Source: Ruania rhizosphaerae | GTDB taxonomy: Bacteria > Actinomycetota > Actinomycetes > Actinomycetales > Beutenbergiaceae | Direction: 5' to 3' | DNA length: 64,000 nt | NCBI RefSeq assembly: GCF_009805705.1 | Contig: NZ_VSMB01000006.1 | Coordinates: 1 to 64,000 of the forward strand | In this document: positions 1-64,000 of the stretch, in pieces | Position numbering within the stretch: the stretch's first letter is position 1 | Layout: each line of letters starts with the position of its first letter | Made by a program: the position numbers and the translations under genes | Notes under the pieces: model-generated | Seen by the model: the letters and a program-made list of their open reading frames with translations, nothing else | The model's database searches: none | Told to the model about the DNA's origin: nothing

Positions 1-53
1 CCCGCCCAAGCCCTCAACCAACTCCTCACTGTCGCAACGACCACTTGACATTG

Positions 54-100
54 GGGGCAAGATTTCGACACTCAAGCCACCCTCGTCGCGGGTGGTTGCG
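54..100. repeat. Dispersed repeat, copy 1 of family E
   Basis: The stretch beginning TTCGACACTCAAGCCACCCT closely resembles one arm of the inverted repeat at 47866-47923, including the following CTCGT.GCGGGT and a nearby GCAT. It lies directly before the truncated nuclease gene. A left arm is not clear here; part of it may lie outside the window. Confidence 0.4.
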
Positions 101-154
101 CATTCGCGTCGGTGAGACGCGGTCCCGATGACTGGTTGTCCACAGCCTCTGAGG

Positions 155-595
155 TGAGTCCGGGTCACTCCTCGCCAGCAGCACCTGGCAGAGGTGCTGG
201 ACGAGTTCACTGCCGACGTGCTGGACCTGGTTCGCCGAGCCCAGGCGGATCAGACGTTCGCAATTGTCATGAAGTACGCCTACCAGGTCAGTGACACAGA
301 ACGAGACGAGTTGAAGTCGTTCTTCGATCAGCTCGGGCCGGAAGCACAGGAGGCTTATATGTCCACCACACTCGAACGAGGCGTCGCGCAGGGCCGGGCC
401 GAAGGACGTTCCGAAGGGCGGGCCGAAGGACGTTCCGAAGGGGTCGCGCGTACGTTGACCCGTCTGCTGGTCAAGCGATTCGGCCCCCTAACCCCCGAGC
501 AGACCGCGCGGATCCAGGCCGCGGCACCCGATCGGCTTGACGCCTGGGTCGACCGCTTCACCGACGCCACCAGCATCGACGACGTCCTCCGCTGA
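155..595 (+). pseudogene. Truncated Rpn/YhgA-family PD-(D/E)XK nuclease, C-terminal remnant
   Basis: The open frame matches only the last 140 or so residues of the two intact Rpn-like proteins at 19294 and 36831. It shares the helix with VLDEFTADV, the KYAYQVSDTE segment, AYMSTTLERGVAQG, a run of Glu-Gly-Arg tetrads and the end with RLLVKRFGPLTPEQT. The nuclease core (DLLF and EHQS motifs in the intact copies) is missing. The bases upstream (TTGTCCACAGCC near 134) resemble the leader just before the intact copies, so an internal deletion seems to have joined leader to C-terminus. An ATG at 194 could still start a 133-residue fragment, but no function is expected. Confidence 0.75.
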
Positions 596-604
596 CCCGA
601 AACC

Positions 605-1393
605 TCAGTTCTCGCCGGAGAGGACGTCGGCAGCGAGTAGGTTGTTCCCTGCGGTCAGCCCGCCGTCGATCATGAGGGTGGTTCCGGTGATCCAGGATGC
701 GTCCTCGGAGCTGAGGAAGGCTGCGGCGTTGGCAATGTCTTCGGGGGTGCCGAGGCGGCCGGCCGGGTACCAGCGGGTGACGCGGTCGATGATGCCGGGG
801 TCTCTGCGGCGTCGTTCGTCCCAGGCGCCGGGGGTGATGACGGTGCCGACGCCGAGGCCGAAGGCGCGGATCCCGTCGCGGCCGTAGCGCACGGCGGTGC
901 TGCGGGTGAGGGAGTTGAGGCCCGACTTCGCGGCGCTGTAGGCGGCGTTGCCGTAGTACTGGTAGGCGTTGACGGAGGAGATGTTGCAGACGACCCCGTG
1001 GCCTCGTTCGCGCATGGTGGGCAGGGCGGCCCTGGTGCACAGGTAGGGGGCGCGCAGGGCGATGGCGACCTGTTCGTCCCATCGGTCGGGCGTGGTCTCA
1101 TGCAGGTCCTCGTCGTAGGCGTAGGCCGCGTTGTTGATGAGCACATCGACGCCGCGCGTCCGGTCGTTGATCTCGGCGAAGAGAGCATCGACGGCGGTTT
1201 CGTCGGTGATGTCGGCGGTGTGGGTGTGCACAGCCACACCGTGCTTCACGAGCCCTGCGGCCACGTCCGCGAGTCCGTCGGGGCGGACGTCGACGAGTTC
1301 GAGGGCGGCGCCGTCGGCGGCGAATCGGCGCGCCATCGCCGATCCGATGCCTCCGGCGGCACCGGTGATGAGGACGACTGGTGTCGTGGCCAT
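605..1393 (-). CDS. SDR family NAD(P)-dependent oxidoreductase
   Basis: This 262-residue protein is a classical short-chain dehydrogenase. It has the cofactor loop TGAAGGIG at residues 10-17, NNAA at 87-90, the catalytic serine near 140 and the Y152-x3-K156 pair. The start is the ATG preceded by AAGGACC; longer in-frame extensions run into the upstream gene and lack family similarity. It is the last gene of a five-gene minus-strand operon with IclR, a D-aminoacylase, RidA and a PLP enzyme, 26 bases behind the PLP enzyme gene. A role in reducing or oxidising a product of that pathway is inferred from position only; the substrate cannot be read from the sequence. Confidence 0.85.
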   Translation of the reverse strand: MATTPVVLITGAAGGIGSAMARRFAADGAALELVDVRPDGLADVAAGLVKHGVAVHTHTADITDETAVDALFAEINDRTRGVDVLINNAAYAYDEDLHETTPDRWDEQVAIALRAPYLCTRAALPTMRERGHGVVCNISSVNAYQYYGNAAYSAAKSGLNSLTRSTAVRYGRDGIRAFGLGVGTVITPGAWDERRRRDPGIIDRVTRWYPAGRLGTPEDIANAAAFLSSEDASWITGTTLMIDGGLTAGNNLLAADVLSGEN

Positions 1394-1419
1394 GGTGGTC
1401 CTTGTGGTCGGTGAGCGGG

Positions 1420-2652
1420 TCAGAAGATGGTGCGCACGGAGCTGCGAACGCGGTACTGGTCGTCGATGACCGGGATGGCTCGCCATCGGTCGAGGGTGGT
1501 GCACGGGTGGGAGATACCGAGTTGGACGAGATCACCGACGCGCAGGTGGCTGGTCTCGACGATGGTGTGCTGGTCGTTGAAGGTGCGGATACGTGCGGCA
1601 CCATCGGGGATGGGTTCGGTGTGTCCGTCGCGGAAGCGGGCCCGCAGCGGCGGCATCCCGGCGTCGGAGGAGATGTCCCGGCGGCCGGCGTCCAGGATGG
1701 CCAGGCCCGCCTCGGGGGTGGAGAGCACGCGAGCCCAGACCTCCAGCGCGGGTTGCAGACCGTCAGGGCCGCCGAGCGGGGTGGCATCGGCGTAGAGGCC
1801 GTGATCGTGAATCAGGTAGCAGCCGGAGCGCAGCACGACCTCGGTACCCGGAACACCCGTGAGCTCCTCGGCGACGAGGTCGAAGTACATACTGCCGCCG
1901 GCGGTCAGGATCGCCCCGGGCGAGAGCAGACCCTGGTCGAGCAGGTCCACGGCGAGGGTGCGCATCCGCGTCAGGAACGCTCGGGCGGCAGCCTCGGTCG
2001 CGTCCGTCCGTGAACTACCGACCACACCCTCGAAACCCGCGACCCCAGCCAGCCGCAGCCCCGCGGTCCCGGCGATCGCTTCGGCGACTGCGATACCGGT
2101 ATCGTGGTCTCGTAGGCCCGCCCGTCCGTCCGGCTCGCCTACCTCCACGAGCACCGGAAGCGGTCGCGTGGCGCCTGCCACGATCTGGCCCATCTGATCG
2201 ACCGCGTCCGTGCTGTCGGCGAAGACCAGCACCTCGAGCCCGGCATCGGCTGCCATCCGCTCGACCAACCAGCACAACCCCACGGGGTCGAGGCATTCGT
2301 TGGCGATCATCACCCGCGTCGCGCCCATGGTGATCATGGCCCGGGCCTGCCAGGCGGTCGCCGCCGTCATGCCCCAGGCGCCGCCGGCGAGCTGCCGGCC
2401 GATGAGTTCGGGCGACATGGTGGTCTTGCCGTGCGGGGCGAGCGCTACGCCGTGACGGGAGCAGAAGTCGCTCATCACCCGTTGGTTGTGCTCGAGCGCG
2501 TCCTCATGGAGCACCGCCAGTGGGGTGGAGAAGTCGGTGAGTGCATGCCAGCCCTGATCCCCGATCGAGTCGGCGCGCACGCCCTCTCCGGACGGCGGGA
2601 AGCTCTTGTGCGTCCAGTCGATCGCCCAGTCGCCGGTCGATCCGATCGTCAT
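1420..2652 (-). CDS. D-serine dehydratase-like PLP enzyme (alanine racemase fold)
   Basis: The 410-residue protein has an alanine-racemase-type N-terminal barrel with the PLP lysine in LAPHGKTTMSPE (K76). Its C-terminal domain ends in SHPCTTLDRW, whose His and Cys match the zinc site of eukaryotic-type D-serine dehydratases. Family members deaminate D-serine or similar D-amino acids, or cleave beta-hydroxy D-amino acids. The start ATG overlaps the TGA of the upstream ridA gene (TGATG), which implies coupled translation and supports this start over a longer frame. With a D-aminoacylase and RidA in the same operon, deamination of a released D-amino acid is the likeliest job. Exact substrate is unknown. 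Confidence 0.8.
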   Translation of the reverse strand: MTIGSTGDWAIDWTHKSFPPSGEGVRADSIGDQGWHALTDFSTPLAVLHEDALEHNQRVMSDFCSRHGVALAPHGKTTMSPELIGRQLAGGAWGMTAATAWQARAMITMGATRVMIANECLDPVGLCWLVERMAADAGLEVLVFADSTDAVDQMGQIVAGATRPLPVLVEVGEPDGRAGLRDHDTGIAVAEAIAGTAGLRLAGVAGFEGVVGSSRTDATEAAARAFLTRMRTLAVDLLDQGLLSPGAILTAGGSMYFDLVAEELTGVPGTEVVLRSGCYLIHDHGLYADATPLGGPDGLQPALEVWARVLSTPEAGLAILDAGRRDISSDAGMPPLRARFRDGHTEPIPDGAARIRTFNDQHTIVETSHLRVGDLVQLGISHPCTTLDRWRAIPVIDDQYRVRSSVRTIF

Positions 2653-3029
2653 CAGTGGGACCTGGCGGCGACCACGTCGATCTCGACCAGGATGTTCATC
2701 AGGGTCGAACCGACGGTGGTGCGCACCGGGCGGGTACCGGTGAAGCGCCGTCCGTAGACCTCGTTGAACGCGGCGAAGTGCTCGTGCAGGTGCTCCAGGT
2801 GCACGGTGACCTTCACGACATCGGCGAGCGTGAGACCGGCGGCGGCCAGGGCGCGTTCGACGTTGTCGATGACCGCATCGGTCTGCGCTTCGATGCCCTC
2901 GGGGACGTCCCCGGTGGCCGGATCCATCGGGCCGAATCCGGCCGTCCACACGGTGTCGCCATGGCTGGCCACGTGCGAGTACGGGCCGGCTGGGGTGGGC
3001 AGGTCGTCGCTGATGATGAACTCAGGCAT
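2652..3029 (-). CDS. ridA: RidA family enamine/imine deaminase
   Basis: This 125-residue protein matches the RidA (YjgF/YER057c/UK114) family in length and pattern. The N-terminal segment has AGPYSH, the middle has the conserved ALAAAGLTLADVVKVTVHL stretch, and the end carries MNILVEIDVVAA. The conserved arginine that binds the substrate carboxylate is probably in RPVRTTVG. A good ribosome site (AAGGAG) precedes the ATG. RidA proteins hydrolyse reactive enamines and imines made by PLP dehydratases. Its translational coupling to the downstream D-serine-dehydratase-like gene is a direct functional hint. Confidence 0.9.
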   Translation of the reverse strand: MPEFIISDDLPTPAGPYSHVASHGDTVWTAGFGPMDPATGDVPEGIEAQTDAVIDNVERALAAAGLTLADVVKVTVHLEHLHEHFAAFNEVYGRRFTGTRPVRTTVGSTLMNILVEIDVVAARSH

Positions 3030-3064
3030 GCTCGTTTTCTCCTTGGTGATTCATCGGGTGGTGG

Positions 3065-4618
3065 TCAGTAGTCCCAGGTCAAGGCTCGGCCCGGGAGCGT
3101 GGCGGTCAGGTTGCCTTCGTGGAGGACTTGCTCTCCGCCCACCCACACGTCCTCGATGCCCTCGCTGAGCAGGGTCGGTTCGGCGTAGGTTGCCCGGTCG
3201 GTGACCCGGCTGGGGTCGATGAGTAGTACGTCCGCCGTCGCGCCCTCACGCAGAATGCCGCGGTTGCCCAGTCCGAACCGTTCAGCGGGGCGGGCGGCGA
3301 GGTGCTCCGCGGCCTGCGCCCAGGTCCAATCGCCGAGCTCGCGCACGTGGTGGCCGAGGAAGCGCGAGAACGTGCCCCGCGCACGGGGGTGCGGGTGCCC
3401 GCCGACGAAGATGCCATCCGAACCGCCGAGCTGACCGTCGTGCCGCAGCAGGGCACGCATATCGGCCTCGCTGTTCGTGGGCGGCTGCTCGAACACCGCC
3501 GTGACCGCACCTCCAGTGGCTCGCAGCAACTCGATGGCAAACGAGTCCAGCTCGCTGCCGGCCCGCTCGGCCGCTGCCCTCAGCGTGAGCCCTTCCGCGA
3601 CCTCGAAGCCCGGGGCGTGGGCGATCGTGGCTTTGTCGAAAGCTGCGTAGTCCGAGGCTTCCCAGTGCCGCCGCACGTCGCCCGCGGTACCGGGTGAACT
3701 GAGCGCGTCTACCAGGTCGCCAGGGGCCAGTGCGAGCAACTCCGGGGGTAGCAGGGGGATCGTCAGCAGCGAGAAGCCGCGCAGGTAGGGGTAGGAGTCG
3801 AAGGTCAGATCGACGCCGTCATCAGCGGCATCGTCCAGCAGGCGGGTGAGGAGACTGGCCGGGCCGTGCAGATGGGAGACGTGCACGGCCACGCCACTGG
3901 CGGCAGCGATCTGGTGCACCTCGCCCAGGCCGACGACAGACTCGTCCTCGTACCCGCGCATGTGTGTCACATACGGTCGCCCGGCCTCGGCCAGCAGTCC
4001 CCCGATCTGGGACAGCTCGTCGACGTCCGCGTACAGGCCGGGCACGTAGTGCAGCCCAGTCGACAGACCCACGGCGCCGTCGGCGAGACCCTGCGCCACC
4101 AACTCCAACAGGCCGTGCCGTTGAGACCGATCCAGCTCGGGCGACAGCCCGGCCACCTGGTAGCGCAGCGTTCCGTGCGGGAGCAGGTGAGCGGTGTTCA
4201 CTCGCACTGAACCGGTCAGTGACCGGCGCAGCTCTGCCCACGTGACGCCGTCGGACCACGCCTGGGGGAGCCGGCCGTTGATCCCGGCGAAGTACGACGC
4301 CGACCACGCGGCCGCTGAGTCGTGCGCGGGACCGTAAGAGACGCCGTCCTGCCCCGTGACGATCGTGGTGACTCCCTGGCGCAGCAGCGCCAGCTGCACC
4401 TCAGGGGCGAACACCTGCCCGTCGGCATGGGAGTGGGCGTCGATGAACCCCGGCATGATGAGCCGTCCGGTGGCGTCCACCTCCACCTCGCCCGGGCGCT
4501 GCGGGAGCGTCCCGATCCCGGTGACGGCGGCTCCTTCTATCCGTAGGTCCGCAAGCCTGGGTGGGGCGCCGGTGCCGTCGACGATCGTGCCCCCGCGCAG
4601 AATGATCGGTGCGGTCAT
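3065..4618 (-). CDS. N-acyl-D-amino-acid deacylase (D-aminoacylase family amidohydrolase)
   Basis: The 517-residue protein is an amidohydrolase of the D-aminoacylase family, which removes the acyl group from N-acyl-D-amino acids. The metal motif GFIDAHSHADG has H62 and H64, and VTHMRGY and VHVSHLHG supply H219 and H249 at the expected spacing. The C-terminal SDGI...GGHPHPRARGTF segment holds the catalytic aspartate region. One difference stands out: at the position where the family usually has GNCGVS, with a metal-bridging cysteine, this protein has GQDGVS, so Asp91 replaces Cys. The start overlaps the IclR stop by four bases. Length is slightly above the usual 480-500. Confidence 0.85.
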   Translation of the reverse strand: MTAPIILRGGTIVDGTGAPPRLADLRIEGAAVTGIGTLPQRPGEVEVDATGRLIMPGFIDAHSHADGQVFAPEVQLALLRQGVTTIVTGQDGVSYGPAHDSAAAWSASYFAGINGRLPQAWSDGVTWAELRRSLTGSVRVNTAHLLPHGTLRYQVAGLSPELDRSQRHGLLELVAQGLADGAVGLSTGLHYVPGLYADVDELSQIGGLLAEAGRPYVTHMRGYEDESVVGLGEVHQIAAASGVAVHVSHLHGPASLLTRLLDDAADDGVDLTFDSYPYLRGFSLLTIPLLPPELLALAPGDLVDALSSPGTAGDVRRHWEASDYAAFDKATIAHAPGFEVAEGLTLRAAAERAGSELDSFAIELLRATGGAVTAVFEQPPTNSEADMRALLRHDGQLGGSDGIFVGGHPHPRARGTFSRFLGHHVRELGDWTWAQAAEHLAARPAERFGLGNRGILREGATADVLLIDPSRVTDRATYAEPTLLSEGIEDVWVGGEQVLHEGNLTATLPGRALTWDY

Positions 4619-5373
4619 CGCGGCGTCCCCACGATCTCCTGGATCTCGGCCACCGCGTTCACGAGTGAGTCCAGCGAGGTCCGGTAGGTCAGTGCGCTCA
4701 CGCTGACGGCGCCCGAGGGAAGGGTGGGCGAGCCGAGCCAGACCGGAACCGCGAGGCAGCTGATCCCGGTCTCGTTCTCCTCGGCCTCGGTGGCATAGCC
4801 GCGCTTGCGGATCTGGGCGAGCTCGGCGGCGAACCGGTCCGGATCGGTGATCGTGCGGGGCGTGCGGGAGACCAGCTCGGCCTTGCGCGCCCAGGCGCGG
4901 ACGCCATCATCACTGGTGAGGGCGAAGGAGAGCAGCAACTTCCCGCAGGCTGTGCTGTGCACCGGGTTGCGGCCGCCGATCGTCGAGGTGAGCCGGACGC
5001 TGCCCTCGGCGGGGTCGACCTTCGCGCGGTAGACGATGGAGGAACCATCGAGCACGGCGTAGTGCACCGTCTCGCCGAACCGGTGCGCCAAGGACTGCAG
5101 TGCCGGCTGGATCCTCAGGTATTCCGGGCGTTCCTCGTGGTTGGCGAACGCGAGCCGGATGAACTCATCCCCGAGGAGGTAGGAGCCTCGCTCGTCCTGC
5201 CGGGCGAATCCCATCTTGCGCAACGACGCCAGGGCCCGGTGGATGGTCGGTTTCGATCCGCCGACGGCCTGGCTCAGCTCGTCCAGGCTCGCCCCATTGC
5301 TGCGCTGGGCGAGTTCGCGCAGCACCGTCAGCACGCGTTCCGCGCCTACGACGCGCGGACCGTCGTCCGTCAT
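4615..5373 (-). CDS. IclR family transcriptional regulator
   Basis: This 252-residue protein has an N-terminal winged helix-turn-helix (about residues 10-70, with SLDELSQAVGGSKPTIHRAL) and a C-terminal IclR effector domain containing TACGKLLLS and the ending region NETGISCLAVPV. An AGGAGG ribosome site sits seven bases before the ATG. It is first in the operon with the D-aminoacylase and overlaps it by four bases, so it most likely controls the D-amino-acid genes and itself. The divergent intergenic region contains a pair of GTTTGAA repeats that may be its operator. Confidence 0.88.
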   Translation of the reverse strand: MTDDGPRVVGAERVLTVLRELAQRSNGASLDELSQAVGGSKPTIHRALASLRKMGFARQDERGSYLLGDEFIRLAFANHEERPEYLRIQPALQSLAHRFGETVHYAVLDGSSIVYRAKVDPAEGSVRLTSTIGGRNPVHSTACGKLLLSFALTSDDGVRAWARKAELVSRTPRTITDPDRFAAELAQIRKRGYATEAEENETGISCLAVPVWLGSPTLPSGAVSVSALTYRTSLDSLVNAVAEIQEIVGTPR

Positions 5374-5432
5374 CGGGCCTCCTGGTGACCGCCGCGAATG
5401 CTCTGTCCCGACGACTCTACGGTATTCTGTTT

Positions 5433-5459
5433 GTTTGAAGCAACGATCAATAGTTTGAA
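5433..5459. promoter_or_regulatory. Candidate operator: two direct GTTTGAA repeats
   Basis: GTTTGAA occurs at 5433-5439 and again at 5453-5459, exactly 20 bases (two helical turns) apart. The surrounding stretch is unusually AT-rich for this genome. The site lies between the divergent IclR gene and the lactonase remnant, where an IclR dimer pair would be expected to bind. This is a positional inference. Confidence 0.4.
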
Positions 5460-5486
5460 TCTTCTGACCAATGATGGACGGGATGT

Positions 5487-6501
5487 ATGGAACTGCTGGT
5501 GGGAAGCGCCGCGCTTCATGACGGGATCGTGGGAGAAGGGATTGCCACGGTGGCAGTCGCGGACGGGGATATCGTCGACGTCACGCCGGTCGAGAGGGCG
5601 TCTGGGAGCGATCAGTCGGCGGGTGCGATGTACCTGGCCTACGACGCGCAGCGTCAGGTGGCCTACAGCGTTCTCGGATCGACGCTGACAGCATGGCAAC
5701 GAGCCGGCGACGGGTGGCGACGACTGGCAACTCAGCCGACCGGCGGTGAGGTGGCCTGCCATCTCAGCCTGCACCCGAGCGGGCGGTTTGTCCTGGTCGC
5801 GAACTACGAAGGTGGGAACGTCAGCGTGTTCCCGTTGCGGGCGGACGGCACCCCCGAACGGGCCTCGCATACGGAGCGGCTGGTAGGCAGCGGCCCATGC
5901 AGTCCTCGGCAGGACGCCGCGCACCCGCACATGATCACCACCGCCGGGACCTGAGGGTGATGTCTACGTCGTTGAGCTGGGTGGGGATCAGATCGTGCGG
6001 TACGAGCTGACGGCTGCGGGAGGCTTGGTCCGGCGCGGTGAGCTCAGGGTTCCTCCCGGGACCGGGCCGCGGCACATGGTCGCCCGCGGTTCCCGCGCCT
6101 ACGTCGTCGGAGAACTTGCCGCGACGTTGATTCCGGTCGATCTGGCGACCGGCGCGGTGGGTGAGCCGGTGTCCACGCGACCGCCTGGCGAGGCGGGGGA
6201 GTGCTACCCCTCGGCTGTGGTGCTCGATCCGCAGGGGCGGTACTGCTACGTGCTCAACCGGGGTCCGAACACCATCGCGACCTTCGACATCACTGGGAAG
6301 CCACGACTGGTGGAGACCACTCCCAGTGGTGGGGACTACCCATGGGACGCCGTGATCTCGGATGGGTTCCTGTATGTCGCGAACCAGCGATCGGGAACGC
6401 TTGCGAGTTTCAGCCTGGACGCGCTTACGGGTATGCCGGATCCCGTCACGACTGCCTCGATTCGGTACTCGATCTGTATCGCGCCGGGGTCGGTGACATG
6501 A
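5487..6501 (+). pseudogene. Frameshifted lactonase family (7-bladed beta-propeller) gene
   Basis: Two consecutive frames together make one 6-phosphogluconolactonase-like (lactonase family) protein of about 335 residues. The first (5487-5954) starts MELLVGSAA and ends in the conserved HPHM region. The second continues in another frame from about 5953 with PEGDVYVV and GGDQIVRYEL and runs to 6501. A net +1 shift (one extra base or two missing) near 5946-5953 breaks the frame and creates the TGA at 5952. Both halves keep good codon structure and family motifs (GTGPRHM-like GTGPRHMV, YVLNRG), so the damage looks recent, or it could be a sequencing error. The enzyme family hydrolyses sugar lactones. 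Confidence 0.75.
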
Positions 6502-6545
6502 ACAGTTCAGGCGCTCACTGGTCATGGTGGCAGCCTTCACCCTGA

Positions 6546-6551
6546 TAGGTT
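6546..6551 (+). promoter_or_regulatory. -10 box TAGGTT of a leaderless promoter
   Basis: TAGGTT is followed by exactly six bases and then the ATG of the ThuA gene. No ribosome site is visible before that ATG. The layout matches the TANNNT boxes of leaderless actinobacterial transcripts. Confidence 0.55.
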
Positions 6552-6557
6552 GATTCG

Positions 6558-7373
6558 ATGCGCGAATCAACTTCCTCGAGTCCGCTGAACGTCACCGTGT
6601 GGGGCGAGAACTTGCACGAGTTCCACGACGCCGAGCACATGACTGCTCTCTACCCGGACGGCATGCACACCACGATCGCCGATGCGATTTCTTCGCTCCT
6701 GGGCGAGCAGGTCAACGTGCGCACAGCGACCCTTGACCAACCCGAGCATGGCCTCACCGACGAGGTGCTGGACACCACGGATGTGCTCACGTGGTGGGGC
6801 CACATGGGTCATGACAAGGTCGATGACGCCGTGGTGCGCAAGGTGCACGATCGCGTGCTCGCCGGGATGGGCCTGCTGGTCCTCCACTCGGCGCACTTCT
6901 CCAAGATCTTCAAGTCGCTGATGGGGACCACCTGCTCGCTCCAGTGGCGGGACAGCAACGACACCGAGCTGGTCTGGACAGTGAAGCCCGACCACCCGAT
7001 TGCCGACGGCGTCCCGCACCCGATCCGGATCGAGGGTCAGGAGATGTATGGGGAGCTGTTCGACATTCCCGAGCCGGACGAGCTGGTCTTCATCTCCTCC
7101 TTCACCGGTGGCGAGGTGTTCCGATCCGGCTGCACCTGGCGCCGTGGCAAGGGCAAGGTCTTCTACTTCTCCCCGGGCGACCAGGGCTATCCCGTCTATC
7201 ACCACCCCGACGTGCAGCGCGTCATCGCCAACGGAGTGCTGTGGGCGGCACCCTCGCCGCGGGCGACGTTCGAGCGGCCCGATGTGGTGAGCCAGCCCGC
7301 GCCGCGATTCAGCGCGGATGACTTTGCGCGCGTTGCTCCGGGTATGCAGGCAGGGCAGGAGGGTCGCCGATGA
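6558..7373 (+). CDS. thuA: ThuA domain-containing protein
   Basis: This 271-residue protein has the ThuA (trehalose utilisation) fold, a glutamine-amidotransferase-like domain. Visible segments include VTVWGENLHEFHD at the start, DVLTWWGHMGHDKV, GMGLLVLHSAHFSKIFKSLMG and the late GEVFRSGCTWRRGKGKVFYFSPGDQGYP. Family members assist catabolism of disaccharides or oxidised sugars, but the reaction is poorly defined. It overlaps the next gene, a Gfo/Idh/MocA dehydrogenase, by four bases; the same pairing occurs in known thuAB operons. The start is supported by a -10 box six bases upstream. Confidence 0.85.
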   Translation: MRESTSSSPLNVTVWGENLHEFHDAEHMTALYPDGMHTTIADAISSLLGEQVNVRTATLDQPEHGLTDEVLDTTDVLTWWGHMGHDKVDDAVVRKVHDRVLAGMGLLVLHSAHFSKIFKSLMGTTCSLQWRDSNDTELVWTVKPDHPIADGVPHPIRIEGQEMYGELFDIPEPDELVFISSFTGGEVFRSGCTWRRGKGKVFYFSPGDQGYPVYHHPDVQRVIANGVLWAAPSPRATFERPDVVSQPAPRFSADDFARVAPGMQAGQEGRR

Positions 7374-8452
7374 GTCAGGTGACGGCGAACGCACCACTGC
7401 GCGCCGGCGTGGTCGGCCTCGGTTGGGCCGGGCAGCAGCACATGGCTGGGTATGACGCGCTCGGCGGCGTGGAGCTGGTTGGCCTGGCTGGCATGGAAGA
7501 GCACCTGCTCGCCGAACTCGGGAGCCGCTACGACGTCCCAGGTCGGTACACCAGCCTGGAGGCGATGCTCGCCGAGGCGAACCTCGACGTGCTGAGCATC
7601 GCCACACCCACCGCCCTGCACGCGCCGATGGCGATCGCCGCGCTGGGCGCCGGGGTGCACGTGCTGTGCGAGAAGCCGATGGCGCCCACTGCTGCCGACG
7701 CCGAGCGGATGGCCGAGGCGGCGCAGGCCGCGGACCGGGCGCTGGAGATCACCTTCAACAAGCGCCACCGCGCGCCGGCACGAACGCTGCACAGGTTGGT
7801 GGCCGACGGTGTGCTCGGCCGGGTCTATTACGCCAAGGCCGGCTGGGTGCGGCGCAAGGGCATCCCCGGGCTGGGTACGTGGTTCACCCGCAAGGAGTCC
7901 GCCGGTGGCGGGCCGATGATGGACATCGGGATCCACGCACTCGACCTGGCGCTGCACGTGCTCGGTGAACCGGGTGTGCGGACTGTTTCAGCCTCGACCT
8001 ACGCCGAGTTCGGTCCGCGCGGCCTGGGTGGTGGCAGCTATGGCGTGGGCGCCCGGACTGCCGGGGACACCGCGGTTTACGAGGTGGAGGACTTGGGCAC
8101 AGCCCTGCTCCGCCTGGACAACGACGCCACCCTGATGCTCGAGGCCAGCTGGGCGCAGTTCGTCGACCACGACCGGTTCTACCTGGAGCTGTTCGGCACC
8201 GAGGGTGGTGCGCGGATCGAGGTCGAGGGCCCCGACGCCCCGCAGATCCACGTGACCACCGATGTGGACGGGATTCCCGCGAATCTCGTCCCGGACATGC
8301 TCCCCGACGCCGGGCATGAGGCCAACGTGGCCGACTTCGTCGAGCTGGTACGCGGTGGGTCTGGCTCGCACGGTGAGGTGGGGCTGCTGCGCACCCACGT
8401 GATCGATGCGTGCTATGCCTCGGCCGATCAGGGGCGCGAAGTCACCCTGTAG
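7370..8452 (+). CDS. Gfo/Idh/MocA family oxidoreductase (ThuB-like)
   Basis: The 360-residue protein has an N-terminal Rossmann domain (GVVGLGWAGQQHMAGY) and the family's catalytic CEKPMAPT motif near residue 100. The C-terminal Gfo/Idh/MocA domain contains GGGPMMDIGIHALDLALHVLG. Enzymes of this family oxidise or reduce sugars and sugar derivatives with NAD(P). The ATGA overlap with the ThuA gene shows they are co-translated, and a keto-sugar pathway is likely. The exact sugar is not readable. Confidence 0.88.
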   Translation: MSQVTANAPLRAGVVGLGWAGQQHMAGYDALGGVELVGLAGMEEHLLAELGSRYDVPGRYTSLEAMLAEANLDVLSIATPTALHAPMAIAALGAGVHVLCEKPMAPTAADAERMAEAAQAADRALEITFNKRHRAPARTLHRLVADGVLGRVYYAKAGWVRRKGIPGLGTWFTRKESAGGGPMMDIGIHALDLALHVLGEPGVRTVSASTYAEFGPRGLGGGSYGVGARTAGDTAVYEVEDLGTALLRLDNDATLMLEASWAQFVDHDRFYLELFGTEGGARIEVEGPDAPQIHVTTDVDGIPANLVPDMLPDAGHEANVADFVELVRGGSGSHGEVGLLRTHVIDACYASADQGREVTL

Positions 8453-8453
8453 T

Positions 8454-8480
8454 GGCCCGGCCCGGCCCGGCCCGGCCCGG
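8454..8480. repeat. GGCCC pentamer tandem repeat
   Basis: Five perfect GGCCC units plus a final GG begin one base after the stop codon of the dehydrogenase gene. Such runs form strong secondary structure and are prone to copy-number change. Confidence 0.8.
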
Positions 8481-8545
8481 ACCATCGCCCAGTCCGCCCG
8501 TCGCCCCGGTCCGCCCGTCGTCGAGTCGGGCTGACGCCCTCTTGT

Positions 8546-8643
8546 CGGAATCAAACGTCGATTCGGCTGGTCAGGCCAGCCAGATCGACGTTTGATTCCG
8601 GGGAGTGGGGCGGGTGAACAGCCAATTCGACGTTTGATTCCGG
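8546..8643. repeat. Tripartite palindromic element A (family ABC)
   Basis: A left arm starting CGGAATCAAACGTCGAT (8546-8562) pairs with a right arm ending ATCGACGTTTGATTCCG (8584-8600) through about 23 base pairs with a short central loop. A second right arm (AATTCGACGTTTGATTCCGG) follows at 8624-8643. The same left-right-right plan occurs at 56001-56112, and a left-right version at 15326-15384. It lies between the dehydrogenase gene and the LacI gene. Confidence 0.8.
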
Positions 8644-8674
8644 TGGGGGGTTGACGGGGCGCGCCACACGATGT

Positions 8675-8711
8675 TGACTACGTAGTCATGACCAAGATGA
8701 CTGCGCAGTCA
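8675..8711. promoter_or_regulatory. Twin LacI-type operators
   Basis: Two perfect 14-base palindromes, TGACTACGTAGTCA (8675-8688) and TGACTGCGCAGTCA (8698-8711), have centres 23 bases apart and each carries a central CG. They share the consensus TGACTRCGYAGTCA, the usual form for LacI-family operators. They overlap the beginning of the LacI coding frame, so they probably give autoregulation of the whole operon. Confidence 0.75.
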
Positions 8712-9764
8712 ACGAGGGGCGATGATGCCACCGGCAGCGCACCGCGACCTGTCATGACCGACGTCGCCCAGCGCGCAGGGGTCTCCCAGAAGACCGTCTC
8801 CCGCGTGGTGCGCGGCGAGGCGAACGTGAGCAACGCCGTCCGGGAGCGTGTGAACGCTGCCATCGCCGAGCTGGGCTTCCGGCCCAACGCCGCAGCCCGC
8901 GCCTTGGTCAGCAAGCGCAGCAACGCCGTCGGGATCCTTACCCCTGCTACGCCCCTGTATGGGCCCTCGGCGGAGTTGCTGGGCCTGGAGCGCGCCGCCG
9001 GCCGCGCCGGTCTGGCCGTGCTGATCGCCTCCGCCGAAGGTGGGGACGCCCAGACGGTCACTGCCGCGATCCGCCGGCTCGTCGACAGCGGCGTGGACGG
9101 CCTGCTCATGGGCAGCCTGCTCACCTCCGACGGCGTGGACGAGACCGAGCTGCACGGCAAGCCGGCCGTCGTCGTCGGCGATCCGCCCGAGGGGATGCAT
9201 CTGCCCGCAGCCGTCACCGATCAGAAAGCAGGAGCGCGTGCGGCGATCGAGCACCTGCTCACACTCGGCCACCGGACTGTGCACCACCTCGCCGGTCCAG
9301 CCGCCTGGCACTCCGCCGCCGCCCGCACCGAAGCCTGGCAGCAGGCGCTCCGATCGGCGGGCCGTCCGCTCACGACGCCCGCGATGGGCGACTGGACGTC
9401 CCGCTCCGGCTACGAGCTCGGCCGCCGGCTCGCCGCCGATCCTGACGTCACTGCCGTGTTCGTCGGCAACGATCAGATGGCGATCGGACTGCTGCGCGCG
9501 CTGGCAGAAGCGGGCCGCCGGGTGCCCGAGGACGTCTCGGTGGTCGGCTTCGATGACATCCCCGACGCCGAATACCTCCCCGTCCCACTGACCACCGTGA
9601 AACAGGACTTCCAAGAGCTGGCCGACCGCGCCGTCGAGATGTTCACCTCCCTGGTGGACGAAGGCGCCACCAACCACGCCGACCACCATGACGATCGCCT
9701 GATCGTCACCCCCGAGCTCGTCGTCCGGCGGAGCACCGCCCCGCCGCCGGCGCCTGGTCGCTGA
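8688..9764 (+). CDS. LacI family transcriptional regulator
   Basis: The protein (358 residues from this start) has a LacI helix-turn-helix starting MTDVAQRAGVSQKTVSRVV and the hinge helix region NAAARALVSKRS. The periplasmic-binding-like effector domain ends in GFDDIPDAEYLPVPLTTV. Family starts normally sit just before the helix-turn-helix, so the ATG at 8754 is a real alternative. The first 22 codons overlap two operator palindromes, which also speaks for a later start or a leaderless message. The gene precedes a sugar ABC transporter and GH42 beta-galactosidase and very likely represses them until a galactoside is present. Confidence 0.88.
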   Translation: MTKMTAQSTRGDDATGSAPRPVMTDVAQRAGVSQKTVSRVVRGEANVSNAVRERVNAAIAELGFRPNAAARALVSKRSNAVGILTPATPLYGPSAELLGLERAAGRAGLAVLIASAEGGDAQTVTAAIRRLVDSGVDGLLMGSLLTSDGVDETELHGKPAVVVGDPPEGMHLPAAVTDQKAGARAAIEHLLTLGHRTVHHLAGPAAWHSAAARTEAWQQALRSAGRPLTTPAMGDWTSRSGYELGRRLAADPDVTAVFVGNDQMAIGLLRALAEAGRRVPEDVSVVGFDDIPDAEYLPVPLTTVKQDFQELADRAVEMFTSLVDEGATNHADHHDDRLIVTPELVVRRSTAPPPAPGR

Positions 9765-9824
9765 GGCGACCACCCAGGCCCATCCGGGCCGACCACCCCT
9801 GATGTCTACGAGGAAGTAGCACTC

Positions 9825-11198
9825 ATGAAACCGCACCCCTTCCGCCGAACCGCAGCCCCGGTGGTGGCTTCCCTGAGCGCCCTGGCGCTCGTGGCCTGCA
9901 CCGGCGGGTCCGAGGACGGCTCCGACTCCGGCAACGGTGGCGGCGAGACCGAGGCGATCACCGCCGAACAGTTCGAAGAGGCGATGAGCACTCCCACCGA
10001 ACTCACCTTCTGGTCCTGGGTGCCCGACATCCAGAACCAGGTGGACATGTTCGAAGAGGCCTACCCCGAGATCGATGTCGACTACGTCAACGTCGGTCAG
10101 GGCGCCGAGCACTACCAGCAGATGCGCACAGCGATCCAGGCCGGTTCGGGTGCCCCCGACGTAGCCCAGGTGGAGTACCAGCACCTGGCCTCCTTCCGCC
10201 TTGGCGGCGACCTGCTCGACCTCACCCCGTACCTGCAGGAGGACCTCTCCGCCGCCTACCCGGACTGGGTGTGGAGTCAGGTGTCGGCCGACAGCGGCCT
10301 GTGGGGCATCCCGCAGGACACCGGCCCGCTCGGCAGCCTCTACCGCACCGACCTGTTCGCCGACGCCGGCATCGAGGTGCCCACCACCTGGGACGAGTTC
10401 GCGCAGGCCGCCGCCGACTACCGCGAGGCGATGCCGGACAGCTACCTCACGAACATGCCCGGCAACGATCCGGGCCAGTTCGTCGGGCTGCTCTGGCAGG
10501 CCGGGGCCCGCCCCTTCGCTTTCGACGGCGCAGAGACCGTGACCATCGACCTCGACTCTCCCGAGGTGCTTCAGGTGGTCGAGTACTGGCAGGGTCTGAT
10601 CGCCGACGACCTGGTCTCGGTCGATCCGGACTTCAACGACCAGTGGTACCAGGCGCTCGCCAACGGCAAATACGCCAGTTGGCAGGTGGCCGCCTGGGGG
10701 CCGGTGTTCCTGCAGGGAACCGCCGGCAACACCAGTGGCCTGTGGGCCGCCTCCACGCTGCCGCAGTGGGAGGAAGGCCAGAACATCTCCGGCAACTGGG
10801 GTGGGTCCACCGACGCGGTCCTCTCCTCGACCGACAACCCGATCGCGGCGACCGAACTGGCCCGGTGGATCAACGTCGACGAAGAGCCCGCCACAGCTTT
10901 CGCCGAGGAACAGTTCCTGTTCCCGCCATCGCTCAGCATCCTCGAGTCCGAGGAGTTCCTCGCCGAGGAATCCGAGTTCTACGGCGGCCAGCAGGTGAAC
11001 GCCACCTTCGCGGAGATCTCCGAGACGGTGCCCACCGATGACTTCGGGTGGCTGCCGTTCATGGACTTCGCCTACTCCGCCTACAACGAGACTCTCGGCA
11101 GCGCTATCGCCGACCGGGGTGATCTCGTGGCCGGGCTGCAGGCGTGGGAGGCCGAGCTGGTCGAGTACGCCGAGTCCCAGGGCTTCACGGTCGAGTGA
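9825..11198 (+). CDS. Sugar ABC transporter substrate-binding lipoprotein
   Basis: The 457-residue protein has a lipoprotein signal peptide with lipobox ALVAC and is a family-1 extracellular solute-binding protein. It has the expected early segment LTFWSWVPDIQNQVDMFEEAYP, an EYQHLASF segment and a middle containing YRTDLFADAGIEVPTTWDEF. GAGGAAG precedes the ATG. It should capture an oligosaccharide outside the membrane and hand it to the two permeases that follow. No ATPase gene is present in this operon, so a shared MsiK-type ATPase elsewhere in the genome is likely, as in many actinobacteria. Confidence 0.92.
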   Translation: MKPHPFRRTAAPVVASLSALALVACTGGSEDGSDSGNGGGETEAITAEQFEEAMSTPTELTFWSWVPDIQNQVDMFEEAYPEIDVDYVNVGQGAEHYQQMRTAIQAGSGAPDVAQVEYQHLASFRLGGDLLDLTPYLQEDLSAAYPDWVWSQVSADSGLWGIPQDTGPLGSLYRTDLFADAGIEVPTTWDEFAQAAADYREAMPDSYLTNMPGNDPGQFVGLLWQAGARPFAFDGAETVTIDLDSPEVLQVVEYWQGLIADDLVSVDPDFNDQWYQALANGKYASWQVAAWGPVFLQGTAGNTSGLWAASTLPQWEEGQNISGNWGGSTDAVLSSTDNPIAATELARWINVDEEPATAFAEEQFLFPPSLSILESEEFLAEESEFYGGQQVNATFAEISETVPTDDFGWLPFMDFAYSAYNETLGSAIADRGDLVAGLQAWEAELVEYAESQGFTVE

Positions 11199-11205
11199 GC
11201 GCGGT

Positions 11206-11234
11206 GGTGGGCGGCCGGTTGCCGGCCGCCCACC
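11206..11234 (+). terminator. Intercistronic hairpin after the binding-protein gene
   Basis: A perfect 13-base-pair stem (GGTGGGCGGCCGG with CCGGCCGCCCACC) encloses a three-base loop, seven bases after the stop codon. There is no T-run. It likely stabilises the 3' end of the binding-protein message or partly stops transcription, giving more binding protein than permease. Confidence 0.65.
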
Positions 11235-11274
11235 GCAGCTCCCGCCCCGGTCACCCATGCCCAAGGAGACGACG

Positions 11275-12219
11275 ATGACCTCCACCGCACCCCCTGCCCC
11301 GGCCCAGCCACGTCCGCAGCGCACCGCGAACACGCTCAGTACGCTCCGCCGTCGGGAAGCCCGCGCCGGCTACCTGTTCGTGCTGCCCTTCATGATCGTG
11401 TTCGTCGCGATGCTGATCGTGCCGCTCGGCTACTCCGGCTACCTGTCGGTGTTCCGCGAGCAGCTCATCGGCGGAACCTCGTTCGTGGGCCTGGAGAACT
11501 ATGCTCGCGCCCTCAGCGATGCCACCTTCACCGGCGGCGTGGCCCGGATGGCGTTGTTCCTGGTGATGCAGGTACCGATCATGCTCGGCCTGGCGCTGTT
11601 GTTCGCGCTGGTGCTGGACTCGGGTCGCTTGCGACTGCAGAAGTTCGTGCGCCTGGCGATCTTCATCCCCTACGCCGTTCCCGGTGTGATCTCGGCGCTC
11701 ATGTGGGGGTATCTCTACGGTCCCGACTTCGGCCCTTTCGCCCAACTCGGCGAGGCGACCGGGCTCGGCAGCCCGGACTTCCTCTCCGCCGACTTCATGT
11801 TGTTCTCGATCATGAACATCGTCACCTGGGGGTTCATCGGCTACAACATGATCATCATGTACTCGGCACTGCGGTCGATCCCCACCGAGATCTACGAGGC
11901 GGCGCGGGTCGACGGTGCCGGTGAGGTGCGCATCGCCACCGCCATCAAGATCCCGGCACTGCGCCCGGCACTGGTGCTGACCACCATCTTCTCGGTGATC
12001 GGAACCTTCCAGCTGTTCAACGAACCGAACATCCTACGCACCATCGCCCCGAATGTGATCGGCAACGGCTACACCCCGAACCTGTACGCCTACAACCTGG
12101 CCTTCGTGGGCCAGGAGGTGAACTACGCGGCCGCGATCGCCTTCCTGCTCGGCTTCGTGATCATGGTCGTCTCCTACATCTTCCAGCTCACCACCTCCCG
12201 GAAGGAGGCCACCCGATGA
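11275..12219 (+). CDS. Sugar ABC transporter permease (MalF type)
   Basis: This 314-residue inner-membrane protein has about six membrane helices and the permease EAA motif in the form EIYEAARVDGAGEVRIATAIKIPALRPAL. The start was chosen at the ATG after AAGGAG, five bases upstream; the longer frame lies inside the binding-protein gene. It works with the neighbouring permease to form the channel for the sugar. Confidence 0.92.
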   Translation: MTSTAPPAPAQPRPQRTANTLSTLRRREARAGYLFVLPFMIVFVAMLIVPLGYSGYLSVFREQLIGGTSFVGLENYARALSDATFTGGVARMALFLVMQVPIMLGLALLFALVLDSGRLRLQKFVRLAIFIPYAVPGVISALMWGYLYGPDFGPFAQLGEATGLGSPDFLSADFMLFSIMNIVTWGFIGYNMIIMYSALRSIPTEIYEAARVDGAGEVRIATAIKIPALRPALVLTTIFSVIGTFQLFNEPNILRTIAPNVIGNGYTPNLYAYNLAFVGQEVNYAAAIAFLLGFVIMVVSYIFQLTTSRKEATR

Positions 12220-13121
12220 CGGCGACCGCTTCCACATCCTCGACGCCCACCTCGCGTGGTCGTCGCCCCGGCGCGAAGGCCCGGCCGAGCATGCTGCTCA
12301 CCGTGGTGATGCTCGCCGTCGTGGCCTACTTCCTGCTCCCGCTGTGGTGGCTCTCGGTGGCCTCCACCAAGTCCAACGCCGACCTGTTCTCCTCCTTCGG
12401 GCTGTGGTTCGCCGACTCTTTCAGTCTGCTCGGCAACCTCGGCGACGTGTTCACCTTCCAGAACGGGATCTTTCTCGCCTGGGCCCGTAACACCGTCGTC
12501 TACGCCGGAGTCAGCGCCCTCGGTGCCGCCGTGCTCGCCACCGCAGCCGGATATGCGTTCGCCACGTTGCGATTCAAGGGCAGCACCGCACTGTTCGCGA
12601 TCATCCTCGGCTCGATCATGGTGCCCCTGACGGCGCTCGCGATCCCCACCTACCTGCTGTTCGCCAAGGTGGGACTGACCGATACCCCGTGGGCGGTGAT
12701 CCTGCCGTCGTTGGTGAGCCCGTTCGGGGTGTATTTGATGCGGGTGTATGCCGATGGGGCTGTCCCGCCCTCCTTGCAGGAGGCCGCGAGGGTTGACGGC
12801 GCAGGTGAGTTGCGCATCTTCGTCACCATCGTCTCGCGGTTGCTGGCGCCGGGATTCGTGACCGTGCTGCTGTTCGCACTCGTGAGTACCTGGAACAACT
12901 ACTTCCTGCCGCTGATCATGCTCAACAGCCCCGAGTGGTACCCGCTCACCGTGGGCCTGGCGCAGTGGCAGTCCACGTCGCAGGCAGGCTCGGGATCGCA
13001 GGCGTTGTTCTCGATGGTGATCACGGGTTCGCTGGTCTCCATCGTGCCGCTGGTGATCGCGTTCCTGTTCCTGCAGCGGTACTGGCAGTCCGGCCTGGGG
13101 ACCGGTGGTGTGAAGCAGTAG
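12216..13121 (+). CDS. Sugar ABC transporter permease (MalG type)
   Basis: The 301-residue protein has about six membrane helices, a cytoplasmic N-terminus of about 25 residues and the EAA loop SLQEAARVDGAGELRIFVTI. Its ATG overlaps the stop of the preceding permease by four bases. The C-terminal half contains FALVSTWNNYFLPLIMLNS, a typical MalG-like segment. Confidence 0.92.
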   Translation: MTATASTSSTPTSRGRRPGAKARPSMLLTVVMLAVVAYFLLPLWWLSVASTKSNADLFSSFGLWFADSFSLLGNLGDVFTFQNGIFLAWARNTVVYAGVSALGAAVLATAAGYAFATLRFKGSTALFAIILGSIMVPLTALAIPTYLLFAKVGLTDTPWAVILPSLVSPFGVYLMRVYADGAVPPSLQEAARVDGAGELRIFVTIVSRLLAPGFVTVLLFALVSTWNNYFLPLIMLNSPEWYPLTVGLAQWQSTSQAGSGSQALFSMVITGSLVSIVPLVIAFLFLQRYWQSGLGTGGVKQ

Positions 13122-13189
13122 CTACCCGTTCGCGCCGTCCGGCCACCCGCACGCACAACCCAGCACACACCTGCCGAAGGAGTTCTTCC

Positions 13190-15304
13190 TTGTCTGACCT
13201 GCCCGCCACCGACGTCAACGACCGCGTGCGTTTCGGTGCTGCCTACTACGTCGAGTACCACCCCACCGACGGCGACCGCGACCTGGAGCGTGACCTGGAC
13301 CTGATGGCCGAGGCCGGCTTCAGCGTGATCCGGGTGGGGGAGTCCACCTGGTCCACCTGGGAGCCGGAGGACGGCCGTTTCGAGCTCGACTGGCTCCAGC
13401 CGGTGCTCGACGGTGCGCAGGCGCGGGGGATCGACGTCATCCTCGGCACCCCCACCTATGCGGTGCCGCCGTGGCTGGCGCGCACGTACCCGGAGATCGC
13501 GGGGGAGCGGCGCACCGGTCAGCGCAATCACTGGGGCGCGCGGCAGGAGATGGATCTGACGCACGCCGCGTACAAGTTCTACAGCGAACGGGTGATCCGG
13601 GCCGTCGTCGGGCGCTATGCCGACCACCCGGCCGTGATCGGCTTCCAGGTGGACAACGAACCCGGCCTACAGCTGCTGCACAACGAGAACGTCTTCCAGG
13701 CGTTCGTGGACCACCTGCGGCATCAGTATGGCGATGTGGAGACGCTGAACCGCGAGTGGGGGCTGACCTACTGGTCGCACCGGCTCAGCACGTGGGCGGA
13801 TCTGTGGCGGCCCGACGGCAACGCGCAGCCGCAGTACGACCTCGCGTGGCGCCGCTTCCAGACGCAGCTGGTCACCGACTTCATCGCCTGGCAGGCCGGC
13901 ATCGTTCGCGAGATCGCTCCCGAGGGCAAGTTCGTGACGACCTGTATCGCCTACTCCCGCCCGGGTGTGGACGACCCGGAGCTGACGTGGGCACTGGACG
14001 TGACGGCGGGAAACCCGTACTACACGATGCAGGACGGATTGGCCCTGCCGTCGCCGGAGAACGTGCCGCAGGGGTGGACGACCACAGGCACCTGGACGAT
14101 CTTCCACAGCGCCGACCGGATGTACTCCTCCAAGCAGGCGCCGTTCCTGGTGACCGAGACGAATGCTGGCGCCATCGGGGGACCGGCCACGAATGTGCCC
14201 GCCTTCGACGGGCAGTGGCGGCAGGTCGCCTGGGCGATGATCGCTCGCGGTGCGCGGATGATCGAGTACTGGCACTGGCACACGTTGCACTACGGCACCG
14301 AGACCTACTGGATCGGGGTGCTGCCGCATGACCAGCAGCCGGGCCGAGTGTATGAGCAGTTGGCCGTGCTCGGTGGTGAGATCAAGACGGCTGAGGCTCA
14401 CCTGCATGGACTGGTGCCGGATGCCGAGGTGGGACTGTTGTGGTCGAACGAGTCCAAGCGTGGCCTGATGGGGCAGCCCTCGTTGGCTCAGCCGGATGGC
14501 TCGGGTGACGCCGGCAGTTACGAGCGGATTGTCGGTGCCTTCTACCGCGGGGCGTTCGAGGCCGGCGCGCCCGTGCGGATTGTGCACGACGGGCAGCTGG
14601 CGGCGCGCGAGCCGGGGGAGGTGGCTGGTGAACTGCCGGTGTTGCTGGTGCCGGCGCTGTATGTCGCTACTGATGAGCTGCTCGACTGGCTGCGGGCCTA
14701 TGCCGAGGCAGGGGGGCACCTGGTGCTTGGCCCGCGCACTGGCTATGCCGATGCTGAGGCGAGGGCCCGGTTGGAAGCCAAGCCCGGGCGCCTCGCCGAG
14801 CTGGCAGGCGTGGACTACCAGGAGTTCTCGAACCTCTCTGTGCCGGTGCCTGTGCGGGGGAGTGGGCTGGAGGTTCCCGAGGGTGCCGCCGCGACGGCCT
14901 GGGCGGACTACCTGCGGGTGTCCGGCAGTGTTGAGGTGCTGGTCGAGTACGACCACCCGGCTTTGGGCGCCTACCCGGCGGTGACGACTGCGTCCGCGGG
15001 AGCGGGGCGGGTGACGACGGTGGGGACCGTGCCGGACCCAGCGCTCGCGGCTGCCGTGCTGCGGTGGGTGGCGCCAGGTGAGGGCGATGCCTGGCGCGGG
15101 TTCACGGGTGGCTCAGTCACGGTGACCTCGGCGACCAACGGTGAGGGCCGCCGTCTGCGGGTGGTCCACAACTGGTCGTGGGAACCGGCGGAGGTCACGC
15201 TGCCGGCTGCCGTCACGGATCTGCTGGGTGACGGCATCAGTCTCGCCGCGGGCGAGAGGCTCGACCTGGGGCCGTGGGACGTGCGGGTGCTGCTGGAGGA
15301 CTGA
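13190..15304 (+). CDS. GH42 beta-galactosidase
   Basis: The 704-residue enzyme belongs to glycoside hydrolase family 42, which cleaves terminal beta-galactosides. The barrel has RVGESTWSTWEP early, the acid/base glutamate in QVDNEPG (E157) and the nucleophile in VTETNAG (E323). A glutamine-amidotransferase-like trimerisation domain (around 400-600) and a small C-terminal beta domain follow. The start is a TTG six bases after GAAGGAG; no ATG fits. There is no signal peptide, so it acts in the cytoplasm on sugar imported by the preceding transporter. Confidence 0.93.
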   Translation: MSDLPATDVNDRVRFGAAYYVEYHPTDGDRDLERDLDLMAEAGFSVIRVGESTWSTWEPEDGRFELDWLQPVLDGAQARGIDVILGTPTYAVPPWLARTYPEIAGERRTGQRNHWGARQEMDLTHAAYKFYSERVIRAVVGRYADHPAVIGFQVDNEPGLQLLHNENVFQAFVDHLRHQYGDVETLNREWGLTYWSHRLSTWADLWRPDGNAQPQYDLAWRRFQTQLVTDFIAWQAGIVREIAPEGKFVTTCIAYSRPGVDDPELTWALDVTAGNPYYTMQDGLALPSPENVPQGWTTTGTWTIFHSADRMYSSKQAPFLVTETNAGAIGGPATNVPAFDGQWRQVAWAMIARGARMIEYWHWHTLHYGTETYWIGVLPHDQQPGRVYEQLAVLGGEIKTAEAHLHGLVPDAEVGLLWSNESKRGLMGQPSLAQPDGSGDAGSYERIVGAFYRGAFEAGAPVRIVHDGQLAAREPGEVAGELPVLLVPALYVATDELLDWLRAYAEAGGHLVLGPRTGYADAEARARLEAKPGRLAELAGVDYQEFSNLSVPVPVRGSGLEVPEGAAATAWADYLRVSGSVEVLVEYDHPALGAYPAVTTASAGAGRVTTVGTVPDPALAAAVLRWVAPGEGDAWRGFTGGSVTVTSATNGEGRRLRVVHNWSWEPAEVTLPAAVTDLLGDGISLAAGERLDLGPWDVRVLLED

Positions 15305-15759
15305 GGCACGGCATCGCCCTCACATCAGAAATCCCTCGTCGATCTGGCTGGACAAGTGTCCAGCCAGATCGACGAGGGATTCTGTGAATGGGGTGGACCG
15401 GCCTGTGTCAGCGTCATACGGATCTGTTGTTCAGTACCCGGTCGGTGTAGGCGATGCTGCGGAATGCGCCTTGTCAGGAGGGCCGCGCTCGGTGGCCACG
15501 TGAGAGATTCCTGGCAGCGGTCGCCGTCCGTCTGATCCACAGCGATCGTGAGAATCGCTCAGGCCTCTGATGGCGTGAACCGCAGTAGCAGAGCAGTGCA
15601 GATTATCGATCTACCCCGACGCGATCGGAATCCAGCGATTACGATAAAAGATCGCCGCTGGGGCCATTGATACTTGGGACCCATTCCAGTGCACTGGAGT
15701 GAAGGCGTGCTTCCGCTTGGTGTGCGTCGATCTGTCGTCGATCATGGATCGGGGTATCA
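15305..15759. other. Intergenic region of 455 bases
   Basis: Apart from palindromic element B near its left end, no gene is seen here. The right part (about 15560-15760) is more AT-rich than its neighbours and probably holds the promoter of the beta-helix gene. TACGATAAAAGATC near 15640 is the most promoter-like segment. Confidence 0.5.
15326..15384. repeat. Palindromic element B (family ABC)
   Basis: The left arm (CAGAAATCCCTCGTCGATC onward) and right arm (to GATCGACGAGGGATTCTG) form an almost perfect stem of about 28 base pairs with a two-base centre and one bulged A. It begins 21 bases after the GH42 stop and may serve as a terminator. The core GTCGATCTGGCTG is shared with elements A and C. 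Confidence 0.8.
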
Positions 15760-18700
15760 ATGATGATGTCCATGCGCTCTCGGAGGAGCAGTACTCGTCA
15801 GGAAGGTGGTGAGCGAGGCATCTCCGACGGGCCTTTCGGTGCACGACGTGCGATCAGGCGACTGGTCGTTGCCGCAGTGGCGTCCGCGTTGGCCGTGCCC
15901 GCCGCTGTCGCTGGAGCGACAAGCGCAACAGGCGATGAGGCATTGGCGACTGCTGGAGCCATCGAGATCGTCCGTGACGATGTCGTGGTGGCAAGCTATC
16001 CGACGATTCAAGATGCCGTCGACGCAGCCCAAGCCGGTGATGTCGTTCAACTCTCCGAAGGCACCTACTTCGAGAACGTGGTGATCGATGAGGTTCACGG
16101 CACGGCCAACGACCCGATCGTGATCCAGGCAGCACCAGGCGAGGAGGTCATCGTCAACGGAGCCGACCCGCGGCTGCTCGAACCGAACGACCTCTGGGAG
16201 CACCACGGTGACGGTGTCTACTCGGTCGACGTTCCGTGGACTGGCGATGCCGACAAGAGCCTGGTCAGCTGGGTGACTCGCGACTCCGACACGCTGCTTG
16301 CCGCGCACTACGACTTGGACATCTTCGACGAGGGGCCGCGAGGGGAGGACAAGAGCCATCGAGACGGCTCGACCCTGTGGGTCTCCTTGGACGGAGGGCA
16401 GGACCCCGGGGACGTGCCGATCAGCGTGGGAACGTCCGACGGGGTATTCCGGGTCGAGAACAGCACCCACATCGCGATCAGTGGACTGACGATCCGTGGC
16501 GGTGGCTTCGCCGGCATCTACCTCAAGGGCGACGGGTACCAGCACGTCACCATCGACGACATCGACGTCAGGAACGTCTTCCGGGGAGTCAGCACCGACG
16601 ACGAGCAGGACGCCGGCACTCATGTGGAGGTTCGCGACAGTTCCATCACCAACGCCTGGCCCTCCGACTGGCTCTGGGACGGCTACTACGACTCCGGCTC
16701 ATCCTCCGATGAACTGCTCGCTCCCATGCGCGCCCACGCGATCGTGATGAAGGCCTCCGACTCCTCGGTCCACGGCAACGTCCTCGACGGTGGTTGGGAC
16801 GGGATGCAGGTGCAAGGCCACGATATCCAGGTCTACGGCAACTCGGTCAGCAACATGAAGGACGACGGAATCGAACTAGAGAGCAACAACTCGGCCCGAA
16901 TCGAAGTCTTCGAGAACACGTTCTGGGACACCTACGTCGGGTTCAGCATCGTCTCAGACTCACCCGGCCCCATCTACATCTACCGAAATACGTTCTCCAC
17001 CAACAAACTCAGTTACTTCAAGCCCCGTGAAGGTCAGGACTGGCGCTACGGCTACTCGATCAAGAACGGTCGCGACTGGGGTGCAGGTGCCGAGAACGTC
17101 CGGGTCTACCAGAACTCGTTCTTCGATATGCGAATGTCGCTCTTCGATACGCAGCGTGCCTACGAGTGGTCGAACTTCGAGTACTACAACAACGTCTTCT
17201 ACACGGTGGGTGAGCGCGATGAGGTCGGCACGCGCGAGCGCGCGCAGTTCACCAACACCGAACTGGCCGCAGACGGGAACAACTGGAACGGCAACCTGTA
17301 CTACAGCGAACGCTCCCCGGTACTGTTCAATGACTGGGACGGCGAAGGCTCCTGCTCGACGATCCATGAATGTCGCCTGCTCAGTCCAGCGTTCGAATCG
17401 CTGGGAATCCAGGCCGATCCCATGTTCGAAGATCTCGACACCACTCCGGGTGCCTACAACGAGCTCCGGACCATGCCCGGCAGTCCGGTTCGCGATGCCG
17501 GCACGACGACCCCGCAGGACAATGGCTGGCCCGACACGGTGACCGTCGCGGACGGCTCACCCGACATCGGGCGGTACGAGCTCGCGAGCCCCCCGCCGAC
17601 CGGGGCTGCGCCTCCTGCGCCGGATGGGCTGGAGGTCGATGAGGTCACTCCCTACCGCGTCACGCTAGATTGGGAAGGGGGCCCAGGGGAGGACATCCGC
17701 GGCTACAACGTGTACCGATCGACCGATGCCTCGTTCACCCCCGCTGCCGGGAACAGGATCGCGACCTGGGTGCCGGAGTCGACGTACCCCGACCGTGACG
17801 GTCTCGTCGCTGAGTCCACCTACACCTATGTGGTCTCGGCCGTCAGTGACGAGGGCGTGGAGAGCTACTCGAGCCCTGTTTCGGCCCAGGTCCCGGAGGA
17901 CGTCGTCCCACCTGCGACGCCGGGCGCACTGCTCGGGGCGTGGCAACCAGATGGCAGCATCGTTCTCGACTGGGCTGACAGCCCGGAGGAGGATTTCGCT
18001 GAGTACCGGATCTACCGGTCATCCTCGGAGGAGTTCACTGGGGCGGGCACTGAGCAGATCGCCACCGTGGATGCCGTCAGCCACCTCACTGACGATCAGC
18101 CATTGAGCTCGTCGGTGCATACGTACTGGGTCACGGCGGCCGACCAGGTTGGACTCGAGTCTGACCCTGTCCGGCTCCGGCTCGGCACCTCGCCCAGCGA
18201 GTACTCAGAGGTACTGCTGCTCGTGCAGAACACGACGCTCTCGGCAGCAGACGCCGAGCATGTCGCCAGGTTGCGAGCCCTGGGCGCAAAGGTGACGATC
18301 CTCGACCACAACGGCCTGACAGGCGACGAGGCTGATGGCTACGACCTGCTGGTTATATCTCCGACGGTCTACGTCAGCAGGATCACCGATCGGTTCAACG
18401 ATGCCGACGTTCCCGTGGTGCTCTCCGACTACGGCCTGCTGGACGAGATGGCATTCACCACAATAAGCGGTGTCAATCAGGAGCGAGGGACCTCGATGAC
18501 TGTCGACTCGCAGGCCGGGGATCTCGCTGCCGGGTTGGCGGGCTCAGTCGACGTGACTGTGCGGCCCACGTCGCTCGGCAGCGGAGAGCCGCTGCCAGGG
18601 GCGCAGGTGGCAGCCACGTTCGCCGATGGGACATCTGGACAGTTCGCATACGAGACGGGCGTTCCGCTCGCGGACGGGGTGCCTGCGCCGGAGCGACGGG

Positions 18701-19131
18701 CGTTCACATTCCTCATGGATCGTACGGCGCAGGTAGTGACCTCCGATGGGTGGGCACTCTTCGACGCAGCAGTCCGGTGGGCAGGTGAGCTACCCGTGGC
18801 GCCGGAGCCGCCTGTGGAACCCGCCGGCCCGGCGACGGACGTGCCGCGCGAGGGGCGTCTGTTCGCCAATCCCGCCGACGCCCGGGACGGCGACTTCACA
18901 CTGACGATGTCGATCCCACACGGGCAGAACGCCCACACGGTGCGGCTCTTCGAGAACGGTGAACTGATCGCCGGTCGAGAGCTTGTGGATGACACCCCGT
19001 GGTCGCAGCGGGCCTCGTTCCCGGTAACTGGCCGCGAGAACGGGCGCTACACCTACACCTGCGAGCTGGAGAACCAGCACGGCGTGCGCGAGTGCCGTGA
19101 CTGGGACGTGCGCGTCACGTCCGCCGGGTAG
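15760..19131 (+). CDS. Secreted right-handed parallel beta-helix protein with FN3 domains
   Basis: The 1,123-residue protein has an N-terminal export signal (RRAIRRLVVAAVASALAVP, about residues 28-50). A beta-helix of about residues 60-615 follows, opened by IQDAVDAAQAGDVVQL, which is typical of carbohydrate lyases and epimerases. Two fibronectin type III domains (about 620-810) come next, then an alpha/beta ThuA- or amidotransferase-like domain (about 820-1005, from SEVLLLVQN), then an Ig-like C-terminal domain. It probably acts on a polysaccharide outside the cell; the substrate is unknown. There are three near-consecutive ATG codons at 15760, 15763 and 15766, so the exact start is open. 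Confidence 0.8.
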   Translation: MMMSMRSRRSSTRQEGGERGISDGPFGARRAIRRLVVAAVASALAVPAAVAGATSATGDEALATAGAIEIVRDDVVVASYPTIQDAVDAAQAGDVVQLSEGTYFENVVIDEVHGTANDPIVIQAAPGEEVIVNGADPRLLEPNDLWEHHGDGVYSVDVPWTGDADKSLVSWVTRDSDTLLAAHYDLDIFDEGPRGEDKSHRDGSTLWVSLDGGQDPGDVPISVGTSDGVFRVENSTHIAISGLTIRGGGFAGIYLKGDGYQHVTIDDIDVRNVFRGVSTDDEQDAGTHVEVRDSSITNAWPSDWLWDGYYDSGSSSDELLAPMRAHAIVMKASDSSVHGNVLDGGWDGMQVQGHDIQVYGNSVSNMKDDGIELESNNSARIEVFENTFWDTYVGFSIVSDSPGPIYIYRNTFSTNKLSYFKPREGQDWRYGYSIKNGRDWGAGAENVRVYQNSFFDMRMSLFDTQRAYEWSNFEYYNNVFYTVGERDEVGTRERAQFTNTELAADGNNWNGNLYYSERSPVLFNDWDGEGSCSTIHECRLLSPAFESLGIQADPMFEDLDTTPGAYNELRTMPGSPVRDAGTTTPQDNGWPDTVTVADGSPDIGRYELASPPPTGAAPPAPDGLEVDEVTPYRVTLDWEGGPGEDIRGYNVYRSTDASFTPAAGNRIATWVPESTYPDRDGLVAESTYTYVVSAVSDEGVESYSSPVSAQVPEDVVPPATPGALLGAWQPDGSIVLDWADSPEEDFAEYRIYRSSSEEFTGAGTEQIATVDAVSHLTDDQPLSSSVHTYWVTAADQVGLESDPVRLRLGTSPSEYSEVLLLVQNTTLSAADAEHVARLRALGAKVTILDHNGLTGDEADGYDLLVISPTVYVSRITDRFNDADVPVVLSDYGLLDEMAFTTISGVNQERGTSMTVDSQAGDLAAGLAGSVDVTVRPTSLGSGEPLPGAQVAATFADGTSGQFAYETGVPLADGVPAPERRAFTFLMDRTAQVVTSDGWALFDAAVRWAGELPVAPEPPVEPAGPATDVPREGRLFANPADARDGDFTLTMSIPHGQNAHTVRLFENGELIAGRELVDDTPWSQRASFPVTGRENGRYTYTCELENQHGVRECRDWDVRVTSAG

Positions 19132-19281
19132 GTGATCGGCATGGACGGCCGCTGACGGGGGTCTCGGTGGAATCCGGCAGTGCGATGTCTATCCATGGGC
19201 CTTGGGCGGGGTGAGATGTGTCCGATGTCGGTCTATCCACAGCCCCCTCGGGTTGTCCGGCAGGGTTGGGGTGGCCAGATC

Positions 19282-19287
19282 TACGGT
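19282..19287 (+). promoter_or_regulatory. -10 box TACGGT of a leaderless promoter
   Basis: TACGGT ends six bases before the ATG at 19294. The same hexamer and spacing precede the paralogue at 36831, which argues that the two genes share one start and one promoter type. Confidence 0.6.
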
Positions 19288-19293
19288 GCACGA

Positions 19294-20319
19294 ATGGCGA
19301 ACAGAAGTGAGCATCCCAACCCGCATGATGCGATGTTCCGGGCAGTCGTGCAGGAGCCGGTGCATGCGGCCTCGGTACTGGCTGCGGCCCTGCCTGAGCA
19401 GGTCACCGGTCGGTTGGACCTAGACGCGTTGCGGCTGGAACCGGGCAGCTTCGTGGACGAGGACATGCGGGAACGGCACACCGACTTGTTGTTCAGCACC
19501 CGCCTCAACGGCAACCCCGCACTGGTGTATGTCCTGGTCGAACATCAGTCCAGTCCGGACCAGTGGATGGCGTTTCGGATGCTGGACTACGTCACCCGCA
19601 TCTGGCGGCGCCACCTCGACCAGAGATGCAACTCAAGTCGTGGCTGGTCGCCGGCGCTGCTGCCACCGGTGGTGCCGGTGGTGATCTACCGGGGCACGCG
19701 GCGGTGGAATGCACCGACCAGTCTGGACGGGCTGTATGAACCCGTCCTCGAGGAAGTGTTGGGTGATCTCTTGCCGCGGCTTCGGTATGTGTTGCACGAC
19801 CTGACCGGGGTGGACGTGCGGGATTTGCTAGCGGCGCCGTTGACCCCGGCGGCCCGGGTGGCGTTCGCGATGCTGTGCTACGCCCCGCGTCAGCAGCGCC
19901 TGGACCGGGTGCTGGCGGACTTCACCCCGGATGTGCTGGAGCTGATAAGAACCCGGGCGGATCGGATGTTCGCAACTATTATGGGGTACGCCTACCAGGT
20001 CAGCGATACCCCACCGGCGCTGGTGCGCCGGTTCTTCGAAGACCTGGGATCACACGCACAGGAGGCCTACATGTCCACCACGCTCGAACGAGGCATCGCA
20101 GAAGGGCGTGCCGAAGGCGCCGCCAAGGGCCGAGCCGAAGGTCGCGCCGAAGGTCGCGCCGAAGGAGTCGCGGAAACCCTCGCCCGTCTCCTGGTCAAGC
20201 GGTTCGGACCCCTCACCCCCGAGCAGACCACCAAGATCGAGTCCGCGACCCCCGACCAACTCGACACCTGGGTCGACCGGGTCTTCGACGCCACCAGCAT
20301 TGAGGGCGTCCTCAACTGA
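19294..20319 (+). CDS. Rpn/YhgA-family recombination-promoting nuclease homologue
   Basis: The 341-residue protein is a PD-(D/E)XK nuclease-like protein of the Rpn (YhgA-like putative transposase) family. The N-terminal half has PHDAMFRAVV, SFVDEDMRERHTDLLF and LVEHQSSPDQWMAFRMLDY, which contain the expected Asp, Glu and Gln. The C-terminal part has a run of Glu-Gly-Arg/Lys tetrads (about residues 270-295) and ends in a RLLVKRFGPLTPEQT module. An in-frame upstream extension is rejected because the paralogue shares only the shorter start and a -10 box lies six bases before it. E. coli Rpn proteins cut DNA and promote RecA-independent recombination. Confidence 0.82.
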   Translation: MANRSEHPNPHDAMFRAVVQEPVHAASVLAAALPEQVTGRLDLDALRLEPGSFVDEDMRERHTDLLFSTRLNGNPALVYVLVEHQSSPDQWMAFRMLDYVTRIWRRHLDQRCNSSRGWSPALLPPVVPVVIYRGTRRWNAPTSLDGLYEPVLEEVLGDLLPRLRYVLHDLTGVDVRDLLAAPLTPAARVAFAMLCYAPRQQRLDRVLADFTPDVLELIRTRADRMFATIMGYAYQVSDTPPALVRRFFEDLGSHAQEAYMSTTLERGIAEGRAEGAAKGRAEGRAEGRAEGVAETLARLLVKRFGPLTPEQTTKIESATPDQLDTWVDRVFDATSIEGVLN

Positions 20320-20424
20320 CTCGCTCATGGGCGAGGTCGTCACCGCACGATAAGGGCGGGCAAGCCTACAGCGGTGCTCTCGGCGGAATGTTCCTGGTCA
20401 CGGCGGTGCCTGCACCGGTCATGA

Positions 20425-20457
20425 GCGTCAGCATCGCGTGTGGGGTGATGCTGACGC
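20425..20457 (-). terminator. Hairpin at the end of the minus-strand operon
   Basis: A perfect 11-base-pair stem (GCGTCAGCATC with GATGCTGACGC) and an 11-base loop lie 17 bases beyond the stop of the KduD-like gene. It lacks a T-run, as is common in GC-rich actinobacteria. Confidence 0.65.
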
Positions 20458-20474
20458 AGTTGCCCGCACCGTCT

Positions 20475-21239
20475 TCAGCGCCCCAGCCAGCCGCCATCGA
20501 CCGGCAGCACCGTCCCGTGCACATAGTCCGACGCCGCGGAGGCGAGGAACACCGCAGTCCCGCCGATATCGCCGCCCTGACCCCACCGGCCCGCCGGGAT
20601 CCGCTCCAAGATCGCTCGACTCCGGTCCGGATCGTCCTGCAATGGCTGGGTGTTGTCTGTGGCGATATAGCCGGGTGCGATCGCATTCACGTTCACCCCG
20701 TGCGGCGCCCACTCGTTCGCCAGCGCCTTGGTCAGACCGGCAAGCCCGGACTTGGACGCGGTATAGCTCGGCACGTTCAGCCCGCCCTGGAAGCTGAGCA
20801 GGGAGGCGGTGAAGATGATCTTCCCCCGGCCTGCATCGACCATCTGGGCACCGAACGCCTGGGCGAGGTGGAACTGGCTGGTGAGGTTGACTTCGAGCAC
20901 CTCGTCCCACATCTGCTCGCTGTGCTCGAGGCTGGGCGCCCGGCCGATCATTCCCGCGTTGTTCACCAGGATGTCCACTGGGCCGTCGCCCTGGACCTGC
21001 TCGACGAAGCCACCGACCGAGGCCCGGTCGGCGAGATCCACCTGGACGGCGGTGAAGGTCCGCCCGAGCGAGCGGACAGACGCACCGACCGCTCCGCCGT
21101 CGGGCTCCATCTGGGCTGAAGCGCCGACAATGTCGGCCCCCGACCCGGCCAGGGCCTCGACGATCGCGCGACCGATGCCGCGGCGGGCGCCGGTGACGAC
21201 CGCCCGCTGACCGGTCAGGTCGAACAAGTTCGTACTCAT
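20475..21239 (-). CDS. kduD: SDR oxidoreductase, KduD-like (2-dehydro-3-deoxy-D-gluconate 5-dehydrogenase type)
   Basis: The 254-residue protein has TGARRGIG at residues 17-24, NNAG and a YTASKSGLAGLTKALANEWAP segment with the catalytic Tyr-x3-Lys. It ends in GTVLPVDGGWLGR, matching KduD and gluconate-type SDRs. KduD enzymes act on the keto-sugars formed after unsaturated uronic acids are released from pectin or glycosaminoglycan fragments. That fits the GH105 gene three places upstream. The start has GAGGAGAGGG before it and overlaps the stop of the zinc dehydrogenase by three bases. Confidence 0.8.
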   Translation of the reverse strand: MSTNLFDLTGQRAVVTGARRGIGRAIVEALAGSGADIVGASAQMEPDGGAVGASVRSLGRTFTAVQVDLADRASVGGFVEQVQGDGPVDILVNNAGMIGRAPSLEHSEQMWDEVLEVNLTSQFHLAQAFGAQMVDAGRGKIIFTASLLSFQGGLNVPSYTASKSGLAGLTKALANEWAPHGVNVNAIAPGYIATDNTQPLQDDPDRSRAILERIPAGRWGQGGDIGGTAVFLASAASDYVHGTVLPVDGGWLGR

Positions 21240-22261
21240 CCCTCTCCTCGGCAGTCCACCAGGACCTTCATCGCTCCGCCGGCAGCCAGCGCCTCGAACG
21301 CCTGTGGTGCACGCGCCAGCGGGATCACCTGACTGATCAACGGGCGCACCGGGACTGAGCCGTCGGCGATCAGCGCGACCGCCTCCGCCATGTCTTCGCG
21401 GCGATACAACCGTGCGCCGACCAGGGTCAACTCGCGCCAGAAGAACCGGTGCAGGTTCACTGGCTTCGGCTGCGGATGGATGGCCACGAGGCCCAGTCGC
21501 CCGCGCACGGCGAGCACGTCCACAGCGGTGTTGATGCCGGCGTCAGCACCGGAGACCTCGAAGGCCACGGCCGCTCCCGCACCTGCGGTCGCTGCTTCCA
21601 CCCGGCTCACCACGTCCTCTGCTGTGGGGTCGATGACGTCGAGGGCAAGGCTCTCCGCGACTGCCCGGCGACCGCCGTCGACCTCCACCACCAGCACCCG
21701 CGCGCCCCGGGTGCGGGCGACCATGGCGATCAGTAGCCCGACAGGGCCGCCGCCGACGACCACCACGTACTCACCGGCCGCCACTTCTGCCCGCGTGACG
21801 TCGTGCACGGCGACCGCCGTGGGTTCCACCAGGGCGGCGGCATCGAGCGGCAGGTCATCGGGAAGGGGAACGAGTAGCTCTGCGGGCACGATCCAGCTCG
21901 ACTGCATCGCCCCTTCGGCGTCGACGCCCAGGAAGTTCATCCGGTGGCACACGTGATCGTGCCCTGCGGTGCAGGCTGGGCAGGTGCCGCACCGGTCCGT
22001 GGGCATGACCGTCGCGGGCTGCCCGACCGCCCAGGACACGCCGGCGCCCACTGCGACGATCCGCCCGGCAGTCTCGTGACCGATCACGGCAGGCGGGTTC
22101 ACGCGGGCATCCATCGACCCGTGCACGACATGCAGATCGGTGCCGCAGATGCCGGTGTAGGCGATGTCGAGACGTACCTGTCCCGGACCGGGAACTGGGG
22201 GAGTGCGCGGCGCCGTGGACACCACGCCGTCACCTTCGTATACGGCGGCGAGCGCGCTCAC
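21236..22261 (-). CDS. Zinc-dependent MDR alcohol/sugar dehydrogenase
   Basis: From the GTG at 22261 the protein has 341 residues. It shows GICGTDLHVVHG (catalytic-zinc Cys), GHETAGRIV (zinc His and Glu) and the structural-zinc cysteines in CGTCPACTAGHDHVC. The Rossmann GGGPVG motif lies in VVVVGGGPVGLL. It resembles threonine-3-dehydrogenase and sorbitol dehydrogenases. GGAGAA precedes the GTG, which overlaps the stop of the GH105 gene by four bases. Oxidation of a sugar acid or sugar alcohol from the imported oligosaccharide is a reasonable inference. Confidence 0.88.
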   Translation of the reverse strand: MSALAAVYEGDGVVSTAPRTPPVPGPGQVRLDIAYTGICGTDLHVVHGSMDARVNPPAVIGHETAGRIVAVGAGVSWAVGQPATVMPTDRCGTCPACTAGHDHVCHRMNFLGVDAEGAMQSSWIVPAELLVPLPDDLPLDAAALVEPTAVAVHDVTRAEVAAGEYVVVVGGGPVGLLIAMVARTRGARVLVVEVDGGRRAVAESLALDVIDPTAEDVVSRVEAATAGAGAAVAFEVSGADAGINTAVDVLAVRGRLGLVAIHPQPKPVNLHRFFWRELTLVGARLYRREDMAEAVALIADGSVPVRPLISQVIPLARAPQAFEALAAGGAMKVLVDCRGEG

Positions 22262-23373
22262 AGTTCTCCCATCTCGGTGCTCGGGTGCACAGCAGTCACG
22301 CCACGTCGGTGTGCTTCGGCCAGCGCCAGGATCAACGGCCCGAAGCTGTGCGGTTCGTCGGTGTGCGGGCGCTTCAGCCGGACGTAGGCCGCGGGTGTGC
22401 CCTTCTCCTCTCCTTCGCCTGGGCACAGGCACCCGGGGCAGGATCCGTCGGTGGAGTAGTCCGGGTTGACCCCGTACCGCACCACACCGTGCAAACCGCG
22501 CTCGAACGGCTCCGCGAAGGTGGCCTCGTCGAGGATCCCCAACCGCATCCCGACTCCCATGCCGTAGACGACGAGCGCCGAGCCGGACGTCTCTTCGTAG
22601 GCCGTCGGATCGGGGATCTCCTGACGCCACAGCCCGTGCTCGGACTGGTGCGGCAGCAAAGCATGGGAGAGAGCGACGAACCGGTCCACCAGTCCCTCAT
22701 GGTGCTCACTGCGCGTGGGGTGGAACTCGAGCAACTCGGTCAACGCCACGTACCCCCACCCGTTTCCCCGGCTCCAGTGATCGGTGGAGCGCACGCCAGG
22801 TCCCACGAAGTTCTTGCACTGGTGCAGCAGCCCGTTCGACGCGTCGAGGAACTCGTCGTACTGTGCGATGGTCTGGTGCACCGCCTCGTCGAGGTAGTTC
22901 TGCTCGCCGAGCGCCCGACCGGCGTGGACGAGGAACATCGACGTCGCCATGGCAGCGTCGATCCAGATCCGTTGCCGTGCGGGTTCGCGCGGCATCACGA
23001 CGATGCCCTGCTCGTCACGCGGAGCGCGCATCATCTCCTCGGCGTAGTCGCGCACCAGCTCGCGCCGGTCCGCCATCCGCCCCGTCGCCACGAGAAACGC
23101 CTGCGGGATCCCGCCGATCCGGTACGAGGGAAAGTTGTACCGGGGATGGTCGACCTCGTCCGGGAAGCGACGCAGGATCGTTTCCACCCGCTCCCAGAGT
23201 GCGGCGTCGTCGGTGGCATCGGCCACGCGGGCGAGCCCATGGATCGCGAGCAGTCCGTAGTAGTGCTTCACCTCGGCGATCGACTCGTAGTGGTCGTACA
23301 GGCCGACGGCGAGCTCGGCCGGGGAGTGGGAGGTCACCAGATCTGTGGTCGAGGTGGGGTTCGGGGCTGTCAC
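22258..23373 (-). CDS. GH105 family hydrolase (unsaturated rhamnogalacturonyl hydrolase type)
   Basis: The 371-residue protein is an alpha/alpha-toroid glycoside hydrolase of the GH105/GH88 group. It carries the hallmark DHWSRGNGWGYVALTELLE, preceded by WIDAAMATSMFLVHAGRALG with the likely catalytic Asp. Such enzymes remove the unsaturated uronic acid left at the non-reducing end after a polysaccharide lyase acts. There is no signal peptide, so it works in the cytoplasm after transport. The GTG start lies eight bases behind the SDR stop; a long upstream frame is a shadow of the SDR gene. Confidence 0.85.
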   Translation of the reverse strand: MTAPNPTSTTDLVTSHSPAELAVGLYDHYESIAEVKHYYGLLAIHGLARVADATDDAALWERVETILRRFPDEVDHPRYNFPSYRIGGIPQAFLVATGRMADRRELVRDYAEEMMRAPRDEQGIVVMPREPARQRIWIDAAMATSMFLVHAGRALGEQNYLDEAVHQTIAQYDEFLDASNGLLHQCKNFVGPGVRSTDHWSRGNGWGYVALTELLEFHPTRSEHHEGLVDRFVALSHALLPHQSEHGLWRQEIPDPTAYEETSGSALVVYGMGVGMRLGILDEATFAEPFERGLHGVVRYGVNPDYSTDGSCPGCLCPGEGEEKGTPAAYVRLKRPHTDEPHSFGPLILALAEAHRRGVTAVHPSTEMGEL

Positions 23374-23381
23374 AGTGCGCC

Positions 23382-24080
23382 TCACGGGTAGAAGGGGGCG
23401 AGCTCGATCGAGCCGACCTGCACGCCGGGGCCGGCGCTGAGCACGAACATCAGGGCGTCGGTCACCTCCTCGGCGGACAGGAGCTTCGAGCGGTCGATGG
23501 GGCGGTCTCCCCAGAAGCCGGTGTCCGCGCCGCCCGGGGAGATGGCGCTGACGCGGATCCGCTGCTCCTTGGCCTGCATCGCGAAGGCGCGTGTGAACAT
23601 CTCCAGTGCCGCCTTGGCCGTGCAGTAGAGCGGAGCCACCGGATTCGGGTTCAGGCCTGCCACCGAACTCACGTTCACGATCTGCGGCGCCTCGCCGGCG
23701 GTGAGCAAACCGACGGCGTGCTTGGAGCACAGGAACGCCGTCGTGACGTTGGCGTTCCACACCGCCTGATAGTCCTCCAGCGACGTCTCGGCGACCGGCC
23801 CGGGGATGGAGAGCCCGGCCACGTTGACCAGGGCATCCACCCGTCCGAACCGTTCCCCGACGGCGGAGAACAGGTCCCGTACCTGGTCCTCATCCGTGAG
23901 GTCAGCGGCCCGGGCGAGAACCCGGTCCTGGTCGAGCAGGGCGGCCGCAGCGTCCAACTTCTCCTGAGACCGGGAGGTGAGCGCCAGCTGCGCTCCCTGA
24001 CCGGCCAACCGGGTCGCAAGAGCGGCACCGATCCCACCACCGGCGCCGGTGACGACGACGACACGTTCGTTCATGTCCAT
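23382..24080 (-). CDS. SDR family oxidoreductase
   Basis: The 232-residue protein has TGAGGGIGAAL near residue 11, LVNVAGLS, a serine in NVSSVAG and YCTAKAALEMFTRAFA with the Tyr-x3-Lys pair. GGAAGAG lies before the ATG. It has a good YPG-less C-terminus and no membrane segment. It lies between the RraA-like aldolase gene and the GH105 gene. Its substrate is unknown, but the operon suggests a keto-sugar acid. Confidence 0.87.
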   Translation of the reverse strand: MDMNERVVVVTGAGGGIGAALATRLAGQGAQLALTSRSQEKLDAAAALLDQDRVLARAADLTDEDQVRDLFSAVGERFGRVDALVNVAGLSIPGPVAETSLEDYQAVWNANVTTAFLCSKHAVGLLTAGEAPQIVNVSSVAGLNPNPVAPLYCTAKAALEMFTRAFAMQAKEQRIRVSAISPGGADTGFWGDRPIDRSKLLSAEEVTDALMFVLSAGPGVQVGSIELAPFYP

Positions 24081-24094
24081 GAGCTCTTCCCTTC

Positions 24095-24805
24095 TCAGAA
24101 GTAGCCGCCGCGCGCGACGACCTCCCCGGGGGATGCGCCCCCGGAGACCATGTCCTTGATCTCAACCTCGCTCCGGGCGATCTGCTCCGCCTCGACCAGA
24201 ACGTCCTGGGCGAGGTCGCCGGGCACGACGATCACGCCGTCGACATCCGCGAAGATCAGATCACCGGGCCGCACATGCACGCCGCCGATCTCGATCGGCT
24301 CTTGCCACCCCGTGATGGCGAACCGACCCATCATCCCGTTCGAGGTGCGGTAGCGGCCGAACACCGGGAAGTCCTGCGCGAGAACCTTGTCCGTATCGCG
24401 GATCCCACCGTCGATGACGGCGCCCCGGCATCCCTGCCGCATGGCGGCCATGGTCATCACCTCGCCCCACTGCGCCGACTCCTCGTCGCCGTCGGTCGCC
24501 CACACGCAGACCGTTCCGGGTGTGATCGCTTCCAGCATGGCGGCGCGTTCGGGCATGTCGTTGTGACCGTCGCGGCTCGGGCGACCGGCGATGGTGAACG
24601 CGAATCCGGCCACCCGCATGGTCTCCCGCAGCGGGACGATCGAGTGCGGGAGCGTCTGGTCGATGAGCCCCTTCGATCGGAGCACATCGTTGACCATCGC
24701 CGTGGTCACCTGCTCGTACCGTGTGCAGAGCTCGGTCGCGGTGTCCGCGGTCGCTGTCACGTGACTCTCCTGTCGTGATGGCACTGGTGCCGGTGTGGCC
24801 TTCAT
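24095..24805 (-). CDS. RraA family aldolase/decarboxylase-like protein
   Basis: The 236-residue protein belongs to the RraA / HMG-aldolase family. It has VVIDGGIRDT-like AVIDGGIRDTDKV with the catalytic Arg-Asp and the ADVDGVIVVP segment. Family enzymes cleave or decarboxylate 4-hydroxy-2-oxo acids such as 4-hydroxy-4-methyl-2-oxoglutarate with a divalent metal. AGGAGG lies seven bases before this ATG; a GTG at 24760 with AGGAGA upstream is an equally well-placed second start. In this operon it may cleave a sugar-derived 2-oxo acid rather than act on RNase E. Confidence 0.83.
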   Translation of the reverse strand: MKATPAPVPSRQESHVTATADTATELCTRYEQVTTAMVNDVLRSKGLIDQTLPHSIVPLRETMRVAGFAFTIAGRPSRDGHNDMPERAAMLEAITPGTVCVWATDGDEESAQWGEVMTMAAMRQGCRGAVIDGGIRDTDKVLAQDFPVFGRYRTSNGMMGRFAITGWQEPIEIGGVHVRPGDLIFADVDGVIVVPGDLAQDVLVEAEQIARSEVEIKDMVSGGASPGEVVARGGYF

Positions 24806-24866
24806 GCTTCCCCCTCCTGGGTCTGCCGGACCATGACCGGCATCTCGATCTTTTGCACGGATCGCT

Positions 24867-25712
24867 TCATCGCTTCGTGTACTCGGATGGGTTCGTACCG
24901 GTGACCTTCTTGAAGAGCCGGCTGAAGTAGTAGATGTCGGAGAAGCCCGTGCGCATGGCGGCCTCGGTGACGTTGCATTCCCCGCTGAGCAGCAGTTCCT
25001 TGGCACGGCTGATCTTGATCTTGTGGTGGTACTCCTTGACCGTCAGCCCGGTGAACTCTTTGAACAGAGCCCGGAAGTGAGACGGACTGAGCCCTGCCTG
25101 ATCAGCGAGGGCGCCCACCGAGTAGGTCTGGTCGAAGTGCCGGCGCATCATCGCGATGATGCGCACGATCTTCTGCGAGTGCGGGCTGTACAGGTGAGGC
25201 TGTGTCTGTTCCCGGATCAGCGCATACAGGGCTGACATCACCAGCGCGCGGCAACGCACCCGGTAGCCGGGCTTCTGGTCCGCCCAGGCGACGTGCAGTT
25301 CCGGAAAGATCGCTGCGATCGAGTCGGTGAAGGCACCTCGCCAGTGATGGTTCATCGCGGCGATCTGTGCATCGATGTCACCGTGCAGGGCCACAGCATC
25401 GAAGCCGATGCCGATGAAGCTCCACGGGTCCTCGGGCACGCTGGCGCCGGTATGTGCGAGCCCCTTCGGGAAGAGCATGATGTCGCCCTGGCGTACCCGG
25501 TAGCGGCGACCGTCGAACTCGTAGTCGGCGGAGCCCTCCAGGGCGTAGACGAGAATGTGCGAGATCGGGTCCACATAGTTCCGGGCGGGCGTGTGCCAGC
25601 TCGGGATCCGGTCCCTCCGGGTCACGAAGTGGATGTCGGAGACGACGAAGTCGTAGAAGTCGGAGTAGATGTCGTCGGTGACCCGCCGGGGATCCGGTGC
25701 GAGCATCGTCAT
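24867..25712 (-). CDS. AraC family transcriptional regulator
   Basis: The 281-residue protein has an N-terminal cupin sensor (about 45-110, with HILVYALEGSADYEFDG). The C-terminal AraC double helix-turn-helix (about 180-281) contains VGALADQAGLSPSHFRALFKE and the end AAMRTGFSDIYYFSRLFKK. It overlaps the ATPase gene stop by four bases, so it is made from the same message as the transporter. It likely senses a sugar and activates this operon. Placing the regulator in the middle of the operon it would control is unusual. Confidence 0.9.
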   Translation of the reverse strand: MTMLAPDPRRVTDDIYSDFYDFVVSDIHFVTRRDRIPSWHTPARNYVDPISHILVYALEGSADYEFDGRRYRVRQGDIMLFPKGLAHTGASVPEDPWSFIGIGFDAVALHGDIDAQIAAMNHHWRGAFTDSIAAIFPELHVAWADQKPGYRVRCRALVMSALYALIREQTQPHLYSPHSQKIVRIIAMMRRHFDQTYSVGALADQAGLSPSHFRALFKEFTGLTVKEYHHKIKISRAKELLLSGECNVTEAAMRTGFSDIYYFSRLFKKVTGTNPSEYTKR

Positions 25713-27937
25713 CGGTCTGCCTCCTGAGTTCCGGCGATCCCGGTCAGCTCGAGTTCGGAGTGCCGCAGGCACGCGGTCCGGTGCCTGCCGAAGTCGTCCT
25801 GGCCGTCGACCACGTCGGCCGTCGGCACCAGCGCAGGTGGGGCCCCGTCACACAGGCCGGCGACGGCGTGGCGACAGCGGGTGTGGAAGAAGCACCCGGC
25901 CGGGCGGTCGATCGGGTCGGGGAGATCGTCGGAGAGCCGGATGCGGCGGCCCTCGCCGCGGCGCGCAGGATCGGCGATCGGGACGGCGGAGAGCAGGGCC
26001 TCGGTGTAGGGGTGCTGTGGGTCGTCGAAGACCTGCTGGGTGTCGGCGACCTCCACCACCTTCCCGAGGTACATGACGGCCACCCGATCGCAGACGGACT
26101 GCACGACCGACAAGTCGTGGGAGATGAAGAGATAGGTGAGGTCCAGCTCGTCCTGCAGGTCCTGCAGCAGGTTGAGGATCTGCGCCCGGACGGAGACGTC
26201 GAGCGCGGAGACTGCTTCGTCGGCGACGACGAGCTTCGGCTCGAGGATCAGCGCGCGCGCGATGTTTACCCGCTGGCGCTGGCCTCCGGAGAAGGCGTGC
26301 GGGTAGCGGTCCATGTAGTCCGGTGACAACCCCACACGCCGCAGCATCTGAGCGACGCGATCCTGCAGTTCCGAGCCGGTGGCCACGCGATGGGTCACGA
26401 GTGGCTCACCGATGATCTGCCCCAGCGTCATCCGGGGATTGAGCGAGGAGAACGGGTCCTGGAAGATCATCCGTACCTCACGCTGGTGAGATCGCAGGTC
26501 CCCGCCGTGCAGTCCAGCCAGGTCGACGGCGTCGTCGGAGCCGCTGTAGAGGATCTGCCCCTCGGTAGGGTCCTCGGCCCGTACGATGCACCGGCCGAGC
26601 GTCGTCTTCCCGCATCCCGACTCGCCGACCAAGCCGAGCGTCTCGCCAGGGCGGATGCTGAGGGACACGCCGTCGAGGGCATGCACGTCGGCGCGGTGGC
26701 GGTTGAGGAAGCCCGAACGCACGGGGAAACGCATGGAGACCTCGCGCACTTCCAGTAGCGGCGCGGACTCCGTCAGATTGTTCCCCGTGGCACTGGTGAC
26801 GTTCTCCGCATGGGCGCGCTCCGCCGTCGTGGGGGTGGCTTCCCGGCGGAGGGTGGGAAGCCCCAGCTCGACCTCGGATCCGAGCGCCTCGGGGTCCCAC
26901 CGGTGACACTCGATCAGGCTGGCGCCGTCATCAAGGGTGCGTGGCGCCGTCACCTCGCACAGGCCGGCCACGGCCACATCGCACCGTGGGTGGAAGCTGC
27001 AGCCGGTCGGCCGGTGCGCGCCGTGGGGGACGGTGCCGCGGATCGTGCTCAGGCGTCCGGCGCTGCGCCGAGTGTGTCCCAGGGTCGGGATGGAGCCCAT
27101 CAATGCGCGCGTGTAGGGGTGGCGCGGATTCTCGAAGATCTCCTCCACGGTCCCCTGTTCGACCACGCGTCCCAGGTACATCACAGCCACCTCATCAGCG
27201 ATCTCCGCCACGACGCCCAGGTCGTGGGTGATGAACAGCACCGACATCCCGGTCTCGTCCTGGAGCTCACGGAACAGGTCGAGGATGCGGGCCTGGATGG
27301 TGACGTCGAGCGCCGTGGTCGGCTCGTCCGCGATGAGCAGCGTGGGATCGCCGGCGAGCGCCATCGCGATCATCACTCTCTGGCACATGCCGCCCGACAT
27401 CTGCCACGGGTAGGCATCGACCCGTGTGTGGGCTTTCGGGATGCCGACTCGGGTCAGCAGCTCGACGGCGCGCTCGCGGGCCTGCTGCTTGGTCATGCCC
27501 TGGTGCAGGCGCAGCATCTCCCCGAGCTGGGCTCCGACGGTGTACATCGGGGAGAGCGAGGCGATCGGTTCCTGGAACACCATGCCGATCTCCTGTGCCC
27601 GCACGTGGCGGATGTCGGCGCCCTTGGGGTCCATTGCGGCCAGGTCCACGTGCCCCAGAGTGGGGCTGTTCCACCAGACGTGGCCGGCGTTGACGTGCCC
27701 GGGATGGTCCACCAGGCCGAGCACGGACCGGGCGGTGACGGACTTGCCGCAGCCGGACTCGCCGACGATGCATACGGTCTTGCCGGCCGGGACGGTCAGA
27801 TCGACGCCGTGCACGGCCTGCACCATGCCGTCCCGGGTGGCGAACTGCGTGTGCAGCCCGCTGAGCTCGAGCAGTGGGTGCCCGGCGTGATCTCCGACGG
27901 CGTCCGTCGCCATGGTCGTGGCACTTTCAGTGGTCAT
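25709..27937 (-). CDS. Fused double ATP-binding subunit of a peptide/oligosaccharide ABC transporter (DppD-DppF fusion)
   Basis: This 742-residue protein carries two full ABC ATPase domains. The first has Walker [11 protein letters not shown], signature MSGGMCQR and Walker [13 protein letters not shown], then the oligopeptide C-terminal extension with [10 protein letters not shown] cysteines. The second has [18 protein letters not shown] and [12 protein letters not shown], and its own extension with [10 protein letters not shown]. The two are normally separate DppD and DppF chains. The start ATG is four bases after the permease stop. It powers uptake by the two permeases that precede it in the operon. 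Confidence 0.92.
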
Positions 27938-27941
27938 GGGG

Positions 27942-29114
27942 TCAGCTCCGGTAGGGGTCGGCGGCGTCGCGCAGACCGTCGCCGACGAAGTTGAGGGACA
28001 GGACGGCGAGCACCACGGCCAGGCCGGGCAGGAGCAGCCAGGGAGCGTCCTGGAGGACCCGGAAGTTCTGTGCCTGTTCCAGCAGCACGCCCCAGGAGAT
28101 GGTCGGGGCCCGCAGCCCGAGCCCGAGGAAGGACAGCGAGGTCTCGGCAAGGATCATCGCGGGGATGGACAGGGTGAGTGAGGCGATCAGGTGGCTGGAG
28201 AAGGAGGGCAGCATGTGCCGGAAGATCACTCGCCTGCCGCGTGCGCCGTCGAGCCGGGCGGAGACCACGAACTCCTCGGTGCGTAGCGAGAGGAATCGGC
28301 CGCGGACGACCCGGGCCAGGTCGGTCCAGGCCACCAGCGCCAGGATGATGGTGATCGCAAAGTAGCGCTGTGTCGTTCCCCAGTCGCGGGGGAGCGCAGC
28401 TGCCAGGCCGAGCCAGAGCGGGAGGGTCGGCAGGGACATGAAGAACTCCACCGCCCGCTGGATCAGGGTATCGGTGCGGCCTCCGACGTAGCCGGAGATA
28501 CCGCCGAGCGTCACGCCCAGGCCGAACGCGAGGGCGACACCTACCAGCCCGATGGTCATGGAGATGCGGGTGCCGTGGATGATCATGGAGAACAGGTCGC
28601 GCCCGAGCCGGTCCGCGCCGAGCAGGTAGACCGGGTCCTCCGCATCGGTGGGGCCGATGAGGTGGCGGTCCCAGGTGACCGGCCCGATCACCGTGTATGG
28701 ATCCCCCTGGACGAAGAAGCCCAAGTCGATGCGATCGTCCGGGTTCTCTGTATGGGTCAGGGCGAAGGTGTCGGGATCCTGCTCGAGCTCGTAGCCGTAG
28801 ACGTGCAGGCCCCAGTCGCCGTCACTGACCAGGTGGAGCTGCTGTGGCGGTGCGTAGATGTAGTCCGAGTCGAATGTGCTGGAGGAGTAGGGCGCCAGGA
28901 ACGGTGCGAACAGGGCGACCGAGTAGAAGATGATCAGACCTGCCAGGCCGATCATGGCGAGCCGGTGGGAGCGGAACCGCCACCACACCAGGCGCCACTG
29001 GCTGGCGCGATCCTTGTCCCGCACCGGCGGCTGGTCGATGTCCTCATGCGTCGTGAGCGCTTCGGGCGCGGCGGTGGCGGGGTTGCCGGCTTCGGGGATC
29101 GTGTGGTGTGTCAT
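27942..29114 (-). CDS. ABC transporter permease (DppC/OppC type)
   Basis: The 390-residue protein has a cytoplasmic N-terminus of about 50 residues, a first membrane helix (GLAGLIIFYSVALFAPFLAP) and a long external loop of about 100 residues. The core of five helices has LGADRLGRDLFSMIIHGTRIS and the late SFLGLGLRAPTISWGVLL. Its start overlaps the DppB-like stop by four bases. The long first external loop (YIYAPPQQLH onward) is typical of OppC proteins in actinobacteria. Confidence 0.92.
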   Translation of the reverse strand: MTHHTIPEAGNPATAAPEALTTHEDIDQPPVRDKDRASQWRLVWWRFRSHRLAMIGLAGLIIFYSVALFAPFLAPYSSSTFDSDYIYAPPQQLHLVSDGDWGLHVYGYELEQDPDTFALTHTENPDDRIDLGFFVQGDPYTVIGPVTWDRHLIGPTDAEDPVYLLGADRLGRDLFSMIIHGTRISMTIGLVGVALAFGLGVTLGGISGYVGGRTDTLIQRAVEFFMSLPTLPLWLGLAAALPRDWGTTQRYFAITIILALVAWTDLARVVRGRFLSLRTEEFVVSARLDGARGRRVIFRHMLPSFSSHLIASLTLSIPAMILAETSLSFLGLGLRAPTISWGVLLEQAQNFRVLQDAPWLLLPGLAVVLAVLSLNFVGDGLRDAADPYRS

Positions 29115-30103
29115 CGGGCACCGAGCCTCACTCGCGGGTCGAGCCGCGCCAGAAGGATGTCGGACAGGAGGGTGCCGACCACGGTCAGCACGCTGACGAT
29201 GAGGATGATCGCGCCGGCGAGGTACATGTCCTGGCTGCGCAGGGCGCGCAGTAGCAGCGGCCCGGTGGTGGGCAGGGACAGCACCTGGGAGACGATGATC
29301 TCTCCGGAGACGAGGGCGGGCAGGACCCAGCCGATCGTGGACAGGAACGGGTTGACCGCGACCCGGAGCGGGTACTTGAGCAGGATCCGCCGTTCGGTCA
29401 GGCCATGGGCACGGGCGGCGACCACGTACGGCTTGCGCAGCTCGTCCAGGAGGTTGGCCCGCAGGACCCGGACGAGGCCGGCCGTCCCGGCCGTGCCGAG
29501 CACCACCATCGGGATCCATAGGTGACCCAGTAGGTCGAGGAACTTCCCGAAGCTCCAGGGAGCAGAGGCGTACTCATCGGAGAACAGGCCACCCACCGGC
29601 TGCCCGAACACCGTCAGCGCGATGTACATCAGCGCCAGCGCGAGCAGGAAGTTCGGAATCGCGACGCCGAGGAAGGCGATCGTGGTGGCCACGTAGTCGC
29701 CGATGGAGTACTGCTTCACGGCGGAGAAGATGCCGATCGGGAAGGCGATCGCCCAGGTGAACAGCAGGGTGGAGAACGTCAGCAGCATGGTGAACGGGAG
29801 CGTGCTGCCGAGCAGGTAACCGACCGGCCGGTTCCACTGGAAAGAGTGACCGAAGTCGCCGTGGAAGACGATGTTGGAGATCCAGGTCCAGTACTGCACG
29901 TAGAAGGGCTGGTCCAGACCGTAGCGGTCCCGGAGCGCTTCGATCGTGGCGGCGTCCATGGACTGACCGTCCGCCTCCATCTGGGCGATCATCGTGGTGA
30001 TGTAGTCGCCCGGCGGAAGCTGGATGATCGCGAACGCGACGATCGAGATCAAGATCAGCGTCGGCACCATGTACAGGAGCCTGCGGCCGATGAAGGTCAG
30101 CAT
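29111..30103 (-). CDS. ABC transporter permease (DppB/OppB type)
   Basis: The 330-residue protein opens with MLTFIGRRLLYMVPTLILIS and then PPGDYITTMIAQ, a classic DppB start. It has about six membrane helices and the permease loop in LLDELRKPYVVAARAHGLTE. It pairs with the next permease. It lies 92 bases behind the binding-protein gene, with a hairpin in that gap. Confidence 0.92.
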   Translation of the reverse strand: MLTFIGRRLLYMVPTLILISIVAFAIIQLPPGDYITTMIAQMEADGQSMDAATIEALRDRYGLDQPFYVQYWTWISNIVFHGDFGHSFQWNRPVGYLLGSTLPFTMLLTFSTLLFTWAIAFPIGIFSAVKQYSIGDYVATTIAFLGVAIPNFLLALALMYIALTVFGQPVGGLFSDEYASAPWSFGKFLDLLGHLWIPMVVLGTAGTAGLVRVLRANLLDELRKPYVVAARAHGLTERRILLKYPLRVAVNPFLSTIGWVLPALVSGEIIVSQVLSLPTTGPLLLRALRSQDMYLAGAIILIVSVLTVVGTLLSDILLARLDPRVRLGAR

Positions 30104-30148
30104 CGAGAGGACCTCTTTCGTGTGGCGTGGTCGCCGACTAGGGAGGGC

Positions 30149-30189
30149 ATCCGGTCGGACGCCGCCTCGCGGGCGACGTCCGACCGGAT
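30149..30189 (-). terminator. Intercistronic hairpin behind the family-5 binding-protein gene
   Basis: A perfect 13-base-pair stem (ATCCGGTCGGACG with CGTCCGACCGGAT) surrounds a 15-base loop directly after the binding-protein stop. As at 11206-11234, its place between binding protein and permease suggests partial termination or 3' protection. Confidence 0.7.
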
Positions 30190-30195
30190 CGGGTT

Positions 30196-32208
30196 CTACT
30201 GAGCGAGGTAGTACTGCTCAGGGTTGGACAGTGCTGGCGTCTTGACGCGGTAGCTGTCCGGGATGGTGGTCGGCACGTTGTGGAAGTCATTGCTGACGAT
30301 CCCGTAGCCGGCCCCGGGACGGACCGTGCCGATGTGGTAGAACTCCTCGGCCGTGATCTGCAGGAGCTGCTCCATCAGGTCCTGCTGCCCCTCGGCGTCG
30401 GCGGTGCGGAGTAGCTCGTCATACAGTTCGAACTGTTCCTGCGTGGCCGCCGGAGGCTCTTCACCGTCTTCTCCGCCGGTGGTGTACCACTGCGCCCAGA
30501 GAGAGGCGAAGTCCGAACGGTCGGAGAGTGGTGCGTACCAGTACGGGTTCTGCGTCACGTCAGTACCGCCACCGGCCAGCCAGACCACGGCGTCGAAGTT
30601 GTTGCTGCGACGACGCTCCTCGAAGAGCGAACGGTCCATGGGATCGGGTGTCATCGTGATGCCGACATCGGCCCAGTCGTCCGAGATCAGTGCCAGGGCG
30701 TCCTCGAAACCGGGTAGGCCTGCGTGCTCGACCGAGAACGTGATCGGTTCCCCATCGGGGCCCAGCCGCCGTCCCTCGGAGTCACGCTCGGCGTAGCCGG
30801 CGTCGTCGAGGTACTGGTTCGCCAAGTCGACGTCGAACTCGGTGTATTGGGTGGCCATCTCCTCGTCGTAGAAGGGTGAGGTCGGCTGTGGGGACACCTG
30901 CGACGGCGTGCCCTGTCGTTGGTACACCGTGTTGACCAGTTCGTCGCGGTCGATGGCGTGGGAGAGACCGACGCGGAAATCGCGATTCGTGAAGATCTCG
31001 CGCATCTGGTCGTCCTCGTGGGTGAGGTTGAACATCACGACGAGTTCGTTGGCCAGCCCAGGAGCCAGCTCGAAGAAGTCGTAGTTGCCCTCGGCGCGCG
31101 CCTCGGCCAGTACTGGCTTGTTCGCCGGCTCGTTGAAGTGCCGTGAATGCATATCGATGTCACCCTGCATTGCTGCGGCCAGCATGACCTCGGGCTCGTT
31201 CATCACGGTGTAGCGCACCGCGTCGAGGTAGGGCAGCTGGTTCCCCGCAGTATCGACCTTGAAGTAGTACGGGTTGCGCTCGGCCTCCACGCGGGACCCC
31301 GTACCGAGCGGCTCGGTGATCACCCACGGATTCATCACCGGGTAGTCGGTGTTGGTGTTGTAGTCGAACTTGGCGGCGAGCAGATCCTGCCAGCTGTCGT
31401 AGCCCTCGGACTCGACGAGGTCATCGAGATCGTCGTTGTACTGCGGGAGGTACTCCTCGAGGTAGTGACGCGGCGCGATCAGGGTGTTTGCCCCGGCGCC
31501 GCCGCTCGCCATCGAGGAAAGGAACATCCCGTTGGGCTGGTCGAAGGCGATGGTGAAGGTGTAGTCGTCCTCGACCTGCAGAGTGGCGAGCTCGCCGTCA
31601 TGCATCAGAGGTCCGGCGCCCAGGCCGCGAATCGAGGCCAGGTCCTCATCCGTCCACAGGTCGTTGAAGGCGAACTCGATGTCTGCCGTGGTGAACGGCT
31701 CACCGTCGGACCAGCGCATGCCCTCGCGCAGGGTGAAGGTGAACTCCTGGCTGTCCTCGCTCACCTCGTATCCAGCGGCGATGTTGGGGATCACTTCCGC
31801 GTCGCCGGGCGCCCCGGTCCAGTCCGAGGCCCAGCGGACCAGGCCCTCGTAGCCGATCGTCAGGTCCAGCCACACCTCGTCGCCGGGACCCGTGGTGGCG
31901 GTGCGCCACGTGCCCCCGTACTGGCCGACCTGCTCCGTGGGCTCGACGACCAGCGGATCCTCCGGGAGTCGTTCCTCCACCGGTGGGAGTTCGCCCGATT
32001 CCACGAGTTCCGCAAGCATCGGGGCCTCGCCACTGCTGGCTGGTTCGCCAGCTGAGCTCTCGCTCGGATCGTCCACAGGTTCACCGGTGCAGGCAGCGAG
32101 CAGCGCTGCAGTCGCGGTCAGTGCGGTGGCTGCGACAACGCGCCGGCGGCCCACCAGACCACGGGGGCGTGCGGCCGGTTGGCCGCCAGATGGTCGAAGT
32201 CGTGTCAT
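30196..32208 (-). CDS. ABC transporter family-5 substrate-binding lipoprotein
   Basis: The 670-residue protein has a lipoprotein signal (AATALTATAALLAAC) and a family-5 (DppA/OppA) binding fold. It has the conserved FTFTLREGMRWSDGEPFTTADIEFAFN stretch at its first third, and a length at the upper end of the family. Similar large family-5 proteins in actinobacteria and Thermotogae bind oligosaccharides rather than peptides. It is the first gene of the minus-strand operon. The ATG was chosen for its signal peptide and AGAGG; upstream in-frame codons are arginine repeats from a tandem DNA repeat. Confidence 0.9.
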   Translation of the reverse strand: MTRLRPSGGQPAARPRGLVGRRRVVAATALTATAALLAACTGEPVDDPSESSAGEPASSGEAPMLAELVESGELPPVEERLPEDPLVVEPTEQVGQYGGTWRTATTGPGDEVWLDLTIGYEGLVRWASDWTGAPGDAEVIPNIAAGYEVSEDSQEFTFTLREGMRWSDGEPFTTADIEFAFNDLWTDEDLASIRGLGAGPLMHDGELATLQVEDDYTFTIAFDQPNGMFLSSMASGGAGANTLIAPRHYLEEYLPQYNDDLDDLVESEGYDSWQDLLAAKFDYNTNTDYPVMNPWVITEPLGTGSRVEAERNPYYFKVDTAGNQLPYLDAVRYTVMNEPEVMLAAAMQGDIDMHSRHFNEPANKPVLAEARAEGNYDFFELAPGLANELVVMFNLTHEDDQMREIFTNRDFRVGLSHAIDRDELVNTVYQRQGTPSQVSPQPTSPFYDEEMATQYTEFDVDLANQYLDDAGYAERDSEGRRLGPDGEPITFSVEHAGLPGFEDALALISDDWADVGITMTPDPMDRSLFEERRRSNNFDAVVWLAGGGTDVTQNPYWYAPLSDRSDFASLWAQWYTTGGEDGEEPPAATQEQFELYDELLRTADAEGQQDLMEQLLQITAEEFYHIGTVRPGAGYGIVSNDFHNVPTTIPDSYRVKTPALSNPEQYYLAQ

Positions 32209-32266
32209 GTCGGGCCTCTCTCCTCGTCGAGTTCGGGTCGAACAGCCGCCGCCGGAATCGCTGACC

Positions 32267-32293
32267 GATCGTCGTGATCGTCGCGATCGTCGT
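32267..32293. repeat. Three 9-base tandem repeats GATCGTCGY
   Basis: GATCGTCGT, GATCGTCGC and GATCGTCGT follow each other, then a partial fourth copy begins GATCG. The array lies about 60-85 bases upstream of the family-5 binding-protein start, in its 5' untranslated or promoter region. Confidence 0.75.
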
Positions 32294-32452
32294 GATCGCT
32301 GGACGCGGTTGGGCACGGCGGCCTTGGTGACCTTCACTATGCCGAGCGCATTCGGCGTGACTCCATAGACTCGTTACCGCCTATTTGCACAAATCGCTGA
32401 CGGCGTTCGGCCATCGAAGCAGCGTGCTGTGGTCCGGTGCAAGCTCTGGATG

Positions 32453-33034
32453 TCAGCGGGAACGGATGACGCGAGCCGGTACCCCGACGGCGAGACTGTT
32501 CGGCGGAATGTCCGAAGTCACCACGGCTCCCGCGCCGATGACGCTGCCGTGACCGATGCGGACGCCAGCCATCACGCTGACGCGTCCAGCCAGCCAGACG
32601 TCGTCCTCGATCGTGATCGGGGCCGGTTCGACACCCTGGGTATGGATCGGTGCCCCGGGCGCGAAGCGATGGTTTGCCGCGATGAGCATCACGTGCGGGG
32701 CGATCCGGACGCCGTCGCCGATCCAGATCTGCCCGCTTGGGTCTGCCCGGGTGCCGTAGCCCACGAGCACGGCGTAGGCCTGCACGGAGCAGTCCTCACC
32801 CAGCCGGACGTTGCCTTGCACGACGGCGCCGGGTGCCACCGCGGCCCGCTCGCCCAGCACGATCTCGCCCCCTCGCGGGTGGATCCGCGCCTCGGGGTGG
32901 ATCCGTACTGAGCCGGGTGCCGTGATGTGCTTGTGCCGGCGCATGCCTTGTCGACCGAGCCAGAGGAGGGCGCTCTGTCGCAGGCCGCGCGGTGGCAGCG
33001 AACTGTGTCCGCCGTCCAGGAGTCTCCAGCTCAT
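32453..33034 (-). CDS. Left-handed beta-helix (hexapeptide) acyltransferase
   Basis: The 193-residue protein has hexapeptide repeats from about residue 40 ([37 protein letters not shown]) and the catalytic-histidine loop [13 protein letters not shown]. It ends in [15 protein letters not shown]. This is the fold of sugar O-acetyltransferases such as maltose or serine acetyltransferase. Its ATG overlaps the stop of the preceding propeller gene, so it is co-translated with it. It probably acetylates, or in concert handles, an acetylated sugar. Confidence 0.85.
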
Positions 33035-34269
33035 TGCGGAACCGCGATCTCGATCAGTGCTGCGTCGGGTCCGGGCAGGCTGTTGCAGAGGACTGTGCCC
33101 CCGCTGGGATGGAACACCGGGTGAGCGTCGATCCGATGGGGCGATCGGCCTGGCGGATAGTCGCTGCCGCTGCTGAGCGGGAGGGGTGTGGTGGCGAGCA
33201 CCTGCCCGTTCTCGCGAGAGATGAAGCAGACGCGGCCGTCGGGTGGGTAGTGGTCGGTGACGATCAGGTCGGGGTCGGTGGGGCTCACGCTCGGGTGGCC
33301 GCCTGAGCTGTGCGGGCTGATTCGCCGGTACCCACTCCCGTCGTAGCGCACCTCGGCCAGACACATCGCATCGGGATCGTCCGGGTCTGGGCCGTATCCG
33401 ATGAGGCGCTCGTTGTCGGGCTGCCAGGACCAGTGCACCCCACGCCGTCCGTGGGACAGGTTGACGGGTACATGCAGGTCGGTCAGGTCGCTTCGCAGCG
33501 TGACGACGTCCTTGATGCGTGGCTCGCCGCGGTCAGCGGGAACGCCGTTGTTGCCGTAGAAGAACAGCAGCCGCGAGCCGTCCGGGCTCCACCGAACACA
33601 GAAGACGAGCAGGGTGAGTCCGTCGTCGGCGCCCAAGCGGGCACGTGCTTCTTCGTCGGCTTCGCGGATCCGGTCGCCGTCCGGGTGCTGCGCGAGTACC
33701 TCAGCCGCGCTCAGGCGCAGCCGGGCGGATGGTGGGTCGAGGCTGTATTCGAACAGCCCGTGGGCGTCACGCTCCTGGATCGGGACCGGCGAGAGGTCCG
33801 GGTGGTAGGAGCCGTGGTGATTGGAGGCCTGGAGCATCCCGAGCAGTCCTGATAGCAGCGGACCGTCGTTCGGGGTGCCGCCATCCATCGACCCCTCGAC
33901 CACGTCCTCGGCGCCAGTGTGCAGGTCGCGGCGGAAGAATCGCGGTGAGTCCGGCGTGGCCGAGCCGTAGAAGACCGCTGAGCCGTCTGCGCTCCATGTC
34001 TGCCACCGCCCCGTGTGGAAGAAGGAGTTGTCTGTCGGGCCGGTCCCGAACCGGTCCACCTCGTGGCCGTCGGAGTCCAGCACCACGACATGGCTTTCTC
34101 CGCGCTCCAGGTCCGCGCAGGCTGCCAGGATCATTCCGCTGCCGTCCGGGCGGTACGGGCTCACGGTGTAGTAGGCATGGACCAGCCACAGCCCAGGAAC
34201 GGAGATCCGGCGCATGATGTCCGCGGGCGGGGCGTTGTGCAGATCGGCTGTGTTCACCTCAGTGATCAT
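33031..34269 (-). CDS. Beta-propeller protein, oligogalacturonate-lyase-like (PL22-like)
   Basis: The 412-residue protein looks like a seven-bladed propeller of the oligogalacturonide lyase type. Blade motifs include [13 protein letters not shown] and [15 protein letters not shown], followed by [17 protein letters not shown]. Near the end [18 protein letters not shown] and [19 protein letters not shown] supply the conserved His residues. No signal peptide is visible, so it acts in the cytoplasm. The start ATG follows CAGGAACG. Its partners (heparinase-like and acyltransferase genes) support a role in degrading uronic acid oligosaccharides. PL22 assignment is by motif memory, not a search. Confidence 0.6.
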
Positions 34270-34576
34270 GCGTTCCTGGCTGTGCGATGTCCATGGATGG
34301 ATCCGGGAGCGTTTGCCACTTCTGCTACTGGTGTGAGTGCCGGGTACGTCCTGTCCTGTCGGCAGCGTTTCATACAAACTGCCCGGAGCTGCTCAGTGAT
34401 CAGCATCCATGCTGGCGGGCGGGCGCAGGCCGCAACGGCCGTACTGGACAGCGAACCAGGCTGTTCGAGTAGTTGTCCCAATCGATGACGACGTCCACTC
34501 GCCGGGGCGTTGCATTCACACCTGGCTGGCATTCACACCTGGCTGGCATTCGCGCTTGGTTGATATGCGGCCGACG
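34270..34576. other. Intergenic region of 307 bases with 17-base tandem repeats
   Basis: No gene is seen between the heparinase-like gene and the propeller gene. At 34513-34546 there are two identical copies of CATTCACACCTGGCTGG, and a degraded third copy follows at 34547-34563. The repeats lie just past the heparinase-like stop; the stretch near 34400-34480 could hold a promoter for the propeller gene. Confidence 0.6.
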
Positions 34577-36583
34577 TCAGTACGACCTGATCTTTCCCGA
34601 GCTGACGTCCGTGAGCGTTGGTGCACCGTCGTCGGTCAGCTGGAGGCGCCACAGCGACGAGCCGGCGTTGCTCATCTCGATGCCATCGCCGAATGAGCCA
34701 GTCGCATGCCACGCCCGGATGGAGTTCTCCTCGTCCATCAAGACGGCGTACACCGCCAGATGGGACGTCGCGGGTCGGGCGGTCGTCAGCGTGTATCGAG
34801 CTCCCGCGCCTTCCCGGGACTGCCCGCGCTGATTGGGCTCCGGGTGGTAGACGTCGTGCATGGAGGTCCAGCCTCGTTGCAGATCGCCGGCGTTCGGGCC
34901 CTCTGGCGACTGTGAGGCGACCTGAAGGAGCTTCAGCGCAACGTCTCCTCGCCGGAACACGAGGCGGGTGTGCGAAGCGATGTTCGTTTGTAGTGCGTTG
35001 TCCCGGTTATTGGCGATGAAATGAGAACGCACGTGCACCGGTTCGCTCGCCTCGATCCGGTCGATGATCAGAACGATGTTTGGGAGGATCGCCAGCCAGG
35101 TGCGCTCGGCACGAGTGATCGGCTCACCGTATGCCGACGCGGCGTCGGCACGTACCGCTGTCACCTGACCGTCGTCGGTGAGTAATGTTCGCCTGTTCGA
35201 GGGGCTGTGCGCTGTAGTCGGCTTCGTCTGCTCGAAAGGGTGACCGTCCGCCGTCGTGAATGTCCACGTACTGTGCGAATCGGTGGCAGCAGACGCGCGA
35301 TTGGCTGCGAGCCGGTACGTGCAGTGGCCGGGGTCGGCCAGCATTCGCTCACCGCGGTGGACCACGATGAAACTGTTCTCGTCGCAATGGCGATGCGAGG
35401 CTGTGCGGAGCTGCTCGTGACCGGCTTGCATGCCGAGCACGGTGCCATTGTCACGCCAGTCGTCACGGGTGATGACCGGCCCGGAGGCGAACCCGCGGGT
35501 GCGCGGCAGGCCTGCATCCTCCGGTCCTATCGCCCCGGCGGCTTCGCCCAGTAGTACGAGACTGCGCCAGCGATAGTTGTTGAAGAAGCCGAAGGTGTCG
35601 CCGCCGACCGAGGCCAGCGCGGGATCGGCATAGGTCGTGTCGAAGAGCCACCGGGCGAGGCCCGCCTCGGTCGGGTGTGATGCTCGCGATCGTGAGGCGA
35701 TGTGCAGCAGGAGGTCACCGGACGGGCGGAACATCGCGGCTGAGTCACCGAAGTTGAGCGCCCTCGGGTAGGCGCCCGGACCCCAGCCGGGCGTCGGTTT
35801 CATGGCGAGGTGGGAGTAGACAGCCCAGGGAACGACTCGTGTGTACGCGGCGACGTCGAGCCGTCCGGCCAGGCGCGGATCATGAGCGAGGAGAACATCG
35901 CGCGTGTGTGCCAGGTGAACGCTGGCGTAGTTCCAGTACTGCAGCGATTCGTCATAGGAATCCTGCTGGTACAAGGAGAGGGCATGCTGGTAGTGCTCGA
36001 CTGACGCTTTGATGGCCTCGGCGTCATCCACGAGGACCGCCGTGGTCGCAAACCCGGCGAGCAGCACCATGAACCAGTTGTTCCCGGATCGATGTGGCAG
36101 GGCCGTGCGGCATGGTTCGTGGCACTTGGATCGCAACGCCACGCGGATCCGCTCCTGCTCGGCCTGGTCGAAGAGGTCGGGGCAGAGCCACAGCGCTGTG
36201 GCGAGGGCGACACCGATGTGTGCCGTCTCGAGCATGCCCTGGGGAGGGTTCTCACGGCGCCGGAAGAACGGCCCGATCCAGTCGTCCGCTGGGCGATCGC
36301 AGATCGCGAGGACTTCGTTTCGGAGCCACTCGGCCCGCTCGGCCGCGGGGTCCATCCGCTGGATGAATGCGACGTCGGTGAGCCGTTCCCACACCACATG
36401 ACGCCAGTCCATCGCGCCGCCGTCATCGGCCGGAGTGGCGACTCCCGGTGCCGCCGACCACCGGTCTGCTCGCCTGAGGAGGTTGGCGTAGAGGTCGGCG
36501 GCCTGCCCTGGCGTTGCGATGGCGGCGTGCACGCGCGCCTCGTCCTCGGTTGAGAGCATCATCGGCTCGAAGGCACCCTTCAC
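34577..36583 (-). CDS. Heparinase II/III-like protein
   Basis: This 668-residue protein has an alpha/alpha-toroid N-terminal half (about 1-380). A beta-sandwich C-terminal half begins with ASHRHCDENSFIVVHRGERMLADPGH, the hallmark of heparinase II/III-type lyases with the metal or catalytic His and the DPG end. NNWFMVLLAGFATTAVL and YWNYASVHLAHTRDVLL form the toroid helices that usually carry active-site residues. No export signal is seen, so it would be cytoplasmic and act on imported oligosaccharides. The first codon is a GTG; ATGs at 36562 and 36559 are alternatives. Confidence 0.78.
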   Translation of the reverse strand: MKGAFEPMMLSTEDEARVHAAIATPGQAADLYANLLRRADRWSAAPGVATPADDGGAMDWRHVVWERLTDVAFIQRMDPAAERAEWLRNEVLAICDRPADDWIGPFFRRRENPPQGMLETAHIGVALATALWLCPDLFDQAEQERIRVALRSKCHEPCRTALPHRSGNNWFMVLLAGFATTAVLVDDAEAIKASVEHYQHALSLYQQDSYDESLQYWNYASVHLAHTRDVLLAHDPRLAGRLDVAAYTRVVPWAVYSHLAMKPTPGWGPGAYPRALNFGDSAAMFRPSGDLLLHIASRSRASHPTEAGLARWLFDTTYADPALASVGGDTFGFFNNYRWRSLVLLGEAAGAIGPEDAGLPRTRGFASGPVITRDDWRDNGTVLGMQAGHEQLRTASHRHCDENSFIVVHRGERMLADPGHCTYRLAANRASAATDSHSTWTFTTADGHPFEQTKPTTAHSPSNRRTLLTDDGQVTAVRADAASAYGEPITRAERTWLAILPNIVLIIDRIEASEPVHVRSHFIANNRDNALQTNIASHTRLVFRRGDVALKLLQVASQSPEGPNAGDLQRGWTSMHDVYHPEPNQRGQSREGAGARYTLTTARPATSHLAVYAVLMDEENSIRAWHATGSFGDGIEMSNAGSSLWRLQLTDDGAPTLTDVSSGKIRSY

Positions 36584-36818
36584 ATTGATGTGAGTGTCGT
36601 AGCCAAGTATCTATACGGGCCAGCGGCAACCGCCATTGACGGGCTGATTCTTCTTTGTCCGAACGGACGACGTGGACGGCTCGGCCAGCGTGACCATCAG
36701 CGCATTCGGTGGCATCGCGGTCTGTGCGCCATGGACGAACCAGGGAACGGACGTGGGTCCGTCGCCGGGTTCTCCACAACCCCCTCGAGCGATGTCGGTG
36801 GGTGGGGGTGGCGAGTTC

Positions 36819-36824
36819 TACGGT
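36819..36824 (+). promoter_or_regulatory. -10 box TACGGT of a leaderless promoter
   Basis: TACGGT is followed by six bases and the ATG at 36831, identical in sequence and spacing to the box before the paralogue at 19294. Confidence 0.6.
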
Positions 36825-36830
36825 GCCCGG

Positions 36831-37826
36831 ATGGTGAACCGAGGAGAGCGGCCGGGCCCGCATGATGCGATGTTCCGCAAAGTCGTGGGCGTGCCGGCGA
36901 ATGCGGCCTCCGTCCTGGCCGCGGTGTTGCCACCGGAGGTCGCGACCGGGTTGGACCTGGAGGGTCTGCGGCTTGAGTCGGGTAGCTTCGTGGACGAAGA
37001 GATGCGTCAGCGCCACACCGACCTGCTCTTCAGTACGCGGCTGAACAAGAATCCGGCGCACGTGCTGGTTCTGGTGGAGCACCAATCGAGGCCGGATCGG
37101 TGGATGGCGTCGCGGGTGCTGGAGTACGTCACGCGCATCTGGGACCAGCACCGCGCCCAGCACCCTGGCGAGCGAACCTTGCCGGCGGTCCTACCTGTGG
37201 TGGTCTACCAGGGTCGGCGCCGATGGAACGCGCCCACTGCCCTGGAGGATCTGTACGAACCGGACACCGAGCAGCTGCTGGGCGAGTTTCTACCTCGGCA
37301 CCGGTTCGTGCTGCAGAACCTGACCGGGGTGGACGCCGAGAACCTGCTGGCCGCCCCGTTGACGCCGGCGGCCCGGCTGGCGTTGGCGATGCTGCGGTTC
37401 GCTCCCAGGCAGGAGCACCTGGCCCATGTACTGGAGGAGTTCACCACAGACGTCGTGGAGTTGGTGCGAACCCGGGCGGATCGGATGTTCACGATTATCA
37501 TGGAGTACGCCTATCAGGTCAGCGATACCGAACCGGAAGAGCTGCAGGCGTTCTTCCACCGGCTCGGACCAGATGCACAGGAGGCCTACATGTCCACCAC
37601 ACTCGAACGAGGCGTCGCACAAGGCGTTGCCAAGGGCCGAGCCGAAGGCGTTGCCAAGGGCCGAGTTGAAGGCGTCGCGGAGACCCTCGCCCGTCTCCTG
37701 GTCAAGCGGTTCGGTCCCCTCACCCCCGAGCAGACCACCAAGATCGAGTCCGCGACCACCGACCAACTCGACGCCTGGGTCGACCGGGTCATCGACGCCA
37801 CCAGCATTGATGACGTCCTGCGCTGA
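36831..37826 (+). CDS. Rpn/YhgA-family recombination-promoting nuclease homologue
   Basis: The 331-residue protein is the third Rpn-like copy. PHDAMFRKVV, GSFVDEEMRQRHTDLLF and LVEHQSRPDRWMASRVLEY carry the PD-(D/E)XK Asp, Glu and Gln. The C-terminal tetrads read VAKGRAEGVAKGRVEG, different from the other copies. The N-terminal half shares about two-thirds of residues with the copy at 19294, but the last 150 bases are almost the same in DNA. The upstream frame extension is rejected because it is not shared with the paralogue. Confidence 0.82.
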   Translation: MVNRGERPGPHDAMFRKVVGVPANAASVLAAVLPPEVATGLDLEGLRLESGSFVDEEMRQRHTDLLFSTRLNKNPAHVLVLVEHQSRPDRWMASRVLEYVTRIWDQHRAQHPGERTLPAVLPVVVYQGRRRWNAPTALEDLYEPDTEQLLGEFLPRHRFVLQNLTGVDAENLLAAPLTPAARLALAMLRFAPRQEHLAHVLEEFTTDVVELVRTRADRMFTIIMEYAYQVSDTEPEELQAFFHRLGPDAQEAYMSTTLERGVAQGVAKGRAEGVAKGRVEGVAETLARLLVKRFGPLTPEQTTKIESATTDQLDAWVDRVIDATSIDDVLR

Positions 37827-37905
37827 CACGGTCCGTCAGGAAAGCAGGGTCGTTTGAGCATATCGGCGGCGACTCGCCCCTGACCGCCTTCCCCAGGTCC
37901 GGATT

Positions 37906-37933
37906 GGCGCCTGGTGGGGACCCACCAGGCGCC
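37906..37933. terminator. Bidirectional hairpin terminator
   Basis: A perfect stem of at least 12 base pairs (GGCGCCTGGTGG with CCACCAGGCGCC) has a GGAC tetraloop. It lies between the convergent Rpn-like gene and DUF4352 gene and can serve both. Confidence 0.8.
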
Positions 37934-37964
37934 GCTCCTCCATGGGCGCATCGACCAGTCGTGT

Positions 37965-38762
37965 CTACTGCAGTGCGATGGTGACCCCACCGGAGAACGC
38001 GGAGTCGTGCAACTCGAGCTCAGCCGGCGTGGCGTCGGCAGGGATGTCGAACACGATCACGCCTTCGAGGGTGTTGCCCGGGTTGATCTCGTTGAGGAGC
38101 GTGTCGTTGTCCTCCAGGTAGATCCCCGCCTCGGAGTCGGCCGAGTGCTCGCGCCCCTCGGTGTCCAGCATCGTCTGGTCGCTGTCGAAGAAGTGCTGCG
38201 CCTCATTGCCGATGTTGGTGACGCTCAGGTGGACGAGCACGAACTGCCCCTGCGCTTCGGTGTTGAGGAACTCGCTGCCGATCTGCTCCACGCCGGTCTC
38301 GATCTCGCTCACCACGAACTCGAACTGGCCGTCGCGGGCAGGATCTCCGATCCCGGGCGCGTCCGGCTCCGGTTCGGCGTCGGCGGGTTCGGCATCGGTC
38401 TCGCCCTGCGCTGGTGACTCATCCTCACCGGCGGTGGAGTCAGCGCCTTCCGAGTTCTCGTTCTGGCCCTGGTCGTCCGCGGTTCCGCCGGCATCCGGAT
38501 CGTCGGATCCGCCGCCACCGAGCACGTTCGCCAGGATGATCACCAGCACGATCGCACCCAGCACGGTGAGGATCTTGTGCCGGGCGAACCACGACTTCTT
38601 CTTCACCGGGGGAACTGGTGGCTGCGGGGGATACCCGTCGGGCTGTGGCGGGTATGTGCCTCCGGGGCCCTGCCCGGGAGGGCTCTGGTAGGAGCCGGGC
38701 CCCTCCGGAACGTACGGCTGGGACGGGTACTGGCCATCGGGACCAGGGTGCTGCTGTGACAT
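37965..38762 (-). CDS. DUF4352 domain membrane protein
   Basis: The 265-residue protein has a cytoplasmic N-terminus of about 50 residues rich in Pro, Gln and Gly, one membrane helix (KILTVLGAIVLVIILANVLGG) and an acidic linker of about 60 residues. A DUF4352-type beta-sandwich follows (about 150-265, with DGQFEFVVSEIETG and FVLVHLSVTNIGNEAQ). Such domains face outward and are often lipoproteins or membrane-anchored, of unknown role. GAGGAGG lies before the ATG. It is divergent from the two-component system. Confidence 0.85.
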   Translation of the reverse strand: MSQQHPGPDGQYPSQPYVPEGPGSYQSPPGQGPGGTYPPQPDGYPPQPPVPPVKKKSWFARHKILTVLGAIVLVIILANVLGGGGSDDPDAGGTADDQGQNENSEGADSTAGEDESPAQGETDAEPADAEPEPDAPGIGDPARDGQFEFVVSEIETGVEQIGSEFLNTEAQGQFVLVHLSVTNIGNEAQHFFDSDQTMLDTEGREHSADSEAGIYLEDNDTLLNEINPGNTLEGVIVFDIPADATPAELELHDSAFSGGVTIALQ

Positions 38763-38820
38763 GGTGCCTCCTCGGATCGGGAACGTCCCTAGCCAACGGC
38801 CACGGCCGCCGTCGTGGCTT

Positions 38821-38856
38821 CCCCCGATCGGCTACGGGTGGCTGTCCGATCGGGGG
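38821..38856. repeat. Perfect inverted repeat in a divergent promoter region
   Basis: CCCCCGATCGG and CCGATCGGGGG form an 11-base-pair stem around a 14-base loop. It lies between the DUF4352 and histidine kinase genes, where a terminator is not expected. It may be a binding site for a regulator, perhaps the response regulator itself. Confidence 0.6.
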
Positions 38857-38903
38857 AGTGGCAGCGAACCACTCGGGCGGTACCGCATGTCAGTGCCCAG
38901 CTC

Positions 38904-38909
38904 TACGGT
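38904..38909 (+). promoter_or_regulatory. -10 box TACGGT of a leaderless promoter
   Basis: TACGGT is followed by seven bases and then the ATG of the sensor kinase. This supports the start at 38917 over in-frame ATGs further upstream. Confidence 0.55.
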
Positions 38910-38916
38910 GCTGTGT

Positions 38917-40134
38917 ATGACCGCAGCCGATGCCGTTCCTCAGCGCCCGCCATGGTGGCGGACGGGGTTGCTGGTGCTCGGGTGCTCCTTCTTCACTGTC
39001 TCCAGCGGCGTCTTCTCCGAGACCGGGCAGAACACTGAGGGCGCGGCGGCCATCCTGCTACTACCGCTGATGCTCGGGATGCTGGTGCTCCCGATGAGCC
39101 TCCTGTGGCGCCATCGTGCCCCACTGGTGGTCACCTGGATCGCCGTGGCTGCCGGCGTCGTGCTGCCGCTGGGTGCGTCGACTGCGCTGGTCGCCCTCGC
39201 CTGCCTCATTGCCCGCCGGCGCGGACCGGCCGTGTGGTGGGCCGCCGGTGGCGTCGCCGTGACGACTGCCGTCGCGATGGTGCGCGACGTGCTCGCCTCT
39301 TCGGCCGCGGCTTCGCTCCTGCAGACCCTCGCGCGGCCGCCTGACGCCTCGCCCAACCTCTCGGTGGAGCTCGGCTGGCAGGTTCCGACGATCTTGGCGA
39401 TCGTTCTGATGGGCCTGTCGGGCGGTAGCGGGCTGCTGATGCGGGCCCGACGGGCCAGCAAGACGGCCGAGCATCTCGCCCAGGCTGCAGGTCGTGAGCA
39501 GAACCGGCTCGGAGATGCGCTGGCCCGGCAGGTCGAACGGGAACGGATCGCGCGGGAGGTGCACGACTCCCTCGGGCACCGGCTGTCCTTACTCTCCTTG
39601 CACGCGGGAGCCTTGCAGGCGAATACGCCCGCAGGCACTGAGTTGCGAGAGAGCGCCGAGCTGGTACGTGACGGCGCCGGGCATGCGATGGATGACCTGC
39701 GTTCGCTGCTGGCAGTGTTGCGGCAGAATCCGGACGAGGCGGCACCGGAACTCTCGCTGGTGGACCTTCGCGGCGTGCTCGATGACGTGGTCGCCACGGG
39801 CGAGCCCGTGAGTTCCACGGTCTATCTGGAGCAGCCGGAGACGGCGGACCCTGCCTTGGCGCGAGCGGTCTACCGCATCGTGCAGGAGGTTCTGACCAAC
39901 GCACGTAAGCACGCGCCGGGGGCGCCGGTCCGCCTCAGTGTCACGGGCGGCCCGATGGAGGGGATCTGCATCGACGCCAGGAACCCCTATCGAGGAGCCA
40001 GTGCATCGGCTGGCTCGCGCAACGGCTTGCAGGGTGTGGCCGAGCGGGCCGAGTTGTTGGATGGGCAGATTGCCTACGGCCTCGACGAGCAGGGCCGGAC
40101 GTTCCGAGTCACGGTGACGTTGCCGTGGCGCTGA
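38917..40134 (+). CDS. Sensor histidine kinase (NarL-type two-component system)
   Basis: The 405-residue protein has about five membrane helices in residues 15-175 and no large external sensor. A HisKA_3 domain with EREREVHDSLGHRLSLL-like RIAREVHDSLGHRLS carries the phospho-acceptor H216. The GHKL ATPase has QEVLTNARKHAPG and GLQGVAERAELLDG. It pairs with the response regulator 160 bases downstream. The lack of an external domain suggests that it senses membrane or cell-envelope state. Confidence 0.9.
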   Translation: MTAADAVPQRPPWWRTGLLVLGCSFFTVSSGVFSETGQNTEGAAAILLLPLMLGMLVLPMSLLWRHRAPLVVTWIAVAAGVVLPLGASTALVALACLIARRRGPAVWWAAGGVAVTTAVAMVRDVLASSAAASLLQTLARPPDASPNLSVELGWQVPTILAIVLMGLSGGSGLLMRARRASKTAEHLAQAAGREQNRLGDALARQVERERIAREVHDSLGHRLSLLSLHAGALQANTPAGTELRESAELVRDGAGHAMDDLRSLLAVLRQNPDEAAPELSLVDLRGVLDDVVATGEPVSSTVYLEQPETADPALARAVYRIVQEVLTNARKHAPGAPVRLSVTGGPMEGICIDARNPYRGASASAGSRNGLQGVAERAELLDGQIAYGLDEQGRTFRVTVTLPWR

Positions 40135-40281
40135 CGGCCACGATCTGAATGCCGGTCTCCACCAACGAGGTGGCGCTCCCCTCGCGTCAGGAACTGGCGG
40201 ACCTGAGGTGCCGGACCCGGGCCACGTGGACCCCGTGGGTCCTCCTGGGCTCCGCATTCCGCCCGTGTCACTGGCCACCCG

Positions 40282-40287
40282 TACGAT
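40282..40287 (+). promoter_or_regulatory. -10 box TACGAT of a leaderless promoter
   Basis: TACGAT lies seven bases before the ATG of the response regulator gene and suggests its own leaderless message in addition to read-through from the kinase gene. Confidence 0.55.
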
Positions 40288-40294
40288 CGCGCCT

Positions 40295-40960
40295 ATGACC
40301 AGACCGCACCGGGTGCTCCTCGTCGACGACGATCCGCTGGCACGATCGGGACTACGGCTGCTGCTGCGCAGCGCCGCGAACATCGAGGTCGTGGCCGAGG
40401 CGACCGACGGTGCCGAGGTCATCACTGCTGTCCAGGCTCACTACCCTGATGTCATCCTCATGGACCTCGGCATGCCGCGCATGGACGGGATCGACGCCAC
40501 GGCGGCAGTGCGTGGGTTGCCGAACCCACCGCATGTGATCGCGCTGACCACGTGGGATGTCAGCGACGCTGTCGTGCGCTGCATCGAGGCAGGGGCGGCT
40601 GGCTACCTGCTCAAGTCCGACCATCCGGACGCCATCGTCAAGGCGGTGGAGGACGTGATCGCGGGCGACGCCGTCCTGTCGCCGCGTAGCACCCGGCAGC
40701 TGCTCGACCGGTTCCGCGACGAACCCGGCGGCGATGCCAGAGCGAAGGCCCGGGACCTGGTGGCCACGCTGTCGGCGCGTGAAGTCGAGGTGGCGCGAGG
40801 AGTGGGACGCGGGCTGTCGAATGCGACAGTCGCCGGCGAACTCTATGTCTCCGAGGCCACCGTGAAGACGCACTTGAGTGCTGTCCAGGCCAAACTCGGA
40901 GCGCGCAACCGGGTGGATGTGGCCGTACTGGCCGAGCGGGCTGGCCTGCTCGCAGGATGA
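40295..40960 (+). CDS. Response regulator, NarL/LuxR family
   Basis: The 221-residue protein has a receiver domain with acidic pair D11-D12, phospho-acceptor D57 in VILMDLGMPRMDG and the conserved lysine in GYLLKSDHP. The C-terminal LuxR helix-turn-helix (about 160-221) contains LSAREVEVARGVGRGLSNATVAGELYVSEATVKTHL. It is the partner of the preceding kinase. Longer in-frame starts are rejected because of the -10 box and the usual family length. Confidence 0.93.
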   Translation: MTRPHRVLLVDDDPLARSGLRLLLRSAANIEVVAEATDGAEVITAVQAHYPDVILMDLGMPRMDGIDATAAVRGLPNPPHVIALTTWDVSDAVVRCIEAGAAGYLLKSDHPDAIVKAVEDVIAGDAVLSPRSTRQLLDRFRDEPGGDARAKARDLVATLSAREVEVARGVGRGLSNATVAGELYVSEATVKTHLSAVQAKLGARNRVDVAVLAERAGLLAG

Positions 40961-41055
40961 CACCCGGCGCCACGACGCTCGTCTGACATATCCTGCGCGG
41001 TCCGACTCACCGCAGCCGGTCGGTCACGCTGCCGCACCTATGTCGCACGCGGACG

Positions 41056-41634
41056 TCAGCCGCGCGACGCCTCGAGCACGACTCCCGCAGCGGCCATCGC
41101 TTCCCGCGCTGCTTCACCGAGTTCCTCGCTCACGGGCGCCGTCAGGTCGGTCAGCACCCGGGTGGCGAGGTGATGCTTGACCGCATCCAGCGCCGTTTCC
41201 TTCACGCAGTGCGACTCGGCCAACCCGACCACATCGACCTCGGTGATCCTTGCCTCGGCGAGGATGGTGGCGAGCGGATGCCCCTCGGCATCGGTGCCTT
41301 CGAACCCCGAGTATGCGGCCGCGTACGCGCCCTTCTTCACCGACGTATCCGGGGCCAGGTCCGCCAGAGCTGGGTGCAGCTCGGCCTCGGCCGTGCCGGC
41401 CACGCCGTGCGGTGGCCAGGTGTCCACGAAGTCCGGAGTGTCCGAGAAGTGCTCGCCTGGGTCGATGTGCCAGTCCTGTGTGGTCACCACGAGGTCGTAG
41501 TCGTCCCGGTGGCCCGCGGCGTACGCGGCGACACGCTCGGCGACGGTGTTGCCCCCCTCGACCGGGAGGGCGCCGCCCTCGCAGAACGTCGGTTGGACGT
41601 CCACCACCAGGAGGCCTCGACGAGTCGGGTTCAT
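41056..41634 (-). CDS. pncA: Nicotinamidase / isochorismatase family hydrolase
   Basis: The 192-residue protein matches PncA: catalytic D12 in LLVVDVQPTF, K101 in SVKKGAYAAAYSGFEG and C143 in GLAESHCVKETALDA. Metal ligands are in TTQDWHIDPGEHF. Nicotinamidases convert nicotinamide to nicotinate in NAD recycling. GGAG is found close to the ATG. It stands alone between the two-component system and the DUF1023 gene. Confidence 0.88.
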   Translation of the reverse strand: MNPTRRGLLVVDVQPTFCEGGALPVEGGNTVAERVAAYAAGHRDDYDLVVTTQDWHIDPGEHFSDTPDFVDTWPPHGVAGTAEAELHPALADLAPDTSVKKGAYAAAYSGFEGTDAEGHPLATILAEARITEVDVVGLAESHCVKETALDAVKHHLATRVLTDLTAPVSEELGEAAREAMAAAGVVLEASRG

Positions 41635-41697
41635 CACTCCACTGTGCCTCGTCGATCGGAGTACCTCAACCCCGGCGTAGTCGCTCCCGTTGAGTCC

Positions 41698-41818
41698 AGT
41701 AGGTGTCACCACTCGGTGCTCTGGTGTCGGCCGAGCGACAACGAGTGGCACCTATCGCTTGGCCGGCGACGGCGAGTGGCACCCACGAGGCGGCCAGCGA
41801 CAACGAGTGGCACCTACT
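41698..41818. repeat. 121-base element D with terminal inverted repeats and internal repeats
   Basis: The element opens AGTAGGTGTCACCACTCG and closes CGAGTGGCACCTACT, which are inverted copies of each other. Three direct copies of a 21-base unit close to AGCGACAACGAGTGGCACCT occur at 41734, 41765 and 41796. It fills the gap between the DUF1023 stop and the nicotinamidase start. It has no coding capacity and no second copy in this window. Confidence 0.7.
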
Positions 41819-41836
41819 GAGCGGGGCGCACCGCCA

Positions 41837-43597
41837 TCATCGGCCACCGAAGCCACCGAAGCCGCCGTCCGTATCCGAGCGCCCCGGCACATCGCTGGTC
41901 GGCTCGCGCCCGAACTCCGGGTCCTTCGCCGTGCGCCACCACGGGTCGTAGCTGTGCTCCGCCCCCACCACGGACTTCGGGTCGCCGTCGACGATCCGCC
42001 CCAGGTTGTACAGCGACTCGCTGTCGTGGTCGTAGTAGTTGCTGTGCTGGCCGAAGGTGTACGTCCACCCGCGGTCGGCGGACTCCGCCTCGAAGCGAGT
42101 GGCGCCGAAGTCCTCGGAGGAGGGGTCGATCCCCAGGCCGCCGGGGTTGTGGTACCAGCCCTCGTCGCCGAAGAGCGCCACCGGGTCGCGGCTGTTGCGC
42201 CCCACGTATACGTTGTCGGCGCCGACGCTGAAGTCGTCTGCGGTCTCGGCCGGTCCTGCGCCCGGGCTGCCGATCAGGGCCACATTGTCGGCGGCCAACC
42301 CATGATCGGTTGCCGCATAGGAGGTGGTGGTCGAGCCGTAGCTGTGCCCGATCACGGTCAGGTGCGCCTTGTCCTCGCGTGAGGCGCGCAGGCCGTCGAT
42401 CGCATCGGCGAGGCGAGTTCCGCCGTCCTCGGCCCGCCCGTGGGTGACAGTGTCGATGTCGACGGCGCCCTCCGGGGTGTCGTAGCCGAGCCAGAACATG
42501 CTCGCCACGCTGGAGCCGTCGCCGCCGTAGCGGGCCGATTCGTAGAGGTTCGCTGCCTTCGTCGCATAGCCGGGGGCGTCGTCCATCTCCGTGGTGATGC
42601 CCGGAACCTGCACGGCCACGTCATCCGCGGTGTCCAGATCGCCCACGGCGACGGCGACCCGTCCGTCTCCCGAGAACGCGTCCGGGTCGTAGAGCCACAG
42701 CGTGCCACCGGGCTTGTCCCCGGTGAGGGGGTCGGTGAAGTCGTCCAGTTGGCTCAGCGCCTTGCGGGCAGCGCGGGCGTTCGCGAGTGTCTTCGCCTCG
42801 GTCTCGGTGAGGGTGCCCAGCCGCTCCTTCTGCGACAACTCGCCGAGGTCTCGCTCCAGCAGGATACGGTTCGCGGCGTCGCGTGCTGAGGCGGGCAGCC
42901 CGTCCCCGTCGCCAACCAGCTCAGGCAGCGCCTCGATCGCGGCCTGACGCTCGGCCGGGGAGAGATTCTTCCACCACGCAGCCCGGTCCTGCGGGCTCAC
43001 CGGTTCCGGTATCGCGAGGGCAAGCACCTGGGTGAGGAAGGACAGACCCGCCCAGTGCGCGTCGTCGAACTCGGCCGCCTCCAGTGCTGCGGCGAGATCC
43101 TCTTCACTCTCGGTCACCCGCTGCTCGAACGCGAGTTGCGCCGTAGCGAGCGCTGCGTAGCTGACGCTGAGCGTGCTCGCCCGCAACACCAGCTCGTCCT
43201 GCTCGTCCTCACCCGCCTGATCCGCCCCTGCTGCGCCCTCCAGGAGCTGCGCGCGCAGCGCGTCGAGACTCGCGCTGGTCTCCGACAGTTCCTGCCAGTC
43301 GGCCAGGTGGCCACGGCGCTGTTCGGCGAAGGCCTCGACGGCGCCGGCCACCCCGCGTAGCACCTGCGCCGCGGCCGCATGCTCGGCCGCAGCGTTGGTG
43401 ATGCGCTGCTGGTAGGTCAGGAACGCCAGCCCGATCCAGGAATCGCCCAGATCGGATAGACGCGAAGCCGTCTCAGCGGCCGACTCACACTGGTCCGCCT
43501 GGGTGCCCAGGTCCAGGGCGACCTGTTCGCACTGGCTGGGGTCGCCGTCGGGCTCGGGCAGGAGAACCACGGCCTCCGGAACCATGACCGTGCTCAC
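41837..43597 (-). CDS. DUF1023 alpha/beta hydrolase with WXG-like helical N-terminus
   Basis: The 586-residue protein has a long helical N-terminal half (about 1-200) with the pattern of WXG100/ESX-type helical hairpins (for example LGDSWIGLAFLTYQQRI). A DUF1023 alpha/beta hydrolase domain follows (about 290-560), with nucleophile S419 in VIGHSYGSTT, a downstream NSRDPVALF segment and His518 in GQHSNYYDH. A Gly-rich C-terminus ends the chain. The start is GTG, overlapping the preceding small gene by four bases. Substrate and export route are unknown, but similar proteins are linked to type VII secretion. Confidence 0.8.
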   Translation of the reverse strand: MSTVMVPEAVVLLPEPDGDPSQCEQVALDLGTQADQCESAAETASRLSDLGDSWIGLAFLTYQQRITNAAAEHAAAAQVLRGVAGAVEAFAEQRRGHLADWQELSETSASLDALRAQLLEGAAGADQAGEDEQDELVLRASTLSVSYAALATAQLAFEQRVTESEEDLAAALEAAEFDDAHWAGLSFLTQVLALAIPEPVSPQDRAAWWKNLSPAERQAAIEALPELVGDGDGLPASARDAANRILLERDLGELSQKERLGTLTETEAKTLANARAARKALSQLDDFTDPLTGDKPGGTLWLYDPDAFSGDGRVAVAVGDLDTADDVAVQVPGITTEMDDAPGYATKAANLYESARYGGDGSSVASMFWLGYDTPEGAVDIDTVTHGRAEDGGTRLADAIDGLRASREDKAHLTVIGHSYGSTTTSYAATDHGLAADNVALIGSPGAGPAETADDFSVGADNVYVGRNSRDPVALFGDEGWYHNPGGLGIDPSSEDFGATRFEAESADRGWTYTFGQHSNYYDHDSESLYNLGRIVDGDPKSVVGAEHSYDPWWRTAKDPEFGREPTSDVPGRSDTDGGFGGFGGR

Positions 43598-44052
43598 GAG
43601 ATCGGGGTCCGCATCCGCAGCACCGTCCGGCCTGGCGACGCCTGCACGAGTGCCAGCGTGGCGCCCTCCCGGTCGGCCAGTACCCGGGGCAGGCCGGCCG
43701 GGGGGAGGAGCACCTGCCAGCCATCCGTGCGCAAAGTCGCCGCCGCGGAGGCGAGTGCCTCCGCACTGACCCCGGTGGTGGCAGTCAGCGTGCTCTCCCG
43801 TTGCTCATCGCGACCATCGCCCACCCACCGGTGCTGCGCCTGCGCTGGTACGCCCGGCAGGAGCGCCTCCCACAGTGCCTGGACGTCACGATCGATCGCC
43901 TCGGCGGATCTGGCAGGCACGGCGGTCGACACAGCGCCTGCACGAGGCAGTTCCGGCGCGTCCACGATCGCGAGGTCGACATCCCGGTGGCGCTGACGTA
44001 CCACCGACCAGAACGGGTCCCCGGAGATCGGTGTCGATGAAGTCCCAGTCAC
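43594..44052 (-). CDS. Hypothetical protein, partner of the DUF1023 hydrolase
   Basis: From the GTG at 44052 the protein has 152 residues with no signal peptide or membrane helix. It includes GDPFWSVVRQRHRDVDLAIVDAP near its start and ends in TVLRMRTPI. I do not recognise a family. Its four-base overlap with the DUF1023 gene implies a shared function, perhaps a chaperone, similar to the small companions of ESX-like genes. An upstream start at 44127 is less likely. Confidence 0.65.
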   Translation of the reverse strand: MTGTSSTPISGDPFWSVVRQRHRDVDLAIVDAPELPRAGAVSTAVPARSAEAIDRDVQALWEALLPGVPAQAQHRWVGDGRDEQRESTLTATTGVSAEALASAAATLRTDGWQVLLPPAGLPRVLADREGATLALVQASPGRTVLRMRTPIS

Positions 44053-44156
44053 GAGCCCTAGCCTGTCAGCCAGGAGCCTGCGATGGCATGGTGCGAACTC
44101 CCCATTTCCTTCACGGTGCCTCCCCATTCACCCTGCTCGCCCTCACACTCACCCAG

Positions 44157-44162
44157 TAGCGT
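44157..44162 (+). promoter_or_regulatory. -10 box TAGCGT of a leaderless promoter
   Basis: TAGCGT lies six bases before the ATG of the aminotransferase gene, which has no ribosome site. Confidence 0.55.
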
Positions 44163-44168
44163 TGATCT

Positions 44169-45359
44169 ATGGACTTCCGCCGCATCGAGGGGCTTCCCCC
44201 GTACGTCTTCACGATCATCGACTCCCTCAAGCTCGAGGCACGTCGAGCAGGTCGGGACGTGGTGGACCTCGGCTTCGGGAACCCGGACCTGCCCAGCCCG
44301 GAGATCGCCGTCGAGAAACTCGCCGAGGCGGCGCGCAACACCCGCAACCACCGCTACTCCTCCTCACGCGGTATCCCGAACCTGCGGCTGGCGGTCGCGA
44401 ACCACTACAACCGCCGGTTCGGTGTCACCCTCGACCCGGAGCGTGAGGTGCTGACGACGATCGGCGCCAAGGAAGGTTTCAGCCACCTCATGTGGGTGCT
44501 GCTGCAGGCCGGAGATGCCGCGATCGTGCCCACCCCCAGCTACCCGATCCACATCTGGGGACCGTACTTCGCCGGGGCGGACGCCCGGCAGGTGCCCATC
44601 GGGGATGGCACCGACGGCGCCGGATACATCGACCGGGTGATGGAAGCCTGGGAACTCGGTTGGCCCAAGCCGCGCGTGATCGTGCTGTCCTTCCCGCACA
44701 ACCCCACCACCTCCACGGTGGAGCTGGCGGACCTGCAACGCCTCGTGGACTGGGCCCGCGAACGGGACGTGGTGCTCGTACACGACCTCGCCTACGCCGA
44801 CATGTGCTTCGACGGGTGGCAGCCTCCTTCGCTCATGCAGTGCGAGGGCGGCAAGGAGGTCGGAGTCGAGCTGTACTCGATGACCAAGTCGTACTCGATG
44901 GCCGGCTGGCGGGTGGCGTTCCTCGTCGGCCGCAAGGACGTCATCAAGGCCCTTGTGCAGCTCAAGAGCTACCTCGACTACGGCACGTTCCAGCCGATCC
45001 AGATCGCGGCGACCGTCACCCTGAATGAGGCCACCGAGTACCCGGCCGAGCTCAGCGGCATCTACCAGTCCCGGCGCGACTGCCTCTACGACGGGCTGCA
45101 GCGCGTGGGCTGGGACATCCTCAAGCCCAAGGGCACCATGTTCGCCTGGGCGCGCATCCCCGAGCCCTATCAGGAGATGGACTCGATCGAGTTCGCTCGC
45201 CATCTGGTCACCGAGTGCGACGTGGCGGTCTCGCCCGGGGTCGGGTTCGGACCGGGCGGGGAGGGGTACGTGCGGTTCGCTCTCATCGAGAACGAGCAGC
45301 GCATTGGGCAGGCAGTGCGCAACATCCGGCGGGGGCTGACGCGGCTGACCACCGGGTAG
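44169..45359 (+). CDS. Class I/II PLP-dependent aminotransferase
   Basis: The 396-residue protein is a fold-type I aminotransferase similar to AlaC and LL-diaminopimelate aminotransferase. Motifs are VDLGFGNPD near the start, SFPHNPTTSTVE in the middle, VHDLAYADMCFDG with the PLP Asp-Tyr pair, SMTKSYSMAGWRVAFLVG with the PLP lysine, and YVRFALIENEQRI with the carboxylate-binding Arg. It probably makes alanine or another small amino acid with glutamate as donor. The gene head is leaderless. Confidence 0.9.
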   Translation: MDFRRIEGLPPYVFTIIDSLKLEARRAGRDVVDLGFGNPDLPSPEIAVEKLAEAARNTRNHRYSSSRGIPNLRLAVANHYNRRFGVTLDPEREVLTTIGAKEGFSHLMWVLLQAGDAAIVPTPSYPIHIWGPYFAGADARQVPIGDGTDGAGYIDRVMEAWELGWPKPRVIVLSFPHNPTTSTVELADLQRLVDWARERDVVLVHDLAYADMCFDGWQPPSLMQCEGGKEVGVELYSMTKSYSMAGWRVAFLVGRKDVIKALVQLKSYLDYGTFQPIQIAATVTLNEATEYPAELSGIYQSRRDCLYDGLQRVGWDILKPKGTMFAWARIPEPYQEMDSIEFARHLVTECDVAVSPGVGFGPGGEGYVRFALIENEQRIGQAVRNIRRGLTRLTTG

Positions 45360-45367
45360 GTGCCGCG

Positions 45368-45373
45368 TACGCT
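45368..45373 (+). promoter_or_regulatory. -10 box TACGCT of a leaderless promoter
   Basis: TACGCT lies six bases before the ATG of the SDR gene at 45380, just after the aminotransferase stop. Confidence 0.55.
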
Positions 45374-45379
45374 CGTGCC

Positions 45380-46150
45380 ATGCCTACCGCGCTCGTCACC
45401 GGAGCCTCCTCCGGGATCGGACTGACCTTCGCCCGACACCTCGCCCAGCGCGGCCTGCACCTCGTGCTGGTGGCCCGCAGCGCCGACCGGCTGGAGGTGG
45501 TGGCCACCGAGTGCCGGGCCCTCGGGGCGCCCGACGTGGAGGTGCTCCCGGCCGACCTGGGGAGCGAGGCCGGAATCGCCGCCGTGTGCGAGCGGTTGCG
45601 CGGCGAGGACGTGCACACCCTCGTCAACAATGCCGGTCTATCCATCGGGGCGCCGTTCGCCGACGCCACCGAGGAAGCACTGAGCCACCAGCTCACCGTC
45701 AACGTCGAGGCCGTGCTGCGGCTGACCCGCGCCGCCGTGCCCGGGATGACCGAGCGCGGCAGCGGCGCGATCATCAACGTCGCCTCCATCGCAGCCCTGT
45801 TGCCCGGCCGGGGGAGTACGTACTCGGCGTCGAAGGCGTGGGTGCTGCAGTTCACCGAAGGTCTGGCGATGAACCTCGCCGGCACCGGGGTGCGGGTACA
45901 GGCGCTCTGCCCGGGCTTCGTGCGCACCGAGTTCCACGACGCCGCCGGCATCGACATGAGCCGCACCCCCGACTGGATGTACATCGACGCCGACCACCTG
46001 GTGGCCACCTCCCTGCGCGACCTCGGCCGCGGCAAGGTCGTCAGCGTGCCCGGTGTGCTCTACGCGGGTATCGCGGTGGTGGCCAAGCTCGTGCCACGCA
46101 GCGTGATCCGCCGGCTCGCCGCCGGGATCAAGTCCCGGGGGAGGGACTGA
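45380..46150 (+). CDS. SDR family oxidoreductase (YqjQ/DltE-like)
   Basis: The 256-residue protein has TGASSGIGLTFARHLAQRG at its start, LVNNAGLSIG, NVASIAALLPG and YSASKAWVLQFTEGLAMNL with the Tyr-x3-Lys pair. It ends in a hydrophobic GVLYAGIAVVAKLVPRSVIRRL stretch typical of the YqjQ-type SDRs. Its stop overlaps the next ATG by one base (TGATG), so it is coupled to the FolP-like gene. Substrate unknown. Confidence 0.88.
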   Translation: MPTALVTGASSGIGLTFARHLAQRGLHLVLVARSADRLEVVATECRALGAPDVEVLPADLGSEAGIAAVCERLRGEDVHTLVNNAGLSIGAPFADATEEALSHQLTVNVEAVLRLTRAAVPGMTERGSGAIINVASIAALLPGRGSTYSASKAWVLQFTEGLAMNLAGTGVRVQALCPGFVRTEFHDAAGIDMSRTPDWMYIDADHLVATSLRDLGRGKVVSVPGVLYAGIAVVAKLVPRSVIRRLAAGIKSRGRD

Positions 46151-47121
46151 TGGCCGACGGCGCAGCCTCAGCAGGCGTGGACGTCGCCTTGGGAGGCCGC
46201 GCCCATGACCTACGGGAGGCGCCAGGTCCGGGCCACGCACCGGACGCCGTCGGGGATCTTGCTCCGCGCCAGATCGGGGCGCGCACCTTCGACTTCGCCG
46301 GCCGAACGGCCGTGATGGCGATCGTGAACCGGACCCCGGACTCCTTCTACGACGGCGGACGCACCTTTGCACTGCAGGCTGCGGTGGACGCGTGCCTGGC
46401 CGCCGTTGCCGACGGCGCGGACTGGGTGGACATCGGCGGGATGGCCTTCTCCCCGGACACCCCCGAGGTGAGCGCAGCGGAGGAACTGGACCGGGTGCTC
46501 GGCGTGATCGAGGCGGTGCGCGCCGCCAGCGATGTGGTGATCTCGGTGGACACCCAGCGGCCCGAGGTGGCACGGGCCTGCGTGCTCGCCGGGGCGGACG
46601 TGGTCAACGACACCACCGGGCTGCGAACCGACGGCATGGCGCAGGCTGTGGCCGAGACCGGCGCGAGCGTGGTGATCGCACACTCGATCGCGCAGCCACA
46701 CCGCCACCATCAGCGTCCGGAGTATGGCGACGTGGTCAGCGAGGTGGCGGCGTTCCTCAGCTCCCAGGTGCAGGTGGCGCTCGCAGCCGGAGTGCCGGCC
46801 GAGCGGATCATCATCGACCCGGGGCACGACCTGAACAAGAACACCCGGCACTCCCTGGAACTGGTGCGCCGGCTCGCGGAGATCACCGCACTCGGGTATC
46901 CGACACTGGTGGCCCTGTCGAACAAGGACTTCGTGGGGGAGACACTGAACCGGGAGCGTCCGGAGCGGTTGGCCGGAACCCTCGCCGCCACGGTCATGTG
47001 CATCGAACGCGGGGCGCGGATCGTGCGCGCTCACGAGGTGGCGGCCACTGTGGACGCGGTGCGGATGGCCGAGGCCGTGCTCGGGCTGCGGGAGCCCGCC
47101 TACCTGCGGCACAACGTGTAG
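46150..47121 (+). CDS. Dihydropteroate synthase homologue, FolP2-like
   Basis: The 323-residue protein has a 40-residue N-terminal extension and then a DHPS barrel with MAIVNRTPDSFYDGG and VVNDTTGL. Its second loop reads DIGGMAFSPDTPEVSAAEE, whereas true dihydropteroate synthases have DIGGESTRPG. The late SNKDFVGET segment replaces the usual SRKSFIG. These changes resemble the actinobacterial FolP2 group, whose members are not thought to be main folate enzymes. It is coupled to an SDR upstream and a RibD-type reductase downstream. Calling it folP is therefore uncertain. Confidence 0.75.
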   Translation: MADGAASAGVDVALGGRAHDLREAPGPGHAPDAVGDLAPRQIGARTFDFAGRTAVMAIVNRTPDSFYDGGRTFALQAAVDACLAAVADGADWVDIGGMAFSPDTPEVSAAEELDRVLGVIEAVRAASDVVISVDTQRPEVARACVLAGADVVNDTTGLRTDGMAQAVAETGASVVIAHSIAQPHRHHQRPEYGDVVSEVAAFLSSQVQVALAAGVPAERIIIDPGHDLNKNTRHSLELVRRLAEITALGYPTLVALSNKDFVGETLNRERPERLAGTLAATVMCIERGARIVRAHEVAATVDAVRMAEAVLGLREPAYLRHNV

Positions 47122-47129
47122 GAGGCTGA

Positions 47130-47837
47130 ATGAGCGCATTCACGGAGGAGGAACTGCTCGCCGCCTACTCGGTGGCCGATCGGGACGAGGCGCACCTGCG
47201 GGCGAACATGATCGCCAGTATCGATGGCGCTGCCACCCATGCGGGACTCTCCGGCGGCCTCAACAGCCCCGCCGACAAGCAGGTGTTCGACCTGCTGCGA
47301 CGGCTCGCGGACGTGGTGATCGTCGGGGCAGGGACGCTGCGCGCCGAGGGTTACGGGGGACTGCACGTGGGCGAGGCCGACGTGGCCTGGCGCCGCGAGC
47401 ACGGGCTGGCCGAGCACCCGGTGCTGGCGATCGTCTCCTCCCGGCTCGCGCTGGACCCTGGTTCAGCGCTGTTCGCGGAGGCACCGCGGCGCCCGCTCGT
47501 GCTGACACACGCGCAGAGTCCGCAGCGGCAGCGCGCGGCCCTGGCGGAGGTCGCGGACGTGGTGCTGTGCGGGCAGGACGCCGTGGACCCGGTACGGATG
47601 CGGGCCGCGCTCGTTGATCGCGGACTGACGCAGATGCTGTGCGAGGGCGGACCGCACCTGCTGGGAACTCTGGCGGCCGCCGATGTGGTGGACGAACTGT
47701 GCTTGACGCTCAGCCCACTGCTGGAAGGCGGGGACGGCCTGCGTCTGATGCGGGACGCCCCGCTCGTGCACCGGCCGATGCGCCTGGCCGGGCTGCTGCG
47801 AGCCGAGGACATGCTGTTCCTGCGGTACCGGTGCTGA
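47130..47837 (+). CDS. RibD C-terminal / dihydrofolate-reductase-like pyrimidine reductase
   Basis: The 235-residue protein has a RibD_C (DHFR-like) fold with NMIASIDGAATH near the start, DVVIVGAGTLRAEGY in the middle and MLCEGGPHLLGTLAAADVVDELCLTLSP near the end. These are the substrate and NADPH sites of this family. There is no deaminase domain. AGGAGG precedes the ATG. It follows the FolP2-like gene by eight bases, so a pterin or flavin-related reduction is likely, but riboflavin synthesis proper is not implied. Confidence 0.85.
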   Translation: MSAFTEEELLAAYSVADRDEAHLRANMIASIDGAATHAGLSGGLNSPADKQVFDLLRRLADVVIVGAGTLRAEGYGGLHVGEADVAWRREHGLAEHPVLAIVSSRLALDPGSALFAEAPRRPLVLTHAQSPQRQRAALAEVADVVLCGQDAVDPVRMRAALVDRGLTQMLCEGGPHLLGTLAAADVVDELCLTLSPLLEGGDGLRLMRDAPLVHRPMRLAGLLRAEDMLFLRYRC

Positions 47838-47865
47838 GCGCCATGTGCGGTCAGCAGCATCCCGC

Positions 47866-47923
47866 GCGAGGGTGGCCTCAGTGTCGTTGCGAATGCGCTG
47901 TTCGACACTCAGACCGCCCTCGT
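47866..47923. repeat. Inverted repeat, copy 2 of family E
   Basis: GCGAGGGTGGCCTCAGTGTCG and CGACACTCAGACCGCCCTCG pair in about 18 of 21 positions around a 16-base loop, starting 28 bases after the reductase stop. The right arm and what follows match 54-100. It may work as a terminator for the folP-like operon. Confidence 0.65.
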
Positions 47924-47959
47924 GGCGGGTTTCGCATGCACTCGCCTGGCCGCGACCGA

Positions 47960-48952
47960 TCACGCGAGCGGCAGCCCAGATCCTGACTGAGCCCGCTCGT
48001 CGTGGAGATCGATGACCTGCTGCTCGACCGCGTCCGGGGCGGGCCCGCCGGTGGAGACGAGCGCGCAGGTGGCGTAGCCCTCGCTGGCGGAGGCATATTT
48101 CTGTAGCCACGGGTTCACGATGTGCCCGAACCGCTCGTACGGATACGTCACGGTCAGCGCCCGGTGCCCCACGCGCCAGGGCTTCGGCGTCAGACGCGCC
48201 CGGTAGGTCTCATGGGTGGCGCACAGGGTGACGTACAGCGGGTCCGAGTCAAGTTCGCGCAGGAGCTGCTCGGCCTCCGGACTGCCGGGTTGCAACCGGG
48301 ACCCGGTGACGATCACCCGCAGACCCGCGGCGGTCCGGTAGGTCCGGAAACCCCATTGTGGATGCCGGGCCGCCACCGCCTCGATCGTCGCCACGGCCGC
48401 CGCACCTGCTCCCGTGGCGCCTGCGGGTGCCGTGTGCGGGGCAGTGCGGGACGGCGTGCCGTGCTGGTGAGGTGCTGGAGTGGCGATCAGATCGGATGTG
48501 GACCGTCGTCCGAACAGCCGGGCGAAGAAGCCACGCTTCGGCTCCGCGGGGCGACCGCCCTGCCGAGGCGTACGGTCGCGTCGGGGCCGTCGGTGCTCCC
48601 GTATGCCCCGGCCGGAGGGAAGATCGACGTCGGCGATCAGCACCGCATCGGTGTTGAGTACCTCGGCTCCGTACCGGTTCCGGGTGATCGCGGCGATCAG
48701 CTCACCGTCACTCCCGGTGACCTCCGTCAGGATCTCCTCCCGCAAGGGAACCCGGGGGTAGTACCCGCCACGGGCCAGCTCCCGCCCGGCGCGAACCGCC
48801 GCGGCCGCCTCCTCCAGGCGCCGCCGGGCAACCTGCGCCGCCTCGGCGAGCGACGAGGTGGACCACCCGTGGAGGGTGAGGAAGAACTCCTTGCCGTCCG
48901 GGGAGTGCACCTCGCCGGTGGCGTCGGTCCAGAACCGAGGCAGGGGCTTCAT
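47960..48952 (-). CDS. Conserved protein of unknown function
   Basis: The 330-residue protein has an N-terminal domain (about 1-112) with WSTSSLAEAAQVARRRLEE, YYPRVPLREEIL and ITRNRYGAEVLNTDAVLIADVD. A basic, low-complexity linker (115-195) follows, then a C-terminal domain with GFRTYRTAAGLRVIVTG, DPLYVTLCATHETYRARLTPKPW and QKYASASEGYATC. The pattern is found in an unnamed family that I cannot assign to a function. The DVD and RTAAGLR-type motifs look like a nucleotidyl or primase-like core, which is only a guess. It overlaps the upstream Pr6Pr gene by four bases. Confidence 0.7.
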   Translation of the reverse strand: MKPLPRFWTDATGEVHSPDGKEFFLTLHGWSTSSLAEAAQVARRRLEEAAAAVRAGRELARGGYYPRVPLREEILTEVTGSDGELIAAITRNRYGAEVLNTDAVLIADVDLPSGRGIREHRRPRRDRTPRQGGRPAEPKRGFFARLFGRRSTSDLIATPAPHQHGTPSRTAPHTAPAGATGAGAAAVATIEAVAARHPQWGFRTYRTAAGLRVIVTGSRLQPGSPEAEQLLRELDSDPLYVTLCATHETYRARLTPKPWRVGHRALTVTYPYERFGHIVNPWLQKYASASEGYATCALVSTGGPAPDAVEQQVIDLHDERAQSGSGLPLA

Positions 48953-49602
48953 GCCTGCACCCCACGGTCGCGAACGCCCCGCAACCAGCGGTCTGCGAAC
49001 CAGACGGCCACAAACAGCACCGCGAAGAGCAGGAGGATCCCCAGGCAGGTGATCGCCACCGCGGGCCACCCCTCGGCCCGGAAGTTGACGAACGGGTAGG
49101 GGAACCAGTCCGTGATCCCGCCGACGATGAGGGTCGCCGCGAGCCAGAGGACTGGCCACACCGTCGCCCCGACCACGGCGGGGACGTCGACCCGTGACCG
49201 CGGACCCACCAGCAGCCACCCCGCCACGCACAGCACCGGCACGACCATGTGCAACATCGTGTCCGCCACGAATGACCAGCCGCTCAGGTCCAGCAGCGGC
49301 CGGAGCAGGAAGAAGTGCACCAACCCGGTCACCGTAATCCCGACCAAGCCGGCCAGTCGCACGATCCGGAACACCCGGCCGTCGCGCTGCGGATCCAGCG
49401 CGAGCATGACCGCCGAGGCAGCGACCAGCACATTGCTCTGAATGGTGAAGTAGGAGATCAATCGCCACAGCCGGGTTCCCAGCGGCGGCACCTCCGTCGC
49501 GAGCAGCACCGCCGAACCGGAGGCGGAGAGCACCAGCTGCAGGGTCAGCGCGCTCAGGGCCACCACAGCGGTCACCACATGAACGCAGCGAGCGAGGGAC
49601 AC
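48949..49602 (-). CDS. Pr6Pr family membrane protein
   Basis: From the GTG at 49602 the protein has 217 residues and six membrane helices. It contains ISYFTIQSNVLVAASAVML, TVTGLVHFFLLRPLL and a TDWFPYPFVNF segment, which match the Pr6Pr (FAR-17a/AIG1-like) group. The histidine in VTGLVHFF and a second in TMLHMVVP are placed like the active site of the lipid hydrolases ADTRP and AIG1 from eukaryotes. Its bacterial substrate is not known. It is co-translated with the unknown protein that follows. GGAGAGGAG is located before the start. Confidence 0.75.
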   Translation of the reverse strand: MSLARCVHVVTAVVALSALTLQLVLSASGSAVLLATEVPPLGTRLWRLISYFTIQSNVLVAASAVMLALDPQRDGRVFRIVRLAGLVGITVTGLVHFFLLRPLLDLSGWSFVADTMLHMVVPVLCVAGWLLVGPRSRVDVPAVVGATVWPVLWLAATLIVGGITDWFPYPFVNFRAEGWPAVAITCLGILLLFAVLFVAVWFADRWLRGVRDRGVQA

Positions 49603-49785
49603 GAGCCGATCTCCTCTCCGGGCGACCACCCAGCTGGATGCTGCCCCCATCGGGCCACATGCGCGTGGCGACAGCGCCACGCTCGATCCTAGACCGACCC
49701 GGGCGCACTGATGCGGAAGGTCCTGCGTGCGCAGGACACCCCGTGCCCGAGGCGCTCGCCTGGACTGCGCCAAGGAAGATGTCAT

Positions 49786-49811
49786 GGAAGAAAGAAAGAT
49801 AGTAGTCTTCC
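49786..49811. promoter_or_regulatory. VapBC promoter with overlapping inverted repeat
   Basis: GGAAGA (49786-49791) and TCTTCC (49806-49811) form a perfect 6-base inverted repeat with a 14-base spacer. The -10 box TAGTCT (49803-49808) lies within it, six bases before the ATG of the antitoxin. Binding of the VapBC complex here would block the promoter. Confidence 0.55.
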
Positions 49812-49814
49812 TTC

Positions 49815-50063
49815 ATGGCGCTCAACATCAAAGATCCGGAAACGGACCGGCTTGCCCGAGAGCTGGCCGACCGGATGGGCGTGTCCATCACGGCCGCCCT
49901 CAAGGCTGCGCTCGCGGACAGGCTCGCGCGCACGGCTCCGAGGGTGGACGTGGTCTACACCAGCCTCGTCGACGTCGGTGAGCGAGGGAGGGCGCGAGCG
50001 GTGCTGGACGATCGCCCTGTCGACCAGATCATCGACTACGACGACCACGGTCTGCCGGCGTGA
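49815..50063 (+). CDS. vapB: VapB-type antitoxin
   Basis: The 82-residue protein starts MALNIKDPETDRLARELADRMG and has the ribbon-helix-helix pattern of the PSK/Rv0623 group of antitoxins. The C-terminal part ([14 protein letters not shown]) is acidic and is the likely toxin-binding tail, with the common YDDHGLP ending. It overlaps the toxin gene by four bases and is expected to repress its own promoter with the toxin. Confidence 0.88.
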   Translation: MALNIKDPETDRLARELADRMGVSITAALKAALADRLARTAPRVDVVYTSLVDVGERGRARAVLDDRPVDQIIDYDDHGLPA

Positions 50064-50449
50064 TCGCCGTCGACACCTCGGCACTGGTCGCCATCGTTCT
50101 GGGTGAGCCCGAGCTCGAACGATTCGCCGCGATCATGGCCAGCAGACCGTGCGTGGTGAGTGCTGCCAGCATCACCGAGGCAGCACTGGTGGTCCAGACG
50201 CGCCAGGGACCGGACGCCGTCGAGGATCTGCGGCGCGTGCTTCAGCAGGCGAAGGTCGCGATCGCCCCGGTGGACGACGAGCAGGCGTGGTCGGCCCACG
50301 CTGCCTGGCAGCGGTTCGGCAAGGGAAGGCATCCTGCCGGGCTCAACTTCGGTGACTGCTTCTCCTACGCTCTGGCGAAGTCTCGCGCGGTACCGCTGCT
50401 CTACAAGGGGGACGACTTCACGCAGACCGACATCGAGCCGGCGCGCTGA
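50060..50449 (+). CDS. vapC: VapC-type PIN domain toxin
   Basis: The 129-residue protein is a PIN-domain ribonuclease. It has [18 protein letters not shown] with the first Asp, a central [12 protein letters not shown] Glu and the C-terminal [15 protein letters not shown] with the other acidic residues, then [13 protein letters not shown]. The GTG start overlaps the vapB stop. Such toxins cut tRNA or rRNA. Confidence 0.9.
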
Positions 50450-50570
50450 CGCCGGACCGTACGCGCAGCAGACCGTACGGGCAGCAGACATTGCTGACAC
50501 CTGAGCAGTCCGGTTGCGGCAGCGGGGATGACGGCCGCCGCCGCGCGGCTGGGGTAGAGCCCATGACCAT

Positions 50571-50576
50571 TAGGAT
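50571..50576 (+). promoter_or_regulatory. -10 box TAGGAT of a leaderless promoter
   Basis: TAGGAT is seven bases before the ATG of metG at 50584 and supports this start over the in-frame ATG at 50563. Confidence 0.55.
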
Positions 50577-50583
50577 CGAGTCC

Positions 50584-52380
50584 ATGACCCACATCCTCTC
50601 GGCCGTGGCGTGGCCCTACGCCAACGGCCCCCGGCACATCGGTCACGTCGCAGGTTTCGGCGTCCCCTCGGACGTCTTCAGCCGGCACATGCGGATGGCG
50701 GGTCACGACGTGCTGATGATCTCCGGCACCGATGAGCATGGCACCCCGATCCTGGTGCAGGCCGAGCAGGAGGGCGTCTCCCCGCAGGAGCTGGCCGACC
50801 GCTACAACCGGGTCATCGTGGAAGACCTCACCTCCCTGGGTCTGTCCTACGACCTGTTCACCCGCACCACCACGCGCAACCACTACGCCGTCGTGCAGGA
50901 GATGTTCCGCACGGTGCACAAGAACGGGTACATGGTGGAGAAGACCACCATGGGTGCCATCTCGCCCTCGACGGGGCGCACCCTGCCGGACCGCTTCATC
51001 GAGGGCACCTGCCCGATCTGCGGCTACGACGGCGCCCGGGGCGACCAATGCGACAACTGCGGCAACCAGCTTGACCCGATCGACCTGAAGAACCCGCGCA
51101 GCCGCATCAACGGCGAGACGCCCAAGTTCGTCGAGTCCAATCACTTCTTCCTCGACCTGCCGGCCTTCGTGGACGCCCTCGCCTCCTGGCTGGAGACCCG
51201 CGACGGGTGGCGCCCGAACGTGCTCAACTTCAGCCGCAACCTGCTCGACGACGTGCGCCCTCGAGCCATGACCCGCGACATCGACTGGGGCATCCCGGTG
51301 CCGCTGGACGGCTGGGAGAACAACCCCAGCAAGCGGCTGTACGTGTGGTTCGACGCCGTCATCGGCTACCTGTCCTCCTCGATCGAGTGGGCCCGGCGCC
51401 AGGGCACCCCGGAGGCCTGGCGCGACTGGTGGACCAACCCCGACGCGCGCTCGTACTACTTCATGGGTAAGGACAACATCACCTTCCACTCCCAGATCTG
51501 GCCGGCCGAACTGCTGGCCTACGACGGCGGAGGCTCGCGTGGGGGAGAACCAGGCGCTTTCGGTTCGCTCCAACTACCGACCGAGGTGGTCAGCTCGGAG
51601 TTCCTGAATGTGGAGGGGCAGAAGTTCTCCTCCTCCCGTGGTGTGGTCATCTACGTGCGGGACATGCTCGCCCGCTACCAGCCGGACGCCTTCCGTTACT
51701 ACGTGGCCGCCGCAGGTCCGGAGAACCAAGACGTCGACTTCACCTGGGAGTCCTTCCTGAGCCGCACCAACGATGAGCTCGTCGCCGGCTGGGGCAATCT
51801 GGTCAACCGGACCGCGAGCATGGTGGCGAAGAACTTCGGTGAGATCCCGAGTCCGGGCGATGTCGCGGATGTTGACAGAAACATCCTCGCCACCACGAAC
51901 AAGGCCTTCACGACGGTGGGTTCGGCGATCGAGGCGAACCGGCAACGGCACGCGATCTCGGAGGCGATGCGGACCGTCGCCGAGGTGAACCGGTACGTCT
52001 CCGAGACTCAGCCCTGGAAACTGAAGACGGACCCGGAGCGTCTGGCCACCGTGCTGCACACCACGACCCAGGCCGTGAGTGACTGCAATACGTTGCTTGC
52101 CCCGTTCCTGCCGCACTCCGCCCAGGACGTGCACACCACATTGGGAGGTAGCGGAACCTTCGCTCCGCAGCCACGGATCGAGGAGGTCACCGACCTCGAC
52201 GACGACTCCCGCGAGTACCCGGTGATTACCGGCGACTACAGCCAGATGCCCTCCTGGGAGTCCCGCCCCGTCGTGCCCGGAACCTCGATTGCGAAACCGA
52301 CCCCGGTGTTCACTAAGCTGGACGACTCGATCGTCACCGAGGAACTGGAGCGGCTGCGCGAGAAGGCCGATGGCGCGTAA
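50584..52380 (+). CDS. metG: Methionyl-tRNA synthetase
   Basis: The 598-residue enzyme charges tRNA-Met. The HIGH motif is at residues 18-21, the zinc knuckle has four cysteines in [19 protein letters not shown], the KMSKS loop reads KFSSSRG, and a helical anticodon domain follows with [10 protein letters not shown]. Length fits the family; the C-terminal dimer domain of some MetG proteins is absent. It is the first gene of a metG-tatD unit. Confidence 0.96.
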
Positions 52381-53278
52381 GCGCGAGAAGGGCTTCCCGC
52401 CCGCCCCCGAGCCACTTCCGGTCGCCGTGGTGGACAACCACACGCATCTGGAGTCCATCGCCGGTGTCCTTCCCGACGACGTGCCCGACCCTGGTCTGAG
52501 TGGTCACCTCGAGCAGGCCCGCGCGGTAGGGGTGACGGCGATGGTGCAGATCGGTTGCGATCTGGACTCTGCCCGTTGGAGCGTGCACGCAGCCCAGCAG
52601 TATCCCGAGCTCGTTGCCGGGGTGGCGATCCACCCGAACGAGGCCGTGCTGCACGCAGGCGTCCGGGAGGTGGCCCCCGATGGTCTGGATCCAGATCCGC
52701 GGGCCCGGCACGAGAAGAATTTGGATGAGGCGATCGCGGAGATCGCCGAGCTGGCCCGGGCAGATCGAGTACGCACGGTGGGTGAGAGCGGGCTGGACTA
52801 CTTCCGCGCCGGTGAGCAGGGACGCGCAGCGCAGCGGGACGCGTTCCGCGCGCACATCGCACTCGCCAAGGAGTTGGACCTGCCGCTGCAGATCCACGAC
52901 CGTGAGGCTCATGAGGATGTGCTCGAGGTGTTGAAGCAGGACGGTGCGCCGCGGCGCACCGTGTTCCACTGCTTCTCGGGGGACGCCGAGATGGCAGCCG
53001 AGTGCGTGCGGCGCGGCTACTACCTCTCCTTCTCCGGCACCGTCACGTTCAAGGCTGCGGATGAGATCCGCTCGGCAGCGATGCTCGCGCCGGCTGAGCA
53101 GCTGCTCGTGGAGACGGACGCGCCCTACCTGACCCCGCACCCCTACCGCGGACGGCCGAATGCCCCCTACCTGGCAGCGCACACGCTACGCGTGCTCGCC
53201 GAGGTGCGTCAGGAGCGACTGGAGACGCTCTGCGACATGGTCCGGACGACGTCGGAGGAAATCTACGGACCCTGGTGA
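52370..53278 (+). CDS. tatD: TatD family metal-dependent deoxyribonuclease
   Basis: The 302-residue protein has the TatD fold: DNHTHLES near the start, [39 protein letters not shown] and [15 protein letters not shown], which bear the metal ligands. The ATG lies 11 bases inside the metG end and is preceded by GAGAAGG, so the two are coupled. TatD proteins are 3'-5' exonucleases in DNA repair. Confidence 0.93.
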
Positions 53279-53346
53279 AGCACGTGCGCCGGTCGTGACA
53301 CATCCCACGATGCGGGCAAGATTCGACCCGGAATCTGGCACATCAG

Positions 53347-53365
53347 GTCACGAATCGGTTACGGT
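53347..53365 (+). promoter_or_regulatory. Promoter of the first wall lytic gene with GTCAC-N6-GTTAC motif
   Basis: GTCACGAATCGGTTAC (53347-53362) is followed by the rest of a -10 box, TACGGT at 53360-53365. The same arrangement is found before rpfB at 54597-54615. The direct half-sites 11 bases apart recall MtrA-type boxes; that name is a suggestion only. Confidence 0.5.
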
Positions 53366-53420
53366 CAGGGGGCGGCCCATCCCTCCTGGGTCGCTCAAGG
53401 CAAGAACAGGACCCCTCCCC

Positions 53421-54509
53421 GTGCCCCAGAGCAACACCACGTCCCGCCACCGTGCGGACGCCCCAGTCGCCACTACTCTCCCCCGTCCGATCCGTCGCGC
53501 GATCGGCGCCGCCGGTCTTGCCGTCGTCCTCGCCGGCTCGCTTGCCTTTGCGGCTACGCAGTCCTCGGGCGGTGACAACATGGCCGAGCAGGCGACTCTC
53601 GCCGGCGCCGGGCAGTACAGCGTCGACCGGACCGACTACTGGAACCAGGTCTCCCGCGGCGGGGACAGTGCGCGCGAGGCGCTGAACGAGGCAGGGGAGT
53701 CCGTCTCGTTCTCCGTGACTGTCGATGATCGTGAGGTGGAGATCACCTCCAACGCGCAGACCCTGGCTGACGCTCTCATCGAGAACGGCATCGTCGTCGG
53801 TCTGGATGACAACGTCTCGGTCCCGATGAACAGCCTTCCCACTGAGGGTGCGGACGTCCAGATCGAACGCGTGGGTACCGTGTTCGGCACGGAGACCGAG
53901 ACCCTCGAATACGAGACCATCGAACGCGAGACCTCCGCTCTGGAGCGGGGGGAGACGCGCACCGAGACCGAGGGCCGTGAGGGGTCACGGGTTCTCGCGT
54001 ACACCGCCGTGTACGAGGGCGGTGAGGAGGTCTCCCGGACCACGACCGCCGAGATCCTGGTGTCGGCACCGGTGGATGAGGTCATCCTCGTCGGCACGGC
54101 TGCGCCGCAGCCTGCCGCGACTTCCAGCTCGTCGAGTTCGTCGCAGTCGGACTCCAGCGAGTCATCAGCCTCCAGTGAGTCGTCAGCCCCCAGCGGCAGT
54201 TACTCCGGGAGCGACCCGCGCTCCATCGCCCGCCAGATGGTCGAGGCACGTGGCTGGGGCAGCGATCAGTGGAGTTGCCTGGATTCTCTCTGGCAGCGCG
54301 AGAGCAACTGGAACCCCTACGCACAGAACCCGACGTCGGGTGCCTACGGGATCCCCCAGTCGCTGCCTGGTTCGAAGATGGGCTCGGTTGCCTCGGACTG
54401 GCGAACCAATCCGGTCACCCAGATCACGTGGGGCCTGAACTACATCTCCGGCCGGTACGGCACCCCGTGCGGCGCCTGGGGCCACTCCCAGTCCGTCGGC
54501 TGGTACTGA
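53421..54509 (+). CDS. Secreted G5-domain protein with transglycosylase-like C-terminus
   Basis: From the GTG the protein has 362 residues. A signal or anchor helix is at about 25-45, one DUF348 domain at about 85-140, and a G5 domain at about 140-215 with ETLEYETIERET. A Ser-rich linker of about 40 residues leads to a lytic C-terminus (about 275-362) with CLDSLWQRESNWNPYAQNP and SGAYGIPQSLPGSKM, which fits a lysozyme-like transglycosylase with the catalytic Glu in RESNW. It cuts or remodels peptidoglycan outside the cell. It shares plan and promoter with the next gene, rpfB, but the catalytic domain is of another type. Confidence 0.88.
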   Translation: MPQSNTTSRHRADAPVATTLPRPIRRAIGAAGLAVVLAGSLAFAATQSSGGDNMAEQATLAGAGQYSVDRTDYWNQVSRGGDSAREALNEAGESVSFSVTVDDREVEITSNAQTLADALIENGIVVGLDDNVSVPMNSLPTEGADVQIERVGTVFGTETETLEYETIERETSALERGETRTETEGREGSRVLAYTAVYEGGEEVSRTTTAEILVSAPVDEVILVGTAAPQPAATSSSSSSSQSDSSESSASSESSAPSGSYSGSDPRSIARQMVEARGWGSDQWSCLDSLWQRESNWNPYAQNPTSGAYGIPQSLPGSKMGSVASDWRTNPVTQITWGLNYISGRYGTPCGAWGHSQSVGWY

Positions 54510-54596
54510 GCCGGGAGTGACCGCGTCCGAACGACCGAGCGTGGCGCGCGGCAGCACCACGTGCGCAGGCTCACAGCCGCCCGCCTCGACCACCGC

Positions 54597-54615
54597 ATAA
54601 CGATTGGGTTACATT
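54597..54615 (+). promoter_or_regulatory. Promoter of rpfB with ATAAC-N6-GTTAC motif
   Basis: ATAACGATTGGGTTAC (54597-54612) agrees with the motif before the preceding wall lytic gene in 12 of 16 positions. The -10 box TACATT (54610-54615) overlaps its end, giving an untranslated leader of about 100 bases. Confidence 0.5.
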
Positions 54616-54725
54616 CGACAGGTCGCGGGCCCTGTTGAGGGTGCTGATCTGCGCCTCCCGCCCGAACAGCGGCGCCTGTGCGCCGCTGAACTCCTGAAAC
54701 CCCCTCCCCCTCCAGAGGATGTCCT

Positions 54726-55988
54726 GTGTCTTTCTTCCGCCGCACCGCCGAGCCCAGCCCCGCCGATCCCGGGGAGTCCTGGGACGTGCCTGAGACCGAG
54801 GCACAGCCATCGTCCCCCGCTCACGGCCGTCGCCGACGGGTGATCGTGGGAAGCGTCGCTGCGGTCGCGCTCGTGCTCGGCGGCTCCACCGCCGCGATCG
54901 CCGCCGCGCACAAGTCCGTCGAGATCGACCTCAACGGCCAGACCTACAGCCACAGCACCTTCGCCGGGGACGTCGACGGACTGCTCGAGGAAGCCGGTAT
55001 CGACCTCGGACCCCACGATGAGGTCGTGCCCGGCGTCGACGAGCGCCTGACCGACAACGCCGAGATCGTCGTCCGTACCGCCCAGCAGTTGACGATCACC
55101 GAGGGAGGCCAGGAACGAACCATCTGGACCACTGCCCTCTCCGCAGCCGGTGCGCTTCAGGATCTGGCCGCCACGGGGCGCGAGGCATCGGTGGTGGCGT
55201 CCCGGTCCTCCGACGGACGCGCCGACCTCGACCTTCCGCTGGCGGTCGATGGCGAGATCGTCATCGCCGTCGACGGGGAGGAACGCACCGTGAACACTGA
55301 CGGCGCCGTCTCCCTCGCCGAGGTGCTCCTACGCGCTGAGGTCGAGCTCGGAGCGCAGGACGACGCCACGGTCACGAGCGCCGACGGTGAGGTCCTCGTC
55401 ACGGTGACCCGCCGGTCGACCGAGACCGAGACGCAGACCGAGGTCATCGAGTACGAGTCCTCCGAACGTGGAACCGATGAGCTCTACGTCGGCCAGTCCC
55501 GGGTGGTGCAGGACGGTCAGGACGGCGAACGCACGCTGGAGGTCGTCAACCAACTCGTCAACGGTGAGGTGGTGAGTACGAAGGTCACCTCCGACGAGGT
55601 CACGACGGAACCGGTCACCGAGGTCACCGAGGTCGGGACTGCCGAGCGGCCCGCGCCGGAGCCCACCACGTCCAGCAGCTCGGGCAGCTCCAGCTCCTCG
55701 GGTTCCTCCAGCTCCTCGAGCTCTTCCGGTGGGTCGAGTTCGGCCGGCAGTGGCGTGTGGGCAGCTCTCGCACAGTGCGAGTCCGGTGGCAACCCGCAGA
55801 TCGTCAGCTCCAACGGCCTCTACTACGGCCTGTACCAGTTCACAGTGAGCACTTGGCAGTCGGTGGGCGGGTCGGGCCTTCCGACCGAGGCTTCCGCCGC
55901 CGAGCAGACTCAGCGTGCCCAGGCGCTGCAGGCACGCTCCGGCTGGGGGCAGTGGCCCCACTGCGCCGCGCAGCTCGGTCTCCTCTGA
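54726..55988 (+). CDS. rpfB: Resuscitation-promoting factor RpfB
   Basis: The 420-residue protein has a membrane anchor at about 40-62, DUF348 repeats (about 65-230) and a G5 domain (about 235-305, TEVIEYESSERGT). A linker of mostly Ser and Gly (about 315-343) leads to the Rpf lysozyme-like domain (about 344-420). The catalytic Glu is in AALAQCESGGNPQ, with YYGLYQFTVSTWQSVGG and a WPHCAAQLG end. Rpf enzymes cut peptidoglycan and help dormant cells resume growth. The start is GTG after GAGGATG. Confidence 0.95.
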   Translation: MSFFRRTAEPSPADPGESWDVPETEAQPSSPAHGRRRRVIVGSVAAVALVLGGSTAAIAAAHKSVEIDLNGQTYSHSTFAGDVDGLLEEAGIDLGPHDEVVPGVDERLTDNAEIVVRTAQQLTITEGGQERTIWTTALSAAGALQDLAATGREASVVASRSSDGRADLDLPLAVDGEIVIAVDGEERTVNTDGAVSLAEVLLRAEVELGAQDDATVTSADGEVLVTVTRRSTETETQTEVIEYESSERGTDELYVGQSRVVQDGQDGERTLEVVNQLVNGEVVSTKVTSDEVTTEPVTEVTEVGTAERPAPEPTTSSSSGSSSSSGSSSSSSSSGGSSSAGSGVWAALAQCESGGNPQIVSSNGLYYGLYQFTVSTWQSVGGSGLPTEASAAEQTQRAQALQARSGWGQWPHCAAQLGLL

Positions 55989-56000
55989 GCCCGGTCCGCT

Positions 56001-56112
56001 CCAGAAATCGCTCGTCGATCTGGCTGCTCACGAGCAGCCAGATCGACGAGCGATTTCAGGTTTCGGTGACACACGAGTGAGGGTGGCAGCCAGATCGACG
56101 AGCGATTTCTGG
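56001..56112. repeat. Tripartite palindromic element C (family ABC)
   Basis: The left arm from CCAGAAATCGCTCGTCGATC and the right arm up to GATCGACGAGCGATTTCAGG form a long stem with a two-base centre (56003-56059). A second right arm GCAGCCAGATCGACGAGCGA follows from 56087. It begins 13 bases after the rpfB stop, like element B after GH42. Confidence 0.8.
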
Positions 56113-56171
56113 GGGAGCGGGCACGAGGGTCGCAGCCGACCTTCACGCGACCGACCTCTCACGCGGCCGAC

Positions 56172-56177
56172 TAGGCT
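56172..56177 (+). promoter_or_regulatory. -10 box TAGGCT of a leaderless promoter
   Basis: TAGGCT lies six bases before the GTG of rsmA at 56184, which has no ribosome site. Confidence 0.55.
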
Positions 56178-56183
56178 CGCCCC

Positions 56184-57071
56184 GTGACCACACCCGACCC
56201 GGCCGGTGAGACCGTCCACCTGCTGACAGCCTCCGACATCCGGGCCCTGGCTTCGCTCCTGGGAATCCGTCCCACCAAGACGCTCGGCCAGAACTTCGTC
56301 ACCGACGGTGGCACGGTTCGCCGCATCGTGCGCGCGGCTGGTGTGACGCCGTCGGACACCGTGCTCGAAGTGGGCCCGGGGCTTGGCTCGCTGACACTGG
56401 GACTGCTGGAGACCGGGGCGCGGGTGATCGCCGTCGAGATCGACCCCACTCTCGCCCGGGCCCTTCCCGGTACTGTCGCCGAGCACGCTCCGGCCGCCTC
56501 AGAACGGCTCACCGTCGTGACCGGTGATGCCATGCAGGTGACTGAGCTCCCGGCCGTTCCGACCCGTCTCGTGGCCAATCTGCCCTACAACGTGGCTGTG
56601 CCGGTGCTGCTACACCTGCTGGAACGGTTCGACTCCCTGACCGAGGTGCTCGTCATGGTGCAGGCCGAGGTGGCCGACCGGCTGGTCGCCGGCCCCGGGT
56701 CGCGCACGTACGGCATTCCTTCTGCCAAGGCCGCCTGGTATGCGGCCGCCACGCGCGCCGGCTCGATCGGCCGCACCGTGTTCTGGCCGGTGCCGAATGT
56801 GGACTCCGCGCTGGTCCGGATGGTCCGCCGGACCCCACCGGCAACGGCCGGGAGCCGGGAGGCGACTTTCGCCTGTATCGATGCTGCCTTCTCCCAGCGT
56901 CGCAAGACGCTACGCTCGGCGCTGTCCGGGTGGGCCGGATCGGCGACACTCGCCGAGCAGACGTTGCGGGAGGCAGGGGTGGACCCCACGACCCGAGGTG
57001 AGCGCCTCGACATCGCCCAGTTCGCTGCGGTGGCCGCTGCCCGTGGTGCCGTGCGTGAGGCAGAACAGTGA
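56184..57071 (+). CDS. rsmA: 16S rRNA (adenine1518-N6/adenine1519-N6)-dimethyltransferase
   Basis: The 295-residue protein is RsmA (KsgA). Near the start is [12 protein letters not shown]; the SAM site is [17 protein letters not shown]; the catalytic motif is [12 protein letters not shown]; and the C-terminal domain has [12 protein letters not shown]. It dimethylates two adenines near the 3' end of 16S rRNA. Its stop overlaps the ispE start by four bases, the classic actinobacterial pair. Confidence 0.96.
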
Positions 57072-58054
57072 GCGAGCCCATCGGTGAGGCTGCGGCCGCT
57101 GGTGCGGTGCATGTGCGTGCCCCCGGCAAGATCAACCTGGTCCTGAAGGTCGGTCCGCTCGGCGACGACGGGTACCACCCCCTGGCCACCGTCTTCCAGG
57201 CGGTCTCGCTGTACGAGGACGTGATCGCGACCCCGGCCGACGAGATCGAGATCTCCGTGACCGGACGTCATGCCGAGCAGGTGCCCACGGATGAGTCCAA
57301 CCTCGCCCACCGGGCCGCGGCGCTGCTCGCCGAGGCGACGGGGACTACCGAGGGTGTGCACCTGCGCATCACCAAGAATGTCCCCACCGCGGGCGGGATG
57401 GCCGGTGGATCGGCCGACGCTGCCGCCGCGCTGCTCGCCTGTGACCTGCTCTGGGAGACCGGGCTGGCACGCGAGGAGCTGGGGCACCTGGCCGCCGAGC
57501 TGGGCGCCGACGTGCCGTTTGCTCTCACCGGCCAGACCGCACTCGGCCGCGGCCGCGGGGACGAGCTCACTCCGGCACTGGCACGGGGGCGCTTTCACTG
57601 GGTGCTGGCACTCTTCGATGAGGGGCTGTCCACGCCGGAGGTCTTCGCCACCTGGGACCGGCTCGCTGCTGAGCAGGACTCCGCGCAGCCCGCCGCAACG
57701 CCCTCGTCGGACTCAGTGGCGGAGCCACTGGACGTGGGTGAGGAAGTCATGCAGGCGCTCGTCTCCGGCCAACCTCACCGCCTCGCCGAGGTTCTGGTCA
57801 ACGACCTCACTCTCGCGGCCACCGAGCTGCGACCCGCCGTCGGCGTCGTGCAGGAGCAGGCGCTCGCCGCCGGCGGGCTGGCCGCTGTGGTCTCCGGTTC
57901 CGGGCCCACCGTGGCCACACTCGCCGCAGATCACGCCAGCGCGCTGGAACTGGCCTCGCAGCTGCGGAGCAAGCAGGTGGCGGATGAGGTGCTCGTCGTC
58001 ACCAGTCCTGCCCCCGGGGCCAGGCTCGTCGAACCGGTCCGCGACAACGTGTAG
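57068..58054 (+). CDS. ispE: 4-diphosphocytidyl-2-C-methyl-D-erythritol kinase
   Basis: The 328-residue protein is a GHMP kinase of the non-mevalonate isoprenoid pathway. It has [24 protein letters not shown] at the start, the ATP loop [19 protein letters not shown], and [12 protein letters not shown] near the end. An insert rich in Ala, Ser and Pro (about 200-222) makes it slightly long. The GTG start is coupled to rsmA. Confidence 0.95.
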
Positions 58055-58065
58055 GACGAGGCCAC

Positions 58066-59481
58066 TCAGGCGGCGTCGGTGCTGTCGCCCGACAACGCTG
58101 GTCCTACGCGTGCGGCCCGCACATTGCCGTCGGAGTCCTTCGTGTCCTGAGGGAGCACCGGCCACCGTCGCAGCAGCAGGTTGCGTAGCTCCGCCTCAGC
58201 CTGGTTGACCATCGAGGTCCATATGAACGCGATCGTCAGCATGGCCACCGCTGCGGCCGTGATCAGCACGGCCGGCCACCGCAGGCCGGAGAACAGCGTG
58301 GTCGCGTCGGCGAAGACGTGTATCTCCACGGTCGAGAGGATCATCCACACCGGGCCGAGCACCAGGCCGATCCCGGCGAGTGCGGCGAGGACCTGTGCCA
58401 TCGTGACCGACCGCTGATCCGCATAGGCGGCGAGCATCGACGGCACCGGTTGCTCCGCCTGCGGGTCTGCCACGGTCTCGTGCAGGTACTCGCGCTCGGC
58501 GGCCAGCCCGGCGCCGGTGATCAGGCTCCCGATGAGTGCGGCGACCAGCACCAGCGCGATCAGGGCGGCGAATCCCCACATCCCGAGCTCGGCCAGTCGT
58601 GCGGTCTCGGGCTCCAGCGAGGCGCGGGGCCCTGCCGATCCACCGGTCCACCGCTCGGCGTCCGGATAGGCCACCACCTGCAGCGCCTGGAGCAACAGCA
58701 CCGCTATACCGGCGAGCACCCCCGCGAAGCCCGTGATACGGGTCCCGATCCGTATGCGTAGGTCCCGCCCGGCGTTGCCGCGCGCGGGCTCCAGTCCGAG
58801 GGCGCGTGCGCGGGCCCAGGCGGCCTCCTCGTCCTCGGTGCTCCAGTGTGCGGCGATCTCCCGGCGACGCTCCCGCTGTGCCGGAAGAATCACGCGCCGG
58901 ATGTGCCGGAGGCCCATGATCGCCGCACCCGTCAGAGCCCCGCAGGCAAGGCCCACGAGCATGCCCTCGCCCCAGCCCTCGACCACGGCGACGCCGATGA
59001 GCGCGAGCGCGAAGAGGCCGGCCACGCCGACCGTCATGATGAGGAATCCCCCGATCGGCATATCCTCTGTCACCACCTGTTCGACCTGCGGCGGCGCGGG
59101 TACCGCCTCGCGCGGTGCGCCCTGTCGGGCGGCATCGGCGAGTGCTCGCGAAGTTGCCACTCGCCGCACGGCCAGGGCAAGGCAAATCAGCAGCCCCACC
59201 ACGTAGGCGAGGATGAGGAGTACCAGGATGCTCATCCGGGTGGTCTGGTCCACGGCATCCACGACGGCGCTACTCACCTCCCCTCCCATGCCCAGGTCGT
59301 AGAGCGCGTCCCAGAGGAGTCCTTCCTGGGTGAGGATCGCAGCGGCGAAGACCGCGCCGAAGGCCGCCAACAACCCCGCTGCCATCGGGACCAACGTGCG
59401 GCGCGCATCCCGCGCGATCGTGCCGGCCAGGCCGAGGGGGTATTCGCGCCAGTGGTGAGTGCTCTCTGGGGTCTCAGACAT
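58066..59481 (-). CDS. Multi-pass membrane protein of unknown function
   Basis: The 471-residue protein has about eight membrane helices, in pairs separated by charged loops (for example LVPMAAGLLAAFGAVFAAAI and LLILAYVVGLLICLALAV). A cytoplasmic charged segment of about 60 residues (REIAAHWSTEDEEAAWARAR) interrupts the middle. I do not recognise a family. The ATG overlaps the end of the ABC-F gene by eight bases, so the two are co-translated. It ends 11 bases from the convergent ispE gene without a terminator in between. Confidence 0.8.
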   Translation of the reverse strand: MSETPESTHHWREYPLGLAGTIARDARRTLVPMAAGLLAAFGAVFAAAILTQEGLLWDALYDLGMGGEVSSAVVDAVDQTTRMSILVLLILAYVVGLLICLALAVRRVATSRALADAARQGAPREAVPAPPQVEQVVTEDMPIGGFLIMTVGVAGLFALALIGVAVVEGWGEGMLVGLACGALTGAAIMGLRHIRRVILPAQRERRREIAAHWSTEDEEAAWARARALGLEPARGNAGRDLRIRIGTRITGFAGVLAGIAVLLLQALQVVAYPDAERWTGGSAGPRASLEPETARLAELGMWGFAALIALVLVAALIGSLITGAGLAAEREYLHETVADPQAEQPVPSMLAAYADQRSVTMAQVLAALAGIGLVLGPVWMILSTVEIHVFADATTLFSGLRWPAVLITAAAVAMLTIAFIWTSMVNQAEAELRNLLLRRWPVLPQDTKDSDGNVRAARVGPALSGDSTDAA

Positions 59482-61282
59482 GCTCACTCAACTCCAGCCA
59501 CTGCTCTTCCAGCTCCTCCTGTTCGCGCTGTAGCACCCGGATCCCCTCCATCTCCTTCGCCAGTCCCTCGTAGTCGGACTGGTCGTGGTCGGCCAGGGCG
59601 GTCTGCCGCTTGCCGATCTCGGCGGACACCTTCTCCATCCGCCGCTCCACTGAGGTGAGCTTCTTCTGCGCGGCTCGCAGTTCTGCCCCGCTCAGACCCG
59701 GCTGTGTCTCAGTCGAGGAGTCCGCGAGCGCGGCAGACCTCGTTCCCGAACCGGAGCTGTGACGCTGTTGCTCACGCCGCAGCCGCAAGTACTCGTCCAC
59801 CCCACCGGGTAGGTGACGCAGGCGCCGGTCGAAGATCCCGTACTGCTGATCGGTGACGCGCTCGAGGAAGTAGCGGTCGTGGGAGACCACGATGAGTGTG
59901 CCCGCCCATGAGTCGAGCAGGTCCTCCATCGCCGCGAGCATATCGGTGTCAAGGTCGTTCGTGGGCTCGTCCAGGATCAGCACATTCGGTTGATCGAGGA
60001 GGATGAGCAACAGCTGCAGCCGGCGCTGCTGCCCACCGGAGAGGTCCTTGACCGGTGTCGACAACTGCGCGGAGGCGAAGCCCATCCGTTCCAGCAGCTG
60101 ACCCGGCGTCAGCTCTGCCGCCTTCGAGCCCGTGCCGAGGGTGTAGCTGGTGCGCAGCCGTCCGATCACAGTGCGCACGGGCTCGTCCAGGTGCGGATCC
60201 AGTTCATCCATACGCTGGGTCAGCGTGGCCACCTTGACCGTCTTGCCGCGCTTGACCCGGCCGGTGCTGGCCTCCACGGTCCCGGAGATCAGTCCCAGCA
60301 GCGTGGACTTGCCGGCTCCGTTCACCCCGAGGATGCCGGTGCGTTCGCCCGGGGCGATCCGCCACTCCACGTCGCGCAGCACCTCATGATCGCCGTAGGC
60401 CACCGAGACGTCGAGCAGGTCCACCACATCTTTGCCGAGCCGTGCGACGGCGAGCGACTGCAGCGTGGTCGGATCACGGATCTCGGGAACATCGGCGATG
60501 AGTGCGTTGGCCGCGTCGATGCGGAACTTCGGCTTCGACGTCCGCGCCGGCGCCCCACGCCGCAGCCAGGCCAGTTCCTTGCGGGCGAGGTTCTGCCGCT
60601 TGGCCTCCATGGCGGCGGACTGCCGGTCCCGCTCCACGCGCTGCAGGATGTAGGCCGCGTAGCCACCGTCGAAGGGCTCGACGATCCGGTCGTGCACCTC
60701 CCAGGTGAGGGTGCACACCTCGTCGAGGAACCAGCGATCGTGCGTCACGACCATCAAGCCACCGGAACTGGCCGACCACCGGCGCTTCAGATGCTCGGCC
60801 AGCCAGGTGATCGCCTCCACGTCCAGATGGTTGGTGGGTTCGTCCAGCGCGAGTACGTCGTACTCACCGGCCAGCAGCCGCGCCAACGCCACTCGACGGC
60901 GCTGCCCGCCCGAGAGTGAGCCCACGCGTCCGTTCCAGGGCACGTCCGTCAGCAGCCCGTTGACGACGTCGCGCACCTTGGCATCGCGGGCCCACTCGTG
61001 CTCGGGGCCGTCGCCGACGACGGTGTGGGAGACCGTGTCTTCGTGGTCGAGGGTGTCGGCCTGGTCGAGCACGCCGACGGTGACCCCGCCGCGCACGGTC
61101 ACCCGCCCGGAGTCGGGGACGAGGCGGCCGGCGAGCATCGCCATCAGCGACGACTTGCCGTCGCCGTTGCGGCCGACGATTCCGATACGGTCTCCTTCGT
61201 TGATACCGAGGGAGACCGAGTCGAAGACGGTCTTGGTGGGGAAGTCGAGGTGCAGGGCTTCAGCCCCGAGAAGATGCGCCAT
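59474..61282 (-). CDS. ABC-F family ATPase (Uup/EttA type)
   Basis: The 602-residue protein has two ABC ATPase domains and no membrane segment. The first has GRNGDGKSSL, LSGGQRRRVALARLL and LALDEPTNHLD; the second has GVNGAGKSTLLGL, LSGGQQRRLQLLL and LILDEPTNDLD. The linker between them carries the basic residues typical of ABC-F proteins, and a coiled coil of about 90 residues forms the C-terminus. ABC-F proteins act on the ribosome and some give antibiotic resistance. GAGAGGTGAT lies before the ATG. Confidence 0.93.
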   Translation of the reverse strand: MAHLLGAEALHLDFPTKTVFDSVSLGINEGDRIGIVGRNGDGKSSLMAMLAGRLVPDSGRVTVRGGVTVGVLDQADTLDHEDTVSHTVVGDGPEHEWARDAKVRDVVNGLLTDVPWNGRVGSLSGGQRRRVALARLLAGEYDVLALDEPTNHLDVEAITWLAEHLKRRWSASSGGLMVVTHDRWFLDEVCTLTWEVHDRIVEPFDGGYAAYILQRVERDRQSAAMEAKRQNLARKELAWLRRGAPARTSKPKFRIDAANALIADVPEIRDPTTLQSLAVARLGKDVVDLLDVSVAYGDHEVLRDVEWRIAPGERTGILGVNGAGKSTLLGLISGTVEASTGRVKRGKTVKVATLTQRMDELDPHLDEPVRTVIGRLRTSYTLGTGSKAAELTPGQLLERMGFASAQLSTPVKDLSGGQQRRLQLLLILLDQPNVLILDEPTNDLDTDMLAAMEDLLDSWAGTLIVVSHDRYFLERVTDQQYGIFDRRLRHLPGGVDEYLRLRREQQRHSSGSGTRSAALADSSTETQPGLSGAELRAAQKKLTSVERRMEKVSAEIGKRQTALADHDQSDYEGLAKEMEGIRVLQREQEELEEQWLELSEHV

Positions 61283-61384
61283 ATCACCTCTCAGGTTACC
61301 GGCGTCGAGCGCGCCGGGTCCCGCACCGAGCGGATGTCAGGGGGTGGAGCTAGCGTGATGACCACGATGACGACGGAGGTTGTG

Positions 61385-62071
61385 ATGGACATCATTCTGC
61401 TGCCGGGACTCTGGTTGCCTGGTGCGATCTGGGACGAGACCGCAGCACGGCTGCGAGAGGTCGGGCATCAGCCGATCACCCCCGCACTTCCGGGTGTGGA
61501 CGATGGTGACCCGCACGCCACGCTCGAGGACCAGGTCTCCGAAGTGGTCGCTGCCGTGGACGCGGCGACGAGCCCGGTGGTGGTGGGGCACTCCGCAGCA
61601 GCGACGCTGGCATGGCTGGCGGCGGATCGCCGCCCCGACGCGGTCTCCCAGGTGGTGATGATCGGAGGATTTCCCGCCGCACAGGAATCGGCCTATGCGG
61701 ACTTCTTCCCGGTAGCCGATGGTGGGATGCCCTTCCCGGGGTGGGAGCCCTTCGAAGGCCCGGACGCTGCCGATCTGGATGATGATGCTCGCGCCCGATT
61801 GGAAGCGATGGCGGTCCCGGTACCGGCGGCCGTCGCTCAGGCCGAGGTGCGGTGGCACGACAAGCGCCGGTTCGACGTTCCCGTGATCGAGATCTGCCCG
61901 GAGTTCAGCCCGGAGGAGATGCGCGGATGGATCGACTCCGGCGATATCCCTGAGCTGGCGAACGCCCATCACCTGGAGGCCGTCGACATCACGTCCGGTC
62001 ATTGGCCGATGGTGACCAAGCCGGTGGATCTGGCCGAGTTGCTCGCCGGCGTCAGTCCTCGAACTGGGTGA
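61385..62071 (+). CDS. Alpha/beta fold hydrolase
   Basis: The 228-residue protein has MDIILLPGLWLPGAIWD at its start, the nucleophile Ser in VVVGHSAAATLAWLAADR and a late His in TSGHWPMVTKP, a full catalytic triad pattern. The ATG follows GGAGGTTGTG; longer frames are rejected. The substrate is unknown. It overlaps the convergent MarR gene by 20 bases. Confidence 0.88.
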   Translation: MDIILLPGLWLPGAIWDETAARLREVGHQPITPALPGVDDGDPHATLEDQVSEVVAAVDAATSPVVVGHSAAATLAWLAADRRPDAVSQVVMIGGFPAAQESAYADFFPVADGGMPFPGWEPFEGPDAADLDDDARARLEAMAVPVPAAVAQAEVRWHDKRRFDVPVIEICPEFSPEEMRGWIDSGDIPELANAHHLEAVDITSGHWPMVTKPVDLAELLAGVSPRTG

Positions 62072-62546
62072 GCAGGCTGCGCAGGATGCGCGCCAGATCC
62101 TCGTCCTCGCCGGTGGCCAGCACGCCGAGAAGTTCGGCTTCCCGCCGCAGCAGGTCCTCCATCGCGGCGTCGACGACGTCCCGTCCTTGCGTGGTCAGCC
62201 GCACCCGGACCACGCGCCGGTCGGTCGCGTCCGCGGTGCGGACCACCAATCCGTGCAGCACCAGCCGGTCGATGCGGTTGGTCATGGTGCCCGAGGAGAC
62301 CAGCATCTGGGCGATGAGATTCCCCGGTGTCAGCTCATACGGCTCACCAGCGCGCCGCAGTGCGGAGAGCACGTCGAACTCCCACACCTCCAGGCCATGC
62401 CTGCTGAATGCCGAGCGCCGGGCCAGGTCCAGGAGCCGGGACAGCCGGGAAATGCGCGAGAAGATCCGCAATGGCGCGACGTCGAGGTCGGGGCGCTCAC
62501 GGACCCACGCCTCGACGATCCGGTCGACTTCATCCACCGCGGCCAT
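62052..62546 (-). CDS. MarR family transcriptional regulator
   Basis: The 164-residue protein has the MarR winged helix with LEVWEFDVLSALRRAG, LTPGNLIAQMLVSSGTMTNRIDRLV and the wing DATDRRVVRVRLT. It is likely to bind the CTCGATATCGAG palindrome just upstream and repress itself. The convergent hydrolase may also be related. A -10 box six bases before the ATG suggests a leaderless message. Confidence 0.92.
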   Translation of the reverse strand: MAAVDEVDRIVEAWVRERPDLDVAPLRIFSRISRLSRLLDLARRSAFSRHGLEVWEFDVLSALRRAGEPYELTPGNLIAQMLVSSGTMTNRIDRLVLHGLVVRTADATDRRVVRVRLTTQGRDVVDAAMEDLLRREAELLGVLATGEDEDLARILRSLLTQFED

Positions 62547-62552
62547 GGACCG

Positions 62553-62570
62553 AGATTACTCGATATCGAG
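62553..62570 (-). promoter_or_regulatory. MarR promoter: TAATCT -10 box next to a 12-base palindrome
   Basis: On the minus strand TAATCT (62553-62558) lies six bases before the marR-type ATG. Immediately upstream of it the perfect palindrome CTCGATATCGAG (62559-62570) fills the start of the -35/-10 spacer, ideal for autorepression. Confidence 0.6.
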
Positions 62571-62689
62571 AGATCTGCTGGGATGCATGGTGGAAGCCGG
62601 TGTCTGCCGCGGGTCGATGCCGCTGGCCGGCGCGACCATTCGTCGTCCGGTATCGCCGCACCTCGTGTCAGGTACCGCCGCCGCTCGTG

Positions 62690-63373
62690 TCAGGCGTGGC
62701 CGCCGTCGGCCCGGTTCCCGGTGCGTCCACGGGGTCGCATTGCCGCGCGAGTGAGCCGAGGTTCGGCCTCCAGCGACTGCAGCCCGTTCCACGAGAGGTT
62801 GACCAGGTGGGCGGCCACCTCATGCTTCCCGGGTGCGCGAGCGTCGAGCCACCACTGGCCCGTCAGCGCGATCATCCCGACCAGCATCTGTGCATACATG
62901 GGCGCGGTTGCCGGATCGAGACCCTGGCGCTCGAACTGCGGTGCGAGCACCTCCTCCACCTGGGTGGCGACGTCGCCGATCAGGGAGGAGAACGTCCCAG
63001 TGGCCTGAGCAACGGGTGAGTCCCGGACGAGGATCCGGAACCCATCGGTGTTGGTCTCGATGTAGTCCAGCAGTGCCAGGGCGGTCCGTTCCACGATGAC
63101 CCGTGGGTGGCCGCCCTCGCGCAGCGATCCGGTCAACGCGGTGAGCAGGATCGCGACCTCGCGGTCAACGATCACCGCATAGATGCCTTCCTTACCCCCG
63201 AAGTGCTCATAGACGACAGGTTTCGAGACCCCGGCCCGGGCAGCGATCTCCTCCACGCTGGTGCCCTCGAAGCCCTTGTCAGCGAACAGCGGCCGGGAGA
63301 CTTCCAGCAGCTGCTCGCGGCGCTCATGGCCAGTCATCCGGGTGCGGGTGACGCGTCGTGTGGGTTCGCTCAC
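62690..63373 (-). CDS. TetR family transcriptional regulator
   Basis: The 227-residue protein has a TetR helix-turn-helix at about 15-60 with RREQLLEVSRPLFADKGFEGTSVEEIA-like segments and VSKPVVYEHFGGKEGIYAVI. The ligand domain ends with an Arg-rich tail (TRAAMRPRGRTGNRADGG). The GTG start is the first that follows the tRNA shadow; an ATG at 63337 is a good alternative. This type occurs near glmU in many actinobacteria and often controls fatty-acid or efflux genes, but its target here is unknown. Confidence 0.9.
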   Translation of the reverse strand: MSEPTRRVTRTRMTGHERREQLLEVSRPLFADKGFEGTSVEEIAARAGVSKPVVYEHFGGKEGIYAVIVDREVAILLTALTGSLREGGHPRVIVERTALALLDYIETNTDGFRILVRDSPVAQATGTFSSLIGDVATQVEEVLAPQFERQGLDPATAPMYAQMLVGMIALTGQWWLDARAPGKHEVAAHLVNLSWNGLQSLEAEPRLTRAAMRPRGRTGNRADGGHA

Positions 63374-63495
63374 GCCTCCATCATGCCGTGCGTTGGCAAC
63401 GAGGTGACCGGCCGTACCCATGCGCGGCCGGCTGTCATACCTGGTCCGTCGTGCCTTATCCGGTACTCCGGTGCCAGCCGCCCGCGCGTCGCAGG

Positions 63496-63501
63496 TATGC
63501 T
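63496..63501 (+). promoter_or_regulatory. -10 box TATGCT of the tRNA-Gln promoter
   Basis: TATGCT sits 34 bases before the tRNA 5' end, which would place the transcript start near 63508. A weak -35 is possible near 63473. Confidence 0.45.
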
Positions 63502-63510
63502 CGCATGCGT

Positions 63511-63532
63511 CCCGCGCACCGGCGTGCGCGGG
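63511..63532 (+). other. Hairpin in the 5' leader of tRNA-Gln
   Basis: CCCGCGCAC and GTGCGCGGG form a perfect 9-base-pair stem with a CGGC loop, ending three bases before the tRNA. It may guide 5' processing of the precursor. Confidence 0.6.
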
Positions 63533-63535
63533 CAG

Positions 63536-63607
63536 TCCGCCCTGGTGTAATGGCAGCACGCCGGCCTTTGGTGCCGTGTGGTCCGGGTTCGAATCCTGGG
63601 GGCGGAG
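63536..63607 (+). tRNA. tRNA-Gln (anticodon TTG)
   Basis: The 72-base gene folds as a cloverleaf: acceptor TCCGCCC with GGGCGGA, D-arm GTGT...GCAC, anticodon loop CTTTGGT with TTG, and T-arm containing GGTTCGAATCC. The anticodon stem has one C-U mismatch at its outer pair (27-43). The discriminator base is G, and CCA is not encoded in the DNA (GCCG follows). tRNA-Gln before glmU is a common actinobacterial order. Confidence 0.93.
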
Positions 63608-63737
63608 CCGACCTCGAGCGGGTTCAATCACCCGTCCGGTGATCCAATCCCGCCTGAGGCGCCCGCCAGGGATTCCAGCGCCGCAGCAGGATCGAGCCGT
63701 GAGTGTGGACGCGGGCTACGGCTCCCGGTTCAGCAGT

Positions 63738-63743
63738 TACAGT
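63738..63743 (+). promoter_or_regulatory. -10 box TACAGT of a leaderless promoter
   Basis: TACAGT lies seven bases before the GTG of glmU; no ribosome site is present. Confidence 0.5.
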
Positions 63744-63750
63744 GGCCTGT

Positions 63751-64000
63751 GTGAGCCTGACGCCACCCGCTGCCGTGATCGTTCTTGCCGCAGGCCAGGG
63801 CACCCGGATGAAGTCCGCGACGCCGAAGGTCCTGCACCGTCTCGCCGGCCGCTCCTTGCTGGGGCACGTGCTCCGGACGGCGACCTCGCTACGTCCGGAG
63901 AGGGTCGCCGTCGTGGTTCGCCATGAGCGCGATCTGGTGGCCGCGCACGCACGTGAGCTGGAGCCCTCCGTGCTCATCGCCGACCAGGACGAGGTACCCG
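63751..64000 (+). CDS. glmU: GlmU, N-acetylglucosamine-1-phosphate uridyltransferase (partial)
   Basis: The first 83 codons are present; the rest lies beyond the window. AAVIVLAAGQGTRMKSATPK and VLHRLAGRSLLGHVL match the UTP-binding N-terminus of GlmU, the bifunctional enzyme making UDP-GlcNAc for peptidoglycan. The start is a GTG with a -10 box seven bases upstream. Confidence 0.93.
   Translation, partial: MSLTPPAAVIVLAAGQGTRMKSATPKVLHRLAGRSLLGHVLRTATSLRPERVAVVVRHERDLVAAHARELEPSVLIADQDEVP

Follow-up and report, generated by a model that had tools for sequence, protein, structure and literature searches.

Helically phased arrays of an asymmetric arm in Ruania: sites of a putative DNA-binding protein and candidate chromosome landmarks

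A 64,000-nucleotide stretch of the Ruania rhizosphaerae genome (the window; contig NZ_VSMB01000006.1, positions 1–64,000) contains three palindrome-like elements, A, B and C, that belong to a large family of repeats whose basic unit is a single asymmetric arm of about 23 bp rather than a hairpin. On balance, we favor the view that these elements are arrays of helically phased sites for one putative protein and that they most likely serve as chromosome landmarks. The landmark role by itself is drawn by analogy and is put forward tentatively, and we infer both the binding protein and its cooperative binding.

Elements of the window and the family at large

According to the first-pass annotation of the window, the three elements share a core and its reverse, and eight arms are indeed present as described. 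CGTCGATNTGGCTG with up to two mismatches is matched 14 times in the window compared with a mean of 3.49 in shuffled sequences (0 of 100 reached 14), and eight of the 14 matches are the arms of A (three), B (two) and C (three). Element A consists of arms at 8547–8569 (plus strand, PWM score 29.7, AATYNNWCGTCGAWNYGG matched exactly), 8577–8599 (minus strand, PWM score 35.7, 30 bp core-to-core from arm 1) and 8619–8641 (minus strand and thus oriented like arm 2, PWM score 32.5, core-to-core distance 42 bp), element B of arms at 15328–15350 (plus strand, PWM score 38.5) and 15361–15383 (minus strand, PWM score 35.4, core-to-core distance 33 bp), and element C of arms at 56004–56026 (plus strand), 56035–56057 (minus strand, core-to-core distance 31 bp) and 56087–56109 (minus strand, core-to-core distance 52 bp), each with a PWM score of 39.3. 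The left-right-right plan reported for A and C was recovered as the arm order + − − in both. An NNW triplet is identical across all arms of each element, also as reported (AAA in A, CCT in B and GCT in C); in L169, the counterpart of element A in a complete sister genome (G004), all three arms have ACA. The counterpart of element C in the same genome, L170, contains two copies of the 52-bp unit.

The distance from the stop codon to the start of the 23-bp motif is 94 bp for A, 23 bp for B and 15 bp for C, and the placement of B and C shortly after a stop codon was thereby confirmed. Pfam assignments identify the upstream neighbor of B as a gene for a beta-galactosidase (GH42), the gene before C as one encoding DUF348, G5 and transglycosylase-like domains, and a gene downstream of C as ksgA-like. 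Predicted RNA folding, a check proposed at first pass, is far stronger for A, B and C than for shuffled sequences (z = −6.4, −12.4 and −9.1). As to T-tailed terminators, which the elements had been said not to resemble, no terminator-like T-run is seen by eye in A and C. A terminator-like scan of positions 8400–15600, which covered only A and B, returned three hits that represent one and the same hairpin on the minus strand of B with a short T-rich tail, and 1.7 hits are expected from shuffled sequences. The sole entry that reached its gathering score in an Rfam scan of the window was a tRNA; the elements were unmatched.

Eight genomes of the genus were compared, including G004 and the window's own genome (G000). 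Among named organisms, DnaA comes closest to that of Serinibacter arcticus (84%), Occultella glacieicola (83%) and an Actinomycetales MAG (84%). Further genomic copies had been set as a test beforehand, and G000 contains 145 exact arms (AATYNNWCGTCGAWNYGG), with 0 matches to a reversed-pattern control. Its 66 elements hold 161 arms, one to five each and in mixed orientations; 13 are single arms, and 53 have two or more. The multi-arm elements start with a plus arm and finish with a minus arm in 51 of 53 cases in G000 and in 34 of 37 cases in G004. Twelve layouts occur among the 66 elements, two of which are of the ++ type. Left-right-right is one of these twelve and accounts for 3 of 66 elements; the earlier idea that this plan could provide two alternative hairpins is not supported. 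As judged by a home-made gene caller, 56 of the 66 elements are intergenic, and the anticipated relation to gene ends was borne out, a stop codon lying no more than 30 bp away from 40 of these 56; 19 are flanked by convergent and seven by divergent genes.

Exact arms number 145, 97, 24, 11, 5, 2, 0 and 0 in the eight genomes (11 in G006, 2 in G003). In an order-wide screen, 5 of 396 genomes were positive, every one of them in this genus. Beyond it, matches are isolated, and, by this sequence criterion, the arm family is genus-specific and would be either young or fast-changing. The strict paired pattern was not found in named organisms of a contig collection that may omit near relatives, a prior description of the elements was not found among the literature titles listed, and papers containing CGTCGATCTGG are unrelated, as judged by title.

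Helical phasing and arm covariation

In G000, core-to-core distances group near 20.5, 31, 41.5 and 52 bp. For the 93 gaps between neighbors at most 60 bp apart, the period is 10.48 bp (95% CI 10.21–10.80) with R = 0.83, compared with a maximum of 0.39 in 500 simulations, and sister genomes gave R = 0.84 (G004, n = 56) and R = 0.82 (G005, n = 11). The point that recurs at approximately whole turns, whatever the orientation of the arms, is the core dyad TCG-T-CGA. Evaluated at 10.5 bp, R amounts to 0.87 for +− (n = 56), 0.73 for ++ (n = 18) and 0.89 for −− gaps (n = 13), while all six −+ gaps measure 12–14 bp and set a phase without giving a period. Off-phase exceptions occur at core distances of 28, 39, 48 and 65 bp. 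Since direct repeats, which are unable to pair with each other, are phased as well, RNA hairpins do not account for the layout, and it is a putative DNA-binding protein that would explain it instead.

An orthologous counterpart in G004 exists for 47 of the 66 elements (the called layout agrees in 27 of them and differs in 20); as the compared species are related, orthologous elements are non-independent evidence. In the 34 of 53 multi-arm elements that were aligned, changes between G000 and G004 affect 18 of 1029 core sites, 43 of 398 variable positions and 105 of 923 spacer sites (p = 1.6e-19), and as read from these substitution counts the core is under purifying selection. Spacer lengths are the same in 39 cases and differ by 1 bp in four, by 24 bp in one and by 52 bp in one.

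The first-pass annotation had interpreted the matching bases as stem pairing that is kept while the sequence drifts. The arms do vary together, as neighboring inverted pairs have an identical NNW triplet in 36 of 57 cases (10 expected), and compensating changes were also found: both arms changed between G000 and G004 at 10 positions, nine of them alike, where 4.7 and 1.8 are expected from a position-by-position shuffle of the right arms, a procedure that allows for pile-up at variable positions. Pairing as the purpose of this agreement is unsupported, given the phasing of direct arms and the many mismatching neighbors in larger elements. Agreement falls with loop length from 10 of 10 and 18 of 26 to 7 of 18 (gaps 22–25) and 0 of 2, and 0 of 6 diverging arms match. 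The same triplet is also common to direct-repeat neighbors of one class (++, 9 of 19 versus 2.8 by chance; −−, 3 of 13 versus 1.6), and the covariation is therefore partly homogenization and not pairing. Mismatches in elements between plus-strand genes comprise 15 G-U and 15 A-C (plus strand) and thus show no G-U bias; the '−−' gene set, with one G-U and two A-C on the plus strand, is too small. Fading agreement with loop length and the lack of a G-U preference fit homogenization at the DNA level, and the matching triplets are best read as such homogenization of inverted or tandem copies at positions that the protein would not read.

Chromosomal position and the proposed landmark role

The largest element-free gap in G004, in which dnaA lies at position 806, spans 1.018 Mb (1.519–2.537 Mb) and was equalled in 1 of 20,000 uniform draws; this test was confined to G004 and used the 50 of its 53 elements that have an exact arm. 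In this one complete genome, the terminus region is shown to be void of exact arms, the terminus having been placed mainly as opposite dnaA with a weak GC skew. A Rayleigh test of origin-ward bias in the G004 element positions gave p = 0.04 only. Within 120 kb sampled from the void, no arm scored 18 or more, and intergenic gaps were as frequent there as elsewhere; a 15-kb segment of the void has pieces in common, at 93% identity, with a G000 contig (C2) that contains no exact arm.

We propose that the elements are arrays in which one putative sequence-specific DNA-binding protein would occupy between one and five asymmetric sites of about 23 bp. Spacings of mostly two to five helical turns would bring the bound molecules onto one face of the DNA, where they could touch or bridge, and the outermost sites would nearly always face inward. 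The approximately 66 elements, mostly intergenic, often just past stop codons and located on the origin side away from the terminus, might then be landmarks by which the protein marks or anchors the nucleoid on the origin side, a role that the sites of the cell-division regulators SlmA and Noc play in nucleoid occlusion. Both SlmA and Noc sites are short single sites, whereas the Ruania arms are asymmetric, about 23 bp long and grouped into phased arrays with at most five arms. In the sections of the literature available to us, SlmA and Noc sites are described as dozens of sites dispersed on the origin side with none around the terminus, and Noc sites are termed palindromic (PMC4331003, PMC3573117). 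Dispersal on the origin side and absence round the terminus are what these sites share with the elements of G004. Each of the eight genus genomes has exactly one HTH_ParB match, i.e., no Noc, in contrast to the Noc system, and a Noc paralog (second ParB) was rejected as the binding protein.

Competing explanations and implications

That the elements are RNA hairpins at gene ends, either bidirectional terminators or stabilizers of mRNA 3' ends, was the view taken at first pass and now appears unlikely. It draws on the strong predicted folds, on convergent flanking genes and on nearby stop codons, as terminators would show, and pairing would also yield both the alike double changes and the triplets common to inverted neighbors. 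Mismatches in convergent-gene elements are 11 G-U versus 7 A-C, and in G003 different palindromes occupy two element-orthologous places, so gene ends may favor hairpins for a separate reason: GGTCGTCATGTCAG with its reverse complement occurs three times, once at the position orthologous to L120 (an element of five arms), and where L118 would lie there is a CGTCGGCCTGG palindrome (a diverged arm with at most one mismatch was not found in the 400 kb adjoining dnaA of G003). Against these points stand the phase that direct-repeat arms share with inverted ones, the single-arm and ++ elements, the balanced G-U count between plus-strand genes, the elements between divergent genes, the T-run that is missing from A and C and present on the minus strand only in B, and a variable triplet next to almost invariant core bases. 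Polar blocks of the Tus-Ter type are an analogy in principle for another reading, in which inward-facing arrays bound by the putative protein would act as roadblocks or insulators that halt RNA polymerase at gene ends. The same phasing and inward polarity would apply, and the gene-end position would fit, but the 1.02-Mb terminus void and the location of 7 of 56 intergenic elements between divergent genes would be left unexplained, and we consider this reading improbable.

We regard a REP/BIME-like or MITE-like non-autonomous mobile family as similarly improbable. REP/BIME sequences are portrayed, in the part of the source at hand, as extragenic, composite, of mixed orientation and present in more than 100 copies, with modified copies keeping the palindrome (PMC2817692); the Ruania elements are likewise extragenic, composite, in both orientations and above 100 copies, and their copy number varies widely across sister species (145 down to 0). 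Unlike REP/BIME, they lack a GTAG tag in the arm consensus and have longer, helically phased arms, a phasing unexpected for a mobile family, and their unit length is not constant; orthologous positions are largely stable, with the core conserved and the spacers less so. Mobilisation of the RAYT/REP type was discarded, as the Y1 transposase (PF01797) was found in 0 of 8 genus genomes at E ≤ 0.001 and in 5 of 14 control genomes. In the portion of the source seen, CGTC-tagged REPs lie mostly downstream of genes, no dedicated transposase is known for them, and a palindrome of 20–40 bp bears CGTC as an unpaired tag on one of its ends; five phyla are named there for CGTC repeats, Actinobacteria not among them (PMC3733652). 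The Ruania arms also contain CGTC, lie mostly downstream of genes and have no known dedicated transposase, but their CGTC is internal (positions 8–11 in the consensus of 161 arms) rather than an unpaired end tag. It is very improbable that the arms are sites of Rpn/YhgA-like nucleases (PF04754), of which the lineage has several copies. Matches (11 in G000, 8 in G004, 4 in G005, 2 in G002 and 0 in G006, G001, G003 and G007) roughly parallel the arm counts, and arms lie on both sides of one copy, L135, and likewise of its equivalent in G004; yet G006, with its 11 arms, yields no match, the other listed copies, including those of the window, have no arm scoring at least 9 within about 3 kb (121 bases on one side at a contig start), and, with a query from G000, kinship alone could yield the ranking and distant copies were possibly missed. 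A DUF559 gene with arrays on either side of it in both G000 and G004 (L128, L177) was also rejected, because its matches elsewhere are weak and do not track arm number.

The reading of the elements as phased sites of one protein also cautions against taking a palindrome for an RNA structure merely because its arms match; the spacing of direct repeats helps to decide. It is conceivable, if rather doubtful, that the arrays serve as chromosomal addresses for a so far unrecognized protein of this actinobacterial genus that acts in nucleoid occlusion or chromosome positioning and evolved independently of SlmA and Noc; if so, this system would differ from SlmA and Noc sites by its phased multi-site architecture. 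In Streptomyces, as stated in the excerpt consulted, functional homologs of known nucleoid-occlusion systems have not been identified (PMC7968930). Terminus-avoiding, helix-phased arrays in an actinobacterium would offer a concrete handle on a missing chromosome-landmark protein, and the arms may be long and specific enough for its one-step pull-down.

Copy number, form and placement of the arms

Inspection of the sequence confirmed the three palindromic elements of the window, A (8546-8643), B (15326-15384) and C (56001-56112), as described in the first-pass annotation, and their common core was matched 14 times in the window with up to two mismatches versus 3.49 matches expected. The further copies predicted for the rest of the genome were indeed found: in the 4.43-Mb, 43-contig assembly that contains the window (G000), AATYNNWCGTCGAWNYGG is present in 145 exact copies (73 forward, 72 reverse), while the reversed pattern, used as a control, had no match in that assembly. 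When the 53 stretches surrounding arms outside the window were retrieved and one mismatch per arm was allowed, the total rose to 66 elements with at least 161 arms, i.e., the 145 exact ones and at least 16 with one mismatch; these counts exclude a weak cluster at 30.8 kb of the window. One arm is present in 13 elements, two in 28, three in 10, four in 13 and five in 2. Alignment of the arms yielded an asymmetric motif of about 23 bp, G-R-AAT-Y-NNW-CGTCGAT-N-TGG-Y-N-G, with C-rich flanks. In our reading of this consensus, positions 2-9 and 13-20 of the arm (ATCNNNCG) form a weak direct repeat of 11 bp, a possible lead towards a protein with head-to-tail binding.

A home-made gene caller placed 56 of the 66 elements between genes (29 tandem, 19 convergent, 7 divergent, 1 without assignment). 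The proposed relation to gene ends was borne out when positions were counted against stop codons: 40 of the 56 intergenic elements lie within 30 bp of a stop codon and 9 within 30 bp of a start codon, with median distances of 17 and 74 bp, respectively. The other ten elements, six single arms and those at L127, L139, L141 and L151, overlap predicted genes. The elements of the window have unremarkable neighbours, namely genes for a GH42 beta-galactosidase, a LacI regulator, an oxidoreductase and a beta-helix protein, a transglycosylase-like gene and ksgA. A run of GGCCC repeats lies upstream of element A at about 8455-8480, right behind a stop codon at 8452.

Spacing, polarity and sequence constraint

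Gaps between neighbouring arms in G000 fall mostly into three classes, 3-4, 13-14 and 24-25 bp, and a few measure about 34 bp. The best-fitting period was 10.48 bp (95% CI 10.21-10.80; R = 0.83, n = 93 gaps of up to 60 bp), the maximum R in 500 uniform simulations with all periods scanned being 0.39. At 10.5 bp, R was 0.73 for ++ (n = 18), 0.89 for -- (n = 13) and 0.87 for +- neighbours (n = 56); all six -+ gaps fall at 12-14 bp and are hence uninformative on the period. Distances between the pseudo-dyads (TCG-T-CGA) cluster near 20.5, 31, 41.5 and 52 bp, with off-phase values of 28, 39, 48 and 65 bp. Phasing recurs in two other species, in the complete sister genome G004 (R = 0.84, 56 gaps) and in G005 (R = 0.82, 11 gaps); since many elements of G004 have orthologues in G000, these results do not count as independent. 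Polarity is strict, with 51 of 53 multi-arm elements in G000 starting with a + and finishing with a - arm. A hairpin cannot set this spacing because direct repeats are unable to base-pair with each other; we infer that B-DNA carrying proteins on one face can account for it.

BLAST hits on both flanks allowed 34 of the 53 multi-arm elements to be aligned to G004, the other 19 being excluded for want of two-sided hits or for implausible length. Changes affected 18 of 1029 core positions, 43 of 398 variable positions and 105 of 923 spacer positions, a count that excludes 12 of 92 arms as missing or gapped. Core and spacer rates differ strongly (Fisher p = 1.6e-19), and the selection of arms in G000 introduces some bias into this test, which we estimate to be below the sixfold difference. 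Spacer length was preserved in 39 of the 45 cases that could be compared; four spacers differ by one bp, one by 24 bp and one by 52 bp, the last being in element C, whose 52-bp unit is present twice in G004 (L170).

Matching triplets between arms

The first-pass annotation had interpreted the covariation of arms as maintenance of stem pairing. Neighbouring arms do share the variable triplet NNW more often than expected in +- (36/57, expected 10) and in ++ orientation (9/19, expected 2.8), with 3/13 (1.6) for -- and 0/6 (0.8) for -+. Among +- pairs separated by no more than 60 bp, the matching fraction declines with the gap, from 10/10 at 3-4 bp through 18/26 at 11-17 bp and 7/18 at 22-25 bp to 0/2 beyond. 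Counterparts in G004 were found for 47 of the 66 elements, with the same called layout in 27 and different called arms in 20. In the 22 +- pairs of the former, 51 changes concern one arm and ten positions changed on both, nine of them alike, versus 4.7 double (P = 0.006) and 1.8 alike changes (0/5000) expected when right arms were shuffled per position. In element A, AAA in three arms stands against ACA in three arms in G004 (L169), a change that may have run in either direction. Covariation as such stood, and its interpretation as stem pairing was not supported. With mismatches of +- pairs in G000 scored as + strand, G-U, A-C and other mismatches numbered 15, 15 and 23 between + strand genes and 1, 2 and 2 between - strand genes, so that a wobble preference is absent, in small numbers, where the transcribed strand is known; the counts were 11, 7 and 12 between convergent and 6, 1 and 13 between divergent genes. 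We take the matching triplets as repeat homogenisation at positions that the putative binding protein does not read, for which template switching in hairpins is a possible mechanism. RNA pairing as an additional role of the arms is conceivable.

Chromosomal distribution, relatives and classification

The G004 genome consists of a single contig of 4.449 Mb, on which dnaA lies at base 806. Its elements with an exact arm (50 of 53 retrieved) leave a gap of 1.018 Mb (1.519-2.537 Mb); one uniform draw in 20000 gave a gap as large, and the second-largest gap in G004 is 0.42 Mb. The origin-ward mean of these elements reaches only p = 0.04 in a Rayleigh test. The weak GC skew has a positive sign in 11 of the 13 samples taken up to 2.18 Mb and a negative one in 6 of the 7 samples from 2.29 Mb onwards, a change that would place the terminus inside the gap. 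No arm scoring at least 18 was present in eight samples (120 kb) inside the gap; eleven samples outside (165 kb) held ten, all in two samples with known elements. The gap-edge sample L223, without an arm of up to two mismatches, was excluded from both sets, and intergenic gaps of at least 60 bp numbered 50 in the samples from the gap versus 71 in those from outside. A 15-kb stretch located at 1.96 Mb has pieces that share 93% identity with contig C2 of G000, which carries none of the 145 exact arms. These pieces also match two places in contig C1 of G005, both inside 1.12-2.07 Mb, a region empty among the arms listed for that genome, whose elements are too few to test.

Within the genus, exact arms number 145 in G000, 97 in G004, 24 in G005, 11 in G006, 5 in G002, 2 in G003 and none in G001 and G007. 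Among 16 other genomes of the family, exact arms occur in G008 only (2), and a slightly altered pattern has one match each in G008 and G023. The paired pattern was found in 5 of 396 genomes of the order, each a member of this genus. G003, with its two exact arms, has a palindrome unlike the arms, GGTCGTCATGTCAG and its reverse complement with 0-3 mismatches 20 bp apart, at positions 81541, 200829 and 218655 of contig C2 (L241 and L247); one of these sits where the five-arm element L120 is.

Neither a RAYT nor a Noc-like second ParB was found in the genus genomes. Two kinds of array-flanked gene, Rpn-like and DUF559, were considered as candidate partners, and support was obtained for neither. 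In the window, Rpn/YhgA-like sequences (PF04754 and DUF4351) comprise two genes (19180-20319 and 36672-37826) and a piece with one internal stop (122-592), all on the + strand. A query of this type matched 11 pieces in G000, and four sister species gave no match. The DUF559 gene has arms on both sides in G000 and G004 (L128, 3016-3894; L177) and only weak matches in other genomes.

One article describes SlmA and Noc sites over the origin-proximal two thirds of the chromosome and missing from the terminus (PMC3573117), and another describes about 70 Noc sites likewise spread origin-side with none in the terminus (PMC4331003). The arrays resemble such nucleoid-occlusion sites in distribution but differ in site form and known protein. 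Since this likeness is partial and the arrays lack some of the tested features of REP/BIME and CGTC-REP, we file them under no known family. The family itself is real, genome-wide and under selection, and is best explained as arrays of sites for a putative DNA-binding protein, which may be nucleoid-occlusion-like.
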